Assembly (NCBI RefSeq): GCF_013041615.1
Contig: NZ_JABEPQ010000001.1
Coordinates: 186,001-250,000, forward strand
Length of the DNA: 64,000 nucleotides
Reading direction: 5' to 3'
Source: Knoellia koreensis
GTDB taxonomy: Bacteria > Actinomycetota > Actinomycetes > Actinomycetales > Dermatophilaceae
A program made the position numbers and the translations under genes. The notes below the pieces were generated by a model. That model was not told the origin of the DNA. It ran no database searches and was given only the letters and a program-made list of their open reading frames with translations. Shown here in pieces: positions 1-64,000 of this stretch. Every line of letters starts with the position of its first letter. Within the stretch, counting starts at the first letter, position 1.

Positions 1-2830
<2,830 letters not shown>

Positions 2831-2834
<4 letters not shown>

Positions 2835-3703
2835 GCGTGACCATGATGACGCCCGCGCCGCTGGTGGTGCAGGGCCGCGGCGACGGCATGCGTGACGTGG
2901 TCCGCCGGCGCTACCTGTTGTCGCTGCTGGTGCGCAAGGAGCTGCGTGTCCGCTACCGCGCGTCGCTCCTGGGTCTCGGCTGGTCCTACGTCAAGCCGGC
3001 CGTCCAGTTCGGCGTGTACTTCGTGGGCCTCGGACTCCTGTTGCGGCAGAACGCGATCGGCGACTACGCCGTCTACCTCTTCGGTGGGCTGGTCGTCATG
3101 ACCGCGTTCAGCGAAGCGGTCGGCAACGCGACGCGGTCGGTCGTCGTCAACGGCGACCTGGTGCGCAAGATCTACCTCCCGCGCGAGCTCTTCCCGGTGT
3201 CGAGCCTCTTCGTCAGCGCCGTCCACCTGGGGCCGCAGCTGCTCGTGCTGCTGGTTGGCGCCATCGTCGCCGGCTGGCGGCCGGACCCGGTGGGCCTGCT
3301 CGCCCTCGTCCTGGGCCTGCTGCTCACCGCGATGCTGGCCCTCGGGCTGGGGCTGCTGCTCGCCGCGGTCAACGTCTTCTTCCGTGACGTCGAGAACCTC
3401 GTCGACCTCGTCCTGATGGTCCTCGTCTGGGCCAGCCCGGTCCTCTACTCGTGGCAACGGGTCGCCGACCTGGTGGGGCGCGACTCGGCCTGGCTCACGG
3501 CATACCAGGCCAACCCGCTCACGGTCGCGGTCGAGCTGGTGCACCGGGGCACGTGGGCCCACGCGTCGCCCGGCAACGCGGCCGCGACGCCACCCGGGCT
3601 GTTGGGTTACACGGTCCTGGCGTTCGGCATCGCCGCCGCGCTCCTCGTCGTCGGACAGCTCACGTTTCGCCGGCTCTCCGGCCGGTTCGCGCAGGAGCTG
3701 TAG
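2831..3703 (+). CDS. wzm: Galactan/polysaccharide ABC exporter permease (Wzm-like)
   Basis: A 290-residue membrane subunit of an ABC-2 polysaccharide exporter. It has a cytoplasmic N-terminus with the ELRVRYRASLLGLGWSYVKP motif typical of Wzm/RfbD/TagG proteins, then about six hydrophobic segments. The GTG start overlaps the glfT2 stop by 4 bp and the ATPase start follows its stop directly. Next to glfT2 this matches the mycobacterial Rv3781-Rv3783 arrangement, where the pair flips lipid-linked galactan. The substrate is inferred from context. Confidence 0.9.
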
Positions 3704-4444
3704 ATGACGCGCCACCATGCCCTCAGCGCCGTCGAGGTCGACGGGGCCTCCAAGCACTTCCGCCTCAGGCACACGCACTCGCTCAAGGAGCGGCTCGTGT
3801 GGACCGTCCAGGGGCGCAACCGCACCGACGACTTCACGGCACTGCACCCGCTGGACCTCACCATCACCCAGGGCGAGAGCGTCGCGCTGCTCGGGCGCAA
3901 CGGCTCCGGCAAGTCGACCCTGCTCAAGCTGATGGCGGGCGTCATGGCGCCGGACACGGGGGAGGTGCGGGTGCGCGGCCGTCTCGCCGGACTGCTCGAG
4001 GTGGGGGCGGGCTTCCACCCCGACCTCACCGGCCGCGAGAACGTGCACCTCAACGCCTCCATCCTCGGGCTCGAGCGCGAGACCATCGAGGAACGCTTCG
4101 AGGACATCGCGGCCTTCGCCGACATCGGGCCCTTCCTCGACACCCAGGTGCGGTTCTACTCCTCGGGCATGTTCCTGCGGCTCGCCTTCGCGGTCGCGGT
4201 CCACACCGAGCCCGACGTCTTCCTCGTCGACGAGATCCTCGCCGTCGGGGACGAGGCGTTCCGGGCCAAGTGCCTCGAGCGGATCGAGCTGCTCGCGGCA
4301 CAGGGCCGCACCCTCGTGGTCGTCAGCCACGACCTGCCGCTCGTCGAACGGCTCTGCAGTCGCGGGATCGTGCTCGAGCACGGCCACGCGGTCGCCGACG
4401 GCCCGGTCTCCACGGCCGTGCACCGGATGCGTGCAGCCGGATGA
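3704..4444 (+). CDS. wzt: Galactan/polysaccharide ABC exporter ATPase (Wzt-like)
   Basis: A 246-residue nucleotide-binding subunit paired with the preceding permease. It carries Walker A GRNGSGKST (residues 64-72), a signature region in YSSGMFLRLAF and Walker B VFLVDEIL followed by the H-loop VVVSHD. The extended N-terminus before the ABC core and the absence of a C-terminal carbohydrate-binding domain fit short Wzt proteins such as RfbE/Rv3781. The start abuts the permease stop with no gap, and the stop overlaps the next gene (ATGA). Confidence 0.92.
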   Translation: MTRHHALSAVEVDGASKHFRLRHTHSLKERLVWTVQGRNRTDDFTALHPLDLTITQGESVALLGRNGSGKSTLLKLMAGVMAPDTGEVRVRGRLAGLLEVGAGFHPDLTGRENVHLNASILGLERETIEERFEDIAAFADIGPFLDTQVRFYSSGMFLRLAFAVAVHTEPDVFLVDEILAVGDEAFRAKCLERIELLAAQGRTLVVVSHDLPLVERLCSRGIVLEHGHAVADGPVSTAVHRMRAAG

Positions 4445-6465
4445 CCGCCAGCTCGGCGCCGGTCGTGGCGAGCTGGGTCGCCGTGGCGCCGAACGTCCTC
4501 GTCGCCGCAGCCCTGCTCGTCGGGCCGGGGCTGGTCGTGGGGGTGCTGCTCGGCCTGCGGGGGGTGCTGCTGACGGGGTTGTCCGCGCCCCTGTCGGTCA
4601 CCCTGGTGGCGGTGGCCGCGGTCCTCGCCCCCTGGGCGGGGGCGGGCTTCGGCCTGCTGCCGGTGCTGGCGGTGACGGCGCTGGCGGGACTGCTGGCCGG
4701 CCTGGCCCGCTTCGCATTGCGCCGGATCGCCGGCGGGCCGGTCGCTGCGCGTGACGGCTGGCGCGTCCTGGGCTCGGCGCTGCTCGGGGTGGCCGGCGCC
4801 GCGGTGTGCGCGGCGCTCGCGGTGCGTCGCGGCATACCTCGCCCCGACGCGGTGCCGCAGACGTTCGACGCCGTGTTCCACCTCAACGCCGTCGCGCAGG
4901 TCGGGCGCACCGGCAACGGCTCGTCGCTGGCCCTCGGCACCCTGACCGCACCCGAGCGAACCAGCGGCTTCTACCCGGCGGCCTGGCACGACGTCACCGC
5001 GCTGGTGCTCGACCTCACGGGTTCGACCGCGGTGGTCAGCGCCAACGTGGTGTCGCTCGTGATCGCGGCCGTCGTCTGGCCGCTCGGGGCGGTGGCGCTG
5101 GCCCGGGTCGCGTTCGGGCCCCGACCGGGGGTGCTGTTCGCGGCCGGCCTGCTGTCGACGAGCTTCTCGGCGGCGCCTTACCTGCTGCTGTCCTACGGCA
5201 CCCTGTGGCCCAACGCGCTCGGCACCGCTCTCTTGCCGGGGCTGCTTGCCGGGCTCGTCTCCCTGGTGCGCAGCGGCTCCCGCTGGGGCGGGCTGGCAAC
5301 TGCGCTGGCCGCAATGGTCTCCCTGCCCGGCCTGGCACTGGCCCACCCCAACGTGGTGGTCAGCCTCGCGCTGCTCTCGACTGCCGCGGGCGCGACCCTG
5401 GCGTTGCAGTGGGCTGCCGCCCCCGCACGGGGCCGCCCTCAGCGGCTGGCCGCGGTCGTGGTCGGGCTCGGCGTCGTCGCCGTGGGAGAGCTGTGGTTCG
5501 TCGCGCGTTCGCCGGTCTTTGCGACCGTGCGGAACACGTCGTGGCCGCGTCGGGAGTCCCTGGCCCAGGCGGTGGGCGAGTGGGTGGTCGCCGCCCCGCA
5601 GCGCGCCCCGGTGCCGTTCCTGCTGGCCCTGCTCGTGCTCGTCGGGTTCGTGACGGCCGTGCGCGAGCCGCGGTACAGGTGGCTGGCCGTCACCCACGTC
5701 GCCACGGGCACCGCGTTCGTCCTGGTGGCCGGCAGCGACTCGGGCACGGTCCGAGCCCTCAGCGGTCCCTGGTACGACGACCCGTTCCGGCTGGCGGCCC
5801 TGCTCGGCGTCACCGCGGTGCCCCTCGCGGCCCTGGGGGCGTTGACCACCGCCGCCGGCTCCACCCGGACGATCAGTGCGGGCAGGCCGGAGGCGGCCGG
5901 CTGGGTTGGCCGGGTCCGCTGGGCCCTGGTGCCCGGGTTGGCTCTGCTGCTGGTCCTGGTGAGTGGTGCCGGCTACGCCGGTGACAACGGGCGCGTGCTG
6001 GCGACCTGGTATGCCGGGACCGACCTCGCCGGGCCGCAGGAGACGGCGCTGCTGGCCCGGCTCCCGCGGTGGGTGCCGGACGGGACCTCCGTGGCGGGCA
6101 ACCCGTGGAACGGCTCAGCGCTCGCCGGGGCCGTCGGGGGAGTGGACTTCCTCTATCCCCACCTCCAGGGCAGCTGGGGCGCCGACCGGGTCCTGCTCGC
6201 GGCACGGCTCGACGAAGCCGCCACCGAGCCCCAGGTCTGCGCGGCCGCCCGCCGCCTGCACGTGGGGTTCGTGCTCGACGGACCCGTCACCTTCTGGCCG
6301 GGAGACTGGCGTCAGCCCCGGTATGCCGGGTTGGCCGTCGCGGGTCGCCCCGGCTTCGAGCCGGTCGACAGCGGTGGGCGGCTCACGCTGTATCGCCTCA
6401 CCACGTGTGGTCTGGGCGGGTCCGGTGCCGGGCCGTCGGACTACCCTGCGGTTGCACGGCAATGA
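4441..6465 (+). CDS. Large polytopic membrane protein, DUF6541-like
   Basis: A 674-residue integral membrane protein with roughly a dozen hydrophobic helices and a soluble C-terminal portion (about residues 530-674, including VAGNPWNGSALAGAVGG). It resembles actinobacterial DUF6541 membrane proteins found next to cell-wall glycan genes and has a GT-C-like overall layout. A polyprenyl-phosphate-dependent glycosyltransferase role is therefore possible but not shown. The start is the ATG overlapping the wzt stop by 4 bp; the same frame stays open about 1 kb upstream, but that part lies over wzm and wzt and is not coding. It is the last gene of the galactan operon. Confidence 0.75.
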   Translation: MTASSAPVVASWVAVAPNVLVAAALLVGPGLVVGVLLGLRGVLLTGLSAPLSVTLVAVAAVLAPWAGAGFGLLPVLAVTALAGLLAGLARFALRRIAGGPVAARDGWRVLGSALLGVAGAAVCAALAVRRGIPRPDAVPQTFDAVFHLNAVAQVGRTGNGSSLALGTLTAPERTSGFYPAAWHDVTALVLDLTGSTAVVSANVVSLVIAAVVWPLGAVALARVAFGPRPGVLFAAGLLSTSFSAAPYLLLSYGTLWPNALGTALLPGLLAGLVSLVRSGSRWGGLATALAAMVSLPGLALAHPNVVVSLALLSTAAGATLALQWAAAPARGRPQRLAAVVVGLGVVAVGELWFVARSPVFATVRNTSWPRRESLAQAVGEWVVAAPQRAPVPFLLALLVLVGFVTAVREPRYRWLAVTHVATGTAFVLVAGSDSGTVRALSGPWYDDPFRLAALLGVTAVPLAALGALTTAAGSTRTISAGRPEAAGWVGRVRWALVPGLALLLVLVSGAGYAGDNGRVLATWYAGTDLAGPQETALLARLPRWVPDGTSVAGNPWNGSALAGAVGGVDFLYPHLQGSWGADRVLLAARLDEAATEPQVCAAARRLHVGFVLDGPVTFWPGDWRQPRYAGLAVAGRPGFEPVDSGGRLTLYRLTTCGLGGSGAGPSDYPAVARQ

Positions 6466-6670
6466 AATCGTTGCCTTGAGCATGCCTCCGGTTGACCTTT
6501 GCTCGGGTACCCTTGTGGTGGTTGTGTGGGCGGGAACCCCCGTCATCCGTCCACGCACCCCTGCTGGGGGCCGGCTAGTCAGACCCTTGGCCAGGGTGGT
6601 CGTGCACGGCCACCGCGGTGCCCCCGCCGTTTCCCTTAGGCGGGGGCACTGCCATGCTGGGGCCCACTGC
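6466..6670. other. Intergenic region between galactan operon and tRNA-Met
   Basis: This 205-bp gap holds no convincing ORF. It includes a GTACCCTTG segment near 6507 that could be a -10 region and a strong hairpin at 6618-6649. The GC-rich middle part could be a leader for the tRNA transcript, but nothing identifies a riboswitch class. Confidence 0.4.
6618..6649 (+). terminator. Hairpin upstream of tRNA-Met
   Basis: GTGCCCCCGCC (6618-6628) and GGCGGGGGCAC (6639-6649) form an 11-bp perfect stem with a 10-nt loop. There is no U tract, as is common for actinobacterial terminators. It lies 150 bp after the galactan operon and 21 bp before the tRNA. Confidence 0.5.
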
Positions 6671-6747
6671 GGGGCAGTAGCTCAGTCGGTCAGAGCAGCG
6701 GACTCATAATCCGTCGGTCGTCGGTTCAAGCCCGACCTGCCCCACCA
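6671..6747 (+). tRNA. tRNA-Met (anticodon CAT)
   Basis: A full cloverleaf: acceptor GGGGCAG pairs with CTGCCCC, the D-arm follows, the anticodon loop CTCATAA carries CAT at 6705-6707, the T-loop is TTCAAGC, and a discriminator A with encoded CCA ends at 6747. It lacks initiator features and is most likely elongator Met; a lysidine-modified Ile tRNA also reads CAT and cannot be excluded. The gene is the integration site of the downstream element, whose 48-bp att core replaces its 3' half from the anticodon stem onward, so the tRNA stays functional. Confidence 0.93.
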
Positions 6748-6748
6748 C
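6701..6748 (+). repeat. attL: attL: 48-bp direct repeat in tRNA-Met
   Basis: This segment is identical to 20968-21015. It starts in the anticodon stem, runs through the T-arm and CCA end of the tRNA and finishes one base beyond. It is the left attachment core of the integrated element. Confidence 0.93.
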
Positions 6749-6807
6749 TGTTTCAGCAGGTCAGCGGCCTGCAGGTGTGTCCTCGACATGGTTCCTCCCC
6801 TTGCTCC

Positions 6808-6826
6808 TGCTACGGATTTGCTAACG
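6808..6826. promoter_or_regulatory. Putative integrase arm-binding site pair (left)
   Basis: TGCTACG (6808-6814) and TTGCTAACG (6818-6826) lie about 60 bp inside attL. Nearly the same pair in swapped order lies inside attR (20843-20861). Short direct repeats flanking att cores are typical arm sites for tyrosine integrases with an N-terminal arm-binding domain. Confidence 0.4.
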
Positions 6827-6830
6827 AGCG

Positions 6831-7088
6831 TCATTCCATCCCCTCCAGAACGGTCTGAACATGGGTGAAGACTGCCTGGCGAACCTTGTCGTCGGGCAGG
6901 CCCTCCCAGCGGGCCGCGATCCCCAGCGCCGACGCGGCAATCACGGCCAGGGCGTGTGCCACGTCCTCTGCAGCGTCGTCGGCCAGCGCGGCTCGGATCA
7001 TGTCGTCAACCAGGGCGCCCTCCGGGTCCTCGGCTGCGCTCGTGACGATCGCCATCGCGTTTCGCACGCTGCCCTTCCAGGAGATCAC
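6831..7088 (-). CDS. Hypothetical protein coupled to integrase
   Basis: An 85-residue, alanine-rich, probably all-helical protein (MISWKGSVRNAMAIV to VQTVLEGME). I do not recognise the family. The GTG start at 7088 overlaps the integrase stop by 4 bp (GTGA), so it is translated from the same leftward transcript. A longer upstream extension of this frame would run into the integrase and is rejected. Its position between int and attL suggests a link to integration or maintenance, but nothing in the protein shows this. Confidence 0.6.
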   Translation of the reverse strand: MISWKGSVRNAMAIVTSAAEDPEGALVDDMIRAALADDAAEDVAHALAVIAASALGIAARWEGLPDDKVRQAVFTHVQTVLEGME

Positions 7089-8233
7089 GCGCCCCACACC
7101 GCCTTCGCGAACGTCTCGACCGCCCGACCGTCGTCGTCCGGGATGGCGTCGGCGTAGACGTTGAGCGTCACAGAGGGGTCCTTGTGGCCCAAGCGCTTGG
7201 CAACGACGTGCACCGGCACGCCGTCGCGCAGCAGCATCGTCGCGTGGGTGTGGCGGAGTTCGTGGAGCCTGAGCCGGGGAACGGCAAGCCCGTCCGTGAT
7301 CCGGCCGAAGGTCCTCGTGACGTAGTCGGGCAGCGCGGCTCGGCCGTCCTCCCAAGTGAAGACCAGCCCCTCGGCGCCGCGGTATGCGGCGCCCCAGGCA
7401 AGCTGCTCGGCCATCTGCGCCTTGCGCCACTCGCGCAGGGTCGTCACCGTGCGCTCGTCGACCGTCACGTCACGCCGCTCGTGGTTCTTCGGCGTCACGT
7501 AGACGCGCTCCTGCGCGACCTGGGTCACCGACCGCTCGACGTGAATCACGCCGGCGTCGAGGTCCACCTCTGACCAGCGCAGCGCCAGCAGCTCGCCGCG
7601 GCGCATGCCGGTCGCGGCCGCGAGGGTCCACAGGGGCGCCCAACGGTCGTCCTCGTCCACCTGCTCGAGGAACGCGCGCAGCTGCGGGCCAGTCCAGGTC
7701 GTGTGCTTCGGCTTGACGACCTTCGGGCGCTTGGTCCCCACCACGGGGTTGACCTCGAGAGCCCTGTCGAGCACCGCGTCCTGCATCGCCCGACGCAGCA
7801 CCGCCCGGGCAAACTCCACCGTGCGTGGCGACAGCGGCTTGCCGTCCTTGCCGCCGGACTCGTACAGGTCCTTGAAGACCACGGACAGGCGCGAGGGGGA
7901 GAGGGACTGCAGCCGCTCGTGACCGATCGCCGGCTTGAGATAGCGGCCGATGTTGTCGCGGTACGACTTCGCGGTCGACGGCTTGAGCTCGACGGCGTGA
8001 GCGTCCACCCAGCGGTCGAGGTACTCGCCAACGGTCAGGGCCTGAGGGGCCACGTACGTCCCACGGTTGACGGCATGCCGAGCCTCGTCGCGAGCCTTCT
8101 TTGCAGCGGCGCGTGTGGGGAAACCCCCAACCCAGCGTGGCTTGGTCTTCCCGGTCTGCACGTCGCGCTCGCGGACGACGTACGACCAGGTCTTGCCGCG
8201 CTGGATGATCCCATCGCGCATCTTCTCAGGCAT
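7085..8233 (-). CDS. int: Tyrosine site-specific integrase
   Basis: A 382-residue phage-type tyrosine recombinase that would insert the element at tRNA-Met and, with an excisionase, excise it. An N-terminal arm-binding segment (about residues 8-60, AP2-like) is followed by a SAM-like core-binding domain (about 65-165) and the catalytic domain. Catalytic residues are visible: Arg211/212 in TGMRRGE, His324 and Arg327 in HELRHTH, His350 in LGH and nucleophile Tyr360. The ATG at 8233 overlaps the repressor stop by 8 bp; upstream in-frame codons lie over that gene and are rejected. It is transcribed toward attL. Confidence 0.94.
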   Translation of the reverse strand: MPEKMRDGIIQRGKTWSYVVRERDVQTGKTKPRWVGGFPTRAAAKKARDEARHAVNRGTYVAPQALTVGEYLDRWVDAHAVELKPSTAKSYRDNIGRYLKPAIGHERLQSLSPSRLSVVFKDLYESGGKDGKPLSPRTVEFARAVLRRAMQDAVLDRALEVNPVVGTKRPKVVKPKHTTWTGPQLRAFLEQVDEDDRWAPLWTLAAATGMRRGELLALRWSEVDLDAGVIHVERSVTQVAQERVYVTPKNHERRDVTVDERTVTTLREWRKAQMAEQLAWGAAYRGAEGLVFTWEDGRAALPDYVTRTFGRITDGLAVPRLRLHELRHTHATMLLRDGVPVHVVAKRLGHKDPSVTLNVYADAIPDDDGRAVETFAKAVWGA

Positions 8234-8774
8234 TGCCCTGCTCCTCCCCGGTCGCGATGGCGCGCAGTGCTTCGACGACCATCTGCGATATGTGATGTTC
8301 CTCGAGGCCGACTGCCCACTCAGGGTGGTTCGCGTCGACCGCTTCGGCGATGTGAGCGGCCAGCTCGTGCCGGTCACCGATCGCCGACCGGAGTTGCTCC
8401 ATAAGTTCACCGGCACGGCGGGCTGCGTCCTCCGCTTCCATGCTCAGCTGATAGGCGTCCAGGAACGCGGCGGCGGCCTTTTCAGCCAGCTCGATCGCGT
8501 GGCCCGGCAGTTGCAACTCAGGGTCTGTCACCAGCTCCGCCATCGGCACCCCGAAGACCTTGGACAGCACTACGAGCTCGTCAACGGTGATCCGGCGCGG
8601 GGGATCGCCCTTCTCGATCTTCCACAGGGCGGAGGCGTGGATCTTGCAGCCAGCGGCTTCCGTGCGCTTGGAGAGGCTGTCGTAGTTCATACCGCGGCTC
8701 TCGCGCTCCATGGCGATGCGCCTCGCGAGATACGACTCCGCGAAGAGCTCTCGCCCTTGGGTCTTCCGTGGCAC
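8226..8774 (-). CDS. Xre-family repressor-like regulator
   Basis: A 182-residue protein with an N-terminal Cro/CI-type helix-turn-helix (about residues 15-80, including ERESRGMNYDSLSKRTEA and IHASALWKIEKGD) and an acidic, helical C-terminal half. It is transcribed leftward with int and divergently from the excisionase-like gene at 8888. This is the standard switch arrangement, so it probably represses the rightward early promoter and its own. The operators would lie in 8775-8887. Confidence 0.82.
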   Translation of the reverse strand: MPRKTQGRELFAESYLARRIAMERESRGMNYDSLSKRTEAAGCKIHASALWKIEKGDPPRRITVDELVVLSKVFGVPMAELVTDPELQLPGHAIELAEKAAAAFLDAYQLSMEAEDAARRAGELMEQLRSAIGDRHELAAHIAEAVDANHPEWAVGLEEHHISQMVVEALRAIATGEEQGNA

Positions 8775-8887
8775 GTCCGCCCTCCATTCCTATACGGAAG
8801 CGATCATGCCGTGTCGGGCTACCAACGTCAACCACCAAAACGGCACTATTTCCTATATAGAGCGAACCGCTGCGCTTTGGAGGATCG
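8775..8887. promoter_or_regulatory. Divergent switch region with candidate operator
   Basis: The 113-bp gap is noticeably AT-rich for this window. It holds the 13-bp palindrome TTCCTATACGGAA (8787-8799), whose reverse strand contains TATAGG positioned as a -10 for the repressor. TTCCTATATAG (8850-8860) shares the TTCCTATA half-site and supplies a TATATAG -10 for the rightward gene. The shared half-site suggests one regulator acting on both promoters. Confidence 0.5.
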
Positions 8888-9082
8888 ATGGACAAGCTGC
8901 TCACCACACAGGAGGTCGCCGACCTGACTCGCGTCACGGTCCACACTGTGCGCTTCTGGCGCAAGAACGGCACCGGCCCTCAGGGCTTCCGGCTCGGCAA
9001 GCGCGTGGTTTACCGCGAGCGGGACGTGCAGACCTGGGTACAGCAGCACCGGCGCGCTGAGCTCTGCCGAGGTGCTGCATGA
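8888..9082 (+). CDS. xis: Excisionase/AlpA-type winged-helix protein
   Basis: A 64-residue protein with the MerR/AlpA-like helix-turn-helix LLTTQEVADLTRVTVHTVRFWR, then a wing with FRLGKRVVYRERDVQTW. This layout is typical of excisionases and small early activators of actinobacterial integrative elements. It starts the rightward early operon opposite the Xre repressor. Direct excisionase activity is inferred from position and fold. Confidence 0.72.
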   Translation: MDKLLTTQEVADLTRVTVHTVRFWRKNGTGPQGFRLGKRVVYRERDVQTWVQQHRRAELCRGAA

Positions 9083-9203
9083 AGAAGCTCGACGCCGGTT
9101 GTAACCCTTTCGGCAGCCCTGCGTTCTTGGTGAGTGACAGGCGCCATCGCCGGCGCAACCACGAAGGGGCGTCCCCTACGACTCCGGGAGGAGTGATGGG
9201 GTC

Positions 9204-9488
9204 ATGACCCCGGACCAACTCAGATCCCGCCTGACCGTCACGGTCCCCGAGGCCGGTCGAGCCCTGGGCATCGGGCGAGACGCGGCGTACGCCGCAGCAG
9301 AACGCGGCGAGATTCCGACGCTGCGGCTCGGTCGCCGGCTCGTCGTGCCCACCGGCCGACTGCTCGAACTGCTCGGCATCCCCCAGACAGACAGCGAGGC
9401 CGGGCCCGCCAGCCCGACCGTCGCCACCACCGAGCCCGTGGAAGGGGCCCACAACCATGGTGACACAGCACGTCTCCGTTCAGCCTGA
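9204..9488 (+). CDS. Small helix-turn-helix DNA-binding protein
   Basis: A 94-residue protein with an excisionase-like HTH (VTVPEAGRALGIGRDAAYAAAERGEIPTLRL, wing LGRRLVVPTGRLLELLG) and a disordered Thr/Ala-rich tail. The ATG at 9204 is preceded by GGAGGAG about 12 bp upstream. It is the second MerR/AlpA-like protein in the early operon, so one of the two may be the excisionase and the other a transcription factor. Its end overlaps the next gene by 32 bp. Confidence 0.65.
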   Translation: MTPDQLRSRLTVTVPEAGRALGIGRDAAYAAAERGEIPTLRLGRRLVVPTGRLLELLGIPQTDSEAGPASPTVATTEPVEGAHNHGDTARLRSA

Positions 9489-9765
9489 ACTTCCCGCACT
9501 CGACGACTGGTGGGCCGACGGAGCCCTGAGGGCGATCGAGGCACTCGCCGCTGCAGGCGTGATCTTCTCTGCCGACGACCTGCGGGACGACCCGTACAAC
9601 CTCCCTGCGCCGCATCACCCGAGCCAGTGGGGCGCCGTGTTCGCCAAGGCCAAGCAGGCCGGGCTCATCAAGCCCGTCGGGTATGCGGCGTCCCGCACCG
9701 GCTCACGCAACGGCGGAGTCCTCCGGCTGTGGCGCGGCACCAAGGGAACGGCGGCCGCGGCATGA
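9457..9765 (+). CDS. Hypothetical phage early protein
   Basis: A 102-residue protein with a tryptophan-rich start (ALDDWWADGALRAIEALAAAG) and a possible winged-helix fold (WGAVFAKAKQAGLIKPVGYAASRTGSRNGG). Similar short proteins occur in early regions of actinophages; no function is assigned. The end overlaps the next start by 4 bp. Confidence 0.6.
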   Translation: MVTQHVSVQPELPALDDWWADGALRAIEALAAAGVIFSADDLRDDPYNLPAPHHPSQWGAVFAKAKQAGLIKPVGYAASRTGSRNGGVLRLWRGTKGTAAAA

Positions 9766-10088
9766 CCCGGCCCGCACCCGGCACCCCGGTGCTTCGGCCC
9801 GCACCGCACGAAGCCTCCGCTTGGTTGCGCCAACGGATGGAGGCGCGCGTCTGTGCGGCCGAGGAACTGGGGGAGCCACGCGACGCCAAGACGACCGTGG
9901 TCGCCCCTCTGGGCCGCACACTGAACACGCACGACACGCGCGAGGACCGTACATGCGACCGCTGCCGCACGTACGTGCCCACCGACGAGACCTTCCACGG
10001 CCTCATCGTCCAGCCCGTTCCATGGCTCGTGCTCATCGGCGGCATGTGCCGGGACTGCATCGTCCGCGAAGGGGTGTCGTCCTGGTGA
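9762..10088 (+). CDS. Hypothetical protein with CxxC pairs
   Basis: A 108-residue protein starting at the ATG that overlaps the preceding stop (ATGA). The C-terminal half has two CxxC pairs, CDRC and CRDC, about 35 residues apart, consistent with a zinc-ribbon or treble-clef knuckle. The in-frame extension upstream of 9762 lies over another gene and is not used. The function is unknown. Confidence 0.62.
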   Translation: MTRPAPGTPVLRPAPHEASAWLRQRMEARVCAAEELGEPRDAKTTVVAPLGRTLNTHDTREDRTCDRCRTYVPTDETFHGLIVQPVPWLVLIGGMCRDCIVREGVSSW

Positions 10089-10417
10089 GCCATGAACACA
10101 CACCGTTCGAGCTGCTACGCCAGCACCAGCTCATTCAGGACGCGCTCGACCAATCGACAACCCCCGGCGCGGACCTCCTCGACGCCACCCACGCCGCGTG
10201 GCGGGCCGGCTACGACCTCGGGTACGCGGCCGGCCAGATGGCCGCCTCGATCGACCTCGCCAGGTCATGGCTGCTCGACCTCGCCCACGATGCCGAGCGC
10301 CTCGCTGTCGGCGAAGCCACCCGACGCCACGGCCGGGGCTGGGCGGCCGCCATAGAGCGTCAGGCGCGGCTCCCTCAGACCGCCCCCGTCGGCCTTCGAG
10401 CGGTGGGAGGCCCGTGA
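10085..10417 (+). CDS. Hypothetical helical phage protein
   Basis: A 110-residue, predominantly helical, His- and Ala-rich protein (MSHEHTPFELLRQHQLIQDA, RAGYDLGYAAGQMAASIDLA). The GTG start overlaps the preceding stop by 4 bp, and its own stop overlaps the next GTG. I do not recognise the family. Confidence 0.6.
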   Translation: MSHEHTPFELLRQHQLIQDALDQSTTPGADLLDATHAAWRAGYDLGYAAGQMAASIDLARSWLLDLAHDAERLAVGEATRRHGRGWAAAIERQARLPQTAPVGLRAVGGP

Positions 10418-11844
10418 GCGCCGCACCCGCCATCTACGACCACGTCGTGGTCGGCAACGAGGTCGAGCATCCAAGCTTCGGCGTCGGCATCGTCGCGGAC
10501 GTGACGACCGTGCACGACGAGCCCTGCGCGACCGTCGACTTCGCGCCGCCCGTCGGTCGCAAGCGCCTCATGCTGCGCATCACGCCCCTGAGCGGACGCA
10601 GCCGCACCCCGGACGCGGACAAGTTCGAGGGGGATGTGATCGAGGCTCTCGACCGCATGAAGGTGCAGCGGGCGGCGAAGGCCGCCCTCGAGGCCGAGCT
10701 CGTGCCCGAGGCGCCCCCGTTCGACCACGGCACCCTGCGTCAGATCCTCGAGCGCCCCAAGCCGCCGCCAATGCGCGCACCCGGGCTCGTCCCCTCTGAG
10801 GCCGGCGTGCTCGTCGTCGCCCAGCGCAAGACCGGCAAGACCACGCTCGAGCTGAACTGGGCCCGGTGCCTCCTGACCGGCGAGACGTTCCTGGGTCGCT
10901 TCCCCGTGCGCCCCATCAAGGGCAAGGTCGCCATCCTCAACTACGAGGTCTCCGGCGACACCCTCGGCCTGTGGGCCGACGAGCGCGGCGTCCCGGCTGA
11001 TCGCCTGCACCTGGTCAACCTCCGTGGCCGCCGCAACCCGCTGAGCCACCCCGGCGACCGCGAGCGCCTGGCCGACATCCTGCGCGGCGAGCAGGTCGAG
11101 GCCATCATCGTCGACCCGTTCGGGCGCGCGTTCACCGGCAAGAGCCAGAATGACCCCGGCGAGGTGGGCGCCTGGCTGGTCGACCTCGACCTCTTCGCCC
11201 GCGGAGAGGTGGGTGCCACCGACCTCATGCTGACCGCCCACGCCGGATGGAACGGCGAGCGCTCGCGAGGCTCCAGTGCACTGGAGGACTGGGCCGACTC
11301 CATCCTGTGGATGACCCGCGACCAGAACGACGACACCAAGCGCTTCCTGCGCGCCGAGGGTCGCGACGTGCTCGTCGACGAGGACCAGCTGCTCTTCGAC
11401 GAGTCCACCCGGACCTTGGCGATGGCCGGCACCGGCGGACGGAAGAAGGCGCGCACCGCCGAGAAGGTCCACGAGCTCATGCCCTACGTTCGCCGGGCTG
11501 CCGCCCAGGTACCGGGCGGATCGCGCGCCGACCTCACCCGAGCCATGCGGAAGATGCCGGACTGCCCCAGCTTCCAAGACCGCGACGTGGCGGCAGCCGC
11601 CGACCTAGCCGACGAGCAGGGGCACATGCGGATCGAGGACATGGGTCCGGGCAAGGCCAAGAGGCACTATCCGGCCACCCCGTCCAACCCCGTCCAAACC
11701 CCGTCCACGGACGCACCCCCGACACCCCGTCCAACCCCGTCTATAGGTGGACGGGGTCGGGGTGGACGGGGTCAGGGCCAGGAGCATGCCCTGGACGTGG
11801 ACGGGGTCAGCGACCCCAGTAGCGACTCCCAGGAGGCGTCATGA
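10414..11844 (+). CDS. RepA-like AAA/RecA-fold replication ATPase
   Basis: A 476-residue protein with an N-terminal domain (1-120), then a RecA-fold ATPase core resembling RepA/AAA_25 hexameric helicases of phages and plasmids. Walker A is AQRKTGKTT (136-144), Walker B is IIVDPFGRAF (Asp234), and the sensor-like TAHAGWNGERSRGSSALEDWAD follows. The C-terminus has a winged-helix-like segment, then a low-complexity Pro/Thr/Gly-rich tail encoded by an iteron array. It most likely drives replication of the excised element. The GTG start overlaps the previous stop by 4 bp. Confidence 0.8.
   Translation: MSAAPAIYDHVVVGNEVEHPSFGVGIVADVTTVHDEPCATVDFAPPVGRKRLMLRITPLSGRSRTPDADKFEGDVIEALDRMKVQRAAKAALEAELVPEAPPFDHGTLRQILERPKPPPMRAPGLVPSEAGVLVVAQRKTGKTTLELNWARCLLTGETFLGRFPVRPIKGKVAILNYEVSGDTLGLWADERGVPADRLHLVNLRGRRNPLSHPGDRERLADILRGEQVEAIIVDPFGRAFTGKSQNDPGEVGAWLVDLDLFARGEVGATDLMLTAHAGWNGERSRGSSALEDWADSILWMTRDQNDDTKRFLRAEGRDVLVDEDQLLFDESTRTLAMAGTGGRKKARTAEKVHELMPYVRRAAAQVPGGSRADLTRAMRKMPDCPSFQDRDVAAAADLADEQGHMRIEDMGPGKAKRHYPATPSNPVQTPSTDAPPTPRPTPSIGGRGRGGRGQGQEHALDVDGVSDPSSDSQEAS
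11678..11806. repeat. Iteron array, candidate origin of replication
   Basis: Eight copies of a 9-10-bp unit lie within 130 bp at the 3' end of the Rep gene. CCCCGTCCA begins at 11678, 11688, 11699 and 11725, with a degenerate copy at 11735. TGGACGGGG, its reverse complement, lies at 11748-11756, 11763-11771 and 11798-11806. Spacings are mostly 10-11 or 15 bp. An iteron cluster inside the initiator gene parallels the lambda O origin. No AT-rich unwinding element is obvious apart from CTATAGG at the centre. Confidence 0.6.
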
Positions 11845-12002
11845 GGACTGCCCACCTTCGAGCCCACGCCAACTCCACAGTGTGCAAAGACTTCGTGCGC
11901 GCGTGCGACACCGGTCGTTGTGTCGGTTTTGGCGGCCCCCTTCGCGTGCGCGCGCCTGGGGTTGTTCGAAACGACGCGCGCGCATGCGCGAGGGCGTGCT
12001 GA
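11841..12002 (+). CDS. Small Cys/Arg-rich ORF between rep and terminase-like gene
   Basis: A 53-residue ORF (MRTAHLRAHANSTVCKDF to the end at 12002). Its ATG overlaps the rep stop (ATGA) and its TGA overlaps the following ATG by one base (TGATG). Both junctions match the coupling style of the rest of this operon, which argues it is translated or at least acts as a coupling ORF. It is Cys- and Arg-rich with no family resemblance. It may only relay ribosomes to the next gene. Confidence 0.42.
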   Translation: MRTAHLRAHANSTVCKDFVRACDTGRCVGFGGPLRVRAPGVVRNDARACARAC

Positions 12003-12571
12003 TGGCAGGCAGACCCAACCGCGGGAAGGTCCAACCAGGCGGTCCGGCGAACGGCTTGCGGCGCTTCGAGCCGAACAACCTTGCGGCCCTCAAGTCCGGC
12101 GCCTACTCGCCTCGTGTGCGGGAGGCGTACGCCGAAGCGCTGACGGAGTGGGCGCGCGCCCAGGACGCCCTGTCCTTCCTCCGCGACTCAAGCTTTGCGC
12201 CGTCGGTCTGGCGCTGGGCTCAACGGACGGCGGCGTCTGATCTGCTCTACGGCGAGCTCGAGGCGCACCACGCCAGCAAGCAGCGGGGCTCGTGCGCCGG
12301 GTGCATGCGCTGCCGTTCCCTCGAGGCCCGTTGGCAGAAGGCGGACAGGACTGCGGAGCGTGCGGGGGAGCGGCTGGGGCTGGATCCGCAGTCGCGTGCC
12401 GAGTTGCTGGTGAAGCTTCGGGCTGCCGGCGTGATCAAGTCCGAGGCCCAGCAGGTGGAGAGCCTGCTCGGCGCGATCGCGCAGCAGTTTGGCCTCGACC
12501 AGACGTCCGGCGAGCTCCTGGTCGAGGAGGACGCGGACATAGTCGACGCGGAGGAGGCGACGGATGAGTGA
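12002..12571 (+). CDS. Putative phage small terminase subunit-like protein
   Basis: A 189-residue helical protein. It begins with a basic GRPNRGKVQPGG segment and the NNLAALKSGAYSPRV motif seen at the start of small terminase and related phage DNA-binding proteins. A four-Cys cluster (CAGCMRC) and an acidic C-terminus follow. The ATG at 12002 is chosen because of the TGATG junction and GAGG upstream. No large terminase follows; the next 1.4 kb is leftward cargo. The function is inferred from motif and position only. Confidence 0.5.
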   Translation: MAGRPNRGKVQPGGPANGLRRFEPNNLAALKSGAYSPRVREAYAEALTEWARAQDALSFLRDSSFAPSVWRWAQRTAASDLLYGELEAHHASKQRGSCAGCMRCRSLEARWQKADRTAERAGERLGLDPQSRAELLVKLRAAGVIKSEAQQVESLLGAIAQQFGLDQTSGELLVEEDADIVDAEEATDE

Positions 12572-12619
12572 TCCGTTTCGCGCATTCCACACGCCTCTGA
12601 CCTGCGGATTCGCAAGCCC

Positions 12620-12636
12620 TGCTAACGGCTTGCTAC
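12620..12636. repeat. Third copy of the att-arm-like repeat pair
   Basis: TGCTAACG (12620-12627) then TGCTAC (12631-12636) repeat the pair found near attR (20844-20860), with the same order and nearly the same spacing. Here they sit at the boundary between the rightward early operon and the leftward cargo genes. Confidence 0.35.
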
Positions 12637-12896
12637 TTCACGATGGCCACCACCAGCGCGCCGATGGACACCGCCAGGCTGCCCACGGCCAGGCCTATGG
12701 CCCAGCGCTGGAGGTTTCCGGCCTCTCGGTCGAGGCGCTCAACGGTCTCCTCGAGCTGGCGCATGGCGATGACCACGGCGGCAGTCTGCACTTCTTTGCC
12801 CCGGCCCGAGTCCCACGAGTAGAGGTCCCCGTTCGCCGCCGCCAAGGCGCGAACCGTGGGGTGCTCAAGGTCGTCCGCGAATCCCATGAGGGCCAT
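12633..12896 (-). CDS. Small protein with C-terminal membrane anchor
   Basis: An 87-residue protein with a soluble N-terminus, a short coiled coil (QLEETVERLDREAGNLQRW) and a C-terminal transmembrane helix (about residues 66-85). It is leftward within the element, opposite to the surrounding rightward genes, and follows two co-oriented genes. The layout resembles small phage-encoded exclusion or morphogenesis membrane proteins, but no family is recognised. Confidence 0.6.
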   Translation of the reverse strand: MALMGFADDLEHPTVRALAAANGDLYSWDSGRGKEVQTAAVVIAMRQLEETVERLDREAGNLQRWAIGLAVGSLAVSIGALVVAIVK

Positions 12897-12917
12897 GATG
12901 CCCGGGTTCAGCCCCGA

Positions 12918-13511
12918 TCAGTGGCGACCGATTCCGCGAGCGATGGCCTCGAGGGCCTTTGCGGTGCGCTTGGGGATGTCCGACCCACCGGGCTTGTCGC
13001 TGGGACTCGTGGAGGTGCTGTTGCGCAGCGTCTCGACGCTAAGGGGATACGCGTCCTTGTAGCGGGTTCGCCCACGCATGTCGGTGTAGGAGAAGGAGAT
13101 CGTGAACGAGTTCGGCACGGGTTCGTCATTCTGGTCGCCCATGACCGTGTAGACGTTGATGAGCTTCATGCCGGGCGCGACCGTGGGGATGACCTGGTCA
13201 TACCGCTTCTCCAGGAAGGGCGTGATCTTGCCTCTCGCCTCGGCGCCCTCGAGCTTCGGGAGGGGCGGGTCAAAGATCACTCGGACGTCCCTCGCCGGCG
13301 TCGGGCCGTAGTTCGTGACGACGAGCTCACTCGTGCCGTGCGAGAGCGGGTGGGCCTGGAGGTAGGCCCCCATCACCGGGCGAGTCCGATCTTGGCTGTC
13401 TCGCCGGAGGGCGAGGAGCGTCATGATCGCCACGACCGCCGCTGCCAGGGTTGCGAGGGCGCCGACCGCGGACCAGAAGGCGCTGTATTGCTCGGGCGTG
13501 TAGGTGATCAT
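12918..13511 (-). CDS. Single-pass membrane protein, cargo gene
   Basis: A 197-residue protein with an N-terminal membrane helix (about residues 12-35, FWSAVGALATLAAAVVAIMT), then a conserved RDSQDRTRPVMGAY segment and a beta-rich domain including LVVTNYGPTPARDVRVIFDP. Proteins with this layout are common, uncharacterised genes in actinobacterial genomes and prophages. The start overlaps the upstream stop by one base (TGATG). The protein at 18831-19382 has the same architecture. Superinfection exclusion is possible but unproven. Confidence 0.65.
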   Translation of the reverse strand: MITYTPEQYSAFWSAVGALATLAAAVVAIMTLLALRRDSQDRTRPVMGAYLQAHPLSHGTSELVVTNYGPTPARDVRVIFDPPLPKLEGAEARGKITPFLEKRYDQVIPTVAPGMKLINVYTVMGDQNDEPVPNSFTISFSYTDMRGRTRYKDAYPLSVETLRNSTSTSPSDKPGGSDIPKRTAKALEAIARGIGRH

Positions 13512-13957
13512 CAGCCGAGTCCGCTCTGGCGGGAGACGACGGCGGCAACCACGTCGACCATGATGTCCCGGGAGACCGATCCCACAGCGCCAGCTGCTCG
13601 CCGTAGGAGCGTCTTCTCCTCAGGGTCGTCGGTGGTGTCCTCGGCCTTGCGCAGTGCGTCGACCAGTGCGTCGACGCCTTCCCCGGAAGGCCAAAGGCCA
13701 ACCGCACGGCGGCCGCGCTCGGTGATGCCCGCGAAGAACACGTCGCCCCGCCCGCCCAGCGACTCATATACCTCGCCTGTTAGGTACGACGGCGTCAGCG
13801 CGTCGAAGGCCGAGAAGACCTCCTGCTCGCTCAGGCTGGTCGCCTGTACCAGTGGCGCGGCCGACACGGGACCGTCGCCGCGGTCGAGAATGCGTGCGGC
13901 TGCGACCAGCACCGGGAAGTCCCGGCTGGCCCACACGTCGTCGAGCTTGTCGGTCAT
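13511..13957 (-). CDS. Hypothetical winged-helix-like cargo protein
   Basis: A 148-residue protein with a likely winged-helix N-terminal domain (VLVAAARILDRGDGPVSAAPLVQATSLSEQEVFSAFDAL, then FFAGITERGRRAVGLWPSGE) and a helical C-terminus. It is the first gene of the leftward three-gene cargo unit and is translationally coupled to the membrane protein that follows. It is divergent from the WhiB-like gene, with only 48 bp between them. The pairing of a winged-helix protein with a single-pass membrane protein recurs in actinobacteria; the function is unknown. Confidence 0.62.
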   Translation of the reverse strand: MTDKLDDVWASRDFPVLVAAARILDRGDGPVSAAPLVQATSLSEQEVFSAFDALTPSYLTGEVYESLGGRGDVFFAGITERGRRAVGLWPSGEGVDALVDALRKAEDTTDDPEEKTLLRRAAGAVGSVSRDIMVDVVAAVVSRQSGLG

Positions 13958-14005
13958 GGCTGCTGGTCCCTTCGGTCGCTGGTGTCTCGACCCTAGGCGG
14001 ACCCG

Positions 14006-14284
14006 GTGACATCCTTCGACAGTTCGAGCTTCGCCATTCCCGCTCAGGCGAGTGAGCAGTGGGCGGAACTGACTGAGGTCCTGCGGTCCACGGGTCCGGC
14101 CGGCTGCGAGTCGTCGGCGATGCCGGAGGCGTGGTGGTCCTCGTCGCTGGAGGCCGAGGCGGTTGCGGTGTGTCGTTCGTGCCCAGTCGCTCGCGAGTGC
14201 TTGGCCTACGCGCTCGCAGCCGGCGAGCGGGACGGCGTGTGGGGTGGGTTCACGAATGCCGAGCGACGGGGCCTGGCGCAGTGA
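14006..14284 (+). CDS. Phage WhiB-family iron-sulfur regulator
   Basis: A 92-residue Wbl protein. The four cluster-binding cysteines are Cys34, Cys56, Cys59 and Cys65 (C-x21-C-x2-C-x5-C), followed by the family turn GVWGG (77-81). The basic C-terminal AT-hook-like tail is short (NAERRGLAQ), as in phage copies. A GTG start with a TAGGCG -10-like element 7-12 bp upstream suggests a leaderless message. It opens the rightward operon ending at the tape-measure gene, so it may activate those genes or interfere with host WhiB proteins as WhiBTM4 does. Confidence 0.82.
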   Translation: MTSFDSSSFAIPAQASEQWAELTEVLRSTGPAGCESSAMPEAWWSSSLEAEAVAVCRSCPVARECLAYALAAGERDGVWGGFTNAERRGLAQ

Positions 14285-14628
14285 GGTGGCCAGAGGATCG
14301 TTCGCAGGAGGCGCTCGATGGGCTGATGATCTTGGCGCAGGTGGCGATCAGGGCAAAGGGGCGGACCGTGCCGCCCGTGGTGTGTGAGCTGATGGATGCC
14401 CTTCAGGCCGACAGCGTTTCCGATTCCGGAAGCGCTGGCGAGTCGTCCGTCAGTCTTGAGGACGTGAGCACGAGGGTGACCGCAGACGAGGCCGGTGCAG
14501 CCGTGGGTTTGAGCGGGCGCCAGGTCCGCAACCTGTGCGCCGCCGGCCTCGTCAGCCACACCCGGGCTGGGCGCGCGTACGTCGTCGACCTGACCGATCT
14601 GCGCCGACACCTGGGCCAGGCGTCGTGA
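14281..14628 (+). CDS. Helix-turn-helix protein coupled to WhiB
   Basis: A 115-residue protein with a C-terminal MerR/excisionase-type HTH (VTADEAGAAVGLSGRQVRNL, then a wing RAGRAYVVDLTDLRRHL). The first half is helical and unassigned. The GTG start overlaps the WhiB stop by 4 bp. It probably acts with the WhiB protein as a transcriptional regulator of the operon. Confidence 0.65.
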   Translation: MRWPEDRSQEALDGLMILAQVAIRAKGRTVPPVVCELMDALQADSVSDSGSAGESSVSLEDVSTRVTADEAGAAVGLSGRQVRNLCAAGLVSHTRAGRAYVVDLTDLRRHLGQAS

Positions 14629-14939
14629 GCGACTCCCCGGCTCGCGTAGCTGCCGACGTGGCGGCGTTGTACCCGATGGATCACCCCGTGGCGGCGATCG
14701 CCCGCCAGCGACTTGCACAGGAGAGCACCGTGACCGACATCCAGAAGATCGGGACCCCGCTCCGTGACGCCGCGGTCGACCCGCGACCGGGCGACTTCAT
14801 GGCTCCGGTGAACGCGGGCAAGCCGGGCCCTGGGGGCGACCCGCACGGGCCGAATGTCCGCTCGTACGAGATGGGTTCGCGCCAATACGAGGCTGCGGTC
14901 GCCCGCATCCGCGCAGAGCGGGCGGAGGGCAAGGCGTGA
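14625..14939 (+). CDS. Hypothetical phage protein
   Basis: A 104-residue protein starting at a GTG that overlaps the preceding stop by 4 bp. It has a Pro/Gly-rich middle (DPRPGDFMAPVNAGKPGPGG) and a charged C-terminal helix (QYEAAVARIRAERAEGKA). An internal GTG at 14730 is an alternative start. No family is recognised. Confidence 0.55.
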   Translation: MSDSPARVAADVAALYPMDHPVAAIARQRLAQESTVTDIQKIGTPLRDAAVDPRPGDFMAPVNAGKPGPGGDPHGPNVRSYEMGSRQYEAAVARIRAERAEGKA

Positions 14940-15706
14940 GCGGCGCGGACAGCTACTACGCCCGCCGTGACGCCGAGAAGGCCCGCGATCGGATCAGCGG
15001 GGCACGGAGCCGCCTGTCCGAGCTGCGCAAGGCGTTGCAGGCTGCGATCGGGGAAGCCAGGAGCTTCACCCACCCGGACTACACCCCCGAGGGACTGGGC
15101 CGACGGCGGCAAGAGCTGGTCGAGCAGGCGCGGGCGAGGTTCCGCCCGCAGCTCGAGCAGCTGCAGGCGCAGGTGTCCAACGACGCGGACACGATCGGCC
15201 GCTTGGCCAAGAGCACCCGCCCGGCCCTGGCAGACGACCCAGTCGCGTTGCAGCGGGCACTCATCCGCTGGGACCAGGTGCGAGGAATGCTCGAGGCGGG
15301 CAAGCCCCTTCGCTCGGTCGTGGCCGAGGCGGACGTGGACACCCTGGTCGCTGTCGGCGAGTGGGGCCCGTCGTGGCTCGAGGCGCAGGCGTACGCCGAC
15401 CGACCGGCCGCCGGCAGTCCGATGATGCGCGAGACGCCAAAGGTCGACGGCGAGGCGCTGCAGAGCGCGATCACGGCACGCCTGCTCGAGGTTGCCGACG
15501 CCGATACCCGCTGGGCGTTGAGCGCGCAGCAGGTGGCCGATCAGGCCGTCGGCGGATTCACGCCTATGGCCGAGCATGTGGGGCGCCTCCTCGACGCCTC
15601 CGGTCCGCCGAGCAGCGGTCTGGAGGCGGCACTGGCGGCCCACTACGGCGAGCAGGCCGCGACCGCCTCGCTGGACGCGGTGGGCGACGGCGGTGAGGCA
15701 GCGTGA
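14936..15706 (+). CDS. Hypothetical coiled-coil phage protein
   Basis: A 256-residue mainly helical protein with an N-terminal coiled coil (about residues 8-75, DAEKARDRISGARSRLSELR and QARARFRPQLEQLQAQV) and an Ala-rich helical remainder. The GTG start overlaps the previous stop and the stop overlaps the next start. Its position before the tail chaperone and its helical nature would suit a scaffold or tail-morphogenesis accessory protein, but I see no diagnostic motif. Confidence 0.55.
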   Translation: MSGADSYYARRDAEKARDRISGARSRLSELRKALQAAIGEARSFTHPDYTPEGLGRRRQELVEQARARFRPQLEQLQAQVSNDADTIGRLAKSTRPALADDPVALQRALIRWDQVRGMLEAGKPLRSVVAEADVDTLVAVGEWGPSWLEAQAYADRPAAGSPMMRETPKVDGEALQSAITARLLEVADADTRWALSAQQVADQAVGGFTPMAEHVGRLLDASGPPSSGLEAALAAHYGEQAATASLDAVGDGGEAA

Positions 15707-16083
15707 GTGCAATGCTCCGCGACTCCTCGGAGATCTTGGACCTGTGCCTGCGGCTGCCGATCCATGGCAAGACCTACGAGGTCTACCCGCCGAGCCCGGC
15801 CACCCACGACCAACTCGCAATGAGACTCGCCTTGGGTATCGCGCTCGACGCCGGCGTCGAGATACCTGAAGAGGATGCGCGCACCCTTCAGATCACCGAC
15901 GACGACATGCCGGACTTCGCCACCATGTGCCTCGGCGACACCTACGAGCAGATGCTCGCCGACGAAGTCTCACACCCGGAGATCGAGCTCGCGCTCGTGA
16001 CGGCGTTCTACGCCTGGACCCTCGGCATGGAGGTCGCGGAGGCGTACTGGGAATCCGGCGGCCGTCTGGTCACCCGATCGTGA
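15703..16083 (+). CDS. Putative tail assembly chaperone (DUF7426-like)
   Basis: A 126-residue protein (ILDLCLRLPIHGKTYEVYPPSP, then FATMCLGDTYEQMLADEVSHPEIELALVTAFYAWT). It resembles the short chaperone-like proteins directly upstream of tape-measure genes in actinobacterial siphophages. The usual frameshifted second ORF is not possible here because only 15 bp separate it from the tape-measure start. The GTG start overlaps the previous stop. The assignment rests on position and general resemblance. Confidence 0.6.
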   Translation: MSAMLRDSSEILDLCLRLPIHGKTYEVYPPSPATHDQLAMRLALGIALDAGVEIPEEDARTLQITDDDMPDFATMCLGDTYEQMLADEVSHPEIELALVTAFYAWTLGMEVAEAYWESGGRLVTRS

Positions 16084-16098
16084 TCGTGAGGAGCTGAC

Positions 16099-18834
16099 AT
16101 GCCCCTGAACATCGGTGAGCTCGTCGCCTACGTCAAGGTCGACCACAGCGCGGTCGGTCAGAACATCCGGGCAGCCCAGGCGCAGATGCGCGCCGAGATG
16201 ACCCGCATGCAGCAGCTAGCGGCCACGCAGGGCGAGAGCATCGGCAAGGCCGCCGGGTCGAAGATCTCCGAGTCGTTCAAGGCGAGCGTCAAGGACCTCG
16301 GCAAGGGCCTCCTCGGGGCCTTCGCAGTCGAGCGCGCTGTCGCTGGGCTCAAGTCCCTCGCGAGCCAGGCATCCGACCTCAACGAGACCACCAACCTGAC
16401 GGGTGTGGTGTTCGGCAAGAACGCCAAGGCGATGGAGGACTGGGCCAGGACGAGCGACCGCACCCTCGGCCTGTCGCAGCAGCAGGCGTTGGAGTCCGCC
16501 GGCGCATTTGGCGACATGTTCTCCCAGCTCGAGTTCGGCGGCGACCAGGCGGCCGCCATGTCCCGGCAGGTGCTGCAGCTGGCCGCCGACCTCGGCAGCT
16601 TCAAGAACCTGCGCACCGAGGACGTGGTTGAGCGGCTGTCGGCGGCGTTCCGCGGCGAGTACGACAGCCTGCAGGCGTTGATCCCGAACATCAGCGCGGC
16701 CCGGGTCGAGCAGGAGGCGATGGCCGAGACCGGCAAGTCCTCGGCCACCCAACTGACCGCCCAGGAGAAGGCCACGGCGACGTTGGCGATCGTCACCAAG
16801 GACGGCAAGAACGCCATCGGCGACTTCGCCCGCACCCAGGACGGCGCAGCCAACGCCAGCAAGATCAGCGCAGCCGAGGCGGCGAACCTGCGCGCCGAGC
16901 TCGGGCAGAAGCTCCTGCCGGCGTACACCGCTCTGATCCTGTTCGGCCGCGACCAGGTGCTGCCGTTCCTGTCCAGCGTCGTCAACGGATTCGAGGAGGC
17001 CGCCGACGCTACCGAGCCGCTGACCGACGGCATCGGCGACGTCGTGAAGACCTTCCAGCAGATGCCGGCCCCTGTGCAGTCCTCGACGGTGGCCCTGCTC
17101 GCCTTCCTGGCCCTGCGCAGCCGCGTCGAAGGTGTTGGCACGGCGCTGGGTAGCAAGGTCACCAGCAGCGCCCGGAGCGCGTCCTCCGCGCTGGACACGG
17201 TGCGCCTCAACATGATGTATGCCGGGGACGCTGCCCGCGGCACCGAGAACCGCCTCGTCGGCGTCACCAAGGCCATCGGCGCGGCCGGCGGCGCAGGGCT
17301 ACGCGGCGCGGCCAGCGGCCTGCTAACGATGCTGGGCGGGCCCTGGGGAGCCGCGTTCGCGGGCGCCGTCGCGGGCGTCACCCTCTTCATCACTCAGCAC
17401 GAGAAGGCCAAGCAGGAGGTGCAGGACCTCACCGCCGCGATCGAGGCCGACTCTGGCGCCCTGGGCAAGAACACCCGAGAGCGGGTCAAGAACGCCCTCG
17501 AGACCTCAGGGGTCCTTCGCGCCGCGGCCGACCTGGGCCTCGACCTGCAGAAGGTCACCGACGCCGCGCTGGACCAGGCAGACGCCCAGAAGTACGTCAA
17601 CGACGAGCTCGAACGCCTGGCGTCGCTGCAGAAGGATCCCGGCCTGAACCTCAGCAAGTACGGCGACCTCGTCGGCCAGCGCCGCGACATGGAGAAGGTG
17701 CGCGAGGGCATCCTCGGACGCAACGACGCCGTCCGTGACGCCATCGGCCAGTCCAAGCGCCTCGCGGCCGCCGACGGCGAGGCCACCGACAAGATCGGCG
17801 CCCTGGACGCGGCCACCAAGAACAGCACCGACAGCACCCGCGACTACACCGACGAAGTGACGGACGCCGCGAAGGCCGTCCTCGAGTTCGCCGACGCCCA
17901 GCTCAAGGCCAGCGGCGCCCAGGTCAGCTACCAGGACGCACTGGCCAACGTCGACGAGCGCCTCGCCAAGCGCAAGGAGCTCGAGGCCGAGCTGCGCAAG
18001 ACCACCGACAAGGACGACCGAGCTCGGATCAAGAAGGACCTCGAGGACTACGCGCTCACGCTTGATGTGACGACCAAGGCCGGCCGCGAGAACAAGAAGG
18101 CCCTCGACGATCAGGCCGAGACTGCACGCGGCCAGGCTGAAGCCAACCTCGCCGCCGGGAAGTCCTACGAGGAGGTGCGCCGCCAGATGGCGGACGCCCG
18201 CAAGGACTTCATCGCGAACGCCGAGAAGTTCGGGCTCAACGAGAAGGCCGCCAAGAAGCTCGCCGACCAGTACGGCCTCACCCGTAAAGACGTGGACGCC
18301 TTCGCCGAGTCACTCGGCCTCGTACCCCACGACGTGATCACGTCCGTCAAGACCAAGGGCATCACCGCGGCTCGCAACGGGGTTGCGCTCCTCAAGCAGG
18401 AGCTCAAGGAGCTCGACGGGACCGTCGTCATCCGCGTCCAGCGACTGGTCACCGACACCGACGGCAAGAGCTCGGGCGGAGGCAAGATCACCGCCGGCGG
18501 GCAGGTCGCCTTCAACGCCGACGGCGGCTACTACCCCGCCTCGCAAGGCGCTCGCCTGTTCACACCGAGCGACGGAATGAAGTACGTCTTCAACGAGCCC
18601 GAGACCGGCGGCGAGTCCTTCATCCCCCACGCACCAGGCAAGCGTCGGCAGGCTCTCAAGGTCCTCGACCAGACGGCTGACCTGTTCGGTCTCACCCTCG
18701 CGCCGAAGTCAGTCACGAACGACAACCGGCAGTCGGTACGGATCGACCGCATCGTCGCCCAAGACGTGGCCGACTTCGAGCGGCAGATGAGCGTCAAGGC
18801 GCGCCTCACCGCGCTGTCCGGGCAGGACGGCTAG
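16099..18834 (+). CDS. Phage tail tape-measure protein
   Basis: A 911-residue protein that would set tail length and exit first during DNA ejection. The N-terminus is a long helix/coiled coil (LVAYVKVDHSAVGQNIRAAQ). The middle has Ala/Gly-rich hydrophobic stretches (about residues 390-435, GAAGGAGLRGAASGLL), then charged coiled-coil segments to about 760. The C-terminus carries the tape-measure ending with NADGGYYPASQGARLF and FNEPETGGESFIPHA. Minor tail genes normally follow, but here the next gene runs antisense and overlaps the stop by 4 bp. Confidence 0.88.
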   Translation: MPLNIGELVAYVKVDHSAVGQNIRAAQAQMRAEMTRMQQLAATQGESIGKAAGSKISESFKASVKDLGKGLLGAFAVERAVAGLKSLASQASDLNETTNLTGVVFGKNAKAMEDWARTSDRTLGLSQQQALESAGAFGDMFSQLEFGGDQAAAMSRQVLQLAADLGSFKNLRTEDVVERLSAAFRGEYDSLQALIPNISAARVEQEAMAETGKSSATQLTAQEKATATLAIVTKDGKNAIGDFARTQDGAANASKISAAEAANLRAELGQKLLPAYTALILFGRDQVLPFLSSVVNGFEEAADATEPLTDGIGDVVKTFQQMPAPVQSSTVALLAFLALRSRVEGVGTALGSKVTSSARSASSALDTVRLNMMYAGDAARGTENRLVGVTKAIGAAGGAGLRGAASGLLTMLGGPWGAAFAGAVAGVTLFITQHEKAKQEVQDLTAAIEADSGALGKNTRERVKNALETSGVLRAAADLGLDLQKVTDAALDQADAQKYVNDELERLASLQKDPGLNLSKYGDLVGQRRDMEKVREGILGRNDAVRDAIGQSKRLAAADGEATDKIGALDAATKNSTDSTRDYTDEVTDAAKAVLEFADAQLKASGAQVSYQDALANVDERLAKRKELEAELRKTTDKDDRARIKKDLEDYALTLDVTTKAGRENKKALDDQAETARGQAEANLAAGKSYEEVRRQMADARKDFIANAEKFGLNEKAAKKLADQYGLTRKDVDAFAESLGLVPHDVITSVKTKGITAARNGVALLKQELKELDGTVVIRVQRLVTDTDGKSSGGGKITAGGQVAFNADGGYYPASQGARLFTPSDGMKYVFNEPETGGESFIPHAPGKRRQALKVLDQTADLFGLTLAPKSVTNDNRQSVRIDRIVAQDVADFERQMSVKARLTALSGQDG

Positions 18835-19382
18835 GGCACGTCTTCGTACTGGCCGGTCTGCTGGTTCAGCTGCTGGATGGTCGGCTCGGTGGCGATGAAG
18901 TCCGACAGTGGGATCCGTTGGGTTTTGCGCTTCCGCCGCCTCGTGGGCGTTGCGGTCCATTCGAGGATCACCGCGGCTGAGCGGAACATGTCCTTGGTGA
19001 CGTCCGGGACCCAAACCTCTCTCGACTCGCCGGGTTGCAAGACCGCCGCGAACGACTCAGAGACCGCCGAGACGCCCGACATCGACGCCTTGGCGAGGCG
19101 GCGGTTGAGCTCCGCCTCGCACCCCCGGCCGCAGACCTCGACCTTGAAGGCTGGCCCATCACCCGCATTAGTGATGGTTCCGATCAACGAGGGCGGGCGC
19201 TTCGGGTCTGAGTCGCCGAAGTGGTTCCTCGCCTGGCTCCAGTACCCGGTCACTGCCCAGTCGGGCTGGGCGCGATCGTGCCAGCGCATCCAGATGGCGA
19301 AGGCGGCCGCAACTGCCGTAGCGACGGCAGTTGCGATGCCAGCGCTTGCGCCGATGATGGTCCACAATTCGGTCGTCGTCAC
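18831..19382 (-). CDS. Single-pass membrane protein, cargo gene
   Basis: A 183-residue protein with an N-terminal transmembrane helix (about residues 5-30, ELWTIIGASAGIATAVATAV), RWHDRAQPDWAVTGYW, and a beta-rich domain (IGTITNAGDGPAFKVEVCG, LQPGESREVWVPDVT). The architecture matches the gene at 12918-13511, an N-terminal helix followed by a domain with a conserved LIGTITNxGDGPA-like strand, although the sequences are clearly divergent. The GTG at 19382 is my start choice; an ATG at 19436 is also in frame. It occupies the place of the missing minor tail genes. Confidence 0.6.
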   Translation of the reverse strand: MTTTELWTIIGASAGIATAVATAVAAAFAIWMRWHDRAQPDWAVTGYWSQARNHFGDSDPKRPPSLIGTITNAGDGPAFKVEVCGRGCEAELNRRLAKASMSGVSAVSESFAAVLQPGESREVWVPDVTKDMFRSAAVILEWTATPTRRRKRKTQRIPLSDFIATEPTIQQLNQQTGQYEDVP

Positions 19383-19471
19383 TCCCGCACCATGCCATGG
19401 AAGCGGGGCAGGTGCTTTCGAATGGCAGCGCCCCACCCCGCAACTTCGAGTGGGGCGCCACGAGGTCCGGG

Positions 19472-19708
19472 TCAGACTTTGAACATCGCTTCGAGCCGTC
19501 GTATGTCACACGTGCGACACAGGTGCTGCGGCTCTTCCCGGTCAACCCTTGCCACCGTGGTCAGCTCCTGCCTGGCGTGTGGGATCGTCCGACCACAGAG
19601 CGCCACATCGAAGTCAACGGTGGTCAGCACGATGACGATGTGCCAAGGCTTCCGGTGACCACCCTGTTGCAGCTGCTCGGCCACCTCAGTCACGTTCGCG
19701 TCGCTCAT
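19472..19708 (-). CDS. Small zinc-knuckle-like protein
   Basis: A 78-residue protein with ALCGR and LCRTCDIRR (one Cys, then CxxC) around WHIVIVLTTVDFDVALCG. It resembles the many short actinobacterial and phage proteins with a truncated zinc-ribbon pattern. Its ATG overlaps the upstream stop by 4 bp. The function is unknown. Confidence 0.6.
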   Translation of the reverse strand: MSDANVTEVAEQLQQGGHRKPWHIVIVLTTVDFDVALCGRTIPHARQELTTVARVDREEPQHLCRTCDIRRLEAMFKV

Positions 19709-20070
19709 CGCAGACCCTCCAGCAGGTCGCAGGCAGCCTCGAGCGCCTTGGCGAGACGTCGTGCGTCCGCCAGCTCGAGGGCGACCCCACCCACGAAGCC
19801 GGGCGCGGTGCCCGATGCCCGCACGAGGTCGCGCCAGTCGTCGCCGTTGTCGTGCCGGAACCCCTGGACGAAGACCTCGATCGCCTTGTCGGTCTCGGCC
19901 GGCGCCCACGTGTCGACGCGGGCGGATTCGTACCAGCAACCGCGGTCGTCGGGGTGCTGGTCGCCGCCCCTGGCGGGCTCGTCGAACTCGGGCGACGACC
20001 AGGCGGGCCGGGCCGGGTAGGTAGGAGCACCGATGTTGGTGCCTTCGTTGTGCTGCATGCTGTTGCTCAC
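19705..20070 (-). CDS. Hypothetical acidic protein
   Basis: A 121-residue acidic protein (MSNSMQHNEGTNIGAPTYPA to LEAACDLLEGLR) with a disordered N-terminus and a C-terminal helical region (GGVALELADARRLAKALEAACDLL). It is translationally coupled to the downstream small Cys protein. No family is recognised. Confidence 0.58.
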   Translation of the reverse strand: MSNSMQHNEGTNIGAPTYPARPAWSSPEFDEPARGGDQHPDDRGCWYESARVDTWAPAETDKAIEVFVQGFRHDNGDDWRDLVRASGTAPGFVGGVALELADARRLAKALEAACDLLEGLR

Positions 20071-20103
20071 GATCGTTCTCCACTTCCGTTGGTGATCGGT
20101 CTA

Positions 20104-20137
20104 GGCCCTGGTCGGTGTTCCAGCACCGGCCGGGGCC
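20104..20137. terminator. Hairpin between the two leftward gene groups
   Basis: GGCCCTGGTCGGTG (20104-20117) pairs with CACCGGCCGGGGCC (20124-20137). The stem is 14 bp with two G-U wobbles and a 6-nt loop. It lies between the HTH operon ending at 20173 and the gene starting at 20070, so it would end the HTH-operon transcript. Confidence 0.55.
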
Positions 20138-20172
20138 GCTTCTTGTGTACCGCTGCCTTGTGACAGCGGGGT

Positions 20173-20361
20173 CTAGGTGGTGGGTCTCGACTTCACCCAC
20201 GCGTCGAGCTCGGCTTCGCTGATGCGCCAGCAGGCGCGGCGCTTGCCGGACGAGAGGTTGCGGGCGGGCAGGGGGCCCGTGCGCATCCACAGCGCGGCGG
20301 TCTCGGGGTGGACCTGCAACCGCTCAGCCACCTGGGCCGGCGTCAGCAACTGGTCAGTCAT
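20173..20361 (-). CDS. Helix-turn-helix excisionase-like protein
   Basis: A 62-residue protein with the AlpA/excisionase-type HTH LLTPAQVAERLQVHPETAALW and wing LSSGKRRACWRISEAELDAW. The ATG at 20361 is chosen over an in-frame upstream start because it leaves only an 8-bp overlap with the upstream gene. It is the last gene of a leftward cluster inside attR. Confidence 0.66.
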   Translation of the reverse strand: MTDQLLTPAQVAERLQVHPETAALWMRTGPLPARNLSSGKRRACWRISEAELDAWVKSRPTT

Positions 20362-20551
20362 CGCGACCCTCGAGGTCTCGGCGGGCGCGGTTGGCGGTGA
20401 AGATCCGCCGGAGTCGGGCAACCTGCGCGTCCGACAGCGGTGGGGCTTTGGCGATCTCGGCCTTGACCTGGTCGAGAGCGGCCTGTCCGTACTTGGCGCG
20501 GAACTCGGTGTGCCAGGACGGCTCAGCGGCGGGCGCGTTGCCTTCCGTCAT
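20354..20551 (-). CDS. Hypothetical small helical protein
   Basis: A 65-residue charged helical protein (SWHTEFRAKYGQAALDQVKA, LSDAQVARLRRIFTANRARR). It resembles short proteins often encoded between excisionase-like genes in actinobacterial integrative elements. It overlaps both neighbours. Confidence 0.58.
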   Translation of the reverse strand: MTEGNAPAAEPSWHTEFRAKYGQAALDQVKAEIAKAPPLSDAQVARLRRIFTANRARRDLEGRDD

Positions 20552-20745
20552 CGGGGCCTCCTCTCGTCGAGCCAGCGCCTGAGCGCATCTACGTCGTAGC
20601 GCCAGCGCGGGGTGCGGTCGGTGCCGACGTTGATCGCGAAGGCGTCGTACTCGCCGCGGCGGGTGTGCTTGCGCACGGTCTTGATGTGCTCGCCGAGGAC
20701 GTCGGCCAGCTGCTGCGCCGTGATGAGGCGGGGGAGCTCCGTCAT
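20548..20745 (-). CDS. Helix-turn-helix DNA-binding protein
   Basis: A 65-residue protein with the HTH LITAQQLADVLGEHIKTVRKHT and wing TDRTPRWRYDVDALRRWLDE. It is the second MerR/AlpA-like protein of this end of the element. The ATG overlaps the upstream stop by 4 bp. Confidence 0.65.
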   Translation of the reverse strand: MTELPRLITAQQLADVLGEHIKTVRKHTRRGEYDAFAINVGTDRTPRWRYDVDALRRWLDERRPR

Positions 20746-20912
20746 CGCGACAGCCTCGCCGCGCCCACCAGTCGGCACAACCAGCACAGCGGGATGCCGC
20801 GCCAGGAGTGCTCGGCCGGGCTCTGTCGGCAGCGGGCACACGGTGCTAACGCCGTGCTACGTCGCCCCTCAGGACCAGCCGCCACGAGACCGGATGAGGT
20901 CGCCACGTGCAC
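20742..20912 (-). CDS. Small four-Cys protein
   Basis: A roughly 56-residue ORF containing CARC and CWLC pairs, a plausible zinc knuckle. The stop overlaps the next ATG by 4 bp (ATGA), in line with the coupling of the whole cluster, which is the main argument that it is real. The start could be the GTG at 20912 or at 20906. Confidence 0.42.
   Translation of the reverse strand: MHVATSSGLVAAGPEGRRSTALAPCARCRQSPAEHSWRGIPLCWLCRLVGAARLSR
20843..20861. promoter_or_regulatory. Putative integrase arm-binding site pair (right)
   Basis: GTGCTAACG (20843-20851) and GTGCTACG (20854-20861) lie about 107 bp inside attR. They mirror the left pair at 6808-6826 with the two elements in the opposite order. 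Confidence 0.4.
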
Positions 20913-20967
20913 CCACTGCTGAGCACGAGCCGGGACCGGGTCCGACGGGGCAGGATCTAGTGGGACC

Positions 20968-21015
20968 GACTCATAATCCGTCGGTCGTCGGTTCAAGCCC
21001 GACCTGCCCCACCAC
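20968..21015 (+). repeat. attR: attR: 48-bp direct repeat (tRNA-Met 3' half)
   Basis: This is a perfect copy of 6701-6748: the anticodon stem through the CCA end of tRNA-Met plus one base. No 5' half precedes it, so it is a displaced fragment of the tRNA and not a second gene. Confidence 0.93.
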
Positions 21016-21190
21016 GTCCGTGTGACTGGTGAGAATGCTGGTGCGGACGGTGCCGATGGTGCACAATGTGTCCAGCGCGCCCCGCACGCGGCGGCGCCCG
21101 ACAACTCAAGAGCCAGACACGGCATACCGCCGCGCACTCCATCCATCGAGGTCGTTGGGGAAGACGTCCCTCGAACCGAAGGAGGCCCGG
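21016..21190. other. Intergenic region between attR and the DUF3145 gene
   Basis: This 175-bp stretch was originally the tRNA downstream region. It carries one CGGCATAC octamer (21120-21127) and a GGAGG ribosome-binding site just before 21191. No ORF is credible. Confidence 0.4.
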
Positions 21191-21706
21191 ATGTCTGTCG
21201 CGATGCCGCGTGTCATGACTCGCGGGGTGGTGTTCATCCATTCCACCCCCACTGCGCTGTGCCCGCACATCACCTGGGCGCTCGAGGCAGCCCTCGAGAC
21301 CCGGTTGTCGATCGAGTGGACGGCCCAGCCTGCCGGTGCCGCACTGGTCCGCGCGGAGTTCCCGTGGAGCGGTGTGCAGGGCACCGGCGCCAAGCTCGCC
21401 TCGGCCCTGCGGGGCTGGGACGGCCTGCGCTACGAGATCACCGAGGAGCCGAGCGCCGGCGCCGACGGGTCGCGCTGGTCGCACACCCCGAGCCTCGGCA
21501 TCCACCACACCTGGACGTCGGCCAGCGGCGACGCGATCGTCAACGAGGACCGCGTGCGCGAGGTGCTGCGGTTGGCGCAGGGGTCGCCCGAGGCCATGAC
21601 CGAGATGCTGCACGAGCTCCTCGGCAGCGACTGGGACGACGAGCTCGAGCCGTTCCGGTATGCCGGTGACGGTGCTCCCGTGCGCTGGCTGCACAAGGTG
21701 GGCTGA
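21191..21706 (+). CDS. DUF3145-family protein
   Basis: A 171-residue cytosolic protein conserved across actinobacteria (TRGVVFIHSTPTALCPHITWALE, WTAQPAGAALVRAEFPWSG, GDAIVNEDRVREVL, FRYAGDGAPVRWLHKVG). It matches the DUF3145 family in length and motifs; the biochemical role is unknown. The ATG with GGAGG five bases upstream is preferred over an in-frame upstream start at 21029. Confidence 0.88.
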   Translation: MSVAMPRVMTRGVVFIHSTPTALCPHITWALEAALETRLSIEWTAQPAGAALVRAEFPWSGVQGTGAKLASALRGWDGLRYEITEEPSAGADGSRWSHTPSLGIHHTWTSASGDAIVNEDRVREVLRLAQGSPEAMTEMLHELLGSDWDDELEPFRYAGDGAPVRWLHKVG

Positions 21707-21796
21707 GGGGGCCCGAGGCGCTGACCTGCGCGATTCCCGTGGGCGCGCGGACCAGCGCTAGCCTTCGTCCGCCGGCCCGTCCCCGAGAGGATCCGC

Positions 21797-22117
21797 GTGC
21801 GACCGCGTCACCTAGTCACCCTCGCCGTACTCGTGATCGGCGTGCCCGCTCTGGTCTGGGACCTGTGGCTGAGCATCCGCGCCGACCTGAGCATCACCAC
21901 GGCCTTCGCGGTCGGGTTCTTGTGGGTGCTGGCCGCGGCCGCGGTGCTCACCTTCGCCGCGTTCACGCGCGAGGCCGGCAAGCACCGCGAGTTCGGTCAC
22001 CAGGAGGGCAGCTGGAAGCCGCTGCCGTCGTTGCTGCTGCTGTGGATCGGCGGGTTCACCGCGTTCGTGGTGTTCCCGTTCATGCTGTCGGGCGCCGGCG
22101 GCACCAGCGCCGGCTGA
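21797..22117 (+). CDS. Small two-to-three-helix membrane protein
   Basis: A 106-residue protein with hydrophobic helices at about residues 5-25, 33-55 and 77-99, and a Gly/Ser tail. GTG start with GAGAGG upstream. It ends 27 bp before the convergent fabF stop. No family is recognised. Confidence 0.65.
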   Translation: MRPRHLVTLAVLVIGVPALVWDLWLSIRADLSITTAFAVGFLWVLAAAAVLTFAAFTREAGKHREFGHQEGSWKPLPSLLLLWIGGFTAFVVFPFMLSGAGGTSAG

Positions 22118-22144
22118 CCCGACAGCAGCACACGGGCTTCGCGC

Positions 22145-23389
22145 TCAGACGCTGCTGAACACCACGGCCACGTTGTGGCCGCCGAAGCCGAACGAGTTGT
22201 TCAGCGCCGCGATGTCGCCCTCGGGCAGCTTGCGGTGCTCGCCGCGCACGACGTCCAGGTCGATGGCCTCGTCGAGGTCCTCGACGTTGATCGTCGCCGG
22301 CGCGATCCGGTGGTGGACCGCCAGGATCGTCAGGATGCCCTCGAGCGCCCCGGCCGCCCCCAGGAGGTGACCGGTCATCGACTTGGTCGCGCTGACCGGC
22401 ATACCGTCGGCGTCCGAGCCGAAGGCGCGGCGGATCGCGTTGGACTCCGCCACGTCACCCACGGGCGTCGACGTAGCGTGAGCATTGATGTGCACGATGT
22501 CCTTGGGCGTCAGGCCAGCGGTCTCGACCGCCTCGAGCATGGCGCGCGACGCACCCGCACCCTCCGGCTCCGGCGCCGTGATGTGGTGGCTGTCCGAGGA
22601 CATGCCCACGCCCTTCAGCTCGGCGTAGATCTTGGCCCCACGGGCCTTGGCGGCGTCGTACTCCTCGAGCACGATCACCGCAGCGCCCTCACCGAGGACG
22701 AACCCGTCCCGACCGGTGTCGTAGGGACGCGACGCCGCAGCCGGGTCGTCGTTGCGGGTCGACAACGCCTGCATGGCCGCGAAGCCCGCGATCGGCAGCG
22801 GGTGCACCGCCGCCTCGGTGCCGCCGGCCACCGCGATGTCGGCGCGCCCCTCGCGGATCATGTCCGCGGCATACGCCATCGCCTCCAGGCCCGACGCGCA
22901 CGCGGACACCGGCGTGTGCGCCCCGGCGCGCGCACCCACGTCAAGCGACACGGCCGCCGACGACGTGTTCGGCATGAGCATGGGCACCGACAGCGGGAAG
23001 ACCCGGCGAGGGCCCTTCTCCCGCAACACATCCCATGCATCCAGCAGCGTCCACACGCCACCGATGCCCGTGCCGATGCAGGCCGCCAGTCGCAGCGGGT
23101 CCACCTCGGGGGCACCCGCGTCGGCCCACGCCTCACGCGCGGCGATGAGGGAGTACTGCGCCGACGGGTCGTTGCGGCGCACCTCGACCTTGGTCAGCAC
23201 CTCGGAGGGCTGGGTGGCGATCTGCGCGGCGAAGTGCACCGGCAGCTCGTACTTCTCGACCCAGTCGAACTCCATCGTGCGGGCGCCGGAGCGGCCGGCC
23301 AGGACAGCGTCCCAGGTCTCGGTGGCCGTGCCGCCGACGGGCGTGGTCGCACCGATGCCGGTGACGACGACGCGTCGCTGTGCGCTCAT
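22145..23389 (-). CDS. fabF: Beta-ketoacyl-ACP synthase II
   Basis: A 414-residue condensing enzyme elongating acyl-ACP with malonyl-ACP in type II fatty-acid synthesis. The catalytic triad is visible: Cys164 in VSACASG, His304 in NAHATST and His341 in SMTGHLLGAAG, with the supporting Lys336. It is the last gene of the fasR-fabD-fabH-acpP-fabF cluster and is separated from acpP by a 164-bp gap that contains a minisatellite. Confidence 0.97.
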   Translation of the reverse strand: MSAQRRVVVTGIGATTPVGGTATETWDAVLAGRSGARTMEFDWVEKYELPVHFAAQIATQPSEVLTKVEVRRNDPSAQYSLIAAREAWADAGAPEVDPLRLAACIGTGIGGVWTLLDAWDVLREKGPRRVFPLSVPMLMPNTSSAAVSLDVGARAGAHTPVSACASGLEAMAYAADMIREGRADIAVAGGTEAAVHPLPIAGFAAMQALSTRNDDPAAASRPYDTGRDGFVLGEGAAVIVLEEYDAAKARGAKIYAELKGVGMSSDSHHITAPEPEGAGASRAMLEAVETAGLTPKDIVHINAHATSTPVGDVAESNAIRRAFGSDADGMPVSATKSMTGHLLGAAGALEGILTILAVHHRIAPATINVEDLDEAIDLDVVRGEHRKLPEGDIAALNNSFGFGGHNVAVVFSSV

Positions 23390-23473
23390 GGGGGTGGTGC
23401 TCCTTCGTCAGGGGTGGGTGCCACGGCGGCGGCCCCGAGGTCGGTATGCCGCGGGGCCGCCGCGCGCTTCAAG

Positions 23474-23558
23474 CTTGCTTGTGCGTCTTTCCTGACGCCG
23501 CGTCACTCTTGGTGCTGCGTCATTCCTGACGCCGCGTCATTCCTGGTGCTGCGTCATT
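23474..23558. repeat. 17-bp tandem repeat after acpP
   Basis: Read on the minus strand, CAGGAATGACGC followed by alternating AGCAC or GGCGT repeats about 4.7 times. The first unit overlaps the last codons and the stop of acpP (CAG GAA TGA). On the plus strand this appears as two 34-bp units at 23491-23524 and 23525-23558 with two mismatches. It lies between acpP and fabF and may vary in copy number. Confidence 0.85.
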
Positions 23559-23802
23559 CCTGGTTCTTGGAGATGAACGAGACGGCGTCGCCGACGGTCT
23601 TGAGGTTCTTGACCTCGTCGTCGGGGATGCGCACGCCGAACTTCTCCTCGGCGTTGACCACGATGGTCATCATCGACAGCGAGTCGATGTCGAGGTCGTC
23701 GGTGAACGACTTCTCCGGCTGCACCGACTCGGTGTCGAGGCCGGTCTCCTCGTTGACGATCTCGGCGAGGCCCTCGAGGATCTCCTGGTCGCTCTGTGCC
23801 AT
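23554..23802 (-). CDS. acpP: Acyl carrier protein
   Basis: An 82-residue acidic four-helix carrier protein. The phosphopantetheine attachment serine is Ser41 in DLDIDSLSMM. It carries growing acyl chains between FabD, FabH and FabF, which are encoded around it. Its C-terminus is encoded by the first unit of a 17-bp tandem repeat. Confidence 0.97.
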   Translation of the reverse strand: MAQSDQEILEGLAEIVNEETGLDTESVQPEKSFTDDLDIDSLSMMTIVVNAEEKFGVRIPDDEVKNLKTVGDAVSFISKNQE

Positions 23803-23874
23803 GGGTCAGGCTCCTTTGTGTTCCGTGTGAATCGGTTGGTGGCCCTGTTCACCCGCGGGCCCCGCGGGGGACTG

Positions 23875-24897
23875 TCAGGGCAGGACGACGACCTGCGCGG
23901 CATACACCAGACCGGCGCCGAAGCCGATCTGCAGGGCGAGCCCACCGTGTGCCACTTCACCCTCGCGCAACATGCGCTCGGTTGCCAGCGGGATCGAGGC
24001 GGCCGAGGTGTTCGCGGTCTGGGCGATGTCGCGGGCGACGGGGATGTCCGGGGGCAGCTTGAGCTGCTTGATCATCGCGTCGATGATTCGCATGTTCGCC
24101 TGGTGGGGGATGAACGCGTCGAGGTCCTCGGCCCGCACCCCGGCTGCGTCGAGCGCCTTCTGGGCCACCGGCGCCATGCCCCACACGGCCCAGCGGAAGA
24201 CGGACTGGCCTGCCATGCCGATGGCCGGGCTGCCGATGCCACCGGACTCCTTGAGCTCGACCCAGGAGTCGCGCTGGCTGATCGTCTGCCACTGCGAGCC
24301 GTCCGAGCCCCACACCGTCGGCCCGATGGCCGGGGTGTCCGACGGGCCCACGATGGCCGCGCCGGCGCCGTCGCCGAAGATGAACGCGCTGCCGCGGTCG
24401 GTCGGGTCGGTGAAGTCGGACAGCTTCTCGACACCGACGACCAGGACGTGCTGGGCGCTGCCGCCGCGGACCATGTCGCTGGCGACGCTGATGCCGTGGC
24501 AGTAGCCGGCGCACGCGGCACCGATGTCGAACGCGGCACCGCGGATGCCGAGCCGGTCGGCGAGCATCGGTGCGGCGGCCGGGGTCTGGTAGGGGTGGGT
24601 GACCGTGGCGACGACCACCGCGTCGACCTGGGCGGCCTCGAGCCCGGCGGCCTGCAGCGCCTCCCGGCTCGCGGCCTCGGCCATGTCGACGACGGACTCG
24701 TCCTTGGCGGCGAACCGGCGCTCCTTGATGCCCGAGCGCTCCTGGATCCACTCGTCGCTGGAGTCGATCGCCTCGATGATCTCGGAGTTGGGCACGACCC
24801 GCTCGGGCCGGTAACCGCCGACGCCCATGATGCGCGAGAAGGCGGCTCCGGTCGGCGCCGAGATCGTCCCGGTGCCCTTGATGGTCGGTGGTGTCAT
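23875..24897 (-). CDS. fabH: Beta-ketoacyl-ACP synthase III
   Basis: A 340-residue enzyme condensing acyl-CoA primers with malonyl-ACP to start fatty-acid synthesis; in actinobacteria it usually accepts branched primers. The triad is Cys129 (GAACAGYCHG), His265 (IPHQANMR) and Asn296 (TANTSAAS). The ATG at 24897 sits one base after the fabD stop; a start at 24930 is in frame but overlaps fabD. Confidence 0.96.
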   Translation of the reverse strand: MTPPTIKGTGTISAPTGAAFSRIMGVGGYRPERVVPNSEIIEAIDSSDEWIQERSGIKERRFAAKDESVVDMAEAASREALQAAGLEAAQVDAVVVATVTHPYQTPAAAPMLADRLGIRGAAFDIGAACAGYCHGISVASDMVRGGSAQHVLVVGVEKLSDFTDPTDRGSAFIFGDGAGAAIVGPSDTPAIGPTVWGSDGSQWQTISQRDSWVELKESGGIGSPAIGMAGQSVFRWAVWGMAPVAQKALDAAGVRAEDLDAFIPHQANMRIIDAMIKQLKLPPDIPVARDIAQTANTSAASIPLATERMLREGEVAHGGLALQIGFGAGLVYAAQVVVLP

Positions 24898-24898
24898 G

Positions 24899-25840
24899 TC
24901 AGGCTTCCTGCTCTCGCGACGAGTGCTCACGGATCAGCGTGCGAGCCGCCTCGAGGTCGTCGGGCGTCTTCACCGCCAGGGTGGCCACCCCGGGCATCGC
25001 GCGCTTGGCGAGACCCACGAGGGTGCCGGCCGGGGGGAGCTCGATCAGCGCGGTGACGCCGAGGTCGAGCATGGTCTGCATGCACTGGTCCCAGCGGACC
25101 GGGTTGCTCACCTGGTTGACCAGGCGGGTCAGCGCGTCGGCGCCACCGGAGACTGCGGCTCCGTCGGCGTTGGACAGCAACGTCACGCCCGGGTCGCTCA
25201 CCTCGAAGTCGGCGCTCAGCGTGCGCAGCGAGTCGACGGCGGGTGCCATGTGCTCGGTGTGGAAGGCGCCGGCGACCTTGAGCGGGATGACCCTGGCCTT
25301 CGCGGGCGGGGCGGCGGCGAGGGCGGCCAGCTGCTCCAGGGTGCCGGCGGCGACGGTCTGCCCGGCACCGTTGGCGTTGGCCGGGGTCAGGCCGTGACGC
25401 TCGAGCGCCTCGGCCACCTCGGCCGGGTCGCCGCCGAGGACGGCGCTCATGCCGGTCGGGGTGACGGCCGACGCCTCGGCCATGCCCTTGCCGCGCTCGC
25501 GCACGAACGTCATCGCCTCGTCGTCGGACAGCACGCCGGCGAAGGCGGCCGCGGTGATCTCACCGACCGAGTGCCCGGCCGTGACGTCCGCGCCACCGGC
25601 TGCTGCGCCGTCGGGGAACAGCACCGAGGTCGCGGCGAGGCCCGCACCGACGATGAGCGGCTGGGCGACCGCGGTGTCCTTGATCGTGTCGGCGTCCGAC
25701 GTGGTGCCGTGGGCGACCAGGTCGATGCCGGCGACCTGCGACAGCGACTCGAGCCGGCTGCGGAACTCGGGGAGTTCCAGCCAGGGCGCCAGGAAGCCGG
25801 GGGTCTGGGAGCCCTGTCCAGGGCAGACGATGGCGAGCAC
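24899..25840 (-). CDS. fabD: Malonyl-CoA:ACP transacylase
   Basis: A 313-residue acyltransferase loading malonate onto AcpP. Features are the N-terminal CPGQGSQTPGF motif, the nucleophile Ser91 in GHSVGE, and a later active-site histidine in GAFHTEHM. The GTG at 25840 with GAGG upstream gives the canonical N-terminus; the longer in-frame reading beyond it covers the fasR end and is not used. First structural gene after fasR. Confidence 0.94.
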   Translation of the reverse strand: MLAIVCPGQGSQTPGFLAPWLELPEFRSRLESLSQVAGIDLVAHGTTSDADTIKDTAVAQPLIVGAGLAATSVLFPDGAAAGGADVTAGHSVGEITAAAFAGVLSDDEAMTFVRERGKGMAEASAVTPTGMSAVLGGDPAEVAEALERHGLTPANANGAGQTVAAGTLEQLAALAAAPPAKARVIPLKVAGAFHTEHMAPAVDSLRTLSADFEVSDPGVTLLSNADGAAVSGGADALTRLVNQVSNPVRWDQCMQTMLDLGVTALIELPPAGTLVGLAKRAMPGVATLAVKTPDDLEAARTLIREHSSREQEA

Positions 25841-25950
25841 GTGACCAGCCTCGCCGGTCGACGGTGGGGGAGGCGTCACCGTTCGGTACGAACTTGGCCG
25901 ACCCGCTTTGTGGGAAACCTCCAAAATGCGCACGGTATGCCGCGTCGTCG
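25841..25950 (-). promoter_or_regulatory. fabD operon promoter region with candidate operators
   Basis: The gap between fasR and fabD holds a 19-bp imperfect palindrome, TTTGTGGGAAACCTCCAAA (25907-25925), and the 13-bp palindrome GTTCGGTACGAAC (25881-25893). FasR is known in other actinobacteria to activate this promoter, so the first palindrome is a candidate FasR site. This is inference from position. Confidence 0.45.
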
Positions 25951-27144
25951 TCAGCCGGGTGTGGCGCGCCTCACGACGCCGCCGGGACGGCTCAGCCGAC
26001 CCAGCCCCAGCGCGATCCGCACGGTGTGCGCGTCGTGCGGGTCGGTGAGCTGGTACCCCGTCAACTCGGCGATCCGGCCGAGCCGGTAGCGGACCGTGTT
26101 GGGGTGGACGAACAGCACCCGGGCGGTGCCCTCGAGGCCGCCGCCGGTCTCGAGGTAGGCCGATGCCGTGTCCAGCAGGCCACTGCCTGCGGTCGACAAC
26201 GGGTGCCAGATGCGGTCGAGCAGCAACGCCCGCGCCGGCGCGTCCCCGACGAGCACGCGCTCGGCCAGGAGGTCGTCTGCGGCGACCGGCCGGGGCGCCG
26301 CCGGCCACGCCTGGGCGCAGCTCTGCCCGGCCAGCGCCGCGCGCGCCGAACGGCCGGCGGCGAACAGGTGGGGGACCGTGGGCCCGACGACGAGCGGCCC
26401 GTCGCCGAAGTGGTCGTCCACGGATCGGGCCGCGCTCATGGGGTCGTCGACGTTGCCGAAGATGCACACGAGTCGCCGGCCCTGCACCGCGGCCAGGGTG
26501 TCGACCCCGATGCGCTCAGCGGCACGCCGCAGCCCGTCAACCACGCCTGCGGGACTGCCGTGCGGGGTGCTGCCCGCGACCACCGCAACCCGGGTGGTCG
26601 AGCCCCAGCCGAGCGCCGCCGCCCGCGACTGCATCGAGTCGTCGGCCTCGCCACGCAGCACCGCGTCGACGACGAGTCCCTCGAGCCGGGCGTCCCAGGC
26701 GCCGCGCGCCTCGGCCGCCTGCGCGTAGACCTCCGCGGCGGCGAACGCGATCTCGCGCGAGTAGCGCAGCACCGCCTCGCGCAGCGCCTGCTCCTCGCCC
26801 GGCTCGGCGAGCGCGGTCGCGTCCTGCTCGACGACGTCGACCACCGACCGGACGAGGTCGAGGGTCTGGCGCAGGGTGATCGAGCGGGTCAGCTCGCGCG
26901 GCGCCGTCCCGAACACGTCGGCCGTCACCGGGGTCTGGTCGCCGCCGTCGCGCAGCCACGCGATGAACGCGGCGATGCCCGCCTGGGCCACCAGGCCGAC
27001 CCATGACCGGTCCTCGGCGGACAGGGCGCGGTACCACTCGTGGCTGGCCTCCATCCGTCGCGTCGCACCCGAGGACAGCTCGCCCGCCGCGGCCTCGACC
27101 CGGCGCAGCGAGGCGCGGGACAGGTCGAGGTGGGCGGCCGGCAT
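25951..27144 (-). CDS. fasR: FasR-type PucR/CdaR regulator of fatty-acid synthesis
   Basis: A 397-residue regulator. The C-terminal PucR-type helix-turn-helix is LLDTASAYLETGGGLEGTARVLFVHPNTVRYRLGRIAEL, preceded by a GGDEF-like CdaR middle domain. Gene order with fabD-fabH-acpP-fabF matches Streptomyces fasR, an activator of the fab operon. The start codon lies inside an inverted pair of the GTATGCCG octamer (27139-27167). Confidence 0.9.
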   Translation of the reverse strand: MPAAHLDLSRASLRRVEAAAGELSSGATRRMEASHEWYRALSAEDRSWVGLVAQAGIAAFIAWLRDGGDQTPVTADVFGTAPRELTRSITLRQTLDLVRSVVDVVEQDATALAEPGEEQALREAVLRYSREIAFAAAEVYAQAAEARGAWDARLEGLVVDAVLRGEADDSMQSRAAALGWGSTTRVAVVAGSTPHGSPAGVVDGLRRAAERIGVDTLAAVQGRRLVCIFGNVDDPMSAARSVDDHFGDGPLVVGPTVPHLFAAGRSARAALAGQSCAQAWPAAPRPVAADDLLAERVLVGDAPARALLLDRIWHPLSTAGSGLLDTASAYLETGGGLEGTARVLFVHPNTVRYRLGRIAELTGYQLTDPHDAHTVRIALGLGRLSRPGGVVRRATPG

Positions 27145-27270
27145 ACGGGGAGTCTATTTGTATGCCGCCCACAACGGCCCGCGCCCGGCACCGAGCCTTT
27201 GCCAGCCCTTCACCCCGGTGCCACTGGCACGTCGCCCGCGGCACCCGGCGGCCTTCCTAGCGTCGCGGTC

Positions 27271-28404
27271 ATGAAGCGAACCCTGTCCCTGCTCATCGCA
27301 GGAGCTGCCATGACCACGCTCGCCCTCCAGGCGCCGGCGACCGCCGCACCGGTCGCGGAGCGCACGCCTGCGGCGTCGAAGGCGAAGACCACCACCCCGC
27401 TCGTCATCGGGCACCGCGGCGCCTCGGGCTACCGGCCCGAGCACACGCTGGCGTCCTACGAGCTCGCCGCCCGGATGGGCGCCGACTTCATCGAGCCCGA
27501 CCTCGTGTCCACCAAGGACGGTGTCCTCGTCGCCCGCCACGAGAACGAGATCGGCGGCACCACGGACGTCGCCAACCACCCGGAGTTCGCCAGCCGCAAG
27601 ACCACCAAGGTGGTCGACGGTGCGCGGCTGACGGGCTGGTTCACCGAGGACTTCACCCTCGCCGAGCTGCGCACCCTGCGTGCCAAGGAGCGGCTGCCGC
27701 AGGTGCGCCAGGAGAACACCATGTACGACGGCCTCTGGCAGGTGCCGACCTTCCAGGAGGTCCTCGACCTGCGCGCACGCCTGTCCAAGGAGCTCGGCCG
27801 CACCATCGGCGTCTACCCGGAGACCAAGCACCCCACCTACTTCCGCTCCATCGGGTTGCCGCTGGAGGACCCGCTGGTGGCCCAGCTGCGCAAGGCCGGC
27901 CTCGACAAGGCCAAGGCGCCCGTCTTCGTCCAGTCCTTCGAGCTGACCAACCTCATCGAGCTGCGCACGGCCTACCGCGTCAAGGCGCCACTGGTGTTCC
28001 TCACCTCGGCGTCGGGTGCGCCCTACGACCTCAAGTCCAGCGGTGACCCGCGCACCTACAAGGACCTCACCTCGGCGGCCGGGCTGCGCTCGATCTCCCC
28101 GTGGGTCAACGGAATCGGGCCCGACAAGAACCAGGTGATCCCGCGTGACCCGGACGGCACGCTCGGCACGCCGACCAGCCTGGTGAGGGACGCGCACGCG
28201 GCCGGCCTCAAGGTCCACCCCTACACGTTCCGCAACGAGAACCAGTTCCTGCCCGTGGACTACCGCGTCGGCACCGACCCGACCGCCTACGGCCGCGCCA
28301 TCGACGAGCAGGTGGAGTTCCTCAAGACCGGCATCGACGGGTTGTTCACCGACAACACCGACACCGGGGTCATCGCCCGCAAGGAGTTCCTCGGCCGCGA
28401 CTGA
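27271..28404 (+). CDS. glpQ: Secreted glycerophosphodiester phosphodiesterase
   Basis: A 377-residue GlpQ-type enzyme that would hydrolyse glycerophosphodiesters to glycerol-3-phosphate outside the cell. A Sec signal peptide (MKRTLSLLIAGAAMTTLALQ, cleavage after ATAA) precedes the TIM-barrel domain with IGHRGASGYRPEHT (catalytic His-Arg), FIEPDLVSTKDG and the general-base histidine in VARHENEI. The ATG at 27271 gives a clean signal peptide. The usual length is about 370. Confidence 0.93.
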   Translation: MKRTLSLLIAGAAMTTLALQAPATAAPVAERTPAASKAKTTTPLVIGHRGASGYRPEHTLASYELAARMGADFIEPDLVSTKDGVLVARHENEIGGTTDVANHPEFASRKTTKVVDGARLTGWFTEDFTLAELRTLRAKERLPQVRQENTMYDGLWQVPTFQEVLDLRARLSKELGRTIGVYPETKHPTYFRSIGLPLEDPLVAQLRKAGLDKAKAPVFVQSFELTNLIELRTAYRVKAPLVFLTSASGAPYDLKSSGDPRTYKDLTSAAGLRSISPWVNGIGPDKNQVIPRDPDGTLGTPTSLVRDAHAAGLKVHPYTFRNENQFLPVDYRVGTDPTAYGRAIDEQVEFLKTGIDGLFTDNTDTGVIARKEFLGRD

Positions 28405-28412
28405 GTCGTCGC

Positions 28413-28426
28413 CCGAGGGTCCTCGG
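28413..28426. terminator. Short hairpin between glpQ and epimerase
   Basis: CCGAGG-GT-CCTCGG forms a 6-bp stem with a 2-nt loop between two convergent stops 23 bp apart. It could act in both directions but is weak. Confidence 0.3.
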
Positions 28427-28427
28427 C

Positions 28428-29321
28428 TCAGACGTGGTCGCGCCAGGAATGGCGCGGGTCGTAGCCGAGGACCCGTCGGGCCTTGTCGATGGCGAGGAGC
28501 GTCTCGTGCTCGCCGAGCTCGCGGCGCACCTCGACGCCGGGGAACTCCTGCGCCATCAGCGAGGCGCTCGACCGGCTCATCACCGTGTCGGCGTTCGCGA
28601 TGATGAACACCTCGGCGCCGGGTACGTCGTAGGCCAGGGCGCGCTCGACGGCCTGCGCGCCGTCACGGGCGTCGATGTAGCCCCACAGGTTCCAGCGTCG
28701 CAGCGCCGGGTCGTCGTCGAAGGCCGGGAACTGCGCGTAGTCCTGCACCTCCATGACGTTGGAGAACCGCAGCCCGATCGCGACCAGCTCGGGGTCCCAG
28801 CGGCAGAAGTGCCGGGCCATCTCCTCCTCGAGCGTCTTGTTGAGCGAGTACGTGGACTCGGGCCGGGGCGCGTACTCCTCGTCAACGGGGGCGTACGGCG
28901 GTGGGGTGTCGAAGGGCAGGCCGAGCACGGTCTCGCTGGAGGCCCAGACCACTGTGTGGATCCCGAGCGCACGGGCCGCGGCGAAGATGTTGTAGGTGCT
29001 GGACGAGTTGTTGGCGAACGTCACCGCGTTGGAGTGCAGGCCCGGCTGGGGGATCGCCGCCAGGTGCACCACCGCGTCGACCGGCCGCGCGTGCTCGTCG
29101 ACGCTCCCCGACAACGCGTCTACGACCTGCCCGTAGTCCGTCAGGTCGACGAGCATGAACTCACCCTCGATGTCCCGCGGGTCCCGCCCACCGGCCCGGT
29201 CGACGGCCAGCACGTCGACGCCGAGGTCACGCAGGTGGGTGACGACGGCGCGGCCGAGCTTGCCGGTGGCCCCGGTGACGACGACGCGGCGAGGAAGGGT
29301 GCTGTGTGGGGTGGAGGTCAT
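28428..29321 (-). CDS. NAD(P)-dependent epimerase/reductase (extended SDR)
   Basis: A 297-residue short-chain dehydrogenase of the epimerase type. The nucleotide-binding glycine motif is VVVTGATGKLGRA and the catalytic YxxxK is YSLNK, with an upstream Ser in WASSETV. The substrate is unknown; nearest general resemblance is to NAD-dependent epimerase/dehydratase proteins acting on sugar nucleotides or uronates. The ATG at 29321 has GAGG about ten bases upstream; an ATG at 29330 is also possible. Confidence 0.82.
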   Translation of the reverse strand: MTSTPHSTLPRRVVVTGATGKLGRAVVTHLRDLGVDVLAVDRAGGRDPRDIEGEFMLVDLTDYGQVVDALSGSVDEHARPVDAVVHLAAIPQPGLHSNAVTFANNSSSTYNIFAAARALGIHTVVWASSETVLGLPFDTPPPYAPVDEEYAPRPESTYSLNKTLEEEMARHFCRWDPELVAIGLRFSNVMEVQDYAQFPAFDDDPALRRWNLWGYIDARDGAQAVERALAYDVPGAEVFIIANADTVMSRSSASLMAQEFPGVEVRRELGEHETLLAIDKARRVLGYDPRHSWRDHV

Positions 29322-29364
29322 GGGGTCCATCCTCGCCGTCGCGGACGCGTCTCGCACCCGATAG

Positions 29365-29402
29365 AGGTATGCCGCCCGCTCACGTGAGCGGGCGGCATAC
29401 CT
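29365..29402 (-). terminator. Perfect 38-bp palindromic terminator of aceE
   Basis: Two 19-bp arms (29365-29383 and 29384-29402) meet without a spacer and are perfectly complementary. They begin with AGGTATGCCGCC and end with the reverse complement. The outer part of each arm is the GTATGCCG octamer, so one inverted octamer pair makes the stem. It lies 26 bp after the aceE stop and before the epimerase start. Confidence 0.82.
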
Positions 29403-29427
29403 TTGTGTGCCAACGGATTTGGCGTGG

Positions 29428-32202
29428 TCAGCTCTCTCCGCCGGCGTTGCCGGACGTGCCGGCGGTGACGTCGAGCAGGCGGTAGCGCTGGGCTGCCTCA
29501 CGGGCGACGGAGGCGTCGACCTCGCCGCGCTCCACCAGCATCTGCAGGGCCCGCACCGCGACCGACGGGCCGTCGATGTGGAAGAACCGGCGCGCCGCCG
29601 GGCGGGTGTCGGAGAAGCCGAACCCGTCCGCCCCGAGGGAAGCGAAGTCGTTCGGCACCCACTGCGCGATCTGGTCCTGCACCTGGCGCATGTAGTCGGA
29701 CACCGCCACCACCGGGCCACGCGTGCCCTGCAGCTTCTCGGTGACGAACGGGGTGCGGGCCTCACCGTCGGGGTGGAGGAACCGCTGCTCATCGGCGGCC
29801 ATCGCGTCGCGGCGCAGCTCGCTCCACGACGTCACGGACCACACGTCGGCGACGACGCCCCAGTCGTTGCGCAACAGCTCCTGGGCCTCCAGGGCCCACG
29901 GCACACCGACACCGGAGGCGAGCAGCTGCACCCGCGGCGCGTCCGGGCCGAGCCCGTCCTCGATGCCGGGGGCGAAGAGGTACATGCCCTTGAGGATTCC
30001 CTCGCGGTCGACGTTCTCCGGCTCGGCCGGCTGCACCATGGGCTCGTTGTAGACGGTCAGGTAGTAGATGAGGTTCTCGTTCTCACCACTGTCCTGGCCG
30101 TACATGCGGCGCAGGCCTTCCTCCATGATGTGCGCGATCTCGTAGGCGAAGGCCGGGTCGTAGGACACGACGGCCGGGTTGGTCGCGGCGAGCAGCTGGC
30201 TGTGTCCGTCGGCGTGCTGCAGCCCCTCACCGGTGAGGGTGGTGCGGCCGGCGGTGGCGCCGATGAGGAACCCGCGGGTCATCTGGTCGGCGGCCGCCCA
30301 GATCGAGTCACCCGTGCGCTGGAACCCGAACATCGAGTAGAAGACGTAGATCGGGATCATCGGCTCGCCGTGGGTGGCATAGGAGGTGCCCGCGGCAGTG
30401 AAGGCCGCCAGCGACCCGGCCTCGTTGATGCCGAGGTGCAGGATCTGCCCCTGCTCGGACTCCTTGTAGGCGAGCATCAGCTCGGCGTCGACCGAGGTGT
30501 AGTGCTGGCCGTGCGGGTTGTAGATCTTGATCGTCGGGAAGAAGGAGTCCATGCCGAAGGTGCGTGCCTCGTCCGGGATGATCGGCACGACCCGCTTGCC
30601 GAACTCCTTGTCGCGCATGAGCTCCTTGAGCAGCCGGACGAACGCCATCGTCGTGGCGACCTCCTGCTTGCCGGTGCCCTTCTTCACCACGTCGTAGGCC
30701 TTGTGGTCGGGCAGCTTCAGCGGGGCGTGCTCGACCTTGCGGATCGGCAGCCCGCCGCCGAGCTTCTCGCGGCGCTCGCGCAGGTACTTGATGGCCGGGT
30801 CGTCCGGACCGGGGTTGTAGTACGGCGGCAGGTAGGGGTCCTTCTCCAGCTGCTCGTCGGAGATCGGGAGCTTGAGGCCGTCGCGCAGACCCTTGAGGTC
30901 GTCGAGGGTCAGCTTCTTCATCTGGTGGGTCGCGTTGCGCCCGGCGAAGTGGGTGCCGAGGCCATAACCCTTGATGGTCTTGGCGAGGATGACCGTGGGC
31001 TGGCCGGTGTGGTTCATGGCTGCCTGGTATGCCGCGAAGACCTTGCGGTAGTCGTGGCCGCCGCGCTTGAGCTTCCACCAGATGTCCTCGTCGGACCAGT
31101 CCTTGACCATGTCGCGGGTGCGCGGGTCGCGGCCGAAGAAGTGGTCGCGGACGTACTTGCCGTCGTTGGCGCGGAACGTCTGGTAGTCGCCGTCGCTCGT
31201 GGTGTTCATGAGGTGGACCAGTGCGCCGTCGCGGTCGGCGGCGAGCAGCGGGTCCCAGCCGCGGCCCCAGACGACCTTGATGACGTTCCAGCCGGCGCCA
31301 CGGAAGAAGGCCTCGAGCTCCTGGATGATCTTGCCGTTGCCGCGCACCGGGCCGTCGAGCCGCTGGAGGTTGGCGTTGATGACGAAGGTGAGGTTGTCGA
31401 GCTCCTCGTTGGCCGCGAGCTGGAGCAGGCCGCGCGACTCCGGCTCGTCCATCTCGCCGTCACCGAGGAACGCCCAGACGTGCTGCTGGCTGGTGTCCTT
31501 GATGCCGCGGTTGTGGAGGTACTTGTTGAACTGGGCCTGGTAGATCGCGTTCATCGGGCCGATGCCCATGGACACCGTCGGGAACTGCCAGAAGTCGGGC
31601 ATGAGCCGCGGGTGCGGGTAGGACGGGAGGCCGACCGGCTGGCCGCCGACGATGTGGCTCTTCTCCTGCCGGAAGCCGTCCATCTGGTCCTCGGTCAGGC
31701 GGCCCTCGAGGAACGCGCGAGCGTACATGCCGGGGGAGGCGTGGCCCTGGAAGAACACCTGGTCGCCGCCACCCGGGTGGTCGACGCCGCGCCAGAAGTG
31801 GTTGAACCCGACCTCGTAGAGGGTCGCGGCCGAGGCGTACGTGGAGATGTGGCCGCCGACGCCGACACCCGGGCGCTGGGCACGGTGCACCATGACCGCG
31901 GCGTTCCAGCGCAGGTAGGCGCGGTAGCGGCGCTCGACCTCCTCGTCACCGGGGAACCACGGCTCCTGCTCGGGCGCGATGGTGTTGATGTAGTCGGTCG
32001 CCGTCAGCGACGGGACCCCGACCTGCTGCTCGCGGGCGCGCTCGAGCAGCTTGAGCATCACGTAGCGGGCCCGGTTGCGGCCGCCGGCCTCGATGACACC
32101 GTCGAGCGACTCGAGCCACTCCTGGGTCTCGTCCGGGTCGATGTCCGGGAGCTGGCTGGGGATGCCGTTGAGGATGGGTCCGGCTTCCTCGCGTGCGGCC
32201 AC
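29428..32202 (-). CDS. aceE: Pyruvate dehydrogenase E1 component, homodimeric
   Basis: A 924-residue thiamine-diphosphate enzyme decarboxylating pyruvate for the pyruvate dehydrogenase complex. The TPP motif is [10 protein letters not shown] with [12 protein letters not shown], and AceE-family segments [20 protein letters not shown] and [17 protein letters not shown] are present. The length is typical (about 900). It stands alone, as usual in actinobacteria where E2 and E3 are elsewhere. It ends at the palindromic terminator. Confidence 0.97.
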
Positions 32203-32296
32203 GGTCGTGGGTCCTTTCTCGCGCTTGGGTCGCGGGGTTGCCTGCGACCTCTTCCATCTTCCACCCCCGCGAGGCGTGGGTCACAACCGGCGGTGG

Positions 32297-33151
32297 CTAC
32301 TGGCCAGTATGCGAAGCGAGCCCCAGCCGCTGCCCACCGGCATACACGGTCATCCGGGGGTCACGGGTGAAGCCCACGAGCGTCAGCCCCGAGGTGCGCG
32401 CGAGCTCGACCGCGAGCGACGACGGCGCGGACACGGCGACGAGCGCGGGGATGCCCGCCATCACTGCCTTCTGCACCAGCTCGAAGCTCGCCCGTCCACT
32501 GACGACCAGGACGTGACCGGACAACGGCAGCAGCCCTTCGCGTCCGGCCCACCCGATGACCTTGTCGACGGCGTTGTGCCGGCCGACGTCCTCGCGCACC
32601 ACCAGTGGCTCGCCGTCGGCGGTGAAGATGCCCGCTGCGTGCAACCCACCGGTCTTGTCGAACACCTTCTGCTGCTCGCGCAGCCGCCCCGGCAGGCCGA
32701 CCACCACCTCCGGTGAGAGTCGCACGGAGTCGTCGGCGACGGCATACGGGCTCGTGGCGGTGATGGCGTCGACGCTCGTCTTGCCGCACACGCCGCAGGC
32801 ACTGCTCTGGTAGCCGCTGCGGGCGGTGCGGTCGAGGTCGGGCACGACGCCGGGGGTGAGCGTCACGTCGACGACGTTGTAGGTGGGAGAACCGGATTCG
32901 TCCTCGTCGAGGCAGTGCATGAGCTGTGCGACGTCGGTCGGCTTGGTCACCACCGCCTCGGTGAGCAGGTTGCCGAGGGTGAGGTCGAAGTCGTCGCCCG
33001 GAGTGCGCATGGTGACCGTGATGGTCTGGCCGCCGACCCTGATCTCGAGCGGCTCCTCGACGGCGAGCGTGTCCGGGCGGCGCGTCTCGCGCACCGTGCC
33101 GTCGACGACCTCCACACGCGTGCTCGGCACCCGCTGCGTCACTCGTCCCAT
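32297..33151 (-). CDS. fdhD: Formate dehydrogenase accessory sulfurtransferase
   Basis: A 284-residue FdhD protein that transfers sulfur to the molybdenum cofactor of formate dehydrogenase. The essential cysteines are Cys119 and Cys122 in SACGVCGK. The FdhD-family blocks EEPLEIRVGG, TPGDDFDLTLGNLLTEA, REDVGRHNAVDKVIGW and VSGRASFELVQKA are all present. No formate dehydrogenase lies in the window. Confidence 0.95.
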   Translation of the reverse strand: MGRVTQRVPSTRVEVVDGTVRETRRPDTLAVEEPLEIRVGGQTITVTMRTPGDDFDLTLGNLLTEAVVTKPTDVAQLMHCLDEDESGSPTYNVVDVTLTPGVVPDLDRTARSGYQSSACGVCGKTSVDAITATSPYAVADDSVRLSPEVVVGLPGRLREQQKVFDKTGGLHAAGIFTADGEPLVVREDVGRHNAVDKVIGWAGREGLLPLSGHVLVVSGRASFELVQKAVMAGIPALVAVSAPSSLAVELARTSGLTLVGFTRDPRMTVYAGGQRLGLASHTGQ

Positions 33152-33396
33152 GGTTCGAGGGTATGCCGCGTGGTCGCCGTGGGCGCGCGGCGGTGTGGCT
33201 CATGGGGTACGGGTGGAAGAACGTGCACGCCCTCAGGTGGGGATGGAGGGGTGCCAAGGCTGGCGGTCGGTTGCCGTACGGCTGGCCGCTGCACCAACGA
33301 CGGCAAATATTGTGAGCACAGTCGCGTACCAAGTGACCTACAAGCAATATCACCGGCAGAGTTACTGAGCTTGGCCCAACTTGAAGGACGGACGCT
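33152..33396. other. AT-richer intergenic region upstream of small ORF
   Basis: The first part carries an octamer at 33161-33168. From about 33300 the composition drops in GC (AAATATTGTGAGC, CAATATCACC). No ORF other than the one at 33397 is credible. The AT-rich part probably holds the promoter of that ORF. Confidence 0.4.
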
Positions 33397-33567
33397 GTGA
33401 ACGATGGTCAATGGGACTGCCTAAACGGCTTGCTCCGCAACGCCCTGGCCGAAGTTCGGTGGAGGATGCCGGGCCTTTCCGAACAGGACCTGGATCGCTT
33501 AGGAGATGAACTGACGGACCGCCTCATTGATGACGTGGTGGTGGTGAGCGGTGCCCCAAGGGAATGA
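33397..33567 (+). CDS. Small hypothetical protein (56 aa)
   Basis: A 56-residue acidic helical protein, beginning VNDGQWDCLNGLLRNALAEV and ending VVVVSGAPRE. The GTG start has AAGGACGGA upstream. Codon use is more AT-tolerant than the neighbours (TTA, AAC, CTA codons), suggesting acquired DNA. The sequence reads as an ordinary helical protein with no low complexity, which supports coding. No family is recognised. Confidence 0.5.
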   Translation: MNDGQWDCLNGLLRNALAEVRWRMPGLSEQDLDRLGDELTDRLIDDVVVVSGAPRE

Positions 33568-33696
33568 GAACACGCGCGGCGGCAAGTGAAGCTCCCACGG
33601 CCGGATGGTGGCAGTTCATGGGTGGCGACAGTGCCGAGCACTTGGTCAATGTGACCGACCGACACCACGGCCTGCGGGTGCGGTTAGGTTGGGGGA

Positions 33697-34251
33697 GTGA
33701 CCGACCCGCTGGACCCGTCAGCCACCGCGCCCACCGTTGCGACGGGTCCCGTCGCGCCGAGCACACCCGACGTCACGCTCTTCGGTGACGGAGGACTCGA
33801 CTGGCGCCCCGTGTCGCCGAAGCTGGCGACCGCCCGCTTCGTCGTGCTCGGCTGCGTCGCCGTGCTCCCGCTCCTCGGGGCGCTCGCGCTGGCGATCTTC
33901 GTGAGCGCGTGGCTGTGGCTCGCCGTGGCGTTCGTCGTGGTCGTCGTGGGCTGGGTCGCGTGGGTGATCGGCCGGCAGGTGCCGATGATCAGCTGGGCCG
34001 AGACGGCCGAGGAGCTCGTGATCCGCAAGGGCCGGCTGTTCCGCACCGTCGTGAGCGTGCCCTACGGCCGGTTGCAGTTCGTCGACGTCCAATCCGGCCC
34101 GCTGGCGCGGAAGTTCGGCATGGCCACCGTCGAGCTGCACACGGCATCGCCGGAGAGCGGCGGGCAGATCCCGGGACTGCCCACAGAGGTGGCCGAGCAG
34201 CTGCGCGAGCGGCTGGCCGCGCGGGGTGAGTCGCAGCGGGCCGGCCTGTGA
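33697..34251 (+). CDS. Bacterial PH-domain membrane protein, YdbS-like
   Basis: A 184-residue protein with two membrane helices (about residues 45-68 and 70-92) followed by a bacterial PH domain (bPH2/DUF304) beginning MISWAETAEELVIRKGRLFRTVVSVPYGRLQFVDV. In Bacillus subtilis YdbS and YdbT act together in envelope protection. The stop overlaps the YdbT-like start by 4 bp. Confidence 0.86.
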   Translation: MTDPLDPSATAPTVATGPVAPSTPDVTLFGDGGLDWRPVSPKLATARFVVLGCVAVLPLLGALALAIFVSAWLWLAVAFVVVVVGWVAWVIGRQVPMISWAETAEELVIRKGRLFRTVVSVPYGRLQFVDVQSGPLARKFGMATVELHTASPESGGQIPGLPTEVAEQLRERLAARGESQRAGL

Positions 34252-35699
34252 CCGACACGCCAGAGTCGACCGCGCCGCCAGAGCCGCACGATGGCGGCCA
34301 GCCGTGGCAGCGGCTGCACCCGTTGTCTCCGTTGCTGCGTGGCGGCATCGCGTTCGTGGCGGTGCTCGCCTACGTCCTGTCCCAGCAGCTCGACACGATC
34401 TTCGGTGCCGAGCGCGAGGACCCGACCTTCGGGCACCTGTGGTGGGCGGTGCTGGCCGTCGTCGTGGTCCTGCTGCTCATCGTCGCCGGGGCGTGGGTGT
34501 CGTGGCGCTTCTCCCGCTTCCGCCTGACCCCGACGCTCATCGAGCTGCGCACCGGGTTCGTCTTCCGCCAGCACCGGCAGGTGCGGTTCGACCGCATCCA
34601 GGCCGTGGACATCGGACGTCCTTTGCTGGCAAGGCTTTTCGGCTTGTCCGAGGTGGTCGTGCAGTCAGCTGGCGGCAAGGACTCCAACCTCAAGCTGTCC
34701 TACCTCACCGACGCGGCGGCCCAGCGGATGCGTGAGGAGCTCATCGAGCTCGCACGCCACAGTGACGAGGAGGCGCCGCACCGGCGCGCGGCCGGCGACG
34801 CGGCATACGCGGGCTCGTCGCAGACGACCACGCTGACCCAGCCGGCCGACGACCACGCGACCCAGGTGCTCGCGGTGCCCAACTCACGCATCGTGCAGTC
34901 GATCCTCTACAGCGGGCCTGCGCTGACCTTCCTTCTCGCGGCGCCCGCGCTGGTCGTCTCCCTCGTCCTCGGAGCCCCCGGCATGGTCGCCTGGCTCGGT
35001 CCGATGACGCTTGCGATCGGCGGCGGGTTGCTCAAGCGGCTCACGAAGGAGGCGAATTTCCAGCTCCTCCACGAGGGCGACCGGCTGCGAATCCGCCACG
35101 GCCTCACCGACATCCGCACGACGACAGTGCCCTTGCACCGCATCCAGGCGATCGAGGTGAGCCAGTCGCTGCCGTGGCGGTTCCCGGGGTGGTGGCGCAT
35201 CCAGGTCAACGTCGCAGGCGTGGGCGGCAGCGATGACGACGACACGGAGAACGTGCTGCTGCCCGTGGGTCGCATGGACGAGGCGCTGCGGGTGCTGACA
35301 TTGGTTCGCCTGGACCTGCCGGAGGAGGCGGCCGTCGCGGCGATGACGGGGGAGGGTCCTCACGGTGGCTTCGTGACCGCGAGCGAACGAGCCAAGCCGT
35401 TCGACCCGCTCAGCTGGCGACGGCGCGGGTATGCCGCCCTCCCGGACGAGGTCGTGACGCGTCGGGGCGTCCTGTGGCGCTCGGTGCAGGTGGTGCCGCA
35501 CGCGCGCATCCAGTCGCTCACCATCTCGCAGGGGCCGTGGGAGCGCCGCCGGGGCGTGGCCTCGGTCAAGCTGGTGTCCACACCGGGTCCGGTCGGGCCC
35601 GCGGTCGAGCACCTCGACGTCGAGGAGGCGCTGCGCCTCCTCGACGAGCAGGTGGTGCGCTCCAGCGAGGCCCGTCGCCTCGCCGCCAGACCGGCCTGA
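34248..35699 (+). CDS. Bacterial PH-domain membrane protein, YdbT-like
   Basis: A 483-residue partner of the preceding protein with four membrane helices in two pairs and three bPH2 domains. The repeated motif is visible as RQVRFDRIQAVDIGRPLLAR, TTVPLHRIQAIEVSQSLPWR and VQVVPHARIQSLTISQGPWE. GTG start, 4-bp overlap. The repeats suggest an oligomeric membrane complex; the function in actinobacteria is unproven. Confidence 0.87.
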   Translation: MTDTPESTAPPEPHDGGQPWQRLHPLSPLLRGGIAFVAVLAYVLSQQLDTIFGAEREDPTFGHLWWAVLAVVVVLLLIVAGAWVSWRFSRFRLTPTLIELRTGFVFRQHRQVRFDRIQAVDIGRPLLARLFGLSEVVVQSAGGKDSNLKLSYLTDAAAQRMREELIELARHSDEEAPHRRAAGDAAYAGSSQTTTLTQPADDHATQVLAVPNSRIVQSILYSGPALTFLLAAPALVVSLVLGAPGMVAWLGPMTLAIGGGLLKRLTKEANFQLLHEGDRLRIRHGLTDIRTTTVPLHRIQAIEVSQSLPWRFPGWWRIQVNVAGVGGSDDDDTENVLLPVGRMDEALRVLTLVRLDLPEEAAVAAMTGEGPHGGFVTASERAKPFDPLSWRRRGYAALPDEVVTRRGVLWRSVQVVPHARIQSLTISQGPWERRRGVASVKLVSTPGPVGPAVEHLDVEEALRLLDEQVVRSSEARRLAARPA

Positions 35700-35789
35700 G
35701 CAGGGGATTCTTGGGCGACTCGGTTGAAAATCCCGCCGAGGCGCGGTGGACTGTCCCGCAACCGGTCCACGTGAGGGATGGAGAAGGGT

Positions 35790-36215
35790 GTGAGCACGCC
35801 AGCGCAGTCCGCGCTGCAGGCATCGGTGAGCCGACTGGGCATCACCGAGGGTCAGGTGGTGCAGGAGTTCGGCTACGACAGCGACGTGGACGACGACTTC
35901 CGGTTCGCACTCGAGGACCTCGTCGGCTCCGAGCTGGAGGACGAGGACTACGGCGACGTGGCCGACGCCGTCCTCATCTGGTGGCGGGACGACGACGGTG
36001 ACCTCGTCGACGCGGTGGTCGACGGGCTCACCAACCTCGCCGAGGGCGGGTCCATCGTGGTCCTGACACCCAAGTCCGGGCGCCCCGGACACGTGGACGC
36101 CAGCGACATCGAGGAGGCCGCGACCACGGCCGGCCTGCACACCTCCGGCGCCGTCAACGCCTGCGAGGACTGGACGGCGACCCGGCTGGTCGCTCCCAAG
36201 TCGGCGCGGCGCTGA
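35790..36215 (+). CDS. DUF3052-family protein
   Basis: A 141-residue acidic protein of the actinobacteria-specific DUF3052 family (GQVVQEFGYDSDVDDDFRF, SELEDEDYGDVADAVLIWWR, IVVLTPKSGRPGHV, WTATRLVAPKSA). The function is unknown. The GTG at 35790 has GGAG six bases upstream and is preferred, but an in-frame ATG at 35778 is possible. Confidence 0.86.
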   Translation: MSTPAQSALQASVSRLGITEGQVVQEFGYDSDVDDDFRFALEDLVGSELEDEDYGDVADAVLIWWRDDDGDLVDAVVDGLTNLAEGGSIVVLTPKSGRPGHVDASDIEEAATTAGLHTSGAVNACEDWTATRLVAPKSARR

Positions 36216-36237
36216 CCGCACTGCCACACTGACCGAC

Positions 36238-36732
36238 ATGACCTCGCCCACCTCGACGACGCAGCCGAGCTCGCCCCTCGCCCCCGGCGACACCGCACCG
36301 GACTTCACGCTCAAGGACCAGAACGGCCAGGACACCTCGCTGGCGCAGTTCCGCGGCGACAAGAACGTCGTGCTCGTCTTCTACCCGTTCGCGTTCTCCG
36401 GCATCTGCACCGGCGAGCTGTGCGAGATCCGCGACAACCTCGGCGCCTTCGTCGACGCCGACGTCCAGGTGCTCGCCATCTCATGCGACCACATGTTCAG
36501 CCAGCGGGCGTGGGCCGACAAGGAGGGCTACTTCTTCCCGCTGCTGTCCGACTTCTGGCCGCACGGCGCGGTGTCGAGGGCCTTCGGGGTCTTCCACGAA
36601 AGCGCCGGGGCGCCCATCCGCGGCACCTTCCTGGTCGACCGTGACGGTGTCATCCGCTGGTCGCTCGTCAACGACATCGGCCAGGCGCGCGACTTCTCCG
36701 GCTACCACGAGGCGCTGGCCGCCCTGCGCTGA
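36238..36732 (+). CDS. Peroxiredoxin, AhpE-like
   Basis: A 164-residue thiol peroxidase. The peroxidatic Cys57 lies in the active-site pattern YPFAFSGICTGEL, with Cys62 nearby and the conserved Arg in the C-terminal PIRGTFLVDRDG region. The sequence resembles mycobacterial AhpE and BCP-type enzymes. The start follows a CACACT -10-like sequence by about ten bases, suggesting a nearly leaderless message. Confidence 0.92.
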   Translation: MTSPTSTTQPSSPLAPGDTAPDFTLKDQNGQDTSLAQFRGDKNVVLVFYPFAFSGICTGELCEIRDNLGAFVDADVQVLAISCDHMFSQRAWADKEGYFFPLLSDFWPHGAVSRAFGVFHESAGAPIRGTFLVDRDGVIRWSLVNDIGQARDFSGYHEALAALR

Positions 36733-36756
36733 GCCGTCCACTACGCTCGGGCACCG

Positions 36757-36829
36757 GGGCCTGTAGCTCAGTTGGTAGAGCGCCACGTTTACACCGTGGA
36801 TGTCGTCGGTTCGAGCCCGGCCGGGCCCA
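36757..36829 (+). tRNA. tRNA-Val (anticodon TAC)
   Basis: Acceptor GGGCCTG pairs with CGGGCCC, a D-arm follows, the anticodon stem CCACG/CGTGG encloses TTTACAC with anticodon TAC at 36810-36812 by loop position (bases 36790-36792), and the T-loop is TTCGAGC. The discriminator is A36829; CCA is not encoded. The Nif3 start codon begins two bases later. Confidence 0.93.
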
Positions 36830-36830
36830 C

Positions 36831-37697
36831 GTGCGACAGCTGAATCTCGGTGACGTGGTCCGCGCCCTCGACGGGCTCTACCCGCCTGACACGGCGCAGT
36901 CGTGGGACCGGGTCGGGCTGGTCACGGGCGACCCCACCCAGCCCGTGACCCGCATCCACTTCGCGGTCGACCCCACGATGGCGGTCGTCGAGGAGGCGCG
37001 CGCGCTCGGCGCGGACCTCCTGGTGACCCATCACCCGCTGCTGCTGCGCGGCATACACGGGGTCGCCACGACGACGGCCAAGGGGGCGACCGTCACCTCG
37101 CTCATCGTCGGAGACGTCGCGCTCTACGTCGCCCACACCAACGCCGACGTCGCTGACCCGGGCGTCAACGACGCGCTCGCGGCCGCGTGCGGGCTCACCG
37201 ACGTGGGGCCGCTCGCCGAGGTCGAGGGCCAGCCCCTCGGCCGGCTCGGGCGGCTGCCGTCCCCCATGACACTGGCGGAGTTCACCCAGGCCCTGTATGC
37301 CGCGTTGCCGGCTGCCGCGGGTGGCCTGCGGGTCGCCGGGCCGCCGGACGCGAGCGTGGAGACCGTGGCGGTCATGGGCGGGGCGGGGGACGACATGTTC
37401 GAGCACGTCCGCGCGTCCGGGGCCGACGTCTACGTCACCGCCGACCTGCGCCACCACCCGGTGCTCGAGGCGCGCGAGGAGGCGCGCGGAGGCACGCCCT
37501 ACCTCGTCGACGCCGGTCACTGGGCGACCGAGTCGCTGTGGCTGGAGGGTGCGGCGCAGCGGGTGGTCGACGCCCTTGCTGGGCAGGGCCACGACGCCTC
37601 TACAGTGGACACCCACATCAGCACACTGCGCACCGACCCGTGGGACTTCGTGGTCGGTGCCGAGCCCGCGCCAAGCGCTCCCGGAGGTACGTCCTGA
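36831..37697 (+). CDS. Nif3-like dinuclear metal-centre protein
   Basis: A 288-residue NIF3/YqfO-family protein, expected to form a toroidal hexamer with two metals per subunit. Metal ligands are visible in LLVTHHPLLLRG (His-His) and the late DAGHWATES with the following Glu. It matches the family N-terminus (LNLGDVVRALDGLYPPDTAQSWDRVGLV), so the start must be the GTG at 36831 directly after tRNA-Val. It precedes the zinc-ribbon protein, a conserved actinobacterial order. Confidence 0.92.
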   Translation: MRQLNLGDVVRALDGLYPPDTAQSWDRVGLVTGDPTQPVTRIHFAVDPTMAVVEEARALGADLLVTHHPLLLRGIHGVATTTAKGATVTSLIVGDVALYVAHTNADVADPGVNDALAAACGLTDVGPLAEVEGQPLGRLGRLPSPMTLAEFTQALYAALPAAAGGLRVAGPPDASVETVAVMGGAGDDMFEHVRASGADVYVTADLRHHPVLEAREEARGGTPYLVDAGHWATESLWLEGAAQRVVDALAGQGHDASTVDTHISTLRTDPWDFVVGAEPAPSAPGGTS

Positions 37698-38434
37698 ACG
37701 CCGACCCGTCCCGTCAGCTGCGACTGCTCGACCTGCAGGCGATCGACACCCGGCTCGACCAGCTGGCCCACGCCCGCAAGACGCTCCCGGAGCACGCGCA
37801 GGTTGCCGAGCTGCAGACCAAGGCCGACGGCGTCGACGGGCTGCTGGTGCGGGCGCGCACCGAGCTCGGTGACGTCCAGCGTGAGGTGGCCAAGGCCGAG
37901 GCGGACGTCCAGCTCGTGCGTGACCGCGCCGCCCGCGACCAGGCCCGGCTCGACTCGGGCACCGGGTCGGCCAAGGACCTCACCGCGCTGCAGCACGAGC
38001 TCACCTCGCTCGCGCGCCGCCAGTCCGAGCTCGAGGACGTCGAGCTCGAGGTGATGGAGCGGGCCGAGGAGGCCGAGTCGGCCGCCACCCAGCTCGAGGC
38101 GCAGCAGGCCGAGATCCGGCGCCAGCTCACGGCTGCCACCGCCGCCCGCGACACGGCGCTCGCCAAGCTCGCGCAGGAGGAGGAGCAGGTGGCGGCGCAG
38201 CGGGCCGGCACGGCGTCCCAGGTCGGGGACGACCTCCTTGCCCTGTACGAGAAGATCCGCGAGAGCAGCGGCGGCCTCGGAGCCGCAGCGATCCGGCAGC
38301 GGCGGTGCGGTGGGTGCCAGCTCGAGCTCAACGCGGTCGACGTGGCGCGCATCAAGGCGGCCCCCGCCGACGAGGTGCTGCGCTGCGAGGAGTGCCGTCG
38401 CATCCAGGTCCGCACGCCCGAGTCGGGCCTCTGA
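37694..38434 (+). CDS. C4-type zinc-ribbon coiled-coil protein
   Basis: A 246-residue protein of the CT398-like (DUF164) family: a long antiparallel coiled coil (about residues 15-190) and a C-terminal zinc ribbon (CGGC and CEEC). Family members start with a sequence like xADPxxQLRLLDLQAIDTRLDQL. Here the only codon that fits is CTG at 37694, overlapping the Nif3 stop (CTGA) with GGAGG seven bases upstream. The next ATG/GTG/TTG in frame would delete over 50 residues. Confidence 0.88.
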   Translation: MNADPSRQLRLLDLQAIDTRLDQLAHARKTLPEHAQVAELQTKADGVDGLLVRARTELGDVQREVAKAEADVQLVRDRAARDQARLDSGTGSAKDLTALQHELTSLARRQSELEDVELEVMERAEEAESAATQLEAQQAEIRRQLTAATAARDTALAKLAQEEEQVAAQRAGTASQVGDDLLALYEKIRESSGGLGAAAIRQRRCGGCQLELNAVDVARIKAAPADEVLRCEECRRIQVRTPESGL

Positions 38435-38439
38435 CCGGC

Positions 38440-39555
38440 ATGGGGCGAGCGCTCGTCGTCGAGGCCGACGGCGGTTCGCGCGGCAACCCCGGCGTCGCCG
38501 GCTGGGGTGCGGTGGTGCGCGATCCGGCCACGGGCTCGGTGCTGTGGGAGGGCGCCGCACCGCTGGGCAAGGCGTCGAACAACGTCGCGGAGTACTCGGG
38601 TCTGATCGCGGGCCTGCGCGCTGCCCAGCGCATCGACGCCTGCGCCGACGTCGAGGTGCGGATGGACTCCAAGCTCGTCGTCGAGCAGATGTCCGGCCGA
38701 TGGAAGATCAAGCACGAGGACATGCGCCGGCTGGCGCTCGAGGCCCGTGACGTGGCCGCCGACCTGGGCGACGCCGGCGGCTCCGTGACCTACACGTGGA
38801 TCCCGCGCGAGAAGAACAAGGCAGCGGACGCGCTCTCCAACGACGGGATGGACGGCCGCACCATCGACCGGATGGTCGGTGCCGACGAGGCCGTCGAGGA
38901 GGTCGTCGACCCCGGTCCGGCCACCGCGCCCCCTCCCGGTGGCCGTGGTGCGGTGACCCGGGTGGTGCTGGTCCGCCACGGCGTCACCGACTTCACCGAC
39001 GAGGGCCGGCTCGACGGCCGGGGCGGTGCGGACCCGTCGCTCAACGAGACCGGCCGCCGGCAGGCCCACGCTGCCGGCCGCGCCCTGGCCCACCTGCTGG
39101 GTGGCGCCCCGGCCCGCGTCGTCACGTCGTCACTGGCCCGCGCGGTCGAGACCGGCGCGGCGGTCGCCGAGGCGATCGGCGCGACGCCCGAGGTAGACCG
39201 TGACTGGGACGAGCAGGACTTCGGCGACTGGGACGGCGCGTCGGTTCACGACCTCGCCCGCGACGCGGAGGAGGACCTGCGCGCCCTGCGGGAGGACCCG
39301 GCATACGCCCGCCCCGGCGGGGAGACCCACGCCCAGCTGGCCGCGCGGGTCCTGGCGGCCTACGCCCGGGTGGTGGGGGCCGGCGGGACCACCGTCGTGG
39401 TCTGCCACCGCAAGCCGATCATGGTGGTGCTGGCCGACGTCCTCGGCATCCCGCACGACAAGGTCTGGCGGCTCGCGGCCGCGCCCGGCTCGCTCACCGC
39501 GCTGGAGGTCTGGGAGGACGGCACCGTCTCGGTGGCGTTCACCAACCGCACCTGA
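38440..39555 (+). CDS. Bifunctional RNase H / acid phosphatase
   Basis: A 371-residue fusion like mycobacterial Rv2228c. The N-terminal RNase HI domain (1-140) has the acidic motif VEADGGSRGNPG, the NNVAEYSGLIAGL glutamate and RMDSKLVVEQM. The C-terminal histidine-phosphatase domain (about 170-371) has VVLVRHGVTDFT (catalytic His in RHG) and VVVCHRKPI. The second domain resembles CobC alpha-ribazole phosphatase. It removes RNA from RNA-DNA hybrids, with a possible cobalamin role. It starts 5 bp after the zinc-ribbon stop. Confidence 0.94.
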   Translation: MGRALVVEADGGSRGNPGVAGWGAVVRDPATGSVLWEGAAPLGKASNNVAEYSGLIAGLRAAQRIDACADVEVRMDSKLVVEQMSGRWKIKHEDMRRLALEARDVAADLGDAGGSVTYTWIPREKNKAADALSNDGMDGRTIDRMVGADEAVEEVVDPGPATAPPPGGRGAVTRVVLVRHGVTDFTDEGRLDGRGGADPSLNETGRRQAHAAGRALAHLLGGAPARVVTSSLARAVETGAAVAEAIGATPEVDRDWDEQDFGDWDGASVHDLARDAEEDLRALREDPAYARPGGETHAQLAARVLAAYARVVGAGGTTVVVCHRKPIMVVLADVLGIPHDKVWRLAAAPGSLTALEVWEDGTVSVAFTNRT

Positions 39556-39623
39556 CGAGACCGAGGTGTCCACTGCATGACCCGACCGTCTCGGCATGTG
39601 GCCGAGCGTCCTAACCTTGGCTC

Positions 39624-40037
39624 ATGACCTACGCAGGAGACGTGACGCCGCAGGACGCGTATGCCGCGCTCGTGGCCGACGAGGACGCCGTCCTCGTCGA
39701 CGTGCGGACCACGGCGGAGTGGAGCTACGTCGGGCTGCCCGACCTGTCCGGTGTCGGCAAGCGGGTCGTGTGCGTCGAGTGGCAACGGTTCCCCGACGGC
39801 GCCGTCAACGGCGACTTCGTCGACCAGCTCCAGGACGTCGGTCTGCCCGACGGCGCACCCATCTACTTCCTGTGCCGATCGGGCGTGCGGTCGGTCGCGG
39901 CCGCGGAGGCGGCCACCGCGGCCGGTCTCGGCCCGGCATACAACGTCCTCGACGGGTTCGAGGGGCCGCACGACGACCAGGGGCACCGGTCCGTGGCCGG
40001 CTGGAAGAACAGCGACCTCCCGTGGCGACAAGGTTGA
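39624..40037 (+). CDS. Rhodanese-like sulfurtransferase
   Basis: A 137-residue single-domain rhodanese with the active Cys84 in YFLCRSGVRS and the LVDVRTTAEW start motif. Placed 13 bp upstream of metZ, a pairing widespread in actinobacteria, it probably handles sulfur for O-succinylhomoserine sulfhydrylation. A TAACCT -10-like element ends about nine bases before the ATG. Confidence 0.9.
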   Translation: MTYAGDVTPQDAYAALVADEDAVLVDVRTTAEWSYVGLPDLSGVGKRVVCVEWQRFPDGAVNGDFVDQLQDVGLPDGAPIYFLCRSGVRSVAAAEAATAAGLGPAYNVLDGFEGPHDDQGHRSVAGWKNSDLPWRQG

Positions 40038-40050
40038 GTGAGGCACTTCC

Positions 40051-41247
40051 ATGAGCGCAGAGTCCTTGTCCAGCAAGGGATTTCGGCCTGACACCATCGC
40101 CGTTCGCGGCGGCCTCGAGCGCAGCAACTTCGACGAGACGGCCGAGGCGCTGTTCCTGACCTCGGGGTTCGTCTACGACAGCGCCGAGCAGGCCGAGGCG
40201 GCGTTCAAGGACGAGGTCGAGCACTTCATCTACAGCCGCTACGGCAACCCGACCGTGACGATGTTCGAGCGGCGGCTGGCCGAGCTCGAGGGGGCCCCGG
40301 CCTGCTTCGCGACGGCGTCGGGGATGTCGGCGGTCTTCGTGGCTCTGGCCGCGCTGCTGGGTCAGGGTGATCGCGTCGTCGCGTCGCGCGGGCTGTTCGG
40401 GTCGTGCTTCGTCATCCTCGACGAGATCCTGCCGCGCTGGGGCGTGGAGACTGTCTTCGTCGACGGGCCTGACCTCGAGCAGTGGCGGGCCGCGTTGTCC
40501 GAGCCCACTCAGGCGGTCTTCTTCGAGACCCCCAGCAACCCGATGCAGGAGCTCGTCGACATGCGGGCGGTGAGCGACCTCGCACACGCAGCCGGGGCGC
40601 AGGTGGTCGTGGACAACGTGTTCGGCACCCCGGTGTTCTCCAAGCCGTTCGAGCACGGCGCCGACGTCGTCGTCTACTCCGCAACCAAGCACATCGACGG
40701 CCAGGGCCGCACCCTCGGCGGGGCGGTACTCGGGTCGAGCGAGTTCATCGACGGCCCGGTGAAGAACCTCATGCGGCACACCGGCCCCTCCATGTCGCCG
40801 TTCAACGCGTGGGTCCTCGTCAAGGGCCTCGAGACACTGTCGCTGCGGGTTCGAGCCCAGGCAACCACCGCGCTGACGGTCGCGCGGGCACTGGAGGAGC
40901 ACCCCAACGTCACCAAGGTCCTCTACCCGTGGCTCGAGTCCCACCCGCAGCATGACCTCGCCACCGCGCAGATGCTCGGCGGCGGCACGGTCGTCACCTT
41001 CGAACTCGACGGGGGCAAGGACGAGGCGTTCGCCTTCGTCAACGCCCTGCAGATCGTCGACATCAGCAACAACCTCGGTGATGCCAAGTCGATGGTGACT
41101 CACCCCGCCACGACCACGCACCGCCGGCTCACGCCCGAGGCGCGCGCGGCGGTCGGCATCACCGACGGCACGGTGCGCATCTCGGTCGGCCTCGAGGACG
41201 CCGACGACCTCGTGGCCGACCTGCAGCAAGCGCTCGAGCGGCTCTGA
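40051..41247 (+). CDS. metZ: O-succinylhomoserine sulfhydrylase
   Basis: A 398-residue PLP enzyme of the Cys/Met metabolism family that makes homocysteine from O-succinylhomoserine and sulfide. The PLP lysine is Lys213 in VVYSATKHIDGQG. The phosphate-binding RYGNPT, FATASGMSAVF and EDADDLVADLQQAL motifs fit MetZ. It is coupled to the upstream rhodanese. Confidence 0.93.
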   Translation: MSAESLSSKGFRPDTIAVRGGLERSNFDETAEALFLTSGFVYDSAEQAEAAFKDEVEHFIYSRYGNPTVTMFERRLAELEGAPACFATASGMSAVFVALAALLGQGDRVVASRGLFGSCFVILDEILPRWGVETVFVDGPDLEQWRAALSEPTQAVFFETPSNPMQELVDMRAVSDLAHAAGAQVVVDNVFGTPVFSKPFEHGADVVVYSATKHIDGQGRTLGGAVLGSSEFIDGPVKNLMRHTGPSMSPFNAWVLVKGLETLSLRVRAQATTALTVARALEEHPNVTKVLYPWLESHPQHDLATAQMLGGGTVVTFELDGGKDEAFAFVNALQIVDISNNLGDAKSMVTHPATTTHRRLTPEARAAVGITDGTVRISVGLEDADDLVADLQQALERL

Positions 41248-41279
41248 GCGACCGGCGCGGTTAGGCTCTCGCGCCATGA

Positions 41280-42536
41280 GTGAGCACGACGGCGCACCCC
41301 ACCGAGCGCGACCTGGCGCACCACATGGTGCGGATGCAGGGGCGAAACCCGCGCGAGCACGGCCGGTCGGCCAGCCCGCTCGAGCTGTTCTTCGACCTGG
41401 TCTTCGTCATCGCCATCAGCACGGCGTCGGCGCAGCTCGCGCACGCCCTGGCCGAGGGTCACATCGGCAGCGGGGTGCTGGCGTTCGCCTTCTGCCTCTT
41501 CGCGATCATGTGGGCCTGGGTCAACTTCAGCTGGTTCGCCTCCGCCTTCGACACCGACGACTGGCTCTACCGCCTCACGACCATGCTCCAGATGGTCGGC
41601 GTGCTCATCCTGGCCATGGGCATCACGCCGATCTTCACCTCGATCGAGGAGGGCGGGCACCTCGACAACCGCATCCTCGTCGGCGGCTACGTCGTCATGC
41701 GGGTCGCCATGATCTTCCAGTGGTTGCGCGTGGCCAAGCAGGACCCCGAGCACCGCGACTGCGCCCTCACCTACGTCAAGTTCATCGCGGCCGCCCAGGT
41801 GGGCTGGGTGCTGCTGATCTTCCCCCACCTGTCGCTGGGCCTGACCCTCGCATGCATGCTGCCGCTCTACGCCCTGGAGTTCCTCGGTCCCGTGTTCGCC
41901 GAGCGCAAGGGCGAGGGCACCCCGTGGCACCCGCACCACATCGCCGAGCGCTACGGGCTGATCGTCATCATCGCCTTGGGCGAGTGCCTCATCGGCACCA
42001 TCGCGGCTCTCCAGTCGGTCGTGGAGGAACAGGGCTGGTCGTGGGAGGTGGCGGCCGTCGGCCTGGCCGGGATCGGGATCGCGTTCACCCTGTGGTGGAT
42101 CTACTTCGCCGTCCCCATGGGGGAGGGTCTGCACGCCAACCGCAGTCGGTCGTTCGTCTTCGGTTACGGACACATCATCATCGTCGCCGCGGTGGCCGCC
42201 ATCGGAGCCGGACTGCACGTGTGTGCCTACTACCTCGAGCACAAGTCGACGCTGTCGTCGACCGGCACACTGCTCACGGTCATCGTGCCCATGCTGGTCT
42301 TCTGGTTCATGCTCATCGCCATCTACACCGCGGTCATCGCCCGCGACCAGCTCCACGTGCGCGAGACGGTCGTCTTCGTCGCGATACTCGCCCTCGCGGT
42401 CGTCCTCGCCCAGGTCCATGTGGCGCTCACGATCTGCCTCCTGGTGGCGGCGTGTGCGCTCGTGCCCACCATCGTGACGGACGAACGGCTCGGGGTCAGG
42501 GAACGCGAGCAGGCCCTGCGGGACATCGAGTCCTGA
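41280..42536 (+). CDS. ltrA: Low-temperature-requirement A-like membrane protein
   Basis: A 418-residue polytopic protein of the LtrA family with the family start motif ASPLELFFDLVFVIAISTASAQ and about ten or more helices, including HHIAERYGLIVIIALGECLIG. The function is poorly known. The GTG at 41280 is in frame; an ATG at 41276 is out of frame. TTAGGCT about 15 bases upstream could be the -10. Confidence 0.92.
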   Translation: MSTTAHPTERDLAHHMVRMQGRNPREHGRSASPLELFFDLVFVIAISTASAQLAHALAEGHIGSGVLAFAFCLFAIMWAWVNFSWFASAFDTDDWLYRLTTMLQMVGVLILAMGITPIFTSIEEGGHLDNRILVGGYVVMRVAMIFQWLRVAKQDPEHRDCALTYVKFIAAAQVGWVLLIFPHLSLGLTLACMLPLYALEFLGPVFAERKGEGTPWHPHHIAERYGLIVIIALGECLIGTIAALQSVVEEQGWSWEVAAVGLAGIGIAFTLWWIYFAVPMGEGLHANRSRSFVFGYGHIIIVAAVAAIGAGLHVCAYYLEHKSTLSSTGTLLTVIVPMLVFWFMLIAIYTAVIARDQLHVRETVVFVAILALAVVLAQVHVALTICLLVAACALVPTIVTDERLGVREREQALRDIES

Positions 42537-42554
42537 GCCGCCCGCCGGTGCCCC

Positions 42555-43649
42555 TCAGGCAGTGACGGCCAGGGCTGCGATGGACAGTCCGCCCGCGGCC
42601 AGAGCGCACAGAAAGCCCTGCCACGCAAGGGTCTTCACCTCGATGCGTATGCCGCGTGCGCGGCACCGCTGCGCCCACAGCAGGGTGGCCAGTGAGGCCC
42701 ACGGAGTCACGAGCGGGCCGACGTTGACCCCCACGAGCAACGCCATGAGGCGCTGCGGTGCGTCGGCCGTCACGGACTCCAGCGCGGCATACGCAGGCAG
42801 GTTGTTGACGATGTTGGCGCCGACGGCTCCGACTGCGCCCACCTGCGCGAGCGCCCACGGCGAGGTACCGGAGCCGGCGACGCCCGCCAGCACGTCGCGC
42901 AGGCCGTGGGCCAGAGCGACGTCGATGACGACGAAGAGCACGGTCACGCCCACGGCCATCCGCCACGGGATCGCGATGTGCGGCAACAGCCCCGGCGACC
43001 GCAGCCCCACCGCCACGAGCAGCACCACCGCAGCCACGACCGACACCCAGGCCGGTGACAGGCCGACCGCGAAGAGCGGGCCGACCGCGAGGCAGACGGC
43101 ACCGGCGATGCGCAGCAGCACCGGGTCGTGCGGCTCGGCCGGCGCCTCGGTCGTGTAACGGCCGTGCAGCTGGCCCCGGTGCAGCAGGTAGAGCACGACG
43201 ACGGTGCCGACCACCGCCGCGGACGCCGGGGCAGCCGCCAGCCGGACGTAGTCGCCGTGGGACTGGCCGAGCGCGGAGAAATGGTGCAGCGAAAGGAGGT
43301 TCGTGAGGTTCGAGACCGGCAGGAGCAGCGATGCCGTGTTGGCCAGCCACAGGGTTGTCATCGCGAACGGGACGGGGGAGATGCCGAGCTGGGCGGCGAT
43401 GGCCAACCCGACGGGGGTCAGCAGCACGGCCGTGGTGTCGAGCGACAGGAACACGGTGCAGACGACGGCGAGCGCCACGAAGAGCAGCCACAGCACGATG
43501 GTGCGGTGCCGTCCCGCGCGCGCGGTCCAGTGACCGGCGACGTCGAAAACCCCTGCGGCGTCGGCGATCTCGGCCACGACCGTGATCGCGACGAAGAAGA
43601 CGAGGACCGGGCCGATGCGGGCGACCAGGTCGGCGACGTCGGTGGTCAC
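42555..43649 (-). CDS. SLC13/ArsB-type permease
   Basis: A 364-residue polytopic protein of the ion-transporter superfamily (ArsB/CitMHS). Typical segments are FLSLDTTAVLLTPVGLAIA, WLANTASLLLPVSNLTNLL, ANIVNNLPAYAAL and VGVNVGPLVTPWASLATLLW. The substrate (arsenite, dicarboxylate or other anion) is not clear; no arsR or arsC is nearby. The GTG at 43649 gives a start 10 bp after the yaaA stop. Confidence 0.85.
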   Translation of the reverse strand: MTTDVADLVARIGPVLVFFVAITVVAEIADAAGVFDVAGHWTARAGRHRTIVLWLLFVALAVVCTVFLSLDTTAVLLTPVGLAIAAQLGISPVPFAMTTLWLANTASLLLPVSNLTNLLSLHHFSALGQSHGDYVRLAAAPASAAVVGTVVVLYLLHRGQLHGRYTTEAPAEPHDPVLLRIAGAVCLAVGPLFAVGLSPAWVSVVAAVVLLVAVGLRSPGLLPHIAIPWRMAVGVTVLFVVIDVALAHGLRDVLAGVAGSGTSPWALAQVGAVGAVGANIVNNLPAYAALESVTADAPQRLMALLVGVNVGPLVTPWASLATLLWAQRCRARGIRIEVKTLAWQGFLCALAAGGLSIAALAVTA

Positions 43650-43659
43650 GTCGCGTCCG

Positions 43660-44406
43660 TCATCGCGCGGTCGCCTCGAGCACCCAGGGCCGACCGGCGC
43701 GGGCGGGCTGGGTGAGCTGCACCTCGAACCGGTCCGCGAGCAGGTCCGGCAGGGCCGTCGGGCGCCGCGGGTCCTTGCCCACCTCGCACAGGGCTCGTGC
43801 CACCAGCCCCCTGGTGTGCTTGGCCATGTGGGTCGCTCCAGGGACGTTGACCCGCACCCATCGGCCGGCGACCTCACCGCTGGGAGTCCACGCCGCGGCA
43901 TACGTGCTCGACCGACAGTCGACGACCAGCCCACGTCCCGCAGCCTCGGGGAGCACCCGCTCCAGCTGGGGCTTCCACACGCCGGCCAAGGGTCCGACTG
44001 TCGGGAGGTTGACCCCCATGGAGAGGCGGTAGGGCGTGATGGAGTCGGTCGGCCGCACGGCGCCGTAGAGCGCGGAGACGACGACCAGCCACCGGTTCGC
44101 GCGTCGCCGGGCGGCGGTGTCGAGGGTCGCGTAGGACAGGGCGTCGTAGAGCACGCCCGAGTAGACCCGGGACGCGGGCAGCGACGGCGCAGTGTGCAGG
44201 GCCAGGTTGCGGGCTATCTCCGCGGTGAGGCCCGGGCTGACACCGAGCGCCTCGGCTGCGTCGGGGCGGGCGCTCACCTGCGCGAGGGCGTCCGCCACAC
44301 GCTGCCGCGTCGGTGCCAGCTCGGGGAAGGACAGGCGTTCGTGGTCGACCGCCCGACCACGGCTCCGGCCGGTCTTGGACTCCGACGGGGGCAGCAGGAT
44401 CAGCAC
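43660..44406 (-). CDS. yaaA: YaaA-family peroxide-stress protein
   Basis: A 248-residue DUF328 protein. Family motifs are MLILLPPSESK at the start, SGVLYDAL, SALYGAVRPTDSITPYRLSMG and ATHMAKHTRG. In E. coli YaaA limits free iron and oxidative DNA damage. It is divergent from the RNB nuclease and upstream of the permease on the same strand. Confidence 0.92.
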   Translation of the reverse strand: MLILLPPSESKTGRSRGRAVDHERLSFPELAPTRQRVADALAQVSARPDAAEALGVSPGLTAEIARNLALHTAPSLPASRVYSGVLYDALSYATLDTAARRRANRWLVVVSALYGAVRPTDSITPYRLSMGVNLPTVGPLAGVWKPQLERVLPEAAGRGLVVDCRSSTYAAAWTPSGEVAGRWVRVNVPGATHMAKHTRGLVARALCEVGKDPRRPTALPDLLADRFEVQLTQPARAGRPWVLEATAR

Positions 44407-44470
44407 GCGCAGATCCTAGGTGGGAGGTCGGTTCCGCCGCTCAGCGGTCTCGGCTGGATAGGTTGGTCGT

Positions 44471-45949
44471 ATGCCGTTGCGCAAGATCACCGTCCAGCCC
44501 GCCCCCGTGCCGAGCCCCGTGCTCACCTCGACCGAGGTGCCCATCAGCGACGAGCTCAAGGCCCGGTTCGACGCGATCCGAGCCGAGTTCAAGGTGCCCA
44601 CCGAGTTCCCGGCCGAAGTCCTGGCCGAGGCGGAAAAGGTGGCCCAGGCACCCCAGCTGCCGGAACGGGACGAGACGTCGATCCCCTTCCTCACCATCGA
44701 CCCGGAGGGGTCGATGGACCTCGACCAGGCGCTGCACATCGAGCGCGACGGCGAGGGCTACCGCGTGCGTTATGCCATCGCCGACGTGCCGGCGTTCGTC
44801 CAGGCCGGGGGTGCGGTCGACACCGAGACACGCAAGCGCGGCCAGACGATCTACGCCCCGGACGGGCGCGCGCCGTTGCACCCGCCCGTGCTGAGCGAGG
44901 GGGCCGCGAGCCTGCTGCCGGGTGAGGTCCGGCCGGCGTTCGTGTGGGACATGCGGCTGTCCGCCGACGGCGAGGGCTATGACAAGCAGGTCTACCGGGC
45001 GCGGGTGAAGAGCACCGACCGGCTCGACTACGTCGGCGTGCAGAAGGCGATTGACGACGGGTCCGCCGACGAGCGGCTCATGCTGCTCAAGGAGGTCGGG
45101 CTCAAGCGGATCGAGTTCGAGCGCCGCCGCGGTGGCGCGAGCCTGCCGATGCCCGAGCAGGAGGTCAACCAGGACGACAAGGGGCAGTACCGCCTCGGGT
45201 TCCGGCCGCCGTTGGAGGTCGAGGACTGGAACGCCCAGATCTCCCTCATGACCGGCATGGCCGCCGCCGAGATGATGATCGAGGCCAAGGTCGGCATCCT
45301 GCGCACGATGCCCGCACCGGACCCGAACGCCGTGGGCCGTTTCCGGCAGGCGAGCCGGGCGCTCGGCATCGAGTGGCAGAAGGGCACGCCGTACGGCGAG
45401 TTCCTGCGCACCCTGGACCGCACCAACCCCAAGCACCTCGCGCTCATCCACGAGGCCACGTCGCTGTTCCGCGGCGCCGGCTACACGCCCATGGACGGCG
45501 AGGTTCCTGCCGAGCGCGAACATGCCGCCGTCGCCTACCCCTACGCCCACGTGACCGCGCCGCTGCGCCGGCTCGTGGACCGGTTCGGGCTCGCGATCTG
45601 TGCGGCGCTGTCCGCCAAGGAGGAGGTGCCGACGTGGGCCCGTGAGGCGCTCCCGTCGCTGCCGGAGATCATGGCCTGCAGCGACAAGGTCGCCAGCGGC
45701 GTCGAGCGCGCCTGCGCCGACGCCGTCGAGGCCGCGGCGCTGGGTGGGCGCGTCGGCGAGGAGTTCCGCGCCATGGTCGTGGACCAGAAGGACCGCGAGA
45801 AGGACAAGGTGGTCATCCAGATCGACGACCCGGCGGTGCTGGCCAGTGCGACCGGCCAGGCCGAGCTCGGCACCTGGGTGAAGGTCAAGCTGGTCGAGGC
45901 CACGGTGTCGACTGGGGTGGTGCGGTTCGAGGTCGTGGGTCCGGCCTGA
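44471..45949 (+). CDS. RNB-domain 3'-5' exoribonuclease
   Basis: A 492-residue RNase II/R-type hydrolase. The catalytic acidic cluster is in FLTIDPEGSMDLDQALHIE; PYAHVTAPLRRLVDRFG and other RNB blocks follow. It lacks the full set of cold-shock and S1 domains of RNase R, as is usual for the short actinobacterial form. The start codon lies inside an octamer (GTATGCCG), and TAGGTT about 12 bases upstream suggests a leaderless or near-leaderless message. Confidence 0.92.
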   Translation: MPLRKITVQPAPVPSPVLTSTEVPISDELKARFDAIRAEFKVPTEFPAEVLAEAEKVAQAPQLPERDETSIPFLTIDPEGSMDLDQALHIERDGEGYRVRYAIADVPAFVQAGGAVDTETRKRGQTIYAPDGRAPLHPPVLSEGAASLLPGEVRPAFVWDMRLSADGEGYDKQVYRARVKSTDRLDYVGVQKAIDDGSADERLMLLKEVGLKRIEFERRRGGASLPMPEQEVNQDDKGQYRLGFRPPLEVEDWNAQISLMTGMAAAEMMIEAKVGILRTMPAPDPNAVGRFRQASRALGIEWQKGTPYGEFLRTLDRTNPKHLALIHEATSLFRGAGYTPMDGEVPAEREHAAVAYPYAHVTAPLRRLVDRFGLAICAALSAKEEVPTWAREALPSLPEIMACSDKVASGVERACADAVEAAALGGRVGEEFRAMVVDQKDREKDKVVIQIDDPAVLASATGQAELGTWVKVKLVEATVSTGVVRFEVVGPA

Positions 45950-45978
45950 GCCGAGACGTGGGACGAGAGGATGACGGC

Positions 45979-47010
45979 ATGACTTCGTCGCCGGGCGCGT
46001 TGATGCGGGCCGAGATCGAGGAACAGCCGGCCGCCCTCCAGCGCCTGCTCGACGCGCGCGGCGACATCGCCGCGATCGCCGAGGAGGTACGGCGGCGCGA
46101 CATCCGGTTCGTCCTCCTCGCCGCTCGCGGCAGCAGCGACCACGCGGCGCTCTACGCGAAGTACCTCATCGAGACCGTCCTCGGGCTGCCGTGCGGGCTG
46201 GCCTCGATGTCGAGCATCACGGCATACCGCACCGGTCAGTCGTATGCCGGTGTGCTGTGGGTCGCGGTCAGCCAGTCGGGCGGTTCACCCGACCTGCGCG
46301 AGGCGACGCGGGTGGCCCGCGACTCCGGGGCACTGACCCTCGCCGTGACCAACGACCCCCGCTCGCCGCTAGCCGCCGAGACCGAGCTGCACCTCGACAT
46401 CCGGGCCGGGGTCGAGCGCTCGGTCGCCGCGACCAAGACCTACACGAACGAGCTGCTCGCCCTCTGGCTGTTCGTCGACGCGCTCGCCGGCCGTGACGGG
46501 TCGGCCGTCGCGGGTGTGCCGGACGCTGTGGCCCGGGCGGTCCGCGACAGCGACGTGGAGGAGGTGGTGAGCCGCTACCGGTTCGCCGAGCGCCTCGTCA
46601 CCGTCGGACGCGGCTTCTCCTACCCGACGGCACGCGAGGGTGCGCTGAAGCTGATGGAGACGTGCCACCTCGCGGCGTCGGCGTTCTCCGGCGCCGACCT
46701 CTTGCACGGGCCGGTCGCCCACGTCGACGGCGCGACACCGGTCATGGTCATCGGGCCCGGGGGAGCGGGCAGCCAGCTCCTGCGCCCGGTCGTCGACGCG
46801 CTCGTCGAGCGCGGCGCCGACGTCACCCTCGTGCGGGGGTCGGCCGACGACCTTCCCGGGTATGCCGTGCAGGTGCCCGACGTGCCGGAGGAGCTCACGC
46901 CGTTGGTCCAGATCGTGCCGCTGCAGCTCATCGCCCTCGAGTTGGCGCTCTCCAAGGGCCTCGACCCGGACCGGCCCAGCGGCCTGTCGAAGGTCACCAA
47001 GACGCTCTGA
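45979..47010 (+). CDS. SIS-domain sugar isomerase/deaminase (GlmS C-domain/NagB-II type)
   Basis: A 343-residue protein with two SIS domains like the isomerase half of GlmS (LLAARGSSDHAALYAKY, VSQSGGSPDLREA, VERSVAATKTYTNELLAL, LVTVGRGFSYPTAREGALKLMET). Proteins of this size without the glutaminase domain act as glucosamine-6-phosphate deaminases or related aminosugar enzymes. The ATG at 45979 follows GAGAGG; an in-frame ATG at 45958 is less likely. Confidence 0.87.
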   Translation: MTSSPGALMRAEIEEQPAALQRLLDARGDIAAIAEEVRRRDIRFVLLAARGSSDHAALYAKYLIETVLGLPCGLASMSSITAYRTGQSYAGVLWVAVSQSGGSPDLREATRVARDSGALTLAVTNDPRSPLAAETELHLDIRAGVERSVAATKTYTNELLALWLFVDALAGRDGSAVAGVPDAVARAVRDSDVEEVVSRYRFAERLVTVGRGFSYPTAREGALKLMETCHLAASAFSGADLLHGPVAHVDGATPVMVIGPGGAGSQLLRPVVDALVERGADVTLVRGSADDLPGYAVQVPDVPEELTPLVQIVPLQLIALELALSKGLDPDRPSGLSKVTKTL

Positions 47011-47083
47011 CCTCCGCCGGTCGAGGTAATCCGCGAGCACGGTGGGGTACCCGACTACCTCGACCCGCGGCATACCTGGCATA

Positions 47084-47455
47084 TCAGTCGGCGGACTCCC
47101 ACGGTGGCTCGTCCTCCATCTTCGCGTAGTACCTGGCGAGGTGTCCGCGGACGCGCGGCAGCTCGTCATCGGGGATGTCGACACCACCCCGCGCGCCCTG
47201 GACGACACCGGCCGCGGCCATGACCGCACGCGGGACGGCCGCGAGACGTCCGTCGACGACGTCGGCGATCAGGAGCTTGTATGCCGTGAAGTTGTCCTCG
47301 TTGTCGGCGTCGTACCAGACGTGCGCCTCCCGGTACCGTGCGGTCGGCTGGTCGTCGGCGTCCGCCCACTTGCGGACGTGGCGATCGGCGGCGTCGCCGT
47401 CCCATTCGCGGTCTCGGTCCGCAAGTGGCAGGTCCTGGAACTTGGTGACAGTCAT
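47084..47455 (-). CDS. Hypothetical protein resembling a prohead-protease tail domain
   Basis: A 123-residue protein (KWADADDQPTARYREAHVWY, then FTAYKLLIADVVDGRLAAVP and VVQGARGGVDIPDDELPRVR, HLARYYAKMEDEPPW). The second half resembles the short domain often found at the C-terminus of phage head-maturation protease polyproteins (AYKLP..., GARGGVDIP..., HLxxHY). As a stand-alone chromosomal gene its role is unknown. It is divergent from rnpB. Confidence 0.65.
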   Translation of the reverse strand: MTVTKFQDLPLADRDREWDGDAADRHVRKWADADDQPTARYREAHVWYDADNEDNFTAYKLLIADVVDGRLAAVPRAVMAAAGVVQGARGGVDIPDDELPRVRGHLARYYAKMEDEPPWESAD

Positions 47456-47533
47456 CTGTGCTCCTCTCGTTCCCGTCGTCAGTGGGCGCTACCCGGCTTG
47501 GCGCGTGCGAAACACGGGCAGACCCGGCTCCCG

Positions 47534-47539
47534 TACACT
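47534..47539 (+). promoter_or_regulatory. -10 element of rnpB
   Basis: TACACT lies eight bases upstream of the start of the RNase P RNA pairing region, at the right distance for a -10 hexamer. A -35 element is not clear. Confidence 0.5.
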
Positions 47540-47541
47540 CG

Positions 47542-47930
47542 AGGTGGATGAGTCGGTCAGGCGGTCGCGTCGGTGGGCAACCACCGCCGAGGAACGTCCG
47601 GGCTCCGAAGGGCACGGTGGTGGCCAACAGCCACCCGGGGTGACCCGCGGGACAGTGCCACAGAGAACAGACCGCCGTGCGACCTCGGTCGCGCGGCAAG
47701 GGTGAAACGGTGGTGTAAGAGACCACCAGCGGCCTGGGTGACCAGGTCGGCTAGGTAAACCCCACCCGGAGCAAGTCCAGACAGTGTGCGTTCGAGGGCG
47801 GCCCGCCCGAGCACACGGGTAGGACGCTGGAGGCAGCCGGCAACGGCTGTCGTAGATGGATGACCGTCGCCGCGTCACTGGTAACGGTGGCGCGGAACAG
47901 AACCCGGCGTATCGACCGACTCATCCACCT
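47542..47930 (+). ncRNA. rnpB: RNase P RNA, bacterial class A
   Basis: The universally conserved core is present: GAGGAACGTCCGGGCTC near 47592 (P4 5' strand region) and ACAGAACCCGGCGTA near 47897 (P4 3' strand). The ends pair as P1, with AGGTGGATGAGTCGGTC (47542 on) against GACCGACTCATCCACCT (ending 47930). The internal GGTGAAACGGTGGTGTAAGA and TAAACCCCACCCGGAGCAAG segments are typical of actinobacterial RNase P RNA. About 389 nt. Confidence 0.95.
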
Positions 47931-48107
47931 CGCTGAGCGCAGGTAGGTCTCGAAGGTTCTTGTCCGAGATCCCTAGTCCCTTCGTTTATGACGTATGGGC
48001 ATTTGGTCGCTTCGTCATCAATTTCGCCCCTGGTGTCATACATTGACCCAGAACAGTCCGCGGGCAGTCAGCCTTTGGCGGCAGTCTGAACCGAGCAGGA
48101 GCTCGAT
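47931..48107. other. AT-richer gap after rnpB
   Basis: This 177-bp region contains no ORF. Composition changes here from GC-rich to more balanced (TTTATGACGTATGGGCATTT, ATACATTGACCCAG), marking the left edge of the accessory insert. TTGACC near 48042 may belong to the promoter of the next gene. Confidence 0.4.
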
Positions 48108-48821
48108 ATGAGCGTGGCACCCAGGCCCCTGAGTGGAGCCCGAAGGGAGCATATGGCTCAGCGCGTCGCGCATGAGTTGGAGAGGGTGGGCGGGCCTGCA
48201 AGCCACTGGGCGACACCGCCTGGGTATCCAAACAGTCTGGCGCTATGCATCATCGACTCGATTCAGTCGATCGGCGTACGCTACTCAGCCGCAGCCAAAG
48301 TGGTGTCGAGGTACAGGGCGCTTCGTGGTGCCCTCGCGGAGACAGATGGGCCGGCGGACCTTTTGGACACGTTTCGAGAAGTCGGCGGGGTCGAGAGATG
48401 GGCGGTTGCCGTTGGCACTCGCCAGCGCGCATGGGCTCGGGCAGACGCTCCGCTGAAGGCGGAAGTGATCAGAGTTATTGCCAGCGATCTCATGGACGTC
48501 GGGGTTCTCAACGCGAGCAGCTTTAGAAGTCGATACGTCGACAGTGCCGTGAAATATCGGTGGCTCAATGCCCCGGGTCAGCGCTCGGGCATTTCGTGGC
48601 GCTACGCCGCATTGTTATCCGGAGTGGAGACGGTTAAGCCCGATCGAATGGTGCGCCGATTCTTCTCTAACGTGGGAATCGATACGGCCAGCGACGATCA
48701 ACTCGTAGATCTCGTGGCGCGGGCAGCCCAGATCTTGAATATCACCACCCGCACGTGCGATCACGCAGTGTGGCAGGTCGGTTCCGGACGAACGCCGCGC
48801 ACTGAAAGTCAGGTCGAGTGA
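48108..48821 (+). CDS. HhH-GPD-like accessory protein, function unknown
   Basis: A 237-residue protein with the family signature ALCIIDSIQSIGVRYSAAAKVVSRY and RSGISWRYAALLSGVETVKP, then DRMVRRFF. The pattern of an N-terminal IDSIQS..GVRY block and a late hairpin followed by an Asp-containing helix resembles the helix-hairpin-helix glycosylase fold. I infer a possible DNA-binding or base-excision-like role. Codon use is more AT-tolerant than neighbours. It is followed 3 bp later by another unknown gene in the same direction. Confidence 0.65.
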   Translation: MSVAPRPLSGARREHMAQRVAHELERVGGPASHWATPPGYPNSLALCIIDSIQSIGVRYSAAAKVVSRYRALRGALAETDGPADLLDTFREVGGVERWAVAVGTRQRAWARADAPLKAEVIRVIASDLMDVGVLNASSFRSRYVDSAVKYRWLNAPGQRSGISWRYAALLSGVETVKPDRMVRRFFSNVGIDTASDDQLVDLVARAAQILNITTRTCDHAVWQVGSGRTPRTESQVE

Positions 48822-48824
48822 CTG

Positions 48825-49616
48825 ATGTTGCCAACGATCAAGGTTGCCGACATCTCCGTCGGCTGGTTTGCGGATGGATGGCTATACAAGGGGCCCTGGC
48901 CGAATGGGGTACCCGTAGCGTCGTTCACTTCTGACGGCGCCCTCGTGGCAAACAACCTTGCACAACGCTGCTTGGGTGCCCTCACTGAGAATGGCTCGAT
49001 ATGGATCACCGTTGAAGGGCGACCGACTGTGGTGGGTCGGGTTCAGCGGCTCGATGAGATGGAAACCGACCTGGCGGTCGCAGTACGAAATGACGGGGCG
49101 GCCATTTGCGAGGCGCGTTGCGAAGATCCTACTCGCGCCGCAGCTGCGTGGGCGATCTACCAAGCTGTGCCCAGTGACCGGGCGGTGGGTCGCATCACGA
49201 CGGTGGCGCCCAACCTCGGGGCGCTGTCCGCAAGCAGTGGCATAGGGGAGGACGGCTCTTGGCGGGGCTCCTGCACGGGGGACCTGCAACCGTCCGAATC
49301 CGGCACCAGTGCGGTGAGTACACCTTCGTACGACGTCGTGACCCTGGCCAGTCTCGTGTCGAATCGCCAAGCAGCGACTTTCGCGAAGCCTCGGCCCCGC
49401 GATGCGAAGCGGCTGCGAGTTGGTGACGTCGTGGAAGTCAACCGATTCGCGACGCATGGCCGAGGCGTTCTTCGGGAGATCAGTCGGGATCCGCTGCGCG
49501 GCGGCGGCACCCGGCTGTTTCCTGCCTTCTGGGTCGAACTCGACGACGGGACGGCGGATTGGTTTGGCCGTGGGAGCCTGTGGTTCGTCTCACGCCGGCG
49601 CGGGAAACTCCTGTGA
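48825..49616 (+). CDS. Accessory protein of unknown function
   Basis: A 263-residue protein (MLPTIKVADISVGWFADGWL, NNLAQRCLGALTENGSIWIT, RDAKRLRVGDVVEVNRFATH, FWVELDDGTADWFGRGSLWF). The first half looks beta-rich; the second half has a KOW/Tudor-like GDVVEV...GVLREI...FWVELDDG pattern reminiscent of small nucleic-acid or methyl-binding barrels. I do not recognise the family. It is probably co-transcribed with the preceding HhH-like gene. Confidence 0.6.
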   Translation: MLPTIKVADISVGWFADGWLYKGPWPNGVPVASFTSDGALVANNLAQRCLGALTENGSIWITVEGRPTVVGRVQRLDEMETDLAVAVRNDGAAICEARCEDPTRAAAAWAIYQAVPSDRAVGRITTVAPNLGALSASSGIGEDGSWRGSCTGDLQPSESGTSAVSTPSYDVVTLASLVSNRQAATFAKPRPRDAKRLRVGDVVEVNRFATHGRGVLREISRDPLRGGGTRLFPAFWVELDDGTADWFGRGSLWFVSRRRGKLL

Positions 49617-49762
49617 TCGGGTCAGATCGGCAGGTGTCAGCGTAGTTAGCCCGTCGAAGCATCGGCGGAATAGCGCGGTCGAGGCGCTTGGTGGGTTCGG
49701 AGCAGGAGCATGAAGCTGAGCTGTCGACCATGATTGTCGGCCGCGGGCTGTGCGCACACTGC

Positions 49763-50167
49763 TCAGGCGGTCAGCAGGCCGATGCCGAGTGAGGTGAGAC
49801 CGGCCGCGAGCAGCGCCGCCCCGGCGAAGACCAGGACGATGAGCTTGTTGGGGGAGGTGCGCCCGGGGCCCATCGAGGAGAAGAAGAACCCGCCGGGCAT
49901 CAGCAGCGCAGCGACCGGCACACCCGAGCGTGAAAGCCAGTCCCAGAGGCCGGTCTGAGTCGTCGCGTCGGCGAACAGCTGGCAGACCAGCCCGAGGACC
50001 AGCAGCGTCCCGGCGTGGGCGTGACCGGCCCGTGCGAACTTCTCCTGGAACGGCGTGACCTCCGCTTTGCCGCGGACGATCTTGAGCAGGTAGAGGCCGC
50101 CGGTCTCGACCGTGACCAGCGACAGCAGCAGGATCCCCGCGAGGATGCGGGACTCGTCGGACAGCAT
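49763..50167 (-). CDS. Four-helix integral membrane protein
   Basis: A 134-residue protein with four hydrophobic helices, a conserved-looking GHAHAGTLLVLGLV segment and GGFFFSSMGPGRTSPN. The ATG at 50167 places the first helix normally; an ATG at 50227 is in frame but inside the operator. It is divergent from a MerR regulator and shares its control region, so it is probably the regulated target. Confidence 0.75.
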   Translation of the reverse strand: MLSDESRILAGILLLSLVTVETGGLYLLKIVRGKAEVTPFQEKFARAGHAHAGTLLVLGLVCQLFADATTQTGLWDWLSRSGVPVAALLMPGGFFFSSMGPGRTSPNKLIVLVFAGAALLAAGLTSLGIGLLTA

Positions 50168-50183
50168 CGGGACCACCTCGGCT

Positions 50184-50229
50184 ATTTGGAGAGTTGACTC
50201 ACCAATAGTGGATAGTTGGCTCTCCAAAT
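50184..50229. promoter_or_regulatory. Inverted-repeat operator between MerR gene and membrane protein
   Basis: ATTTGGAGAG (50184-50193) and CTCTCCAAAT (50220-50229) form perfect 10-bp arms around a 26-bp spacer containing TTGACT and CAATAGTGGATAGTT. It lies in the short divergent gap, so it is the likely binding region of the adjacent MerR-type regulator. Confidence 0.6.
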
Positions 50230-50243
50230 GTCAAGATGTCCGC

Positions 50244-50861
50244 ATGTGGTTGTCCGAGCTCGCGAGCCGCGGCGGAGTGTCCGTCGCCACCGCCAAGTAC
50301 TACCTGCGTGAGGGCCTCGTCCCGCCCGGGGAGGCGGTGGGGGCGACGCGCGCCCGGTACGACCAGTCGCACGTCGACCGACTGCGTCTCGTGCGCGCCC
50401 TCGTCGACGTGGCCGGACTCAGCCTCGACCAGGTGCGCGACGTCCTCGCCGCCATGGCCGCCGAACGCTCTCCAGCGGCCGCCATCGGTGCCGCCCACTA
50501 CCGCCTGTCGCCGCCGCCGCCGACCGAGCCGAGCGCGGCCGCGCTGGACCGGGTGCGTGCCCTCGTCGCCGACCGGGGCTGGCAGGTCGACGACGACTCG
50601 CCCCACCTCGTCGCCGTCGCCAGCGCCCTCGACGCCATGGAGGCGGCCGGGCAGCCGCTCGCCGACACGGGGTTGGAGACGTATGCCGCGTCGGCGGGCG
50701 AGGTGGCCAAGGTCGACCTCGAGGCGATGGTCGCCTCCGCCGGACCAGCCGGGGAGGACGCCGCGACGTATGCCGTGCTGGGGACGCTGCTGACCGAGCC
50801 GGTGCTCGTCGGGCTGCGCCGGATGGCGCAGGAGCACCAGGCCCGCGCCCGGCTCGGCTGA
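50244..50861 (+). CDS. MerR-family transcriptional regulator
   Basis: A 205-residue regulator with an N-terminal MerR HTH (MWLSELASRGGVSVATAKYY, wing EGLVPPGEAVGATRARYDQSHV) and coiled-coil dimerisation helix (LRLVRALVDVAGLSLDQVRDVL). The C-terminal half is helical and may sense a ligand. Divergent from the four-helix membrane protein across a perfect inverted repeat. Confidence 0.85.
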   Translation: MWLSELASRGGVSVATAKYYLREGLVPPGEAVGATRARYDQSHVDRLRLVRALVDVAGLSLDQVRDVLAAMAAERSPAAAIGAAHYRLSPPPPTEPSAAALDRVRALVADRGWQVDDDSPHLVAVASALDAMEAAGQPLADTGLETYAASAGEVAKVDLEAMVASAGPAGEDAATYAVLGTLLTEPVLVGLRRMAQEHQARARLG

Positions 50862-50897
50862 GCGGCGAGAGCCGGCCACGCGGCATACCGTGTCCTC

Positions 50898-51557
50898 ATG
50901 CGGATCACCCATCTCGGACACGCCAGCCTGCTCGTCGAGGTCGCCGACCGGCGCATCCTCATCGACCCCGGTGTCTGGTCGCCGGAAGCCCACTCCCAGC
51001 GCGACCTCAGCGCCATCCTCGTCACGCACCAGCACCCCGATCACCTCGACCAGGACCTGCTGCCCGAGCTGATGTCGGCCAACCCGGAGGTGCGGGTCAT
51101 CACCGACCCGGAGACGGCAGAGCTGTTGCAGGAGAAGGGAATCGACGTCACCGCCCTGGCTGGCGACGACTCTGTCCGGCTCGGTGAGGTGACCGTCACA
51201 GGCGTCGGCAAGATGCACGCCCTGATCAACGAGGACATCCCGCGCATCCACAACACCGGCATGCGGATCAGCGCCGACGGCGAGCCCACGCTCTTCCACA
51301 CCGGTGACGCCCTCGACGGTGACCCCGGCGACATCGACATCGTCGCGTTCGCCCTGAACGCGCCCTGGGCCGCCAGCCGCGACATGACCGGGTTCCTGCG
51401 CGACCTCGCCGCCCCGATCGCCATCCCGGTGCACGACGCGCTCCTCAGCGAGACGGGGCGCGGGCTCTACCTCGACCAGGCCCGCGGCCTGGGCAGCCAG
51501 GACACCGAGATCCGCGACCTCTCGGACGGCCAGCCGCAGGAGTTCACCGCGAGGTGA
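50898..51557 (+). CDS. MBL-fold metal-dependent hydrolase (UPF0173-like)
   Basis: A 219-residue metallo-beta-lactamase-fold protein with ITHLGHASLLVEV at the start and the metal motif THQHPDHLD (His44, His46, Asp48, His49). It further has GDALDGDPG and PVHDALLSETG for the remaining ligands. Substrate unknown. Confidence 0.88.
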   Translation: MRITHLGHASLLVEVADRRILIDPGVWSPEAHSQRDLSAILVTHQHPDHLDQDLLPELMSANPEVRVITDPETAELLQEKGIDVTALAGDDSVRLGEVTVTGVGKMHALINEDIPRIHNTGMRISADGEPTLFHTGDALDGDPGDIDIVAFALNAPWAASRDMTGFLRDLAAPIAIPVHDALLSETGRGLYLDQARGLGSQDTEIRDLSDGQPQEFTAR

Positions 51558-51588
51558 GTTCCCGCCATACGGAACGCGATTTGGTCGG

Positions 51589-51607
51589 TTAGGTAAGGCT
51601 CACCTAC
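51589..51607 (+). promoter_or_regulatory. IdeR/DtxR iron box
   Basis: TTAGGTAAGGCTCACCTAC matches the 19-bp DtxR/IdeR consensus (TTAGGTTAGSCTAACCTAA) at about 16 of 19 positions. It ends nine bases before the next start codon and overlaps a TACCCT -10-like hexamer, so iron-loaded regulator would block the promoter. Confidence 0.78.
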
Positions 51608-51616
51608 CCTCGCCAC

Positions 51617-51820
51617 ATGGCAAAGGGCAAGAGCGGCACGAAGGCCACCAAGGCCAAGAAGAAGTGCTGCAAGGACAAGCCGCGGTGCGCGAAGTGCCCG
51701 GTCGTCCTCATGCGCCTGGAGCGGATGGGCTACGCCGAGCGCGACGGCAAGAACTCGCGCGAGTACGAGGTGGCCAAGAACGTCCCGAAGAAGGTCATGC
51801 TCGTCGCCCGGCAGAGGTAG
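51617..51820 (+). CDS. Small Lys/Cys-rich protein under iron control
   Basis: A 67-residue basic protein with a Lys-rich start, the four-cysteine cluster CCKDKPRCAKC (Cys17, Cys18, Cys24, Cys27), and a helical C-terminus (LMRLERMGYAERDGKN, KVPKK-like end). Short proteins of this type occur across actinobacteria without known function. The iron box immediately upstream predicts expression in iron limitation, and the short distance suggests a leaderless message. Confidence 0.75.
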   Translation: MAKGKSGTKATKAKKKCCKDKPRCAKCPVVLMRLERMGYAERDGKNSREYEVAKNVPKKVMLVARQR

Positions 51821-51830
51821 CGTCTGACCC

Positions 51831-52601
51831 ATGCCGACGGTCGACCCCGCCCTGTCGTTGCGCGGGCTGACCAAGCGGTTCGGTGACACGATCGCCGTCG
51901 ACCCGCTCGACCTCGACGTTCCTCGTGGCTCCTTCTACGGCCTGGTCGGTCCCAACGGCGCCGGAAAGACCACGACCCTGTCGATGGCCACCGGACTGCT
52001 GCGCCCGGACGCCGGCACAGCGGCCGTCCTCGGTGTCGACGTCTGGCGCGACCCGGTGGCGGCGAAGGCGCGAATCGGGTTGCTGCCAGACGGATTGCGC
52101 CTCTTCGACCGCCTCACCGGTGAGCAGCTCGTGACGTATGCCGGGTTGTTGCGTGGCATGGACCGTCGCCTCGTCGCGGAGCGCACCGCCGAGCTGCTCG
52201 CGACCCTCGGCCTCACGGATGCCCGGGACAAGCTCGTCATCGACTACTCCGCCGGCATGACCAAGAAGGTCACGCTCGCGTGCGCCCTCATCCACGGACC
52301 GCGGCTGCTGGTCCTCGACGAGCCGTTCGAGGCCGTCGACCCGGTGTCGGCGCGCACCATCCGTGGCATCCTGCACGGCTTCGTCGAGGCCGGCGGCACG
52401 GTGGTGCTCTCCAGCCACGTCATGGACCTCGTCGAACGCATCTGCACCGACGTCGCGATCATCGCTGCGGGACGCGTGCGGGCAGCGGGGACGGTCGACG
52501 AGGTGCGCGGAGCGGGCAGCCTCGAGGACCGCTTCCTCGACCTCGTGGGTGCCCCCGCCGACGTGGAGGGGCTCGCGTGGTTGCGCACCTCATCCGACTG
52601 A
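51831..52601 (+). CDS. ABC transporter ATP-binding protein
   Basis: A 256-residue ABC ATPase with Walker A GPNGAGKTTT, signature SAGMTKKVTL and Walker B LLVLDEPF with the H-loop VVLSSHVM. It is followed by a large membrane protein overlapping by 25 bp. The pair looks like an ABC-2 type exporter; the substrate is unknown. Confidence 0.9.
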   Translation: MPTVDPALSLRGLTKRFGDTIAVDPLDLDVPRGSFYGLVGPNGAGKTTTLSMATGLLRPDAGTAAVLGVDVWRDPVAAKARIGLLPDGLRLFDRLTGEQLVTYAGLLRGMDRRLVAERTAELLATLGLTDARDKLVIDYSAGMTKKVTLACALIHGPRLLVLDEPFEAVDPVSARTIRGILHGFVEAGGTVVLSSHVMDLVERICTDVAIIAAGRVRAAGTVDEVRGAGSLEDRFLDLVGAPADVEGLAWLRTSSD

Positions 52602-54145
52602 AGCTCGTCCTCCTGCGCAACAGCCTGCGCCGGGGCGCCGCGGCCATCGTCGGCATGGTCGTCGGCGTGCTCTACGGGGGCGGACTCGTCCTCACGGCGT
52701 TTGCCGGACTGGTGGCCCTGCGCGCCACGGGGGAGGTGGAGCAGCTACGGCTCGCCGTCGTGACCGGCGGGGTGGTGCTCACGCTCGGGTGGACGGTGCT
52801 GCCGCTGTTCTTCTTCGGTGCCGACCCCACGCTCGACCCCGGCCGGTTCGCGACCTTTGCCGTGCCCGAGCGCGCGCTCGCGTCGGGGCTGCTGCTCAGT
52901 GGCTTCGTCGGGCTGCCCGGGCTGGCCACGGTGGTCGTCGGGCTGGGTCTGTTCGTCGCCTCGACCGCCACGGTGGGGTCCACGCTGGTGGCCCTGGCCG
53001 CCGTGCCGCTGGGGCTGCTCGGGTGCGTCCTGCTCAGCCGCATCGTCACGGCCCTTGCGGCGTCGGTGCTCGGCAGCCGAAGGGGGCGCGACGTCGCAGG
53101 GTTCGGGGCGCTCGCCCTCCTCGTCCTGCTGGGTCCGACCATCGCCCTTGCCTCGGGCGGAGGGGTGACCGCGCAGGTGCTGACCCGGGTCGTCGACATC
53201 GCGGCGTGGACGCCGCTGGGCTGGGCGTGGGCTGCGCCGGCGCACGTCGCCGAAGGTCGCTGGACCACCGGGCTCGCCTGCCTGCTGCTGGCGGCGGTCT
53301 GGGTGCTGGTCCTGTTCCTTGGCTGGGAGCGCGTGCTCTCCTCCGTGCTGCGCAACCCGCGGACGGTCTCGAGCCAGTCGGGCAGCGCTCGCGGCCTCGG
53401 GTTGTTCGCCCGGCTGCCGGCTACGCCGATGGGAGCGATTGCGGCCCGCGCGGGCACCTACTGGCTGCGCGACCCGCGGCTGAACGTTCCTGCCCTCACC
53501 ACGATGCTGTTGCCCGCGGCGTTGCTGCTGCCGGCCATCACGGAGGACTCGGTGCTCGCGCTCGTCGGGATGCCGGTCGTCTGCGGATACCTGCTCGGAT
53601 GGAGCCAGCACAACGATGTCGGCTACGACTCCACGGCCTTCTGGATGCATGTGAGCAGCGGGGTCGACGGCGTGAGCGACCGGCTCGGCCGGCTATTCCC
53701 CTCGGCGGTCATGGCCGCGGTGGCGCTCCCGGTGTATGCCGTGCTCGGACCCGTGCTGGGTTCGCCGTGGTCCCTGCTCCCGGCGAGCCTTGGGGTGGCG
53801 ATCGCGTTTCTGCTCAACGGTTTTGGAGTCGCCTGTGTCACGAGTGCGGTGAAGCAGTATGCCGTACCGGCGCCGGGCGAGAACCCGTTCACGAGCCGCC
53901 CGGGGTCGGCCGGCCTCACGCTCGGCGTGCAGGCGGTCTGCGGAGCGGCGGTGACGGCGCTGACCGTTCCGGCGCTGGTGCTCGGCGTGCTCGCGTGGTT
54001 CGGGCACGACTGGGCGGCGTGGGCGGCGCTCGTCGTCGGACCGGGTCTGGGTGCCGTCGTGCTCGTGGTGGGGGTCCGGCTCGGGGCCGACCTGTTCGCC
54101 CGCCGCCAGGCGGTGCTCCTGCAGGACCTCGTGTCGATGCGCTGA
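52577..54145 (+). CDS. ABC-2-type transporter membrane protein
   Basis: A 522-residue polytopic protein with about ten or more hydrophobic segments (IVGMVVGVLYGGGLVL, GVVLTLGWTVLPLFFFG, LLLSGFVGLPGLATVVVG, VCGYLLGWSQHNDVGYDSTA). It follows the ATPase with a 25-bp overlap and a GTG start at 52577. It resembles large exporter permeases of actinobacteria. Confidence 0.85.
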   Translation: MVAHLIRLKLVLLRNSLRRGAAAIVGMVVGVLYGGGLVLTAFAGLVALRATGEVEQLRLAVVTGGVVLTLGWTVLPLFFFGADPTLDPGRFATFAVPERALASGLLLSGFVGLPGLATVVVGLGLFVASTATVGSTLVALAAVPLGLLGCVLLSRIVTALAASVLGSRRGRDVAGFGALALLVLLGPTIALASGGGVTAQVLTRVVDIAAWTPLGWAWAAPAHVAEGRWTTGLACLLLAAVWVLVLFLGWERVLSSVLRNPRTVSSQSGSARGLGLFARLPATPMGAIAARAGTYWLRDPRLNVPALTTMLLPAALLLPAITEDSVLALVGMPVVCGYLLGWSQHNDVGYDSTAFWMHVSSGVDGVSDRLGRLFPSAVMAAVALPVYAVLGPVLGSPWSLLPASLGVAIAFLLNGFGVACVTSAVKQYAVPAPGENPFTSRPGSAGLTLGVQAVCGAAVTALTVPALVLGVLAWFGHDWAAWAALVVGPGLGAVVLVVGVRLGADLFARRQAVLLQDLVSMR

Positions 54146-54159
54146 CGACGTCGGCGTGG

Positions 54160-54915
54160 CTACTTGTTGGCCGCCAGGTGGGCTGCGCCGATGATGCCTG
54201 CCTTGTTCTCGAGCTTGGCGGGGACGATGGGGGTGCGGATCTTGAGCAGGGGCAGGAACTGCTCGTGGTCCTTGGACACGCCACCGCCGACGACGAAGAG
54301 GTCGGGCCACAGGAGGTTCTCCAGGAAGCTGTAGTAGCGCTGGAGCCGCTTGGCCCACTCGGGATAGGAAAGGCCCTCCTTGTCCTTGACCGACGAGGCG
54401 GCCTTGGTCTCGGCGTCGTGGCCGTCGATCTCGAGGTGGCCGAGCTCGGAGTTGGGCACCAGCTCGCCGTTGTAGATGAGTGCTGACCCGATGCCGGTGC
54501 CGAGGGTGGTCATGATGACCAGGCCCTTCTGCCCCTTGGCCGCGCCGTAGTGGATCTCGGCCACACCGGCGGCGTCGGCGTCGTTGACCAGCACGATGTC
54601 GTGGCCGAGCTTGGCCTCGAAGATCGTCTCGCCCTCGGCGTCGATCCACGACTTGTCGATGTTGGCCGCGGTGCGCACCACGCCGTGGGTGACGACGCTC
54701 GGCATGGTGACGCCGATGGGGGAGTCGCCCCGCACTTCCTCGAAGTGGTCGCAGATCTGGTCGATCACGGCCGCGACCGCCTCGGGGGTCGACGGGACGG
54801 GCGTGTCGATCCGCATCCGCTTGGCCGCGAAGGCGCCCTCCTTGAGGTCGACAGGAGCGCCCTTGATGCCGCTGCCGCCGACGTCGATGCCGAGGGGGAG
54901 TCCGTGCTTGGCCAT
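54160..54915 (-). CDS. ppgK: Polyphosphate glucokinase
   Basis: A 251-residue ROK-family kinase phosphorylating glucose with polyphosphate or ATP. Motifs are [16 protein letters not shown] (phosphate-binding), [36 protein letters not shown] and [11 protein letters not shown]. Gene order with map is common in actinobacteria. Confidence 0.94.
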
Positions 54916-54935
54916 GGTGTGCGCCTCCTGGTGCG

Positions 54936-55802
54936 TCAGGGCAGGGTGAGGATCTCGTTGCCGTCGTTGGTGATCAGGATCGTGTGCTCGAACTGTGCCG
55001 ACCTGCGCCGGTCCTTGGTCACGACCGTCCAGCCGTCGTCCCACAGCTCCCAGTCCGGCGTGCCCAGGTTGAGCATCGGCTCGATGGTGAAGGTCATGCC
55101 GGGCTCGATGATGGTGTCGTATGCCGGCGCGGCGTCGTAGTGGGGTATCACCAGTCCGCTGTGGAAGGCGCGGCCGATGCCGTGTCCCGTGTAGTCGCGG
55201 ACCACGCCGTAGCCGAATCTGCGCGCGTAGCTCTCGATGACGCGGCCGATGACGTTGATGGCGCGGCCGGGCTGCGCGGCCTTGATGCCGCGCATCATCG
55301 CCTCGTGGGTGCGTTCGACGAGCAGGCGCGACTCCTCGTCGACTTCGCCGCACAGGTAGGTCGCGTCGGTGTCGCCGTGGACCCCCCCGATGTAGGCGGT
55401 GATGTCGATGTTGACGATGTCGCCGTCCTCCAGCACCCGGCTGTCGGGGATGCCGTGGCAGATGACCTCGTTGACGCTGGTGCACAACGACTTCGGGAAC
55501 CCGCGGTAGCCGAGTGTCGACGGGTAGGCGCCGTGGTCGAGGAGGAACTCGTGGCCGACCCGGTCGACCTCGTCGGTCGTGACGCCGGGGGCGATGACGG
55601 CGGCCGCGGCTGCCATGGCCTGTGCCGCAAGGCGACCCGCGACCCGCATCTTCTCGATCGTCTCGGCGTCCTTGACGTCGCTCGCGTCGAGGTCACGTCG
55701 TGGGGCGGGCCGGTCGACGTACTCGGGGCGCTCGATCGAGGCCGGCACGGGGCGACGCGGCGACACCTCCCCGGGTGCGACGCTTGCGTAGGTCAGCGGC
55801 AT
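54936..55802 (-). CDS. map: Methionine aminopeptidase, type I
   Basis: A 288-residue metallopeptidase removing N-terminal Met. Metal ligands are visible in [20 protein letters not shown] (two Asp), [11 protein letters not shown] (His), and the late TIEPML and EHTILIT (Glu). An extra N-terminal segment with a possible SH3-binding-like proline cluster ([19 protein letters not shown]) is typical of actinobacterial MetAP1. Convergent context: ppgK follows on the same strand. Confidence 0.95.
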
Positions 55803-55856
55803 ACGGTGGAGTCTAGAGAGATCACCACTTCCGTCGAGTTGGAGGGCAACCCCGCC

Positions 55857-56045
55857 ATGGCTTTCTGGTTCAACGTCAACAGCGGTCAGGTCGAGTCGGA
55901 CGACAACAAGAGCCAGGGGGCCGACCTCATGGGGCCCTATGACAGCGAGGCCGAGGCCGCGAACGCCCTGCAGAGCGCGCGCGAGCGCACCGAGCAGTGG
56001 GACGCGGAGGACCGCGAGTGGGAAGAGGGCAAGTCCGAGGACTGA
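55857..56045 (+). CDS. Small SPOR-like protein
   Basis: A 62-residue acidic protein ([47 protein letters not shown]). It resembles the short actinobacterial proteins with a SPOR/methionine-aminopeptidase-neighbour signature found beside map. Start ATG at 55857 with GGAGGG upstream. Confidence 0.75.
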
Positions 56046-56069
56046 GCAAGCCCCGAGGACTGACCTCGC

Positions 56070-56714
56070 TCAGTCGTTGAGGCGGTGCACGGCGACGACG
56101 TAACCGTCGCCGTCGTGGTAGGGAGCCTTGTCCCACGTGGAGTAGTGCCGCAGGACCGAGAGGCCGGCTATGGTGCACGCCGCGTCGTACTCGGCGAGCG
56201 TCGTCGCGGGTACGCCGTCGGGCAGGTGGGCGGCGTCGAGGCCGAAGCCGGAGACGACGAGCGCGCCCGGCTGCAGGTGCGCGGCGATGCGTTTCATCAC
56301 GGCCACGAGGGTGCCGGGCGCGACCAGTGGCACGACGTTGCCGGCGAGGACCGCGAGCTCGAAGGCCTGCCCGCGCAGCTCGAGCCGGGAGAGGTCCTGA
56401 CGGACCCATCGGGTGTAGGGGTCGCGCTGCTGGGCGACCGCGATCATGTCGGCGTCGGAGTCGACGCCGATGGCGTGGTAGCCGATCGCGGTGAGCTGGG
56501 TGGCGACCCGGCCGGTGCCGCAGCCGGCGTCGAGGACCCGCACGGGCGGCGGGCTCGGTGGAAGGAGCGCCTCGACGAAGGTGGCCTCGCCGTGGATGTC
56601 GACACCGCGCGCGGCGAGGTCGTCGAAACGCTGTTGGTATGCCGTGGCGGCGGCGAGTCCGCCACTCACCTCCGACCACCGGGTGCGTGGCTCCGGGGGG
56701 AGCGTCTCACTCAT
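56070..56714 (-). CDS. Class I SAM-dependent methyltransferase
   Basis: A 214-residue methyltransferase with motif I VLDAGCGTGRVATQL, acidic residue in GVDSDADMIAVA and post-motif VRQDLSRLEL, LAGNVVPLV. Substrate unknown. Confidence 0.87.
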   Translation of the reverse strand: MSETLPPEPRTRWSEVSGGLAAATAYQQRFDDLAARGVDIHGEATFVEALLPPSPPPVRVLDAGCGTGRVATQLTAIGYHAIGVDSDADMIAVAQQRDPYTRWVRQDLSRLELRGQAFELAVLAGNVVPLVAPGTLVAVMKRIAAHLQPGALVVSGFGLDAAHLPDGVPATTLAEYDAACTIAGLSVLRHYSTWDKAPYHDGDGYVVAVHRLND

Positions 56715-56753
56715 GCGACCAGCCTAGATTCGGTTGTGGCGGAACGGAACCCG

Positions 56754-57629
56754 TTACTCGGCGAAGCTCTGCTCGGGCGCCGGGAAGGCGCCGGAGGCGA
56801 CGTCCGCGGCATACGCCTTGGCAGCGTCGCCGAGGGTGCCGCGCAGGTCGGCGTACTTCTTGACGAAGCGCGGCGCCTTGCCGCCACGCAGGCCCGCCAT
56901 GTCCTGCCAGACGAGCACCTGGGCATCGCATTCTGGGCCCGCGCCGATGCCGATCGTGGGGATGGACAGCACCTCGGTGACACGTGCGGCCAGGGGAGCG
57001 GGAACCATCTCCATCACGACGGCGAAGCACCCGGCGCGCTCGAGGGCGAGGGCGTCCTCCACGAGCCGGTCGGCCTTGTCGCCGCGGCCCTGGACGCGGT
57101 AGCCGCCGAGGACGTGCTCGCTCTGCGGCGTGAAGCCGATGTGGCCCATGACGGGGATGCCGGCGCGCACGAGCAGCTCGACCTCGGGCACCATCGCGGC
57201 ACCGCCCTCGAGCTTGACCGCGTGGGCCATGCCCTCCTTCATGAAGCGGGTGGCGGTGGCCAGCGCCTGTTGCGGGCTGGCCTGGTAGGAGCCGAACGGG
57301 AGGTCCGCGACGACCATGGCGTGCTTCGCGGCGGAGGTGACGGCGCGCACGAGCGGCACGAGGTGGTCGACGGTGACGGGCACGGTCGTCTCGAAGCCGT
57401 AGACGTTGTTGCCGGCCGAGTCGCCGACGAGCAGGACGGGGATGCCGGCCTCGTCGAAGATCTCCGCGGCATACATGTCGTATGCCGTGAGCATCGCCCA
57501 CTTCTCGCCCTTCTCCTTCATCGCCTGCAGGTGCGGGATGCGGATGCGCCGCTGGGGCGCCGCCTGGGCCCCGGTGCCATAGGGCGCGGTGGTCTCGGAA
57601 GCGGGGGGCGTCGTCGGCTCTGAGGACAT
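56754..57629 (-). CDS. panB: 3-methyl-2-oxobutanoate hydroxymethyltransferase
   Basis: A 291-residue PanB making ketopantoate for pantothenate/CoA synthesis. Family blocks include [70 protein letters not shown] and [22 protein letters not shown] at 57629 leaves a short disordered N-terminus. Confidence 0.95.
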
Positions 57630-57838
57630 GCCGGCAATCCTAGGGCTCGGGCAAGTGGATGCCATGTGCAACCAAACTGGGGCAAGCCGCCGGAACCGGC
57701 TCATCTTGAGTGACCGATCGGTCGGAAATTTACGAACTCCTTAACCGCGCAGCCTTGGTGAGCCCCGACCCGAGTGTTTGGCTCGCCCTTGGTGTGCCGA
57801 GCTCCGGCCACCACGGTGAGAACAAAACTGGAGGATTC

Positions 57839-60166
57839 GTGAAGAGACGTCATGTGAGCGTTCTCTCGGGCGTGGCCGTCGCGGCCGTCGCCATGAGCCT
57901 GGCCTCGGGCCCCGCGCAGGCAGAGTCCGCGCCGGCCCCGGCCAAGGAGCCCGGACACAAGAACCGGTCCGACAACCTGCCCAACCCGCTGGCCGAGCGT
58001 CAGGCCGCGCTGCAGCAGGAGGCCGTCGCCAAGCTCGTCAAGGGCGAGGCGAAGGTGACCCAGCGTGGCAAGAGCCGGGTCATCGAGATGAAGGGCAAGG
58101 GCGGCAAGAGCAAGTACGCCTGGTACCCCGTCGAGCGCGAGGAGTCGATCTTCACGATCCTCACCGACTTCGGCACCCAGACCAAGGAGCCGCAGGGCGG
58201 CACGCCGGGTCCGGTGCACAACAACATCCCGCAGCCCGACCGCAAGTGGGACGGCAACAGCACCGACGACAACTCGACGTACTGGGCGAGCGACTTCAAC
58301 CGTCAGCACTACCAGGACATGATGTTCGGCAGCGGCAACTCGTTCAAGGACTTCTACCAGAAGCAGTCCAACGGCAAGTTCCTCGCCAAGGGCGACGTCT
58401 CCGACTGGGTCCAGGTGCCGTACAACGAGGCGCGCTACGGCCACAACCCGGCCACCGACGAGGACGGCAACGTCATCGACGGCACCAGCGAGGCCGAGGG
58501 CTACTGGAACTACATCAAGGACACCGCGACCGCCTGGTACAACGACCAGAAGGCCAAGGGCAAGACCGACGCCGAGATCAAGGCCTACCTGGCGCAGTTC
58601 GACAAGGTCGACCGTTACGACTACGACCAGGACGGCGACTACAACGAGCCCGACGGCTACATCGACCACTTCCAGGCGATCAACGCCGGTGAGGGCGAGG
58701 AGGCCGGTGGCGGCAAGGAGGGCGAGGACGCCATCTGGTCGCACCGCTGGTACGCCTTCTCCACCAACGCCGGGCGCACCGGCCCGGAGCAGAACAAGCT
58801 CGGCGGCGTGCCGCTTGGCGACTCCGGCATCTGGATCGGTGACTACACGACCGAGCCGGAGAACGGTGGCCTCGGTGTCTTCACCCACGAGTTCGGCCAC
58901 GACCTCGGTCTGCCGGACTACTACGACACGACCAAGGGTGGTGACAACGGCACCGGCTTCTGGACGCTGATGTCGGGTGGTTCCTGGCTCAACGACGGCA
59001 CCGACTCCATCGGCACCGAGCCCGGCTACATGGGCCCCCGTGAGAAGCTCCAGCTCGGCTGGCTCGACTACACGGTCGCCACCAAGTCGGGGCGCTACAA
59101 CCTCGGCCCGGCCGACCGTGCGGCGACCGACAAGACGCAGGCGATCGTGGTGCCGCTCAAGGACAAGCAGGTCACGTCGAGCTACAACAAGCCGCACTCG
59201 GGCACCAACGAGTGGTGGAGTGGCACGGACGACAGCCTGACGGCGACGCTCACCCGCACGGTGGACCTCACCGGCAAGACCAGCGCGTCGATGTCGGCGT
59301 GGGCCTGGTACGGCGCCGAGAAGGACTACGACTACTGGTACGTCGAGGCTTCCAAGGACGGCGGCAGCACGTGGTCCGAGCTGGCCAAGTACACCGGCGA
59401 CGTCAAGTCGTGGAACCAGCTGACCTGGGACCTCTCGGCCTACGCCGGCGCGCCGGTGCAGGTGCGCTTCCGCTATGCCAGTGACGGTGGTGTCAACCAC
59501 GAGGGCCTGTTCCTCGACGACTTCGCCGTCACCGCTGACGGTGCCAGCGTCTTCACTGACGACGTCGAGAGCGGCGACAACGGCTGGGCGGCCCGCGAGT
59601 TCACCCGCATGACCGGGACCACCTCACAGGCCTACCCGAACTACTACATCCTCGAGAACCGCGTGTACTCCGGGTACGACAAGTACCTGCGGTCCGGCCC
59701 GTACAACTTCGGCTGGGTCGAGACCAAGCCGAACTGGGTGGAGCGGTTCCCGTACCAGAACGGCATGCTCGTGTGGTACGTCGACGAGTCGCAGAAGGAC
59801 AACAACACCAACCCGGTCGGCGGGCACCCGGGCAGCGGCCAGTCCCTGCCCGTGGACGCCCGTCCGACCCCGGTGCGGTTCTACGACGGCACGCTGCTGG
59901 GCAACCGGCGCCAGCCGTTCGATGCGACCTTCGGTCGGGAGAAGACCGACGCGGTGACCTTCCACAAGGACGGCATCGCGACGGTCGTGCCGAAGCAGGC
60001 GGCGATCCCGACCTTCGACGACGCCTACCCGACCAAGTACTGGACGGCCGACAACCCGAAGAACTCGGTGAAGGTCGCCGGGTCGGGTATGAAGGCCACC
60101 GTGGTCAAGTCCACGGGCATGCTCGGCGAGAAGATGGTCATCGACATCACCGCCCCCAGGCGGTGA
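57839..60166 (+). CDS. Secreted M6 family metalloprotease (immune inhibitor A)
   Basis: A 775-residue secreted protease with a Sec signal (cleavage after AQA near residue 28), an N-terminal propeptide, the HEXXH zinc motif HEFGHDLGLPDYYD (His350, Glu351, His354), and a C-terminal jelly-roll/MAM-like repeat (WAWYGAEKDYDYWYVEASKDGG). GTG at 57839 with GGAGG eight bases upstream. Immune inhibitor A proteases degrade host peptides in pathogens; here role in nutrition or competition. Confidence 0.93.
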   Translation: MKRRHVSVLSGVAVAAVAMSLASGPAQAESAPAPAKEPGHKNRSDNLPNPLAERQAALQQEAVAKLVKGEAKVTQRGKSRVIEMKGKGGKSKYAWYPVEREESIFTILTDFGTQTKEPQGGTPGPVHNNIPQPDRKWDGNSTDDNSTYWASDFNRQHYQDMMFGSGNSFKDFYQKQSNGKFLAKGDVSDWVQVPYNEARYGHNPATDEDGNVIDGTSEAEGYWNYIKDTATAWYNDQKAKGKTDAEIKAYLAQFDKVDRYDYDQDGDYNEPDGYIDHFQAINAGEGEEAGGGKEGEDAIWSHRWYAFSTNAGRTGPEQNKLGGVPLGDSGIWIGDYTTEPENGGLGVFTHEFGHDLGLPDYYDTTKGGDNGTGFWTLMSGGSWLNDGTDSIGTEPGYMGPREKLQLGWLDYTVATKSGRYNLGPADRAATDKTQAIVVPLKDKQVTSSYNKPHSGTNEWWSGTDDSLTATLTRTVDLTGKTSASMSAWAWYGAEKDYDYWYVEASKDGGSTWSELAKYTGDVKSWNQLTWDLSAYAGAPVQVRFRYASDGGVNHEGLFLDDFAVTADGASVFTDDVESGDNGWAAREFTRMTGTTSQAYPNYYILENRVYSGYDKYLRSGPYNFGWVETKPNWVERFPYQNGMLVWYVDESQKDNNTNPVGGHPGSGQSLPVDARPTPVRFYDGTLLGNRRQPFDATFGREKTDAVTFHKDGIATVVPKQAAIPTFDDAYPTKYWTADNPKNSVKVAGSGMKATVVKSTGMLGEKMVIDITAPRR

Positions 60167-60202
60167 CGACCTGATCTGTCCTGACTGACCAGGGACGCAC
60201 GA

Positions 60203-60232
60203 GGGCCCCGGAGCAATGACGCTCCGGGGCCC
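60203..60232. terminator. Bidirectional terminator between the two M6 proteases
   Basis: GGGCCCCGGAGC (60203-60214) and GCTCCGGGGCCC (60221-60232) form a 12-bp perfect stem with a 6-nt loop, followed by TTGT on the plus strand. It lies between convergent stops at 60166 and 60250. Confidence 0.8.
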
Positions 60233-60249
60233 TTGTGGTGTCCGGGCGG

Positions 60250-62667
60250 CTACTTCTTCGGAGCCACCTGGACATTGAGGTGGCCACCGTTGCCCTTGCC
60301 CTTGACCGTCACCGTGGTGCCGGTCTTCGGGACGTCGACGCTGTACCACCCGGGCTGGTAGCGCCCTGCGTGCGAGCCCGTGCAGGCGTCGGCGTCGCAG
60401 TTGTACCACCAGGTCTTGGTGTCATCGAAGGTCGGGACGGCGGGCTTGGACGCGATCGTCGCGGGCACGCCTTCCTTGTGCAGGGTGATCGCGTCGGTCG
60501 GCTCGGTCCCGAAGGTCGAGTCGTACGACAGGATCCGGTTGCGCATCAGCGTGCCGTCCTTCCAGTGGCTGAACTGGGGGTGCGCGTCCACCGGGAGGAT
60601 GAGGCCCTGGCCCGGGTGGTCACCGACGTTGTTGTCGGTCTGCGAGCTGTCCCAGTAGCTGATGAGCAGGCCGTTCTGGTACGGGTAGGTCTCGACCCAG
60701 TCCGGCCGGTTCGTCCCAAGGAAGCCGAAGTTGTACGCCGTGCGCAACGAGGTGTCGTACCCGTCGTACTGGCGGTTCTCCAGGACGTAGGCGTTGAAGA
60801 ACTTCTGGTCCTCCGAGCCGTTGCTCTCGACGAAGCCGTCGAGGGTCCACGCGCTGTCAGCGACCGGTGTGCCGTCGACCGCGACCGCGTCGACCATGAA
60901 GCCGTCCCGGACCTCGGCCGGGTCGGTCTGGTAGCGGAAGCGGACCTGTGTGGTCCCAGCGGGCAAAGTGGCGGTCAGCGGAACCCAGGCGCCGTCAGTG
61001 GTGCCCGTTATGCCGGCGCCGGAGTCGTTGAAGCCACTCTGATTGTGGGCCCCATCGTGTCCTGGACGGTCCGAGCGGTTGGTCATGACCGGTGTCCAGG
61101 TCGTGCCGTTGGTCGAGGCCTCGAGGAACGCGTAGTCCCAGTCCTGCTCGATGTCGTAGCGCACCTGGGCGGTGAGGGCTGTGCCGCTGACCGACGCGGT
61201 CATCGAGGTGTTGAGGTCGTTGCCCCTGGTCGACCAGAAGAACGAGTCACCCTCGGCCGGTGGGCCGAGCTCCAGCGGGATCACCTTGTCCGGCAGCGTC
61301 ACGAAGACCGCCTGCGGCGACTTCGTGGCAGGCACGTTCGGGCCGAGCTTGTGGTTGGACTTCTCACCGGCCCGCGCCACCTCGTAGAACGGCCCCTTGT
61401 CGCCTTGGGCGTTCAGCCAGCCCAGCTGGAACAGCTCCCAGACGCCCATGTCGGTCGGGTCGTCGCCGATGCCGTCGGGGCCGCCGTCACCGATGTTGGC
61501 GCCGGAGGACATGAGGGTCCAGAACGCGGTGTTGTTCTCCGCTCCGGTGGGGGTGTTGCCGGAGGTGTCGTAGAGGTCCGGCAGGCCGAGGTCGTGTGCA
61601 TACTCGTGCGCGAACACGCCGAGGCCGCCGTTCTCGGGCTGGACGGTGTAGTCGCCGACCCACACGCCGGTCGGGTTGTTCGGCACCAGCGGGCTGGAGA
61701 CGAACCCGGCGTTGCTGCCGACGTTGACACCCACCTGACCGTTCGGTCCGCCGGCCTGCAGGTTGGCGTACCACCGGTGGCTCCAGATGGCGTCCGTGCC
61801 CTGGTGCGGGTCACCCGCGGCTTCGTCGCCACCGGCGTGGACGACCTGGAAGTGGTCGATGAAGCCGTCCGGCTCGTTGAAGTTGCCGTCACCGTCGACG
61901 TCGTACCGGTCCTGCTGGTCGAACGTCTTGAGGTAGGCCGTGATCTGGGCCATCGTCTGGCCGCTCTTGAGCTGGTTGTCGACCCACATGGCGAGGGCGT
62001 CGCGCACCAGGGCCTTGCTCGAGGGGCAGGTGATCGAGCCGCAGTAGTTACGGCCGTAGAGCGCCTCGTTGAACGGCACCTTGACCCACTCGGTCACCGT
62101 GCCGTCGATCGAGTACCGGCCCGAGGACTGGGTCTCGTAGTACTTCTTCATCCGGTTGAAGTACATGTCCTGGTAGTGCGCCCGGTCGTAGTTGGGCTGC
62201 CACAGGGTCGAGTTGTCGACGGAGCGGTCCGGCTTCGGGATCTCGTTGTGCAGCGGGCCGGTCACGTCGGTCGTGCTGCCGTCCGGCGGCGGTCCCTGGA
62301 AGCGCGGATCGGGGTACTGGTTGTCACCGAACTCGACGAGGACGACGAAGATCTTGTCGGTTCCCTCGTTCTCGAGGTTGACGTACTGGCCCTTGCCGAC
62401 CTTGACGGTCTTGCCCTGGGCAGCCTTGTCTCCCTTGAGCTTTCGCTCGAGGGCGACCTTCTTCTGGGCTTCCTTCTTCTGGGCGATCTTCAAGGGGTGG
62501 GCCGGGTTGTCGGACCCGCCCTTGACCTTCCCCTTGACCGGCGGTCGGTCGGTCGGTGGGGCCGCTCCAGCGGTGCCCGTGGTGGCGACGAACGCGCCGA
62601 CCACGAGGGAGCTCGCGGCGATCAGGCTGTAGGCCCGGCGCCGTCGGGTGCGCACTGCATGTGTCAT
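60250..62667 (-). CDS. Secreted M6 family metalloprotease (immune inhibitor A)
   Basis: An 805-residue secreted protease, paralogue of the neighbour. Signal peptide (cleavage near residue 35-36, AGA-AP), propeptide, zinc motif HEYAHDLGLPDLYD (His354, Glu355, His358), and a C-terminal segment sharing DWVETYPYQNGLLISYWDSS with the neighbour's WVERFPYQNGMLVWYVDES. It ends in a Lys-rich tail. Convergent with the first copy, suggesting an ancient inverted duplication. Confidence 0.93.
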   Translation of the reverse strand: MTHAVRTRRRRAYSLIAASSLVVGAFVATTGTAGAAPPTDRPPVKGKVKGGSDNPAHPLKIAQKKEAQKKVALERKLKGDKAAQGKTVKVGKGQYVNLENEGTDKIFVVLVEFGDNQYPDPRFQGPPPDGSTTDVTGPLHNEIPKPDRSVDNSTLWQPNYDRAHYQDMYFNRMKKYYETQSSGRYSIDGTVTEWVKVPFNEALYGRNYCGSITCPSSKALVRDALAMWVDNQLKSGQTMAQITAYLKTFDQQDRYDVDGDGNFNEPDGFIDHFQVVHAGGDEAAGDPHQGTDAIWSHRWYANLQAGGPNGQVGVNVGSNAGFVSSPLVPNNPTGVWVGDYTVQPENGGLGVFAHEYAHDLGLPDLYDTSGNTPTGAENNTAFWTLMSSGANIGDGGPDGIGDDPTDMGVWELFQLGWLNAQGDKGPFYEVARAGEKSNHKLGPNVPATKSPQAVFVTLPDKVIPLELGPPAEGDSFFWSTRGNDLNTSMTASVSGTALTAQVRYDIEQDWDYAFLEASTNGTTWTPVMTNRSDRPGHDGAHNQSGFNDSGAGITGTTDGAWVPLTATLPAGTTQVRFRYQTDPAEVRDGFMVDAVAVDGTPVADSAWTLDGFVESNGSEDQKFFNAYVLENRQYDGYDTSLRTAYNFGFLGTNRPDWVETYPYQNGLLISYWDSSQTDNNVGDHPGQGLILPVDAHPQFSHWKDGTLMRNRILSYDSTFGTEPTDAITLHKEGVPATIASKPAVPTFDDTKTWWYNCDADACTGSHAGRYQPGWYSVDVPKTGTTVTVKGKGNGGHLNVQVAPKK

Positions 62668-62835
62668 GAACCGTCCTCGTCTCGTGAACTTCCTCCAGGT
62701 TCGACTCGGCCGGCCGCGAGTCAGGTGCGGCTGACCGGGACATATCGAGTCAAAACCGCAGGTCAGGGGGTCGCGCGTCCAGATCGCCCATCGTTACCGA
62801 GTTGTGATCTGGGTGGCCGGCCCTAGGCTGCGCGC

Positions 62836-64000
62836 GTGACTGCAGCGCGCCCCACCTACGACGACGTCGTCATCGGCGCCGGACACAACGGCCTGACCGC
62901 CGCGGCATACCTCGCCCGGGCGGGGAGGCGGGTCCTCGTCCTCGAGGCCGCCGACCACGTCGGCGGCGCCGCCATCTCGGCGCAGGCCTTCCCCGGAGTC
63001 GACGCCCGCCTGTCGCGGTACTCCTACCTCGTCTCCCTCCTGCCGAGGCAGGTCATCACCGACCTGGACCTCGACGTGCGGCTGGTGCGCCGCCGCTACT
63101 CGTCCTTCACGCCGGTGCCTGGTGACCCCACCCGTGGCCTCCTCGTCGACACGGGTGACGAGTCCGCGACCGCGTCGTCCTTCGCGGGCCTCACCGGAGG
63201 GCCGCGTGAGTATGCCGCGTGGCAGAGCTTCTACGGGCGGGTCCAGTCCGCGGCCGAGAAGGTCTTCCCGACGGTGCTCGAGCCGTTGCGCTCGGCTGCG
63301 GCGATGCGTGCGCTCGTCGGCGACGACGAGCTGTGGGACGACCTCGTGAGCCGGCCCCTGGGCGCGGTGCTGCGCCGCGAGTTCGCCGATGACACCGTGC
63401 GAGGTGTCGTCGCCACCGACGCGCTCATCGGCACCTTTGCCGACCTCGACGACGAGACCCTGCGACAGAACGTCTGCTTCCTCTACCACCTCATCGGCGG
63501 CGGCACAGGGGACTGGGATGTTCCTGTCGGCGGCATGGGCGCGGTGACCGACGGTCTCGCTCGGGCTGCCACGGCTGCGGGCGCCGAGATCCTCACGGGC
63601 ACAAGGGTTATCGCAGTCAGCCCCGACGGGCAGGTCGAGTGGGAGGGCGGGTCCGCGACGGCCGACGTCATCCACGCAGCGTGCGCGCCGACGGTGCTCA
63701 ACCGGTTGCTGGCCGCGGCCGGCGCCGAGCCGGTCGACACCGAGGAACAGCCCGAGGGTGCGCAGCTCAAGGTCAACATGCTGCTGTCGCGGCTGCCGCG
63801 GCTGCGCGACGAGTCGGTCGACCCGGTCGCCGCCTTCTCCGGCACCTTCCACGTCAACGAGGGCTTCGACCAGCTGCAGCGCGCCCACGCCGAGGCCGCC
63901 GAGGGACGGGTGCCGCAGGTGCCGCCGTGCGAGATCTACTGCCACTCGCTGGCTGACCCGAGCATCCTCGGGCCCGACCTGGTCGCGTCCGGTGCGCAGA
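62836..64000 (+). CDS. Phytoene-dehydrogenase-like FAD oxidoreductase, 5' part
   Basis: An open reading frame running off the right edge; 388 residues are visible. The N-terminal Rossmann motif is DVVIGAGHNGLTAAAYLARAG with LEAADHVGGAA, and a later VGGMGAVTDGLARAATAAGAEI motif, both typical of the phytoene desaturase/PYROXD2 family. The GTG start lies eight bases after TAGGCT, a likely -10, so the transcript is probably leaderless. Substrate unknown. Confidence 0.88.
   Translation, partial: MTAARPTYDDVVIGAGHNGLTAAAYLARAGRRVLVLEAADHVGGAAISAQAFPGVDARLSRYSYLVSLLPRQVITDLDLDVRLVRRRYSSFTPVPGDPTRGLLVDTGDESATASSFAGLTGGPREYAAWQSFYGRVQSAAEKVFPTVLEPLRSAAAMRALVGDDELWDDLVSRPLGAVLRREFADDTVRGVVATDALIGTFADLDDETLRQNVCFLYHLIGGGTGDWDVPVGGMGAVTDGLARAATAAGAEILTGTRVIAVSPDGQVEWEGGSATADVIHAACAPTVLNRLLAAAGAEPVDTEEQPEGAQLKVNMLLSRLPRLRDESVDPVAAFSGTFHVNEGFDQLQRAHAEAAEGRVPQVPPCEIYCHSLADPSILGPDLVASGAQ

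What the first reader, a model, noticed from the sequence alone, without database searches (positions are those of the whole stretch)
6701..21015. Compact integrated element with a tape measure and tail chaperone but no head, portal or terminase large-subunit gene
The element has intact att repeats, an intact integrase, repressor, excisionase-like genes, an ATPase with iterons, a terminase-like small protein, a WhiB protein, a tail chaperone candidate and a full-length 911-residue tape measure. Genes from 14006 to 16083 overlap by 4 bp with no visible frameshift. This is unlike random decay. A satellite that encodes its own replication plus a tape measure could remodel or hijack a helper phage tail. 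The alternative is a prophage that has lost its structural middle and end.
Basis: partly seen in the sequence, partly recalled or inferred. Interest (0 to 1): 0.7.

Follow-up and report, generated by a model that had tools for sequence, protein, structure and literature searches.

The report
Phage satellite carrying a tail ruler
A 14-kb mobile island in an actinobacterium keeps its own integration and replication genes plus only the "ruler" and chaperone of a phage tail, and similar islands in other genera suggest it is a phage parasite that builds part of a borrowed tail rather than a broken phage.

Summary
A 14.3-kb element lies between perfect 48-bp repeats at a tRNA-Met gene. It codes for integrase, excisionase-like proteins, an AAA replication protein with iterons, a small-terminase-like protein, WhiB, a DUF7426 tail chaperone and a 911-aa tape measure protein (TMP). 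No portal, capsid, tail-tube or large-terminase gene was recognised. Four more att-bounded TMP islands without portal or capsid (9.7-14.9 kb; tRNA-Pro, tRNA-Arg, glnA twice) lie in two other genera. Two were found without using TMP as bait. One (L206) repeats the order int, xis, RepA, helical-type protein, TMP, and shares a protein not found in phage collections. This favours a satellite over a decayed prophage. The nearest known mechanism is chimeric-tail piracy by Vibrio PLE satellites (Nature 2026). Best reading: the island borrows a helper siphophage's head and tube but builds the tail on its own TMP. Its chaperone lacks the frameshift-type extension seen in 9 of 9 prophages examined. Caveats: function untested; no helper found; TMP islands are rare (none recognised in 20 loci taken by integrase); only the window has the chaperone; two RepA relatives carry head genes plus a TMP. 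New variant of a known kind.

The parts
6671..6747 (+). tRNA-Met(CAT), attachment gene
   Evidence: ARAGORN
6701..6748 (+). attL core, 48 nt
   Evidence: identical direct repeat
20968..21015 (+). attR core, 48 nt
   Evidence: identical direct repeat
7085..8233 (-). tyrosine integrase
   Evidence: phrog_1 2e-77; PF00589 4e-21
8226..8774 (-). HTH repressor-like
   Evidence: phrog_3 7e-6; PF01381 4e-5
8888..9082 (+). excisionase-like HTH_17
   Evidence: phrog_66 5e-11; PF12728 6e-12
9204..9488 (+). second HTH_17-like protein; homologues in L051 (52%) and L048 (44%)
9457..10417 (+). three small genes (9457-9765, 9762-10088, 10085-10417), coupled to each other and to repA by 4-nt overlaps
   Evidence: ATGA/GTGA; 9762-10088 has a 34% match in L206
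10414..11844 (+). RepA-like AAA_25 ATPase, replication
   Evidence: PF13481 3e-27, phrog_906 2e-10; strong relatives in 4 other family genomes and 11 other genomes of the order sample (two genomes are in both)
11676..11810 (.). iteron array: 5 direct and 3 inverted 11-nt units, candidate origin
   Evidence: near-identical unit at the corresponding place in L048
11996..12571 (+). small-terminase-like protein (TerS)
   Evidence: 42% to the gene just upstream of TerL in L051; HK97 TerS first structural match, Z 7.8, not significant by Foldseek
12633..13957 (-). cargo cassette 1 (12633-12896, 12918-13511, 13511-13957)
   Evidence: no Pfam or PADLOC match; NCBIfam none for the last two; 12918-13511 phrog_9607 1.6e-9, unknown function
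14006..14284 (+). WhiB regulator
   Evidence: PF02467 4e-16
14281..14628 (+). small HTH protein; 33% homologue between TerL and the 243-aa protein in L051
14625..14939 (+). 104-aa protein sharing a 39-52 aa segment (66-69%) with a gene one to three genes downstream of the capsid gene in prophages L085, L088, L128
14936..15706 (+). 256-aa protein, predicted helical, homologue in L206
   Evidence: 5e-18, 30% to L206; no match in INPHARED or in the IMG/VR scan; AF2 N-terminal helical hairpin pLDDT mostly 80-95, mean of whole 58
15703..16083 (+). tail assembly chaperone (DUF7426), without frameshift-type extension
   Evidence: PF24201 6e-26
16099..18834 (+). tape measure protein, 911 aa
   Evidence: phrog_7025 2.5e-18, phrog_10780 2e-16
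18831..20070 (-). cargo cassette 2 (18831-19436, 19472-19708, 19705-20070)
   Evidence: no PADLOC match for 18831-19436 and 19705-20070; 19472-19708 is an open frame only
20173..20421 (-). excisionase-like HTH_17 (start may be 20361)
   Evidence: PF12728 2e-12, phrog_66 9e-11
20548..20841 (-). excisionase-like HTH_17
   Evidence: PF12728 1e-6, phrog_66 3e-9

Best explanation
This is a phage satellite (PICI-like island), not a prophage remnant. Shown from sequence: it is bounded by att repeats and codes for integration, excision-like regulators, an AAA replication protein with an iteron array, a small-terminase-like protein and a partial tail module (chaperone plus TMP). No head, TerL, tail-tube or distal-tail gene was recognised. 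Inferred: on infection by, or induction of, a helper siphophage the island excises and replicates from its own origin, and its TerS marks its DNA for the helper's large terminase and capsid. Its chaperone and TMP replace the helper's TMP in tail initiation, so that the helper's tube and tip assemble on the satellite's ruler, giving chimeric tails on particles that carry satellite DNA. The chaperone has no C-terminal extension in the -1 frame, so an extended form would have to come from the helper, or the short form also hampers assembly on the helper's own TMP.
For: Similar architecture with the same gaps in L206, found by RepA and not by TMP: 45-bp tRNA-Arg repeats, 14.9 kb, int, xis, RepA (46%), a homologue of the 14936 protein (5e-18) and an 850-aa TMP (phrog_9228 1e-40), no head hit. 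L051, found by TerS and not by TMP: 44-bp tRNA-Pro repeats, 14.0 kb, int, rep, TerS, TerL, HTH, a 243-aa protein, a 785-aa TMP (phrog_1272 1e-59) and an AbiV gene, no portal or capsid hit. L054 (glnA, 29 bp, 9.7 kb) and L127 (glnA, 24 bp, 10.1 kb), both found by TMP, are two more. The four lie in two other genera, one in another family of the order (handles). 0 of these 5 att-bounded elements (window included) had portal, capsid, protease or tail-tube hits, while 28 of 31 comparison TMP loci had at least one. The best matches of the islands' TMPs are different complete phages (L206's is 63% to an IMG/VR phage contig with capsid and tube genes). Frames are open with seven GTGA/ATGA couplings. 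At the tRNA-Met locus of 10 congeners only integrase and xis hits were seen. Precedent: PLE11 encodes TMP and TAC, its virions carry PLE TMP in place of ICP1 TMP, and deleting tmp cut transduction about 99.9% (PMC12987554, sections 8-9 read).
Against: No experiment was possible. No resident helper of this tail type: one TMP and one DUF7426 match in the own genome. The window's chaperone, 14625 and WhiB have no match in the other five TMP islands, so chaperone plus TMP is seen here once. TMP-blind sampling by integrase recognised a TMP in 0 of 20 further loci, several of them degraded; by RepA, 1 of 11 other order genomes is a TMP island without head genes. RepA relatives L208 and L210 carry head genes and a TMP. 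Satellite TMPs are not shorter than prophage TMPs (median 860, n=6, against 895, n=25; p=0.36). The 14625 gene and the chaperone both match prophage L128, the chaperone best there, which would also fit derivation from a phage by deletion. The TMPs are not wholly separate lineages: L051 and L206 share 44% over 280 aa, window and L127 33% over 403 aa, window and L206 25% over 262 C-terminal aa. The proteins before TMP in the other islands are not detectably related to 14936 (E 0.016 or worse). TerS rests on synteny and a modest structural match.
Confidence: 0.6

Rival explanations
1. The TMP and chaperone are weapons, not parts: a satellite-borne TMP and a short chaperone soak up helper tail-tube or hub protein so that the helper makes defective tails, protecting the host; transfer, if any, uses unmodified helper tails.
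For: The chaperone lacks the extension that 9 of 9 prophages examined have, as a dominant-negative might. Tail-assembly targeting by mobile elements is documented (Tai, PMC11364771, passages; Rta, PMC12987554). Cargo in L051 is AbiV.
Against: A full-length 911-aa TMP is more than a decoy needs. In PLEs the satellite TMP is used in virions. An origin and a TerS-like gene imply a transfer cycle (inference).
Confidence: 0.17
2. A prophage that has lost its head, tail-tube and lysis genes and is on the way to decay.
For: The 14625 protein resembles a gene near the capsid gene in three prophages, and the chaperone's best match is in one of them, L128. The missing chaperone extension could itself be a loss. 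G009 holds an integrase relic at the same tRNA, so decay happens here. RepA relatives L208 and L210 carry head genes and a TMP.
Against: All listed frames open and seven start-stop couplings; same gaps and a shared protein unknown from phages in L206; three further att-bounded TMP islands without portal or capsid on other integrases and att sites.
Confidence: 0.15
3. The TMP is the payload of a contractile injection system, as in Streptomyces Sle1-type effectors.
For: TMP-related effectors are widespread in Actinobacteria (PMC13277306, abstract).
Against: It sits in an integrating island beside a siphophage-type chaperone; no effector domain was found by Pfam or NCBIfam. Whether the host has a contractile system was not searched.
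Confidence: 0.03

Closest known systems
Vibrio cholerae PLE satellites with chimeric tails (PMC12987554)
   Same: Integrated satellite that codes for its own TMP and tail chaperone but not for most of the tail.
   Different: No PLE sequence was compared; siphophage-type TMP and DUF7426 chaperone instead of a contractile-tail set; no baseplate hub recognised; actinobacterial host; function untested.
Phage-inducible chromosomal islands (SaPI-type PICIs)
   Same: Size, integrase, divergent repressor region, own replication with iterons, TerS-like gene, accessory cargo, no virion cluster (list of features recalled).
   Different: Carries TMP and tail chaperone; AAA_25 RepA; no capsid-redirecting gene recognised.
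Capsid-forming PICIs
   Same: Compact att-bounded island. Some cf-PICIs are reported to hold putative tmp genes (Extended Data Fig. 10 legend, PMC12987554).
   Different: The mirror image: cf-PICIs bring heads and borrow tails; this element has no recognised head gene. Islands L162, L164, L173 with portal and TerL matches use integrases related to those of TMP islands L054 and L127.
Streptomyces Mulch/Flayer satellites (PMC10690885)
   Same: Actinobacterial phage satellites.
   Different: They encode capsid and packaging genes and lack key replication genes (abstract and passages); 'tape' does not occur in the main text.
Mycobacterium candidate PICIs (PMC10654092)
   Same: Small actinobacterial islands, those with tyrosine integrases at tRNA genes.
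   Different: Defined there by integrase plus major capsid gene (passages), so a capsid-less TMP island would not be counted.

Membership tests
PLE-type chimeric-tail satellite | satellite-coded TMP | tested here: met
   phrog_7025 2.5e-18
PLE-type chimeric-tail satellite | satellite-coded tail assembly chaperone next to tmp | tested here: met
   PF24201 6e-26, 15 nt upstream of tmp
PLE-type chimeric-tail satellite | satellite TMP replaces helper TMP in virions | not testable with these tools
   needs virion proteomics
PLE-type chimeric-tail satellite | sequence relationship to PLE genes | not tested
   no PLE sequence was compared; phage TMP hits are mostly Microbacterium, Arthrobacter and Gordonia phages
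PICI / satellite | integrase and flanking att repeats, compact size | tested here: met
   48-bp repeats, 14.3 kb
PICI / satellite | own replication protein and origin | tested here: met
   PF13481 3e-27; iterons; replication itself untested
PICI / satellite | TerS for redirected packaging | tested here: inconclusive
   homologue precedes TerL in L051; HK97 TerS Z 7.8; no family hit
PICI / satellite | no complete virion cluster | tested here: met
   no hit with 44 head and 8 tube references at E 1e-4
PICI / satellite | induced and mobilised by a helper | not testable with these tools
   needs induction or infection
cf-PICI | own capsid, portal and terminase genes | tested here: not met
intact prophage | complete head, tail and lysis genes | tested here: not met
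   lysis judged only from the absence of a hit among the 20 proteins scanned
decayed prophage | broken or truncated phage genes | tested here: inconclusive
   all listed frames are open and couplings intact, but the chaperone lacks the extension found in prophages

The most novel reading that the evidence does not exclude
Actinobacteria hold a class of 'ruler-only' satellites. On interchangeable island backbones either a capsid module or a lone TMP module is carried, and the TMP is exchanged between islands to match different helper siphophages while, in at least two of them, a satellite-specific partner protein is kept. Piracy would act at tail initiation rather than at capsid size, and in the window a chaperone without its extension would favour the satellite's ruler over the helper's.
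Probability: 0.33. Interest if true: 0.78.

Novelty: new variant of a known kind. Interest (0 to 1): 0.6.

Why it matters
By its own account a March 2026 paper (PMC12987554) made PLEs the first satellites known to manipulate tail assembly, with only putative tmp genes elsewhere. TMP islands without portal or capsid in Actinobacteria, on different integrases and att sites, would show that replacing the tail ruler is a recurrent strategy, and would give siphophage systems in which to ask why a satellite needs its own TMP. They also warn that surveys which call 'integrase plus one structural domain' an intact prophage (PMC10023795, passages), or define islands by integrase plus capsid gene (PMC10654092, passages), misfile or miss such elements.

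Tried and rejected
Shortened tails: not supported. TMP lengths of 6 islands do not differ from 25 prophages (the start of the L127 TMP is uncertain).

One related family of proteins next to TMP: not supported beyond the window and L206. The two-sequence profile gives E 0.016 or worse for L054, L127, L048, L209, L051 and L052. The chaperone, WhiB and 14625 have no match in the other five TMP islands.

Wholly separate TMP lineages: not borne out; several island TMPs share weak or partial similarity.

Resident helper with the same tail: none by TMP or DUF7426.

Near-identical element in phage or plasmid records: no megablast match. RepA reaches 5 Mycobacterium phage/prophage records at about 30%. 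TerS, the chaperone, 14625 and 14936 had no tblastn match in phage records at the limits used. IMG/VR scans for TerS, RepA and 14936 gave nothing; the TMP scan gave one partial phage contig. The genome-contig scan for RepA gave one short contig, L058.

Defence function of the cargo: no PADLOC hit for the five window cargo proteins scanned.

Structure: single-sequence AF2 of 14936 gave mean pLDDT 58 and was not searched. TerS: no Foldseek match at E 0.001. The VIA list is led by HK97 small terminase, Z 7.8 and 7.2, against 6.6 for the next row.

Counts and what was left out. One search gave 20 places and one search gave 4; leaving out L054 and L127 themselves, 20 of 22 were fetched (the second G112 copy and G179 were not). 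In one search, places in G038, G077 and G078 were not followed. In one search, 92 of the 97 genomes matched only at E above 1e-7, mostly over about 50 N-terminal residues, and were not followed. Head-gene references come from the prophages and loci in hand; a locus's own references were ignored, except that L051 was scored with its own TerL.
Full report
WHAT IS THERE. The element runs from 6701 to 21015 and is bounded by two identical 48-nt repeats, the left one at the 3' end of a tRNA-Met gene. Reading in from the left: integrase, repressor-like HTH, excisionase-like HTH, a second HTH, three small genes, an AAA_25 replication-type ATPase, a small-terminase-like protein, a minus-strand cargo cassette, then WhiB, an HTH protein, a 104-aa protein, a 256-aa protein predicted helical, a DUF7426 tail chaperone and a 911-aa tape measure protein. 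A second minus-strand cassette and two more excisionase-like genes close the element. Seven gene junctions are 4-nt GTGA or ATGA couplings. The replication gene ends in an iteron array, five direct and three inverted copies of an 11-nt unit. RepA relative L048 has a nearly identical unit at the corresponding place.

WHAT IS NOT THERE. With 44 head references (TerL, portal, protease, capsid) and 8 tail-tube references taken from loci in hand, the element gives no hit at E 1e-4. Twenty-eight of 31 comparison loci that carry a TMP give at least one (one of them, L079, tail tube only). The three misses are L056 (partial contig), L057 (its own references were ignored) and L135.

IS IT A BROKEN PROPHAGE? 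(a) TerS in 186 family genomes: one other hit, L051. It is a 14.0-kb island with 44-bp tRNA-Pro repeats. It holds integrase, Rep, TerS directly followed by a large terminase, an HTH protein, a 243-aa protein, a 785-aa TMP and an AbiV gene; no portal or capsid was recognised. (b) RepA in 396 order genomes: 12 hits including the window. Nine loci were newly fetched; G055 and G087 were already held as L049 and L050. L206 is the same kind of element: 45-bp tRNA-Arg repeats, 14.9 kb, int, xis, RepA 46%, a homologue of the 256-aa protein (5e-18), an 850-aa TMP and no head hit. Against this, L208 has TerL, portal, capsid and a 468-aa TMP without recognised distal tail genes, and L210, with a 35% RepA, is a complete phage (its TMP lies in the overlapping locus L130). 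L205 has a lone capsid match; L203 has a capsid-looking gene by eye only, with no hit. In L204, L207, L209, L211, L049 and L050 neither a head gene nor a TMP was recognised. (c) TMP in the family and the order: L054 (glnA repeats, 9.7 kb, 553-aa TMP) and L127 (glnA repeats, 10.1 kb, about 870-aa TMP) are two more, and L052 is a fragment of similar layout on a 7.7-kb contig. (d) The integrases of L054 and L127: in 20 further loci fetched, no TMP was recognised. Three (L162, L164, L173) match TerL and portal references and hold a capsid-looking gene by eye; L177 has a weak capsid match; the rest show neither, and several are degraded. So TMP islands without head genes are real and recurrent but uncommon, and the same integrase type can carry a head module instead.

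WHY SATELLITE. L051 and L206 were found without using TMP. The four other islands lie in two genera, one in the window's family and one in another family of the order. The 256-aa protein is shared by the window and L206 and was not found in 50,697 phage records or in an IMG/VR pattern scan; it is predicted all-helical at low mean confidence. The islands' TMPs match different complete phages best: the window's is 56% to prophage L119 over 194 aa, L206's 44% to prophage L084 over 630 aa and 63% to an IMG/VR phage, L127's 42% to prophage L123 over 711 aa. They are not wholly separate, however: L051 and L206 share 44% over 280 aa, window and L127 33% over 403 aa, window and L206 25% over 262 aa. 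A partly conserved backbone with exchanged rulers fits adaptation to different helpers. Against this, the 104-aa gene has segments in prophages L085, L088 and L128 shortly downstream of the capsid gene, and the chaperone matches L128 best, so the module was taken from a phage at some time. The chaperone, the 104-aa protein and WhiB are not found in the other five TMP islands.

A DETAIL OF THE CHAPERONE. In nine prophages examined, an open -1 frame of 161-272 nt follows the chaperone stop before the TMP and encodes a conserved segment, as expected for a programmed frameshift (slippery sites were not analysed). In the window the gap is 15 nt and the -1 frame closes 11 nt after the stop. A profile of that segment finds it in 3 of 11 held-out control loci, which are three whose chaperone matches the window's, and in none of 6 islands; for the other five islands that is expected, since no DUF7426-like chaperone was found in them. 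In lambda the T part of GT recruits tail-tube protein (recalled). The island would then need the helper's extended chaperone, or its short form may interfere with the helper.

THE SITE IN RELATIVES. The right flank matches in all 11 genomes of the genus, the window's included. In the 10 congeners the tRNA-Met locus lacks the window element. G009 keeps a 53-aa integrase end, 92% identical, and two att copies 2.1 kb apart, a relic; G006 and G007 hold other integrases there.

COMPARISON WITH THE KNOWN. The nearest precedent is PLE11 (PMC12987554; sections 8 and 9 read in full, other passages seen). PLEs code for a TMP and chaperone, PLE11 virions contain PLE TMP and not ICP1 TMP, and tmp deletion lowers transduction by 96-99.9%. 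[quoted passage not shown] I saw no report of TMP-bearing satellites in Actinobacteria in the listings of searches, which cover open PMC papers only. Works like a PLE: likely. Is a PLE: not claimed. Is PICI-like: size, integration and replication features fit, TerS is inconclusive, induction and transfer are untested.

VERDICT. Satellite origin is about 80% likely in my judgement and chimeric-tail use about 60%. New variant of a known kind; interest 0.6.

Noticed in passing
window 6671-6747 and flanks 1-4444, 21022-22116: The tRNA-Met gene is inverted relative to DUF3145 compared with all 10 congeners: there its 5' end faces DUF3145, here its 3' end does, although the left flank matches the polysaccharide-export genes found beyond the tRNA in G005 and G001.
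   Followed up: partly
L181 (G009) 53-2229, reverse-complement coordinates: Relic of a closely related integrase (53 aa, 92%) between two att copies 2.1 kb apart at the same tRNA-Met: what decay looks like at this site.
   Followed up: partly
L162, L164, L173: Three att-bounded 9.8-10.2 kb islands at the glnA 3' end with TerL and portal matches and a capsid-looking gene (by eye), no tail genes recognised, i.e. capsid-forming-PICI-like; integrases 60-69% identical to that of the TMP island L054.
   Followed up: partly
L205 (and L203): RepA-related locus L205 has a capsid match but no recognised portal, TerL or TMP, a possible capsid-redirecting satellite; L203 looks similar by eye only.
   Followed up: no
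L208 5400-18272: RepA relative with TerL, portal, capsid and a 468-aa TMP but no recognised distal tail genes before a serine recombinase: head plus ruler in one compact element.
   Followed up: partly
window 14625-14939; L085, L088, L128: A 39-52 aa segment, 66-69% identical, is coded one to three genes downstream of the capsid gene in three prophages and in the island's TMP operon; function unknown.
   Followed up: partly
L051 3572-4435; L127 10652-11448; L206 2940-6058: Island cargo: HEPN AbiV (PF18728 2e-28), a Gp49-like protein next to an HTH protein (toxin-antitoxin-like by eye), and DUF6932 and HIRAN proteins.
   Followed up: no
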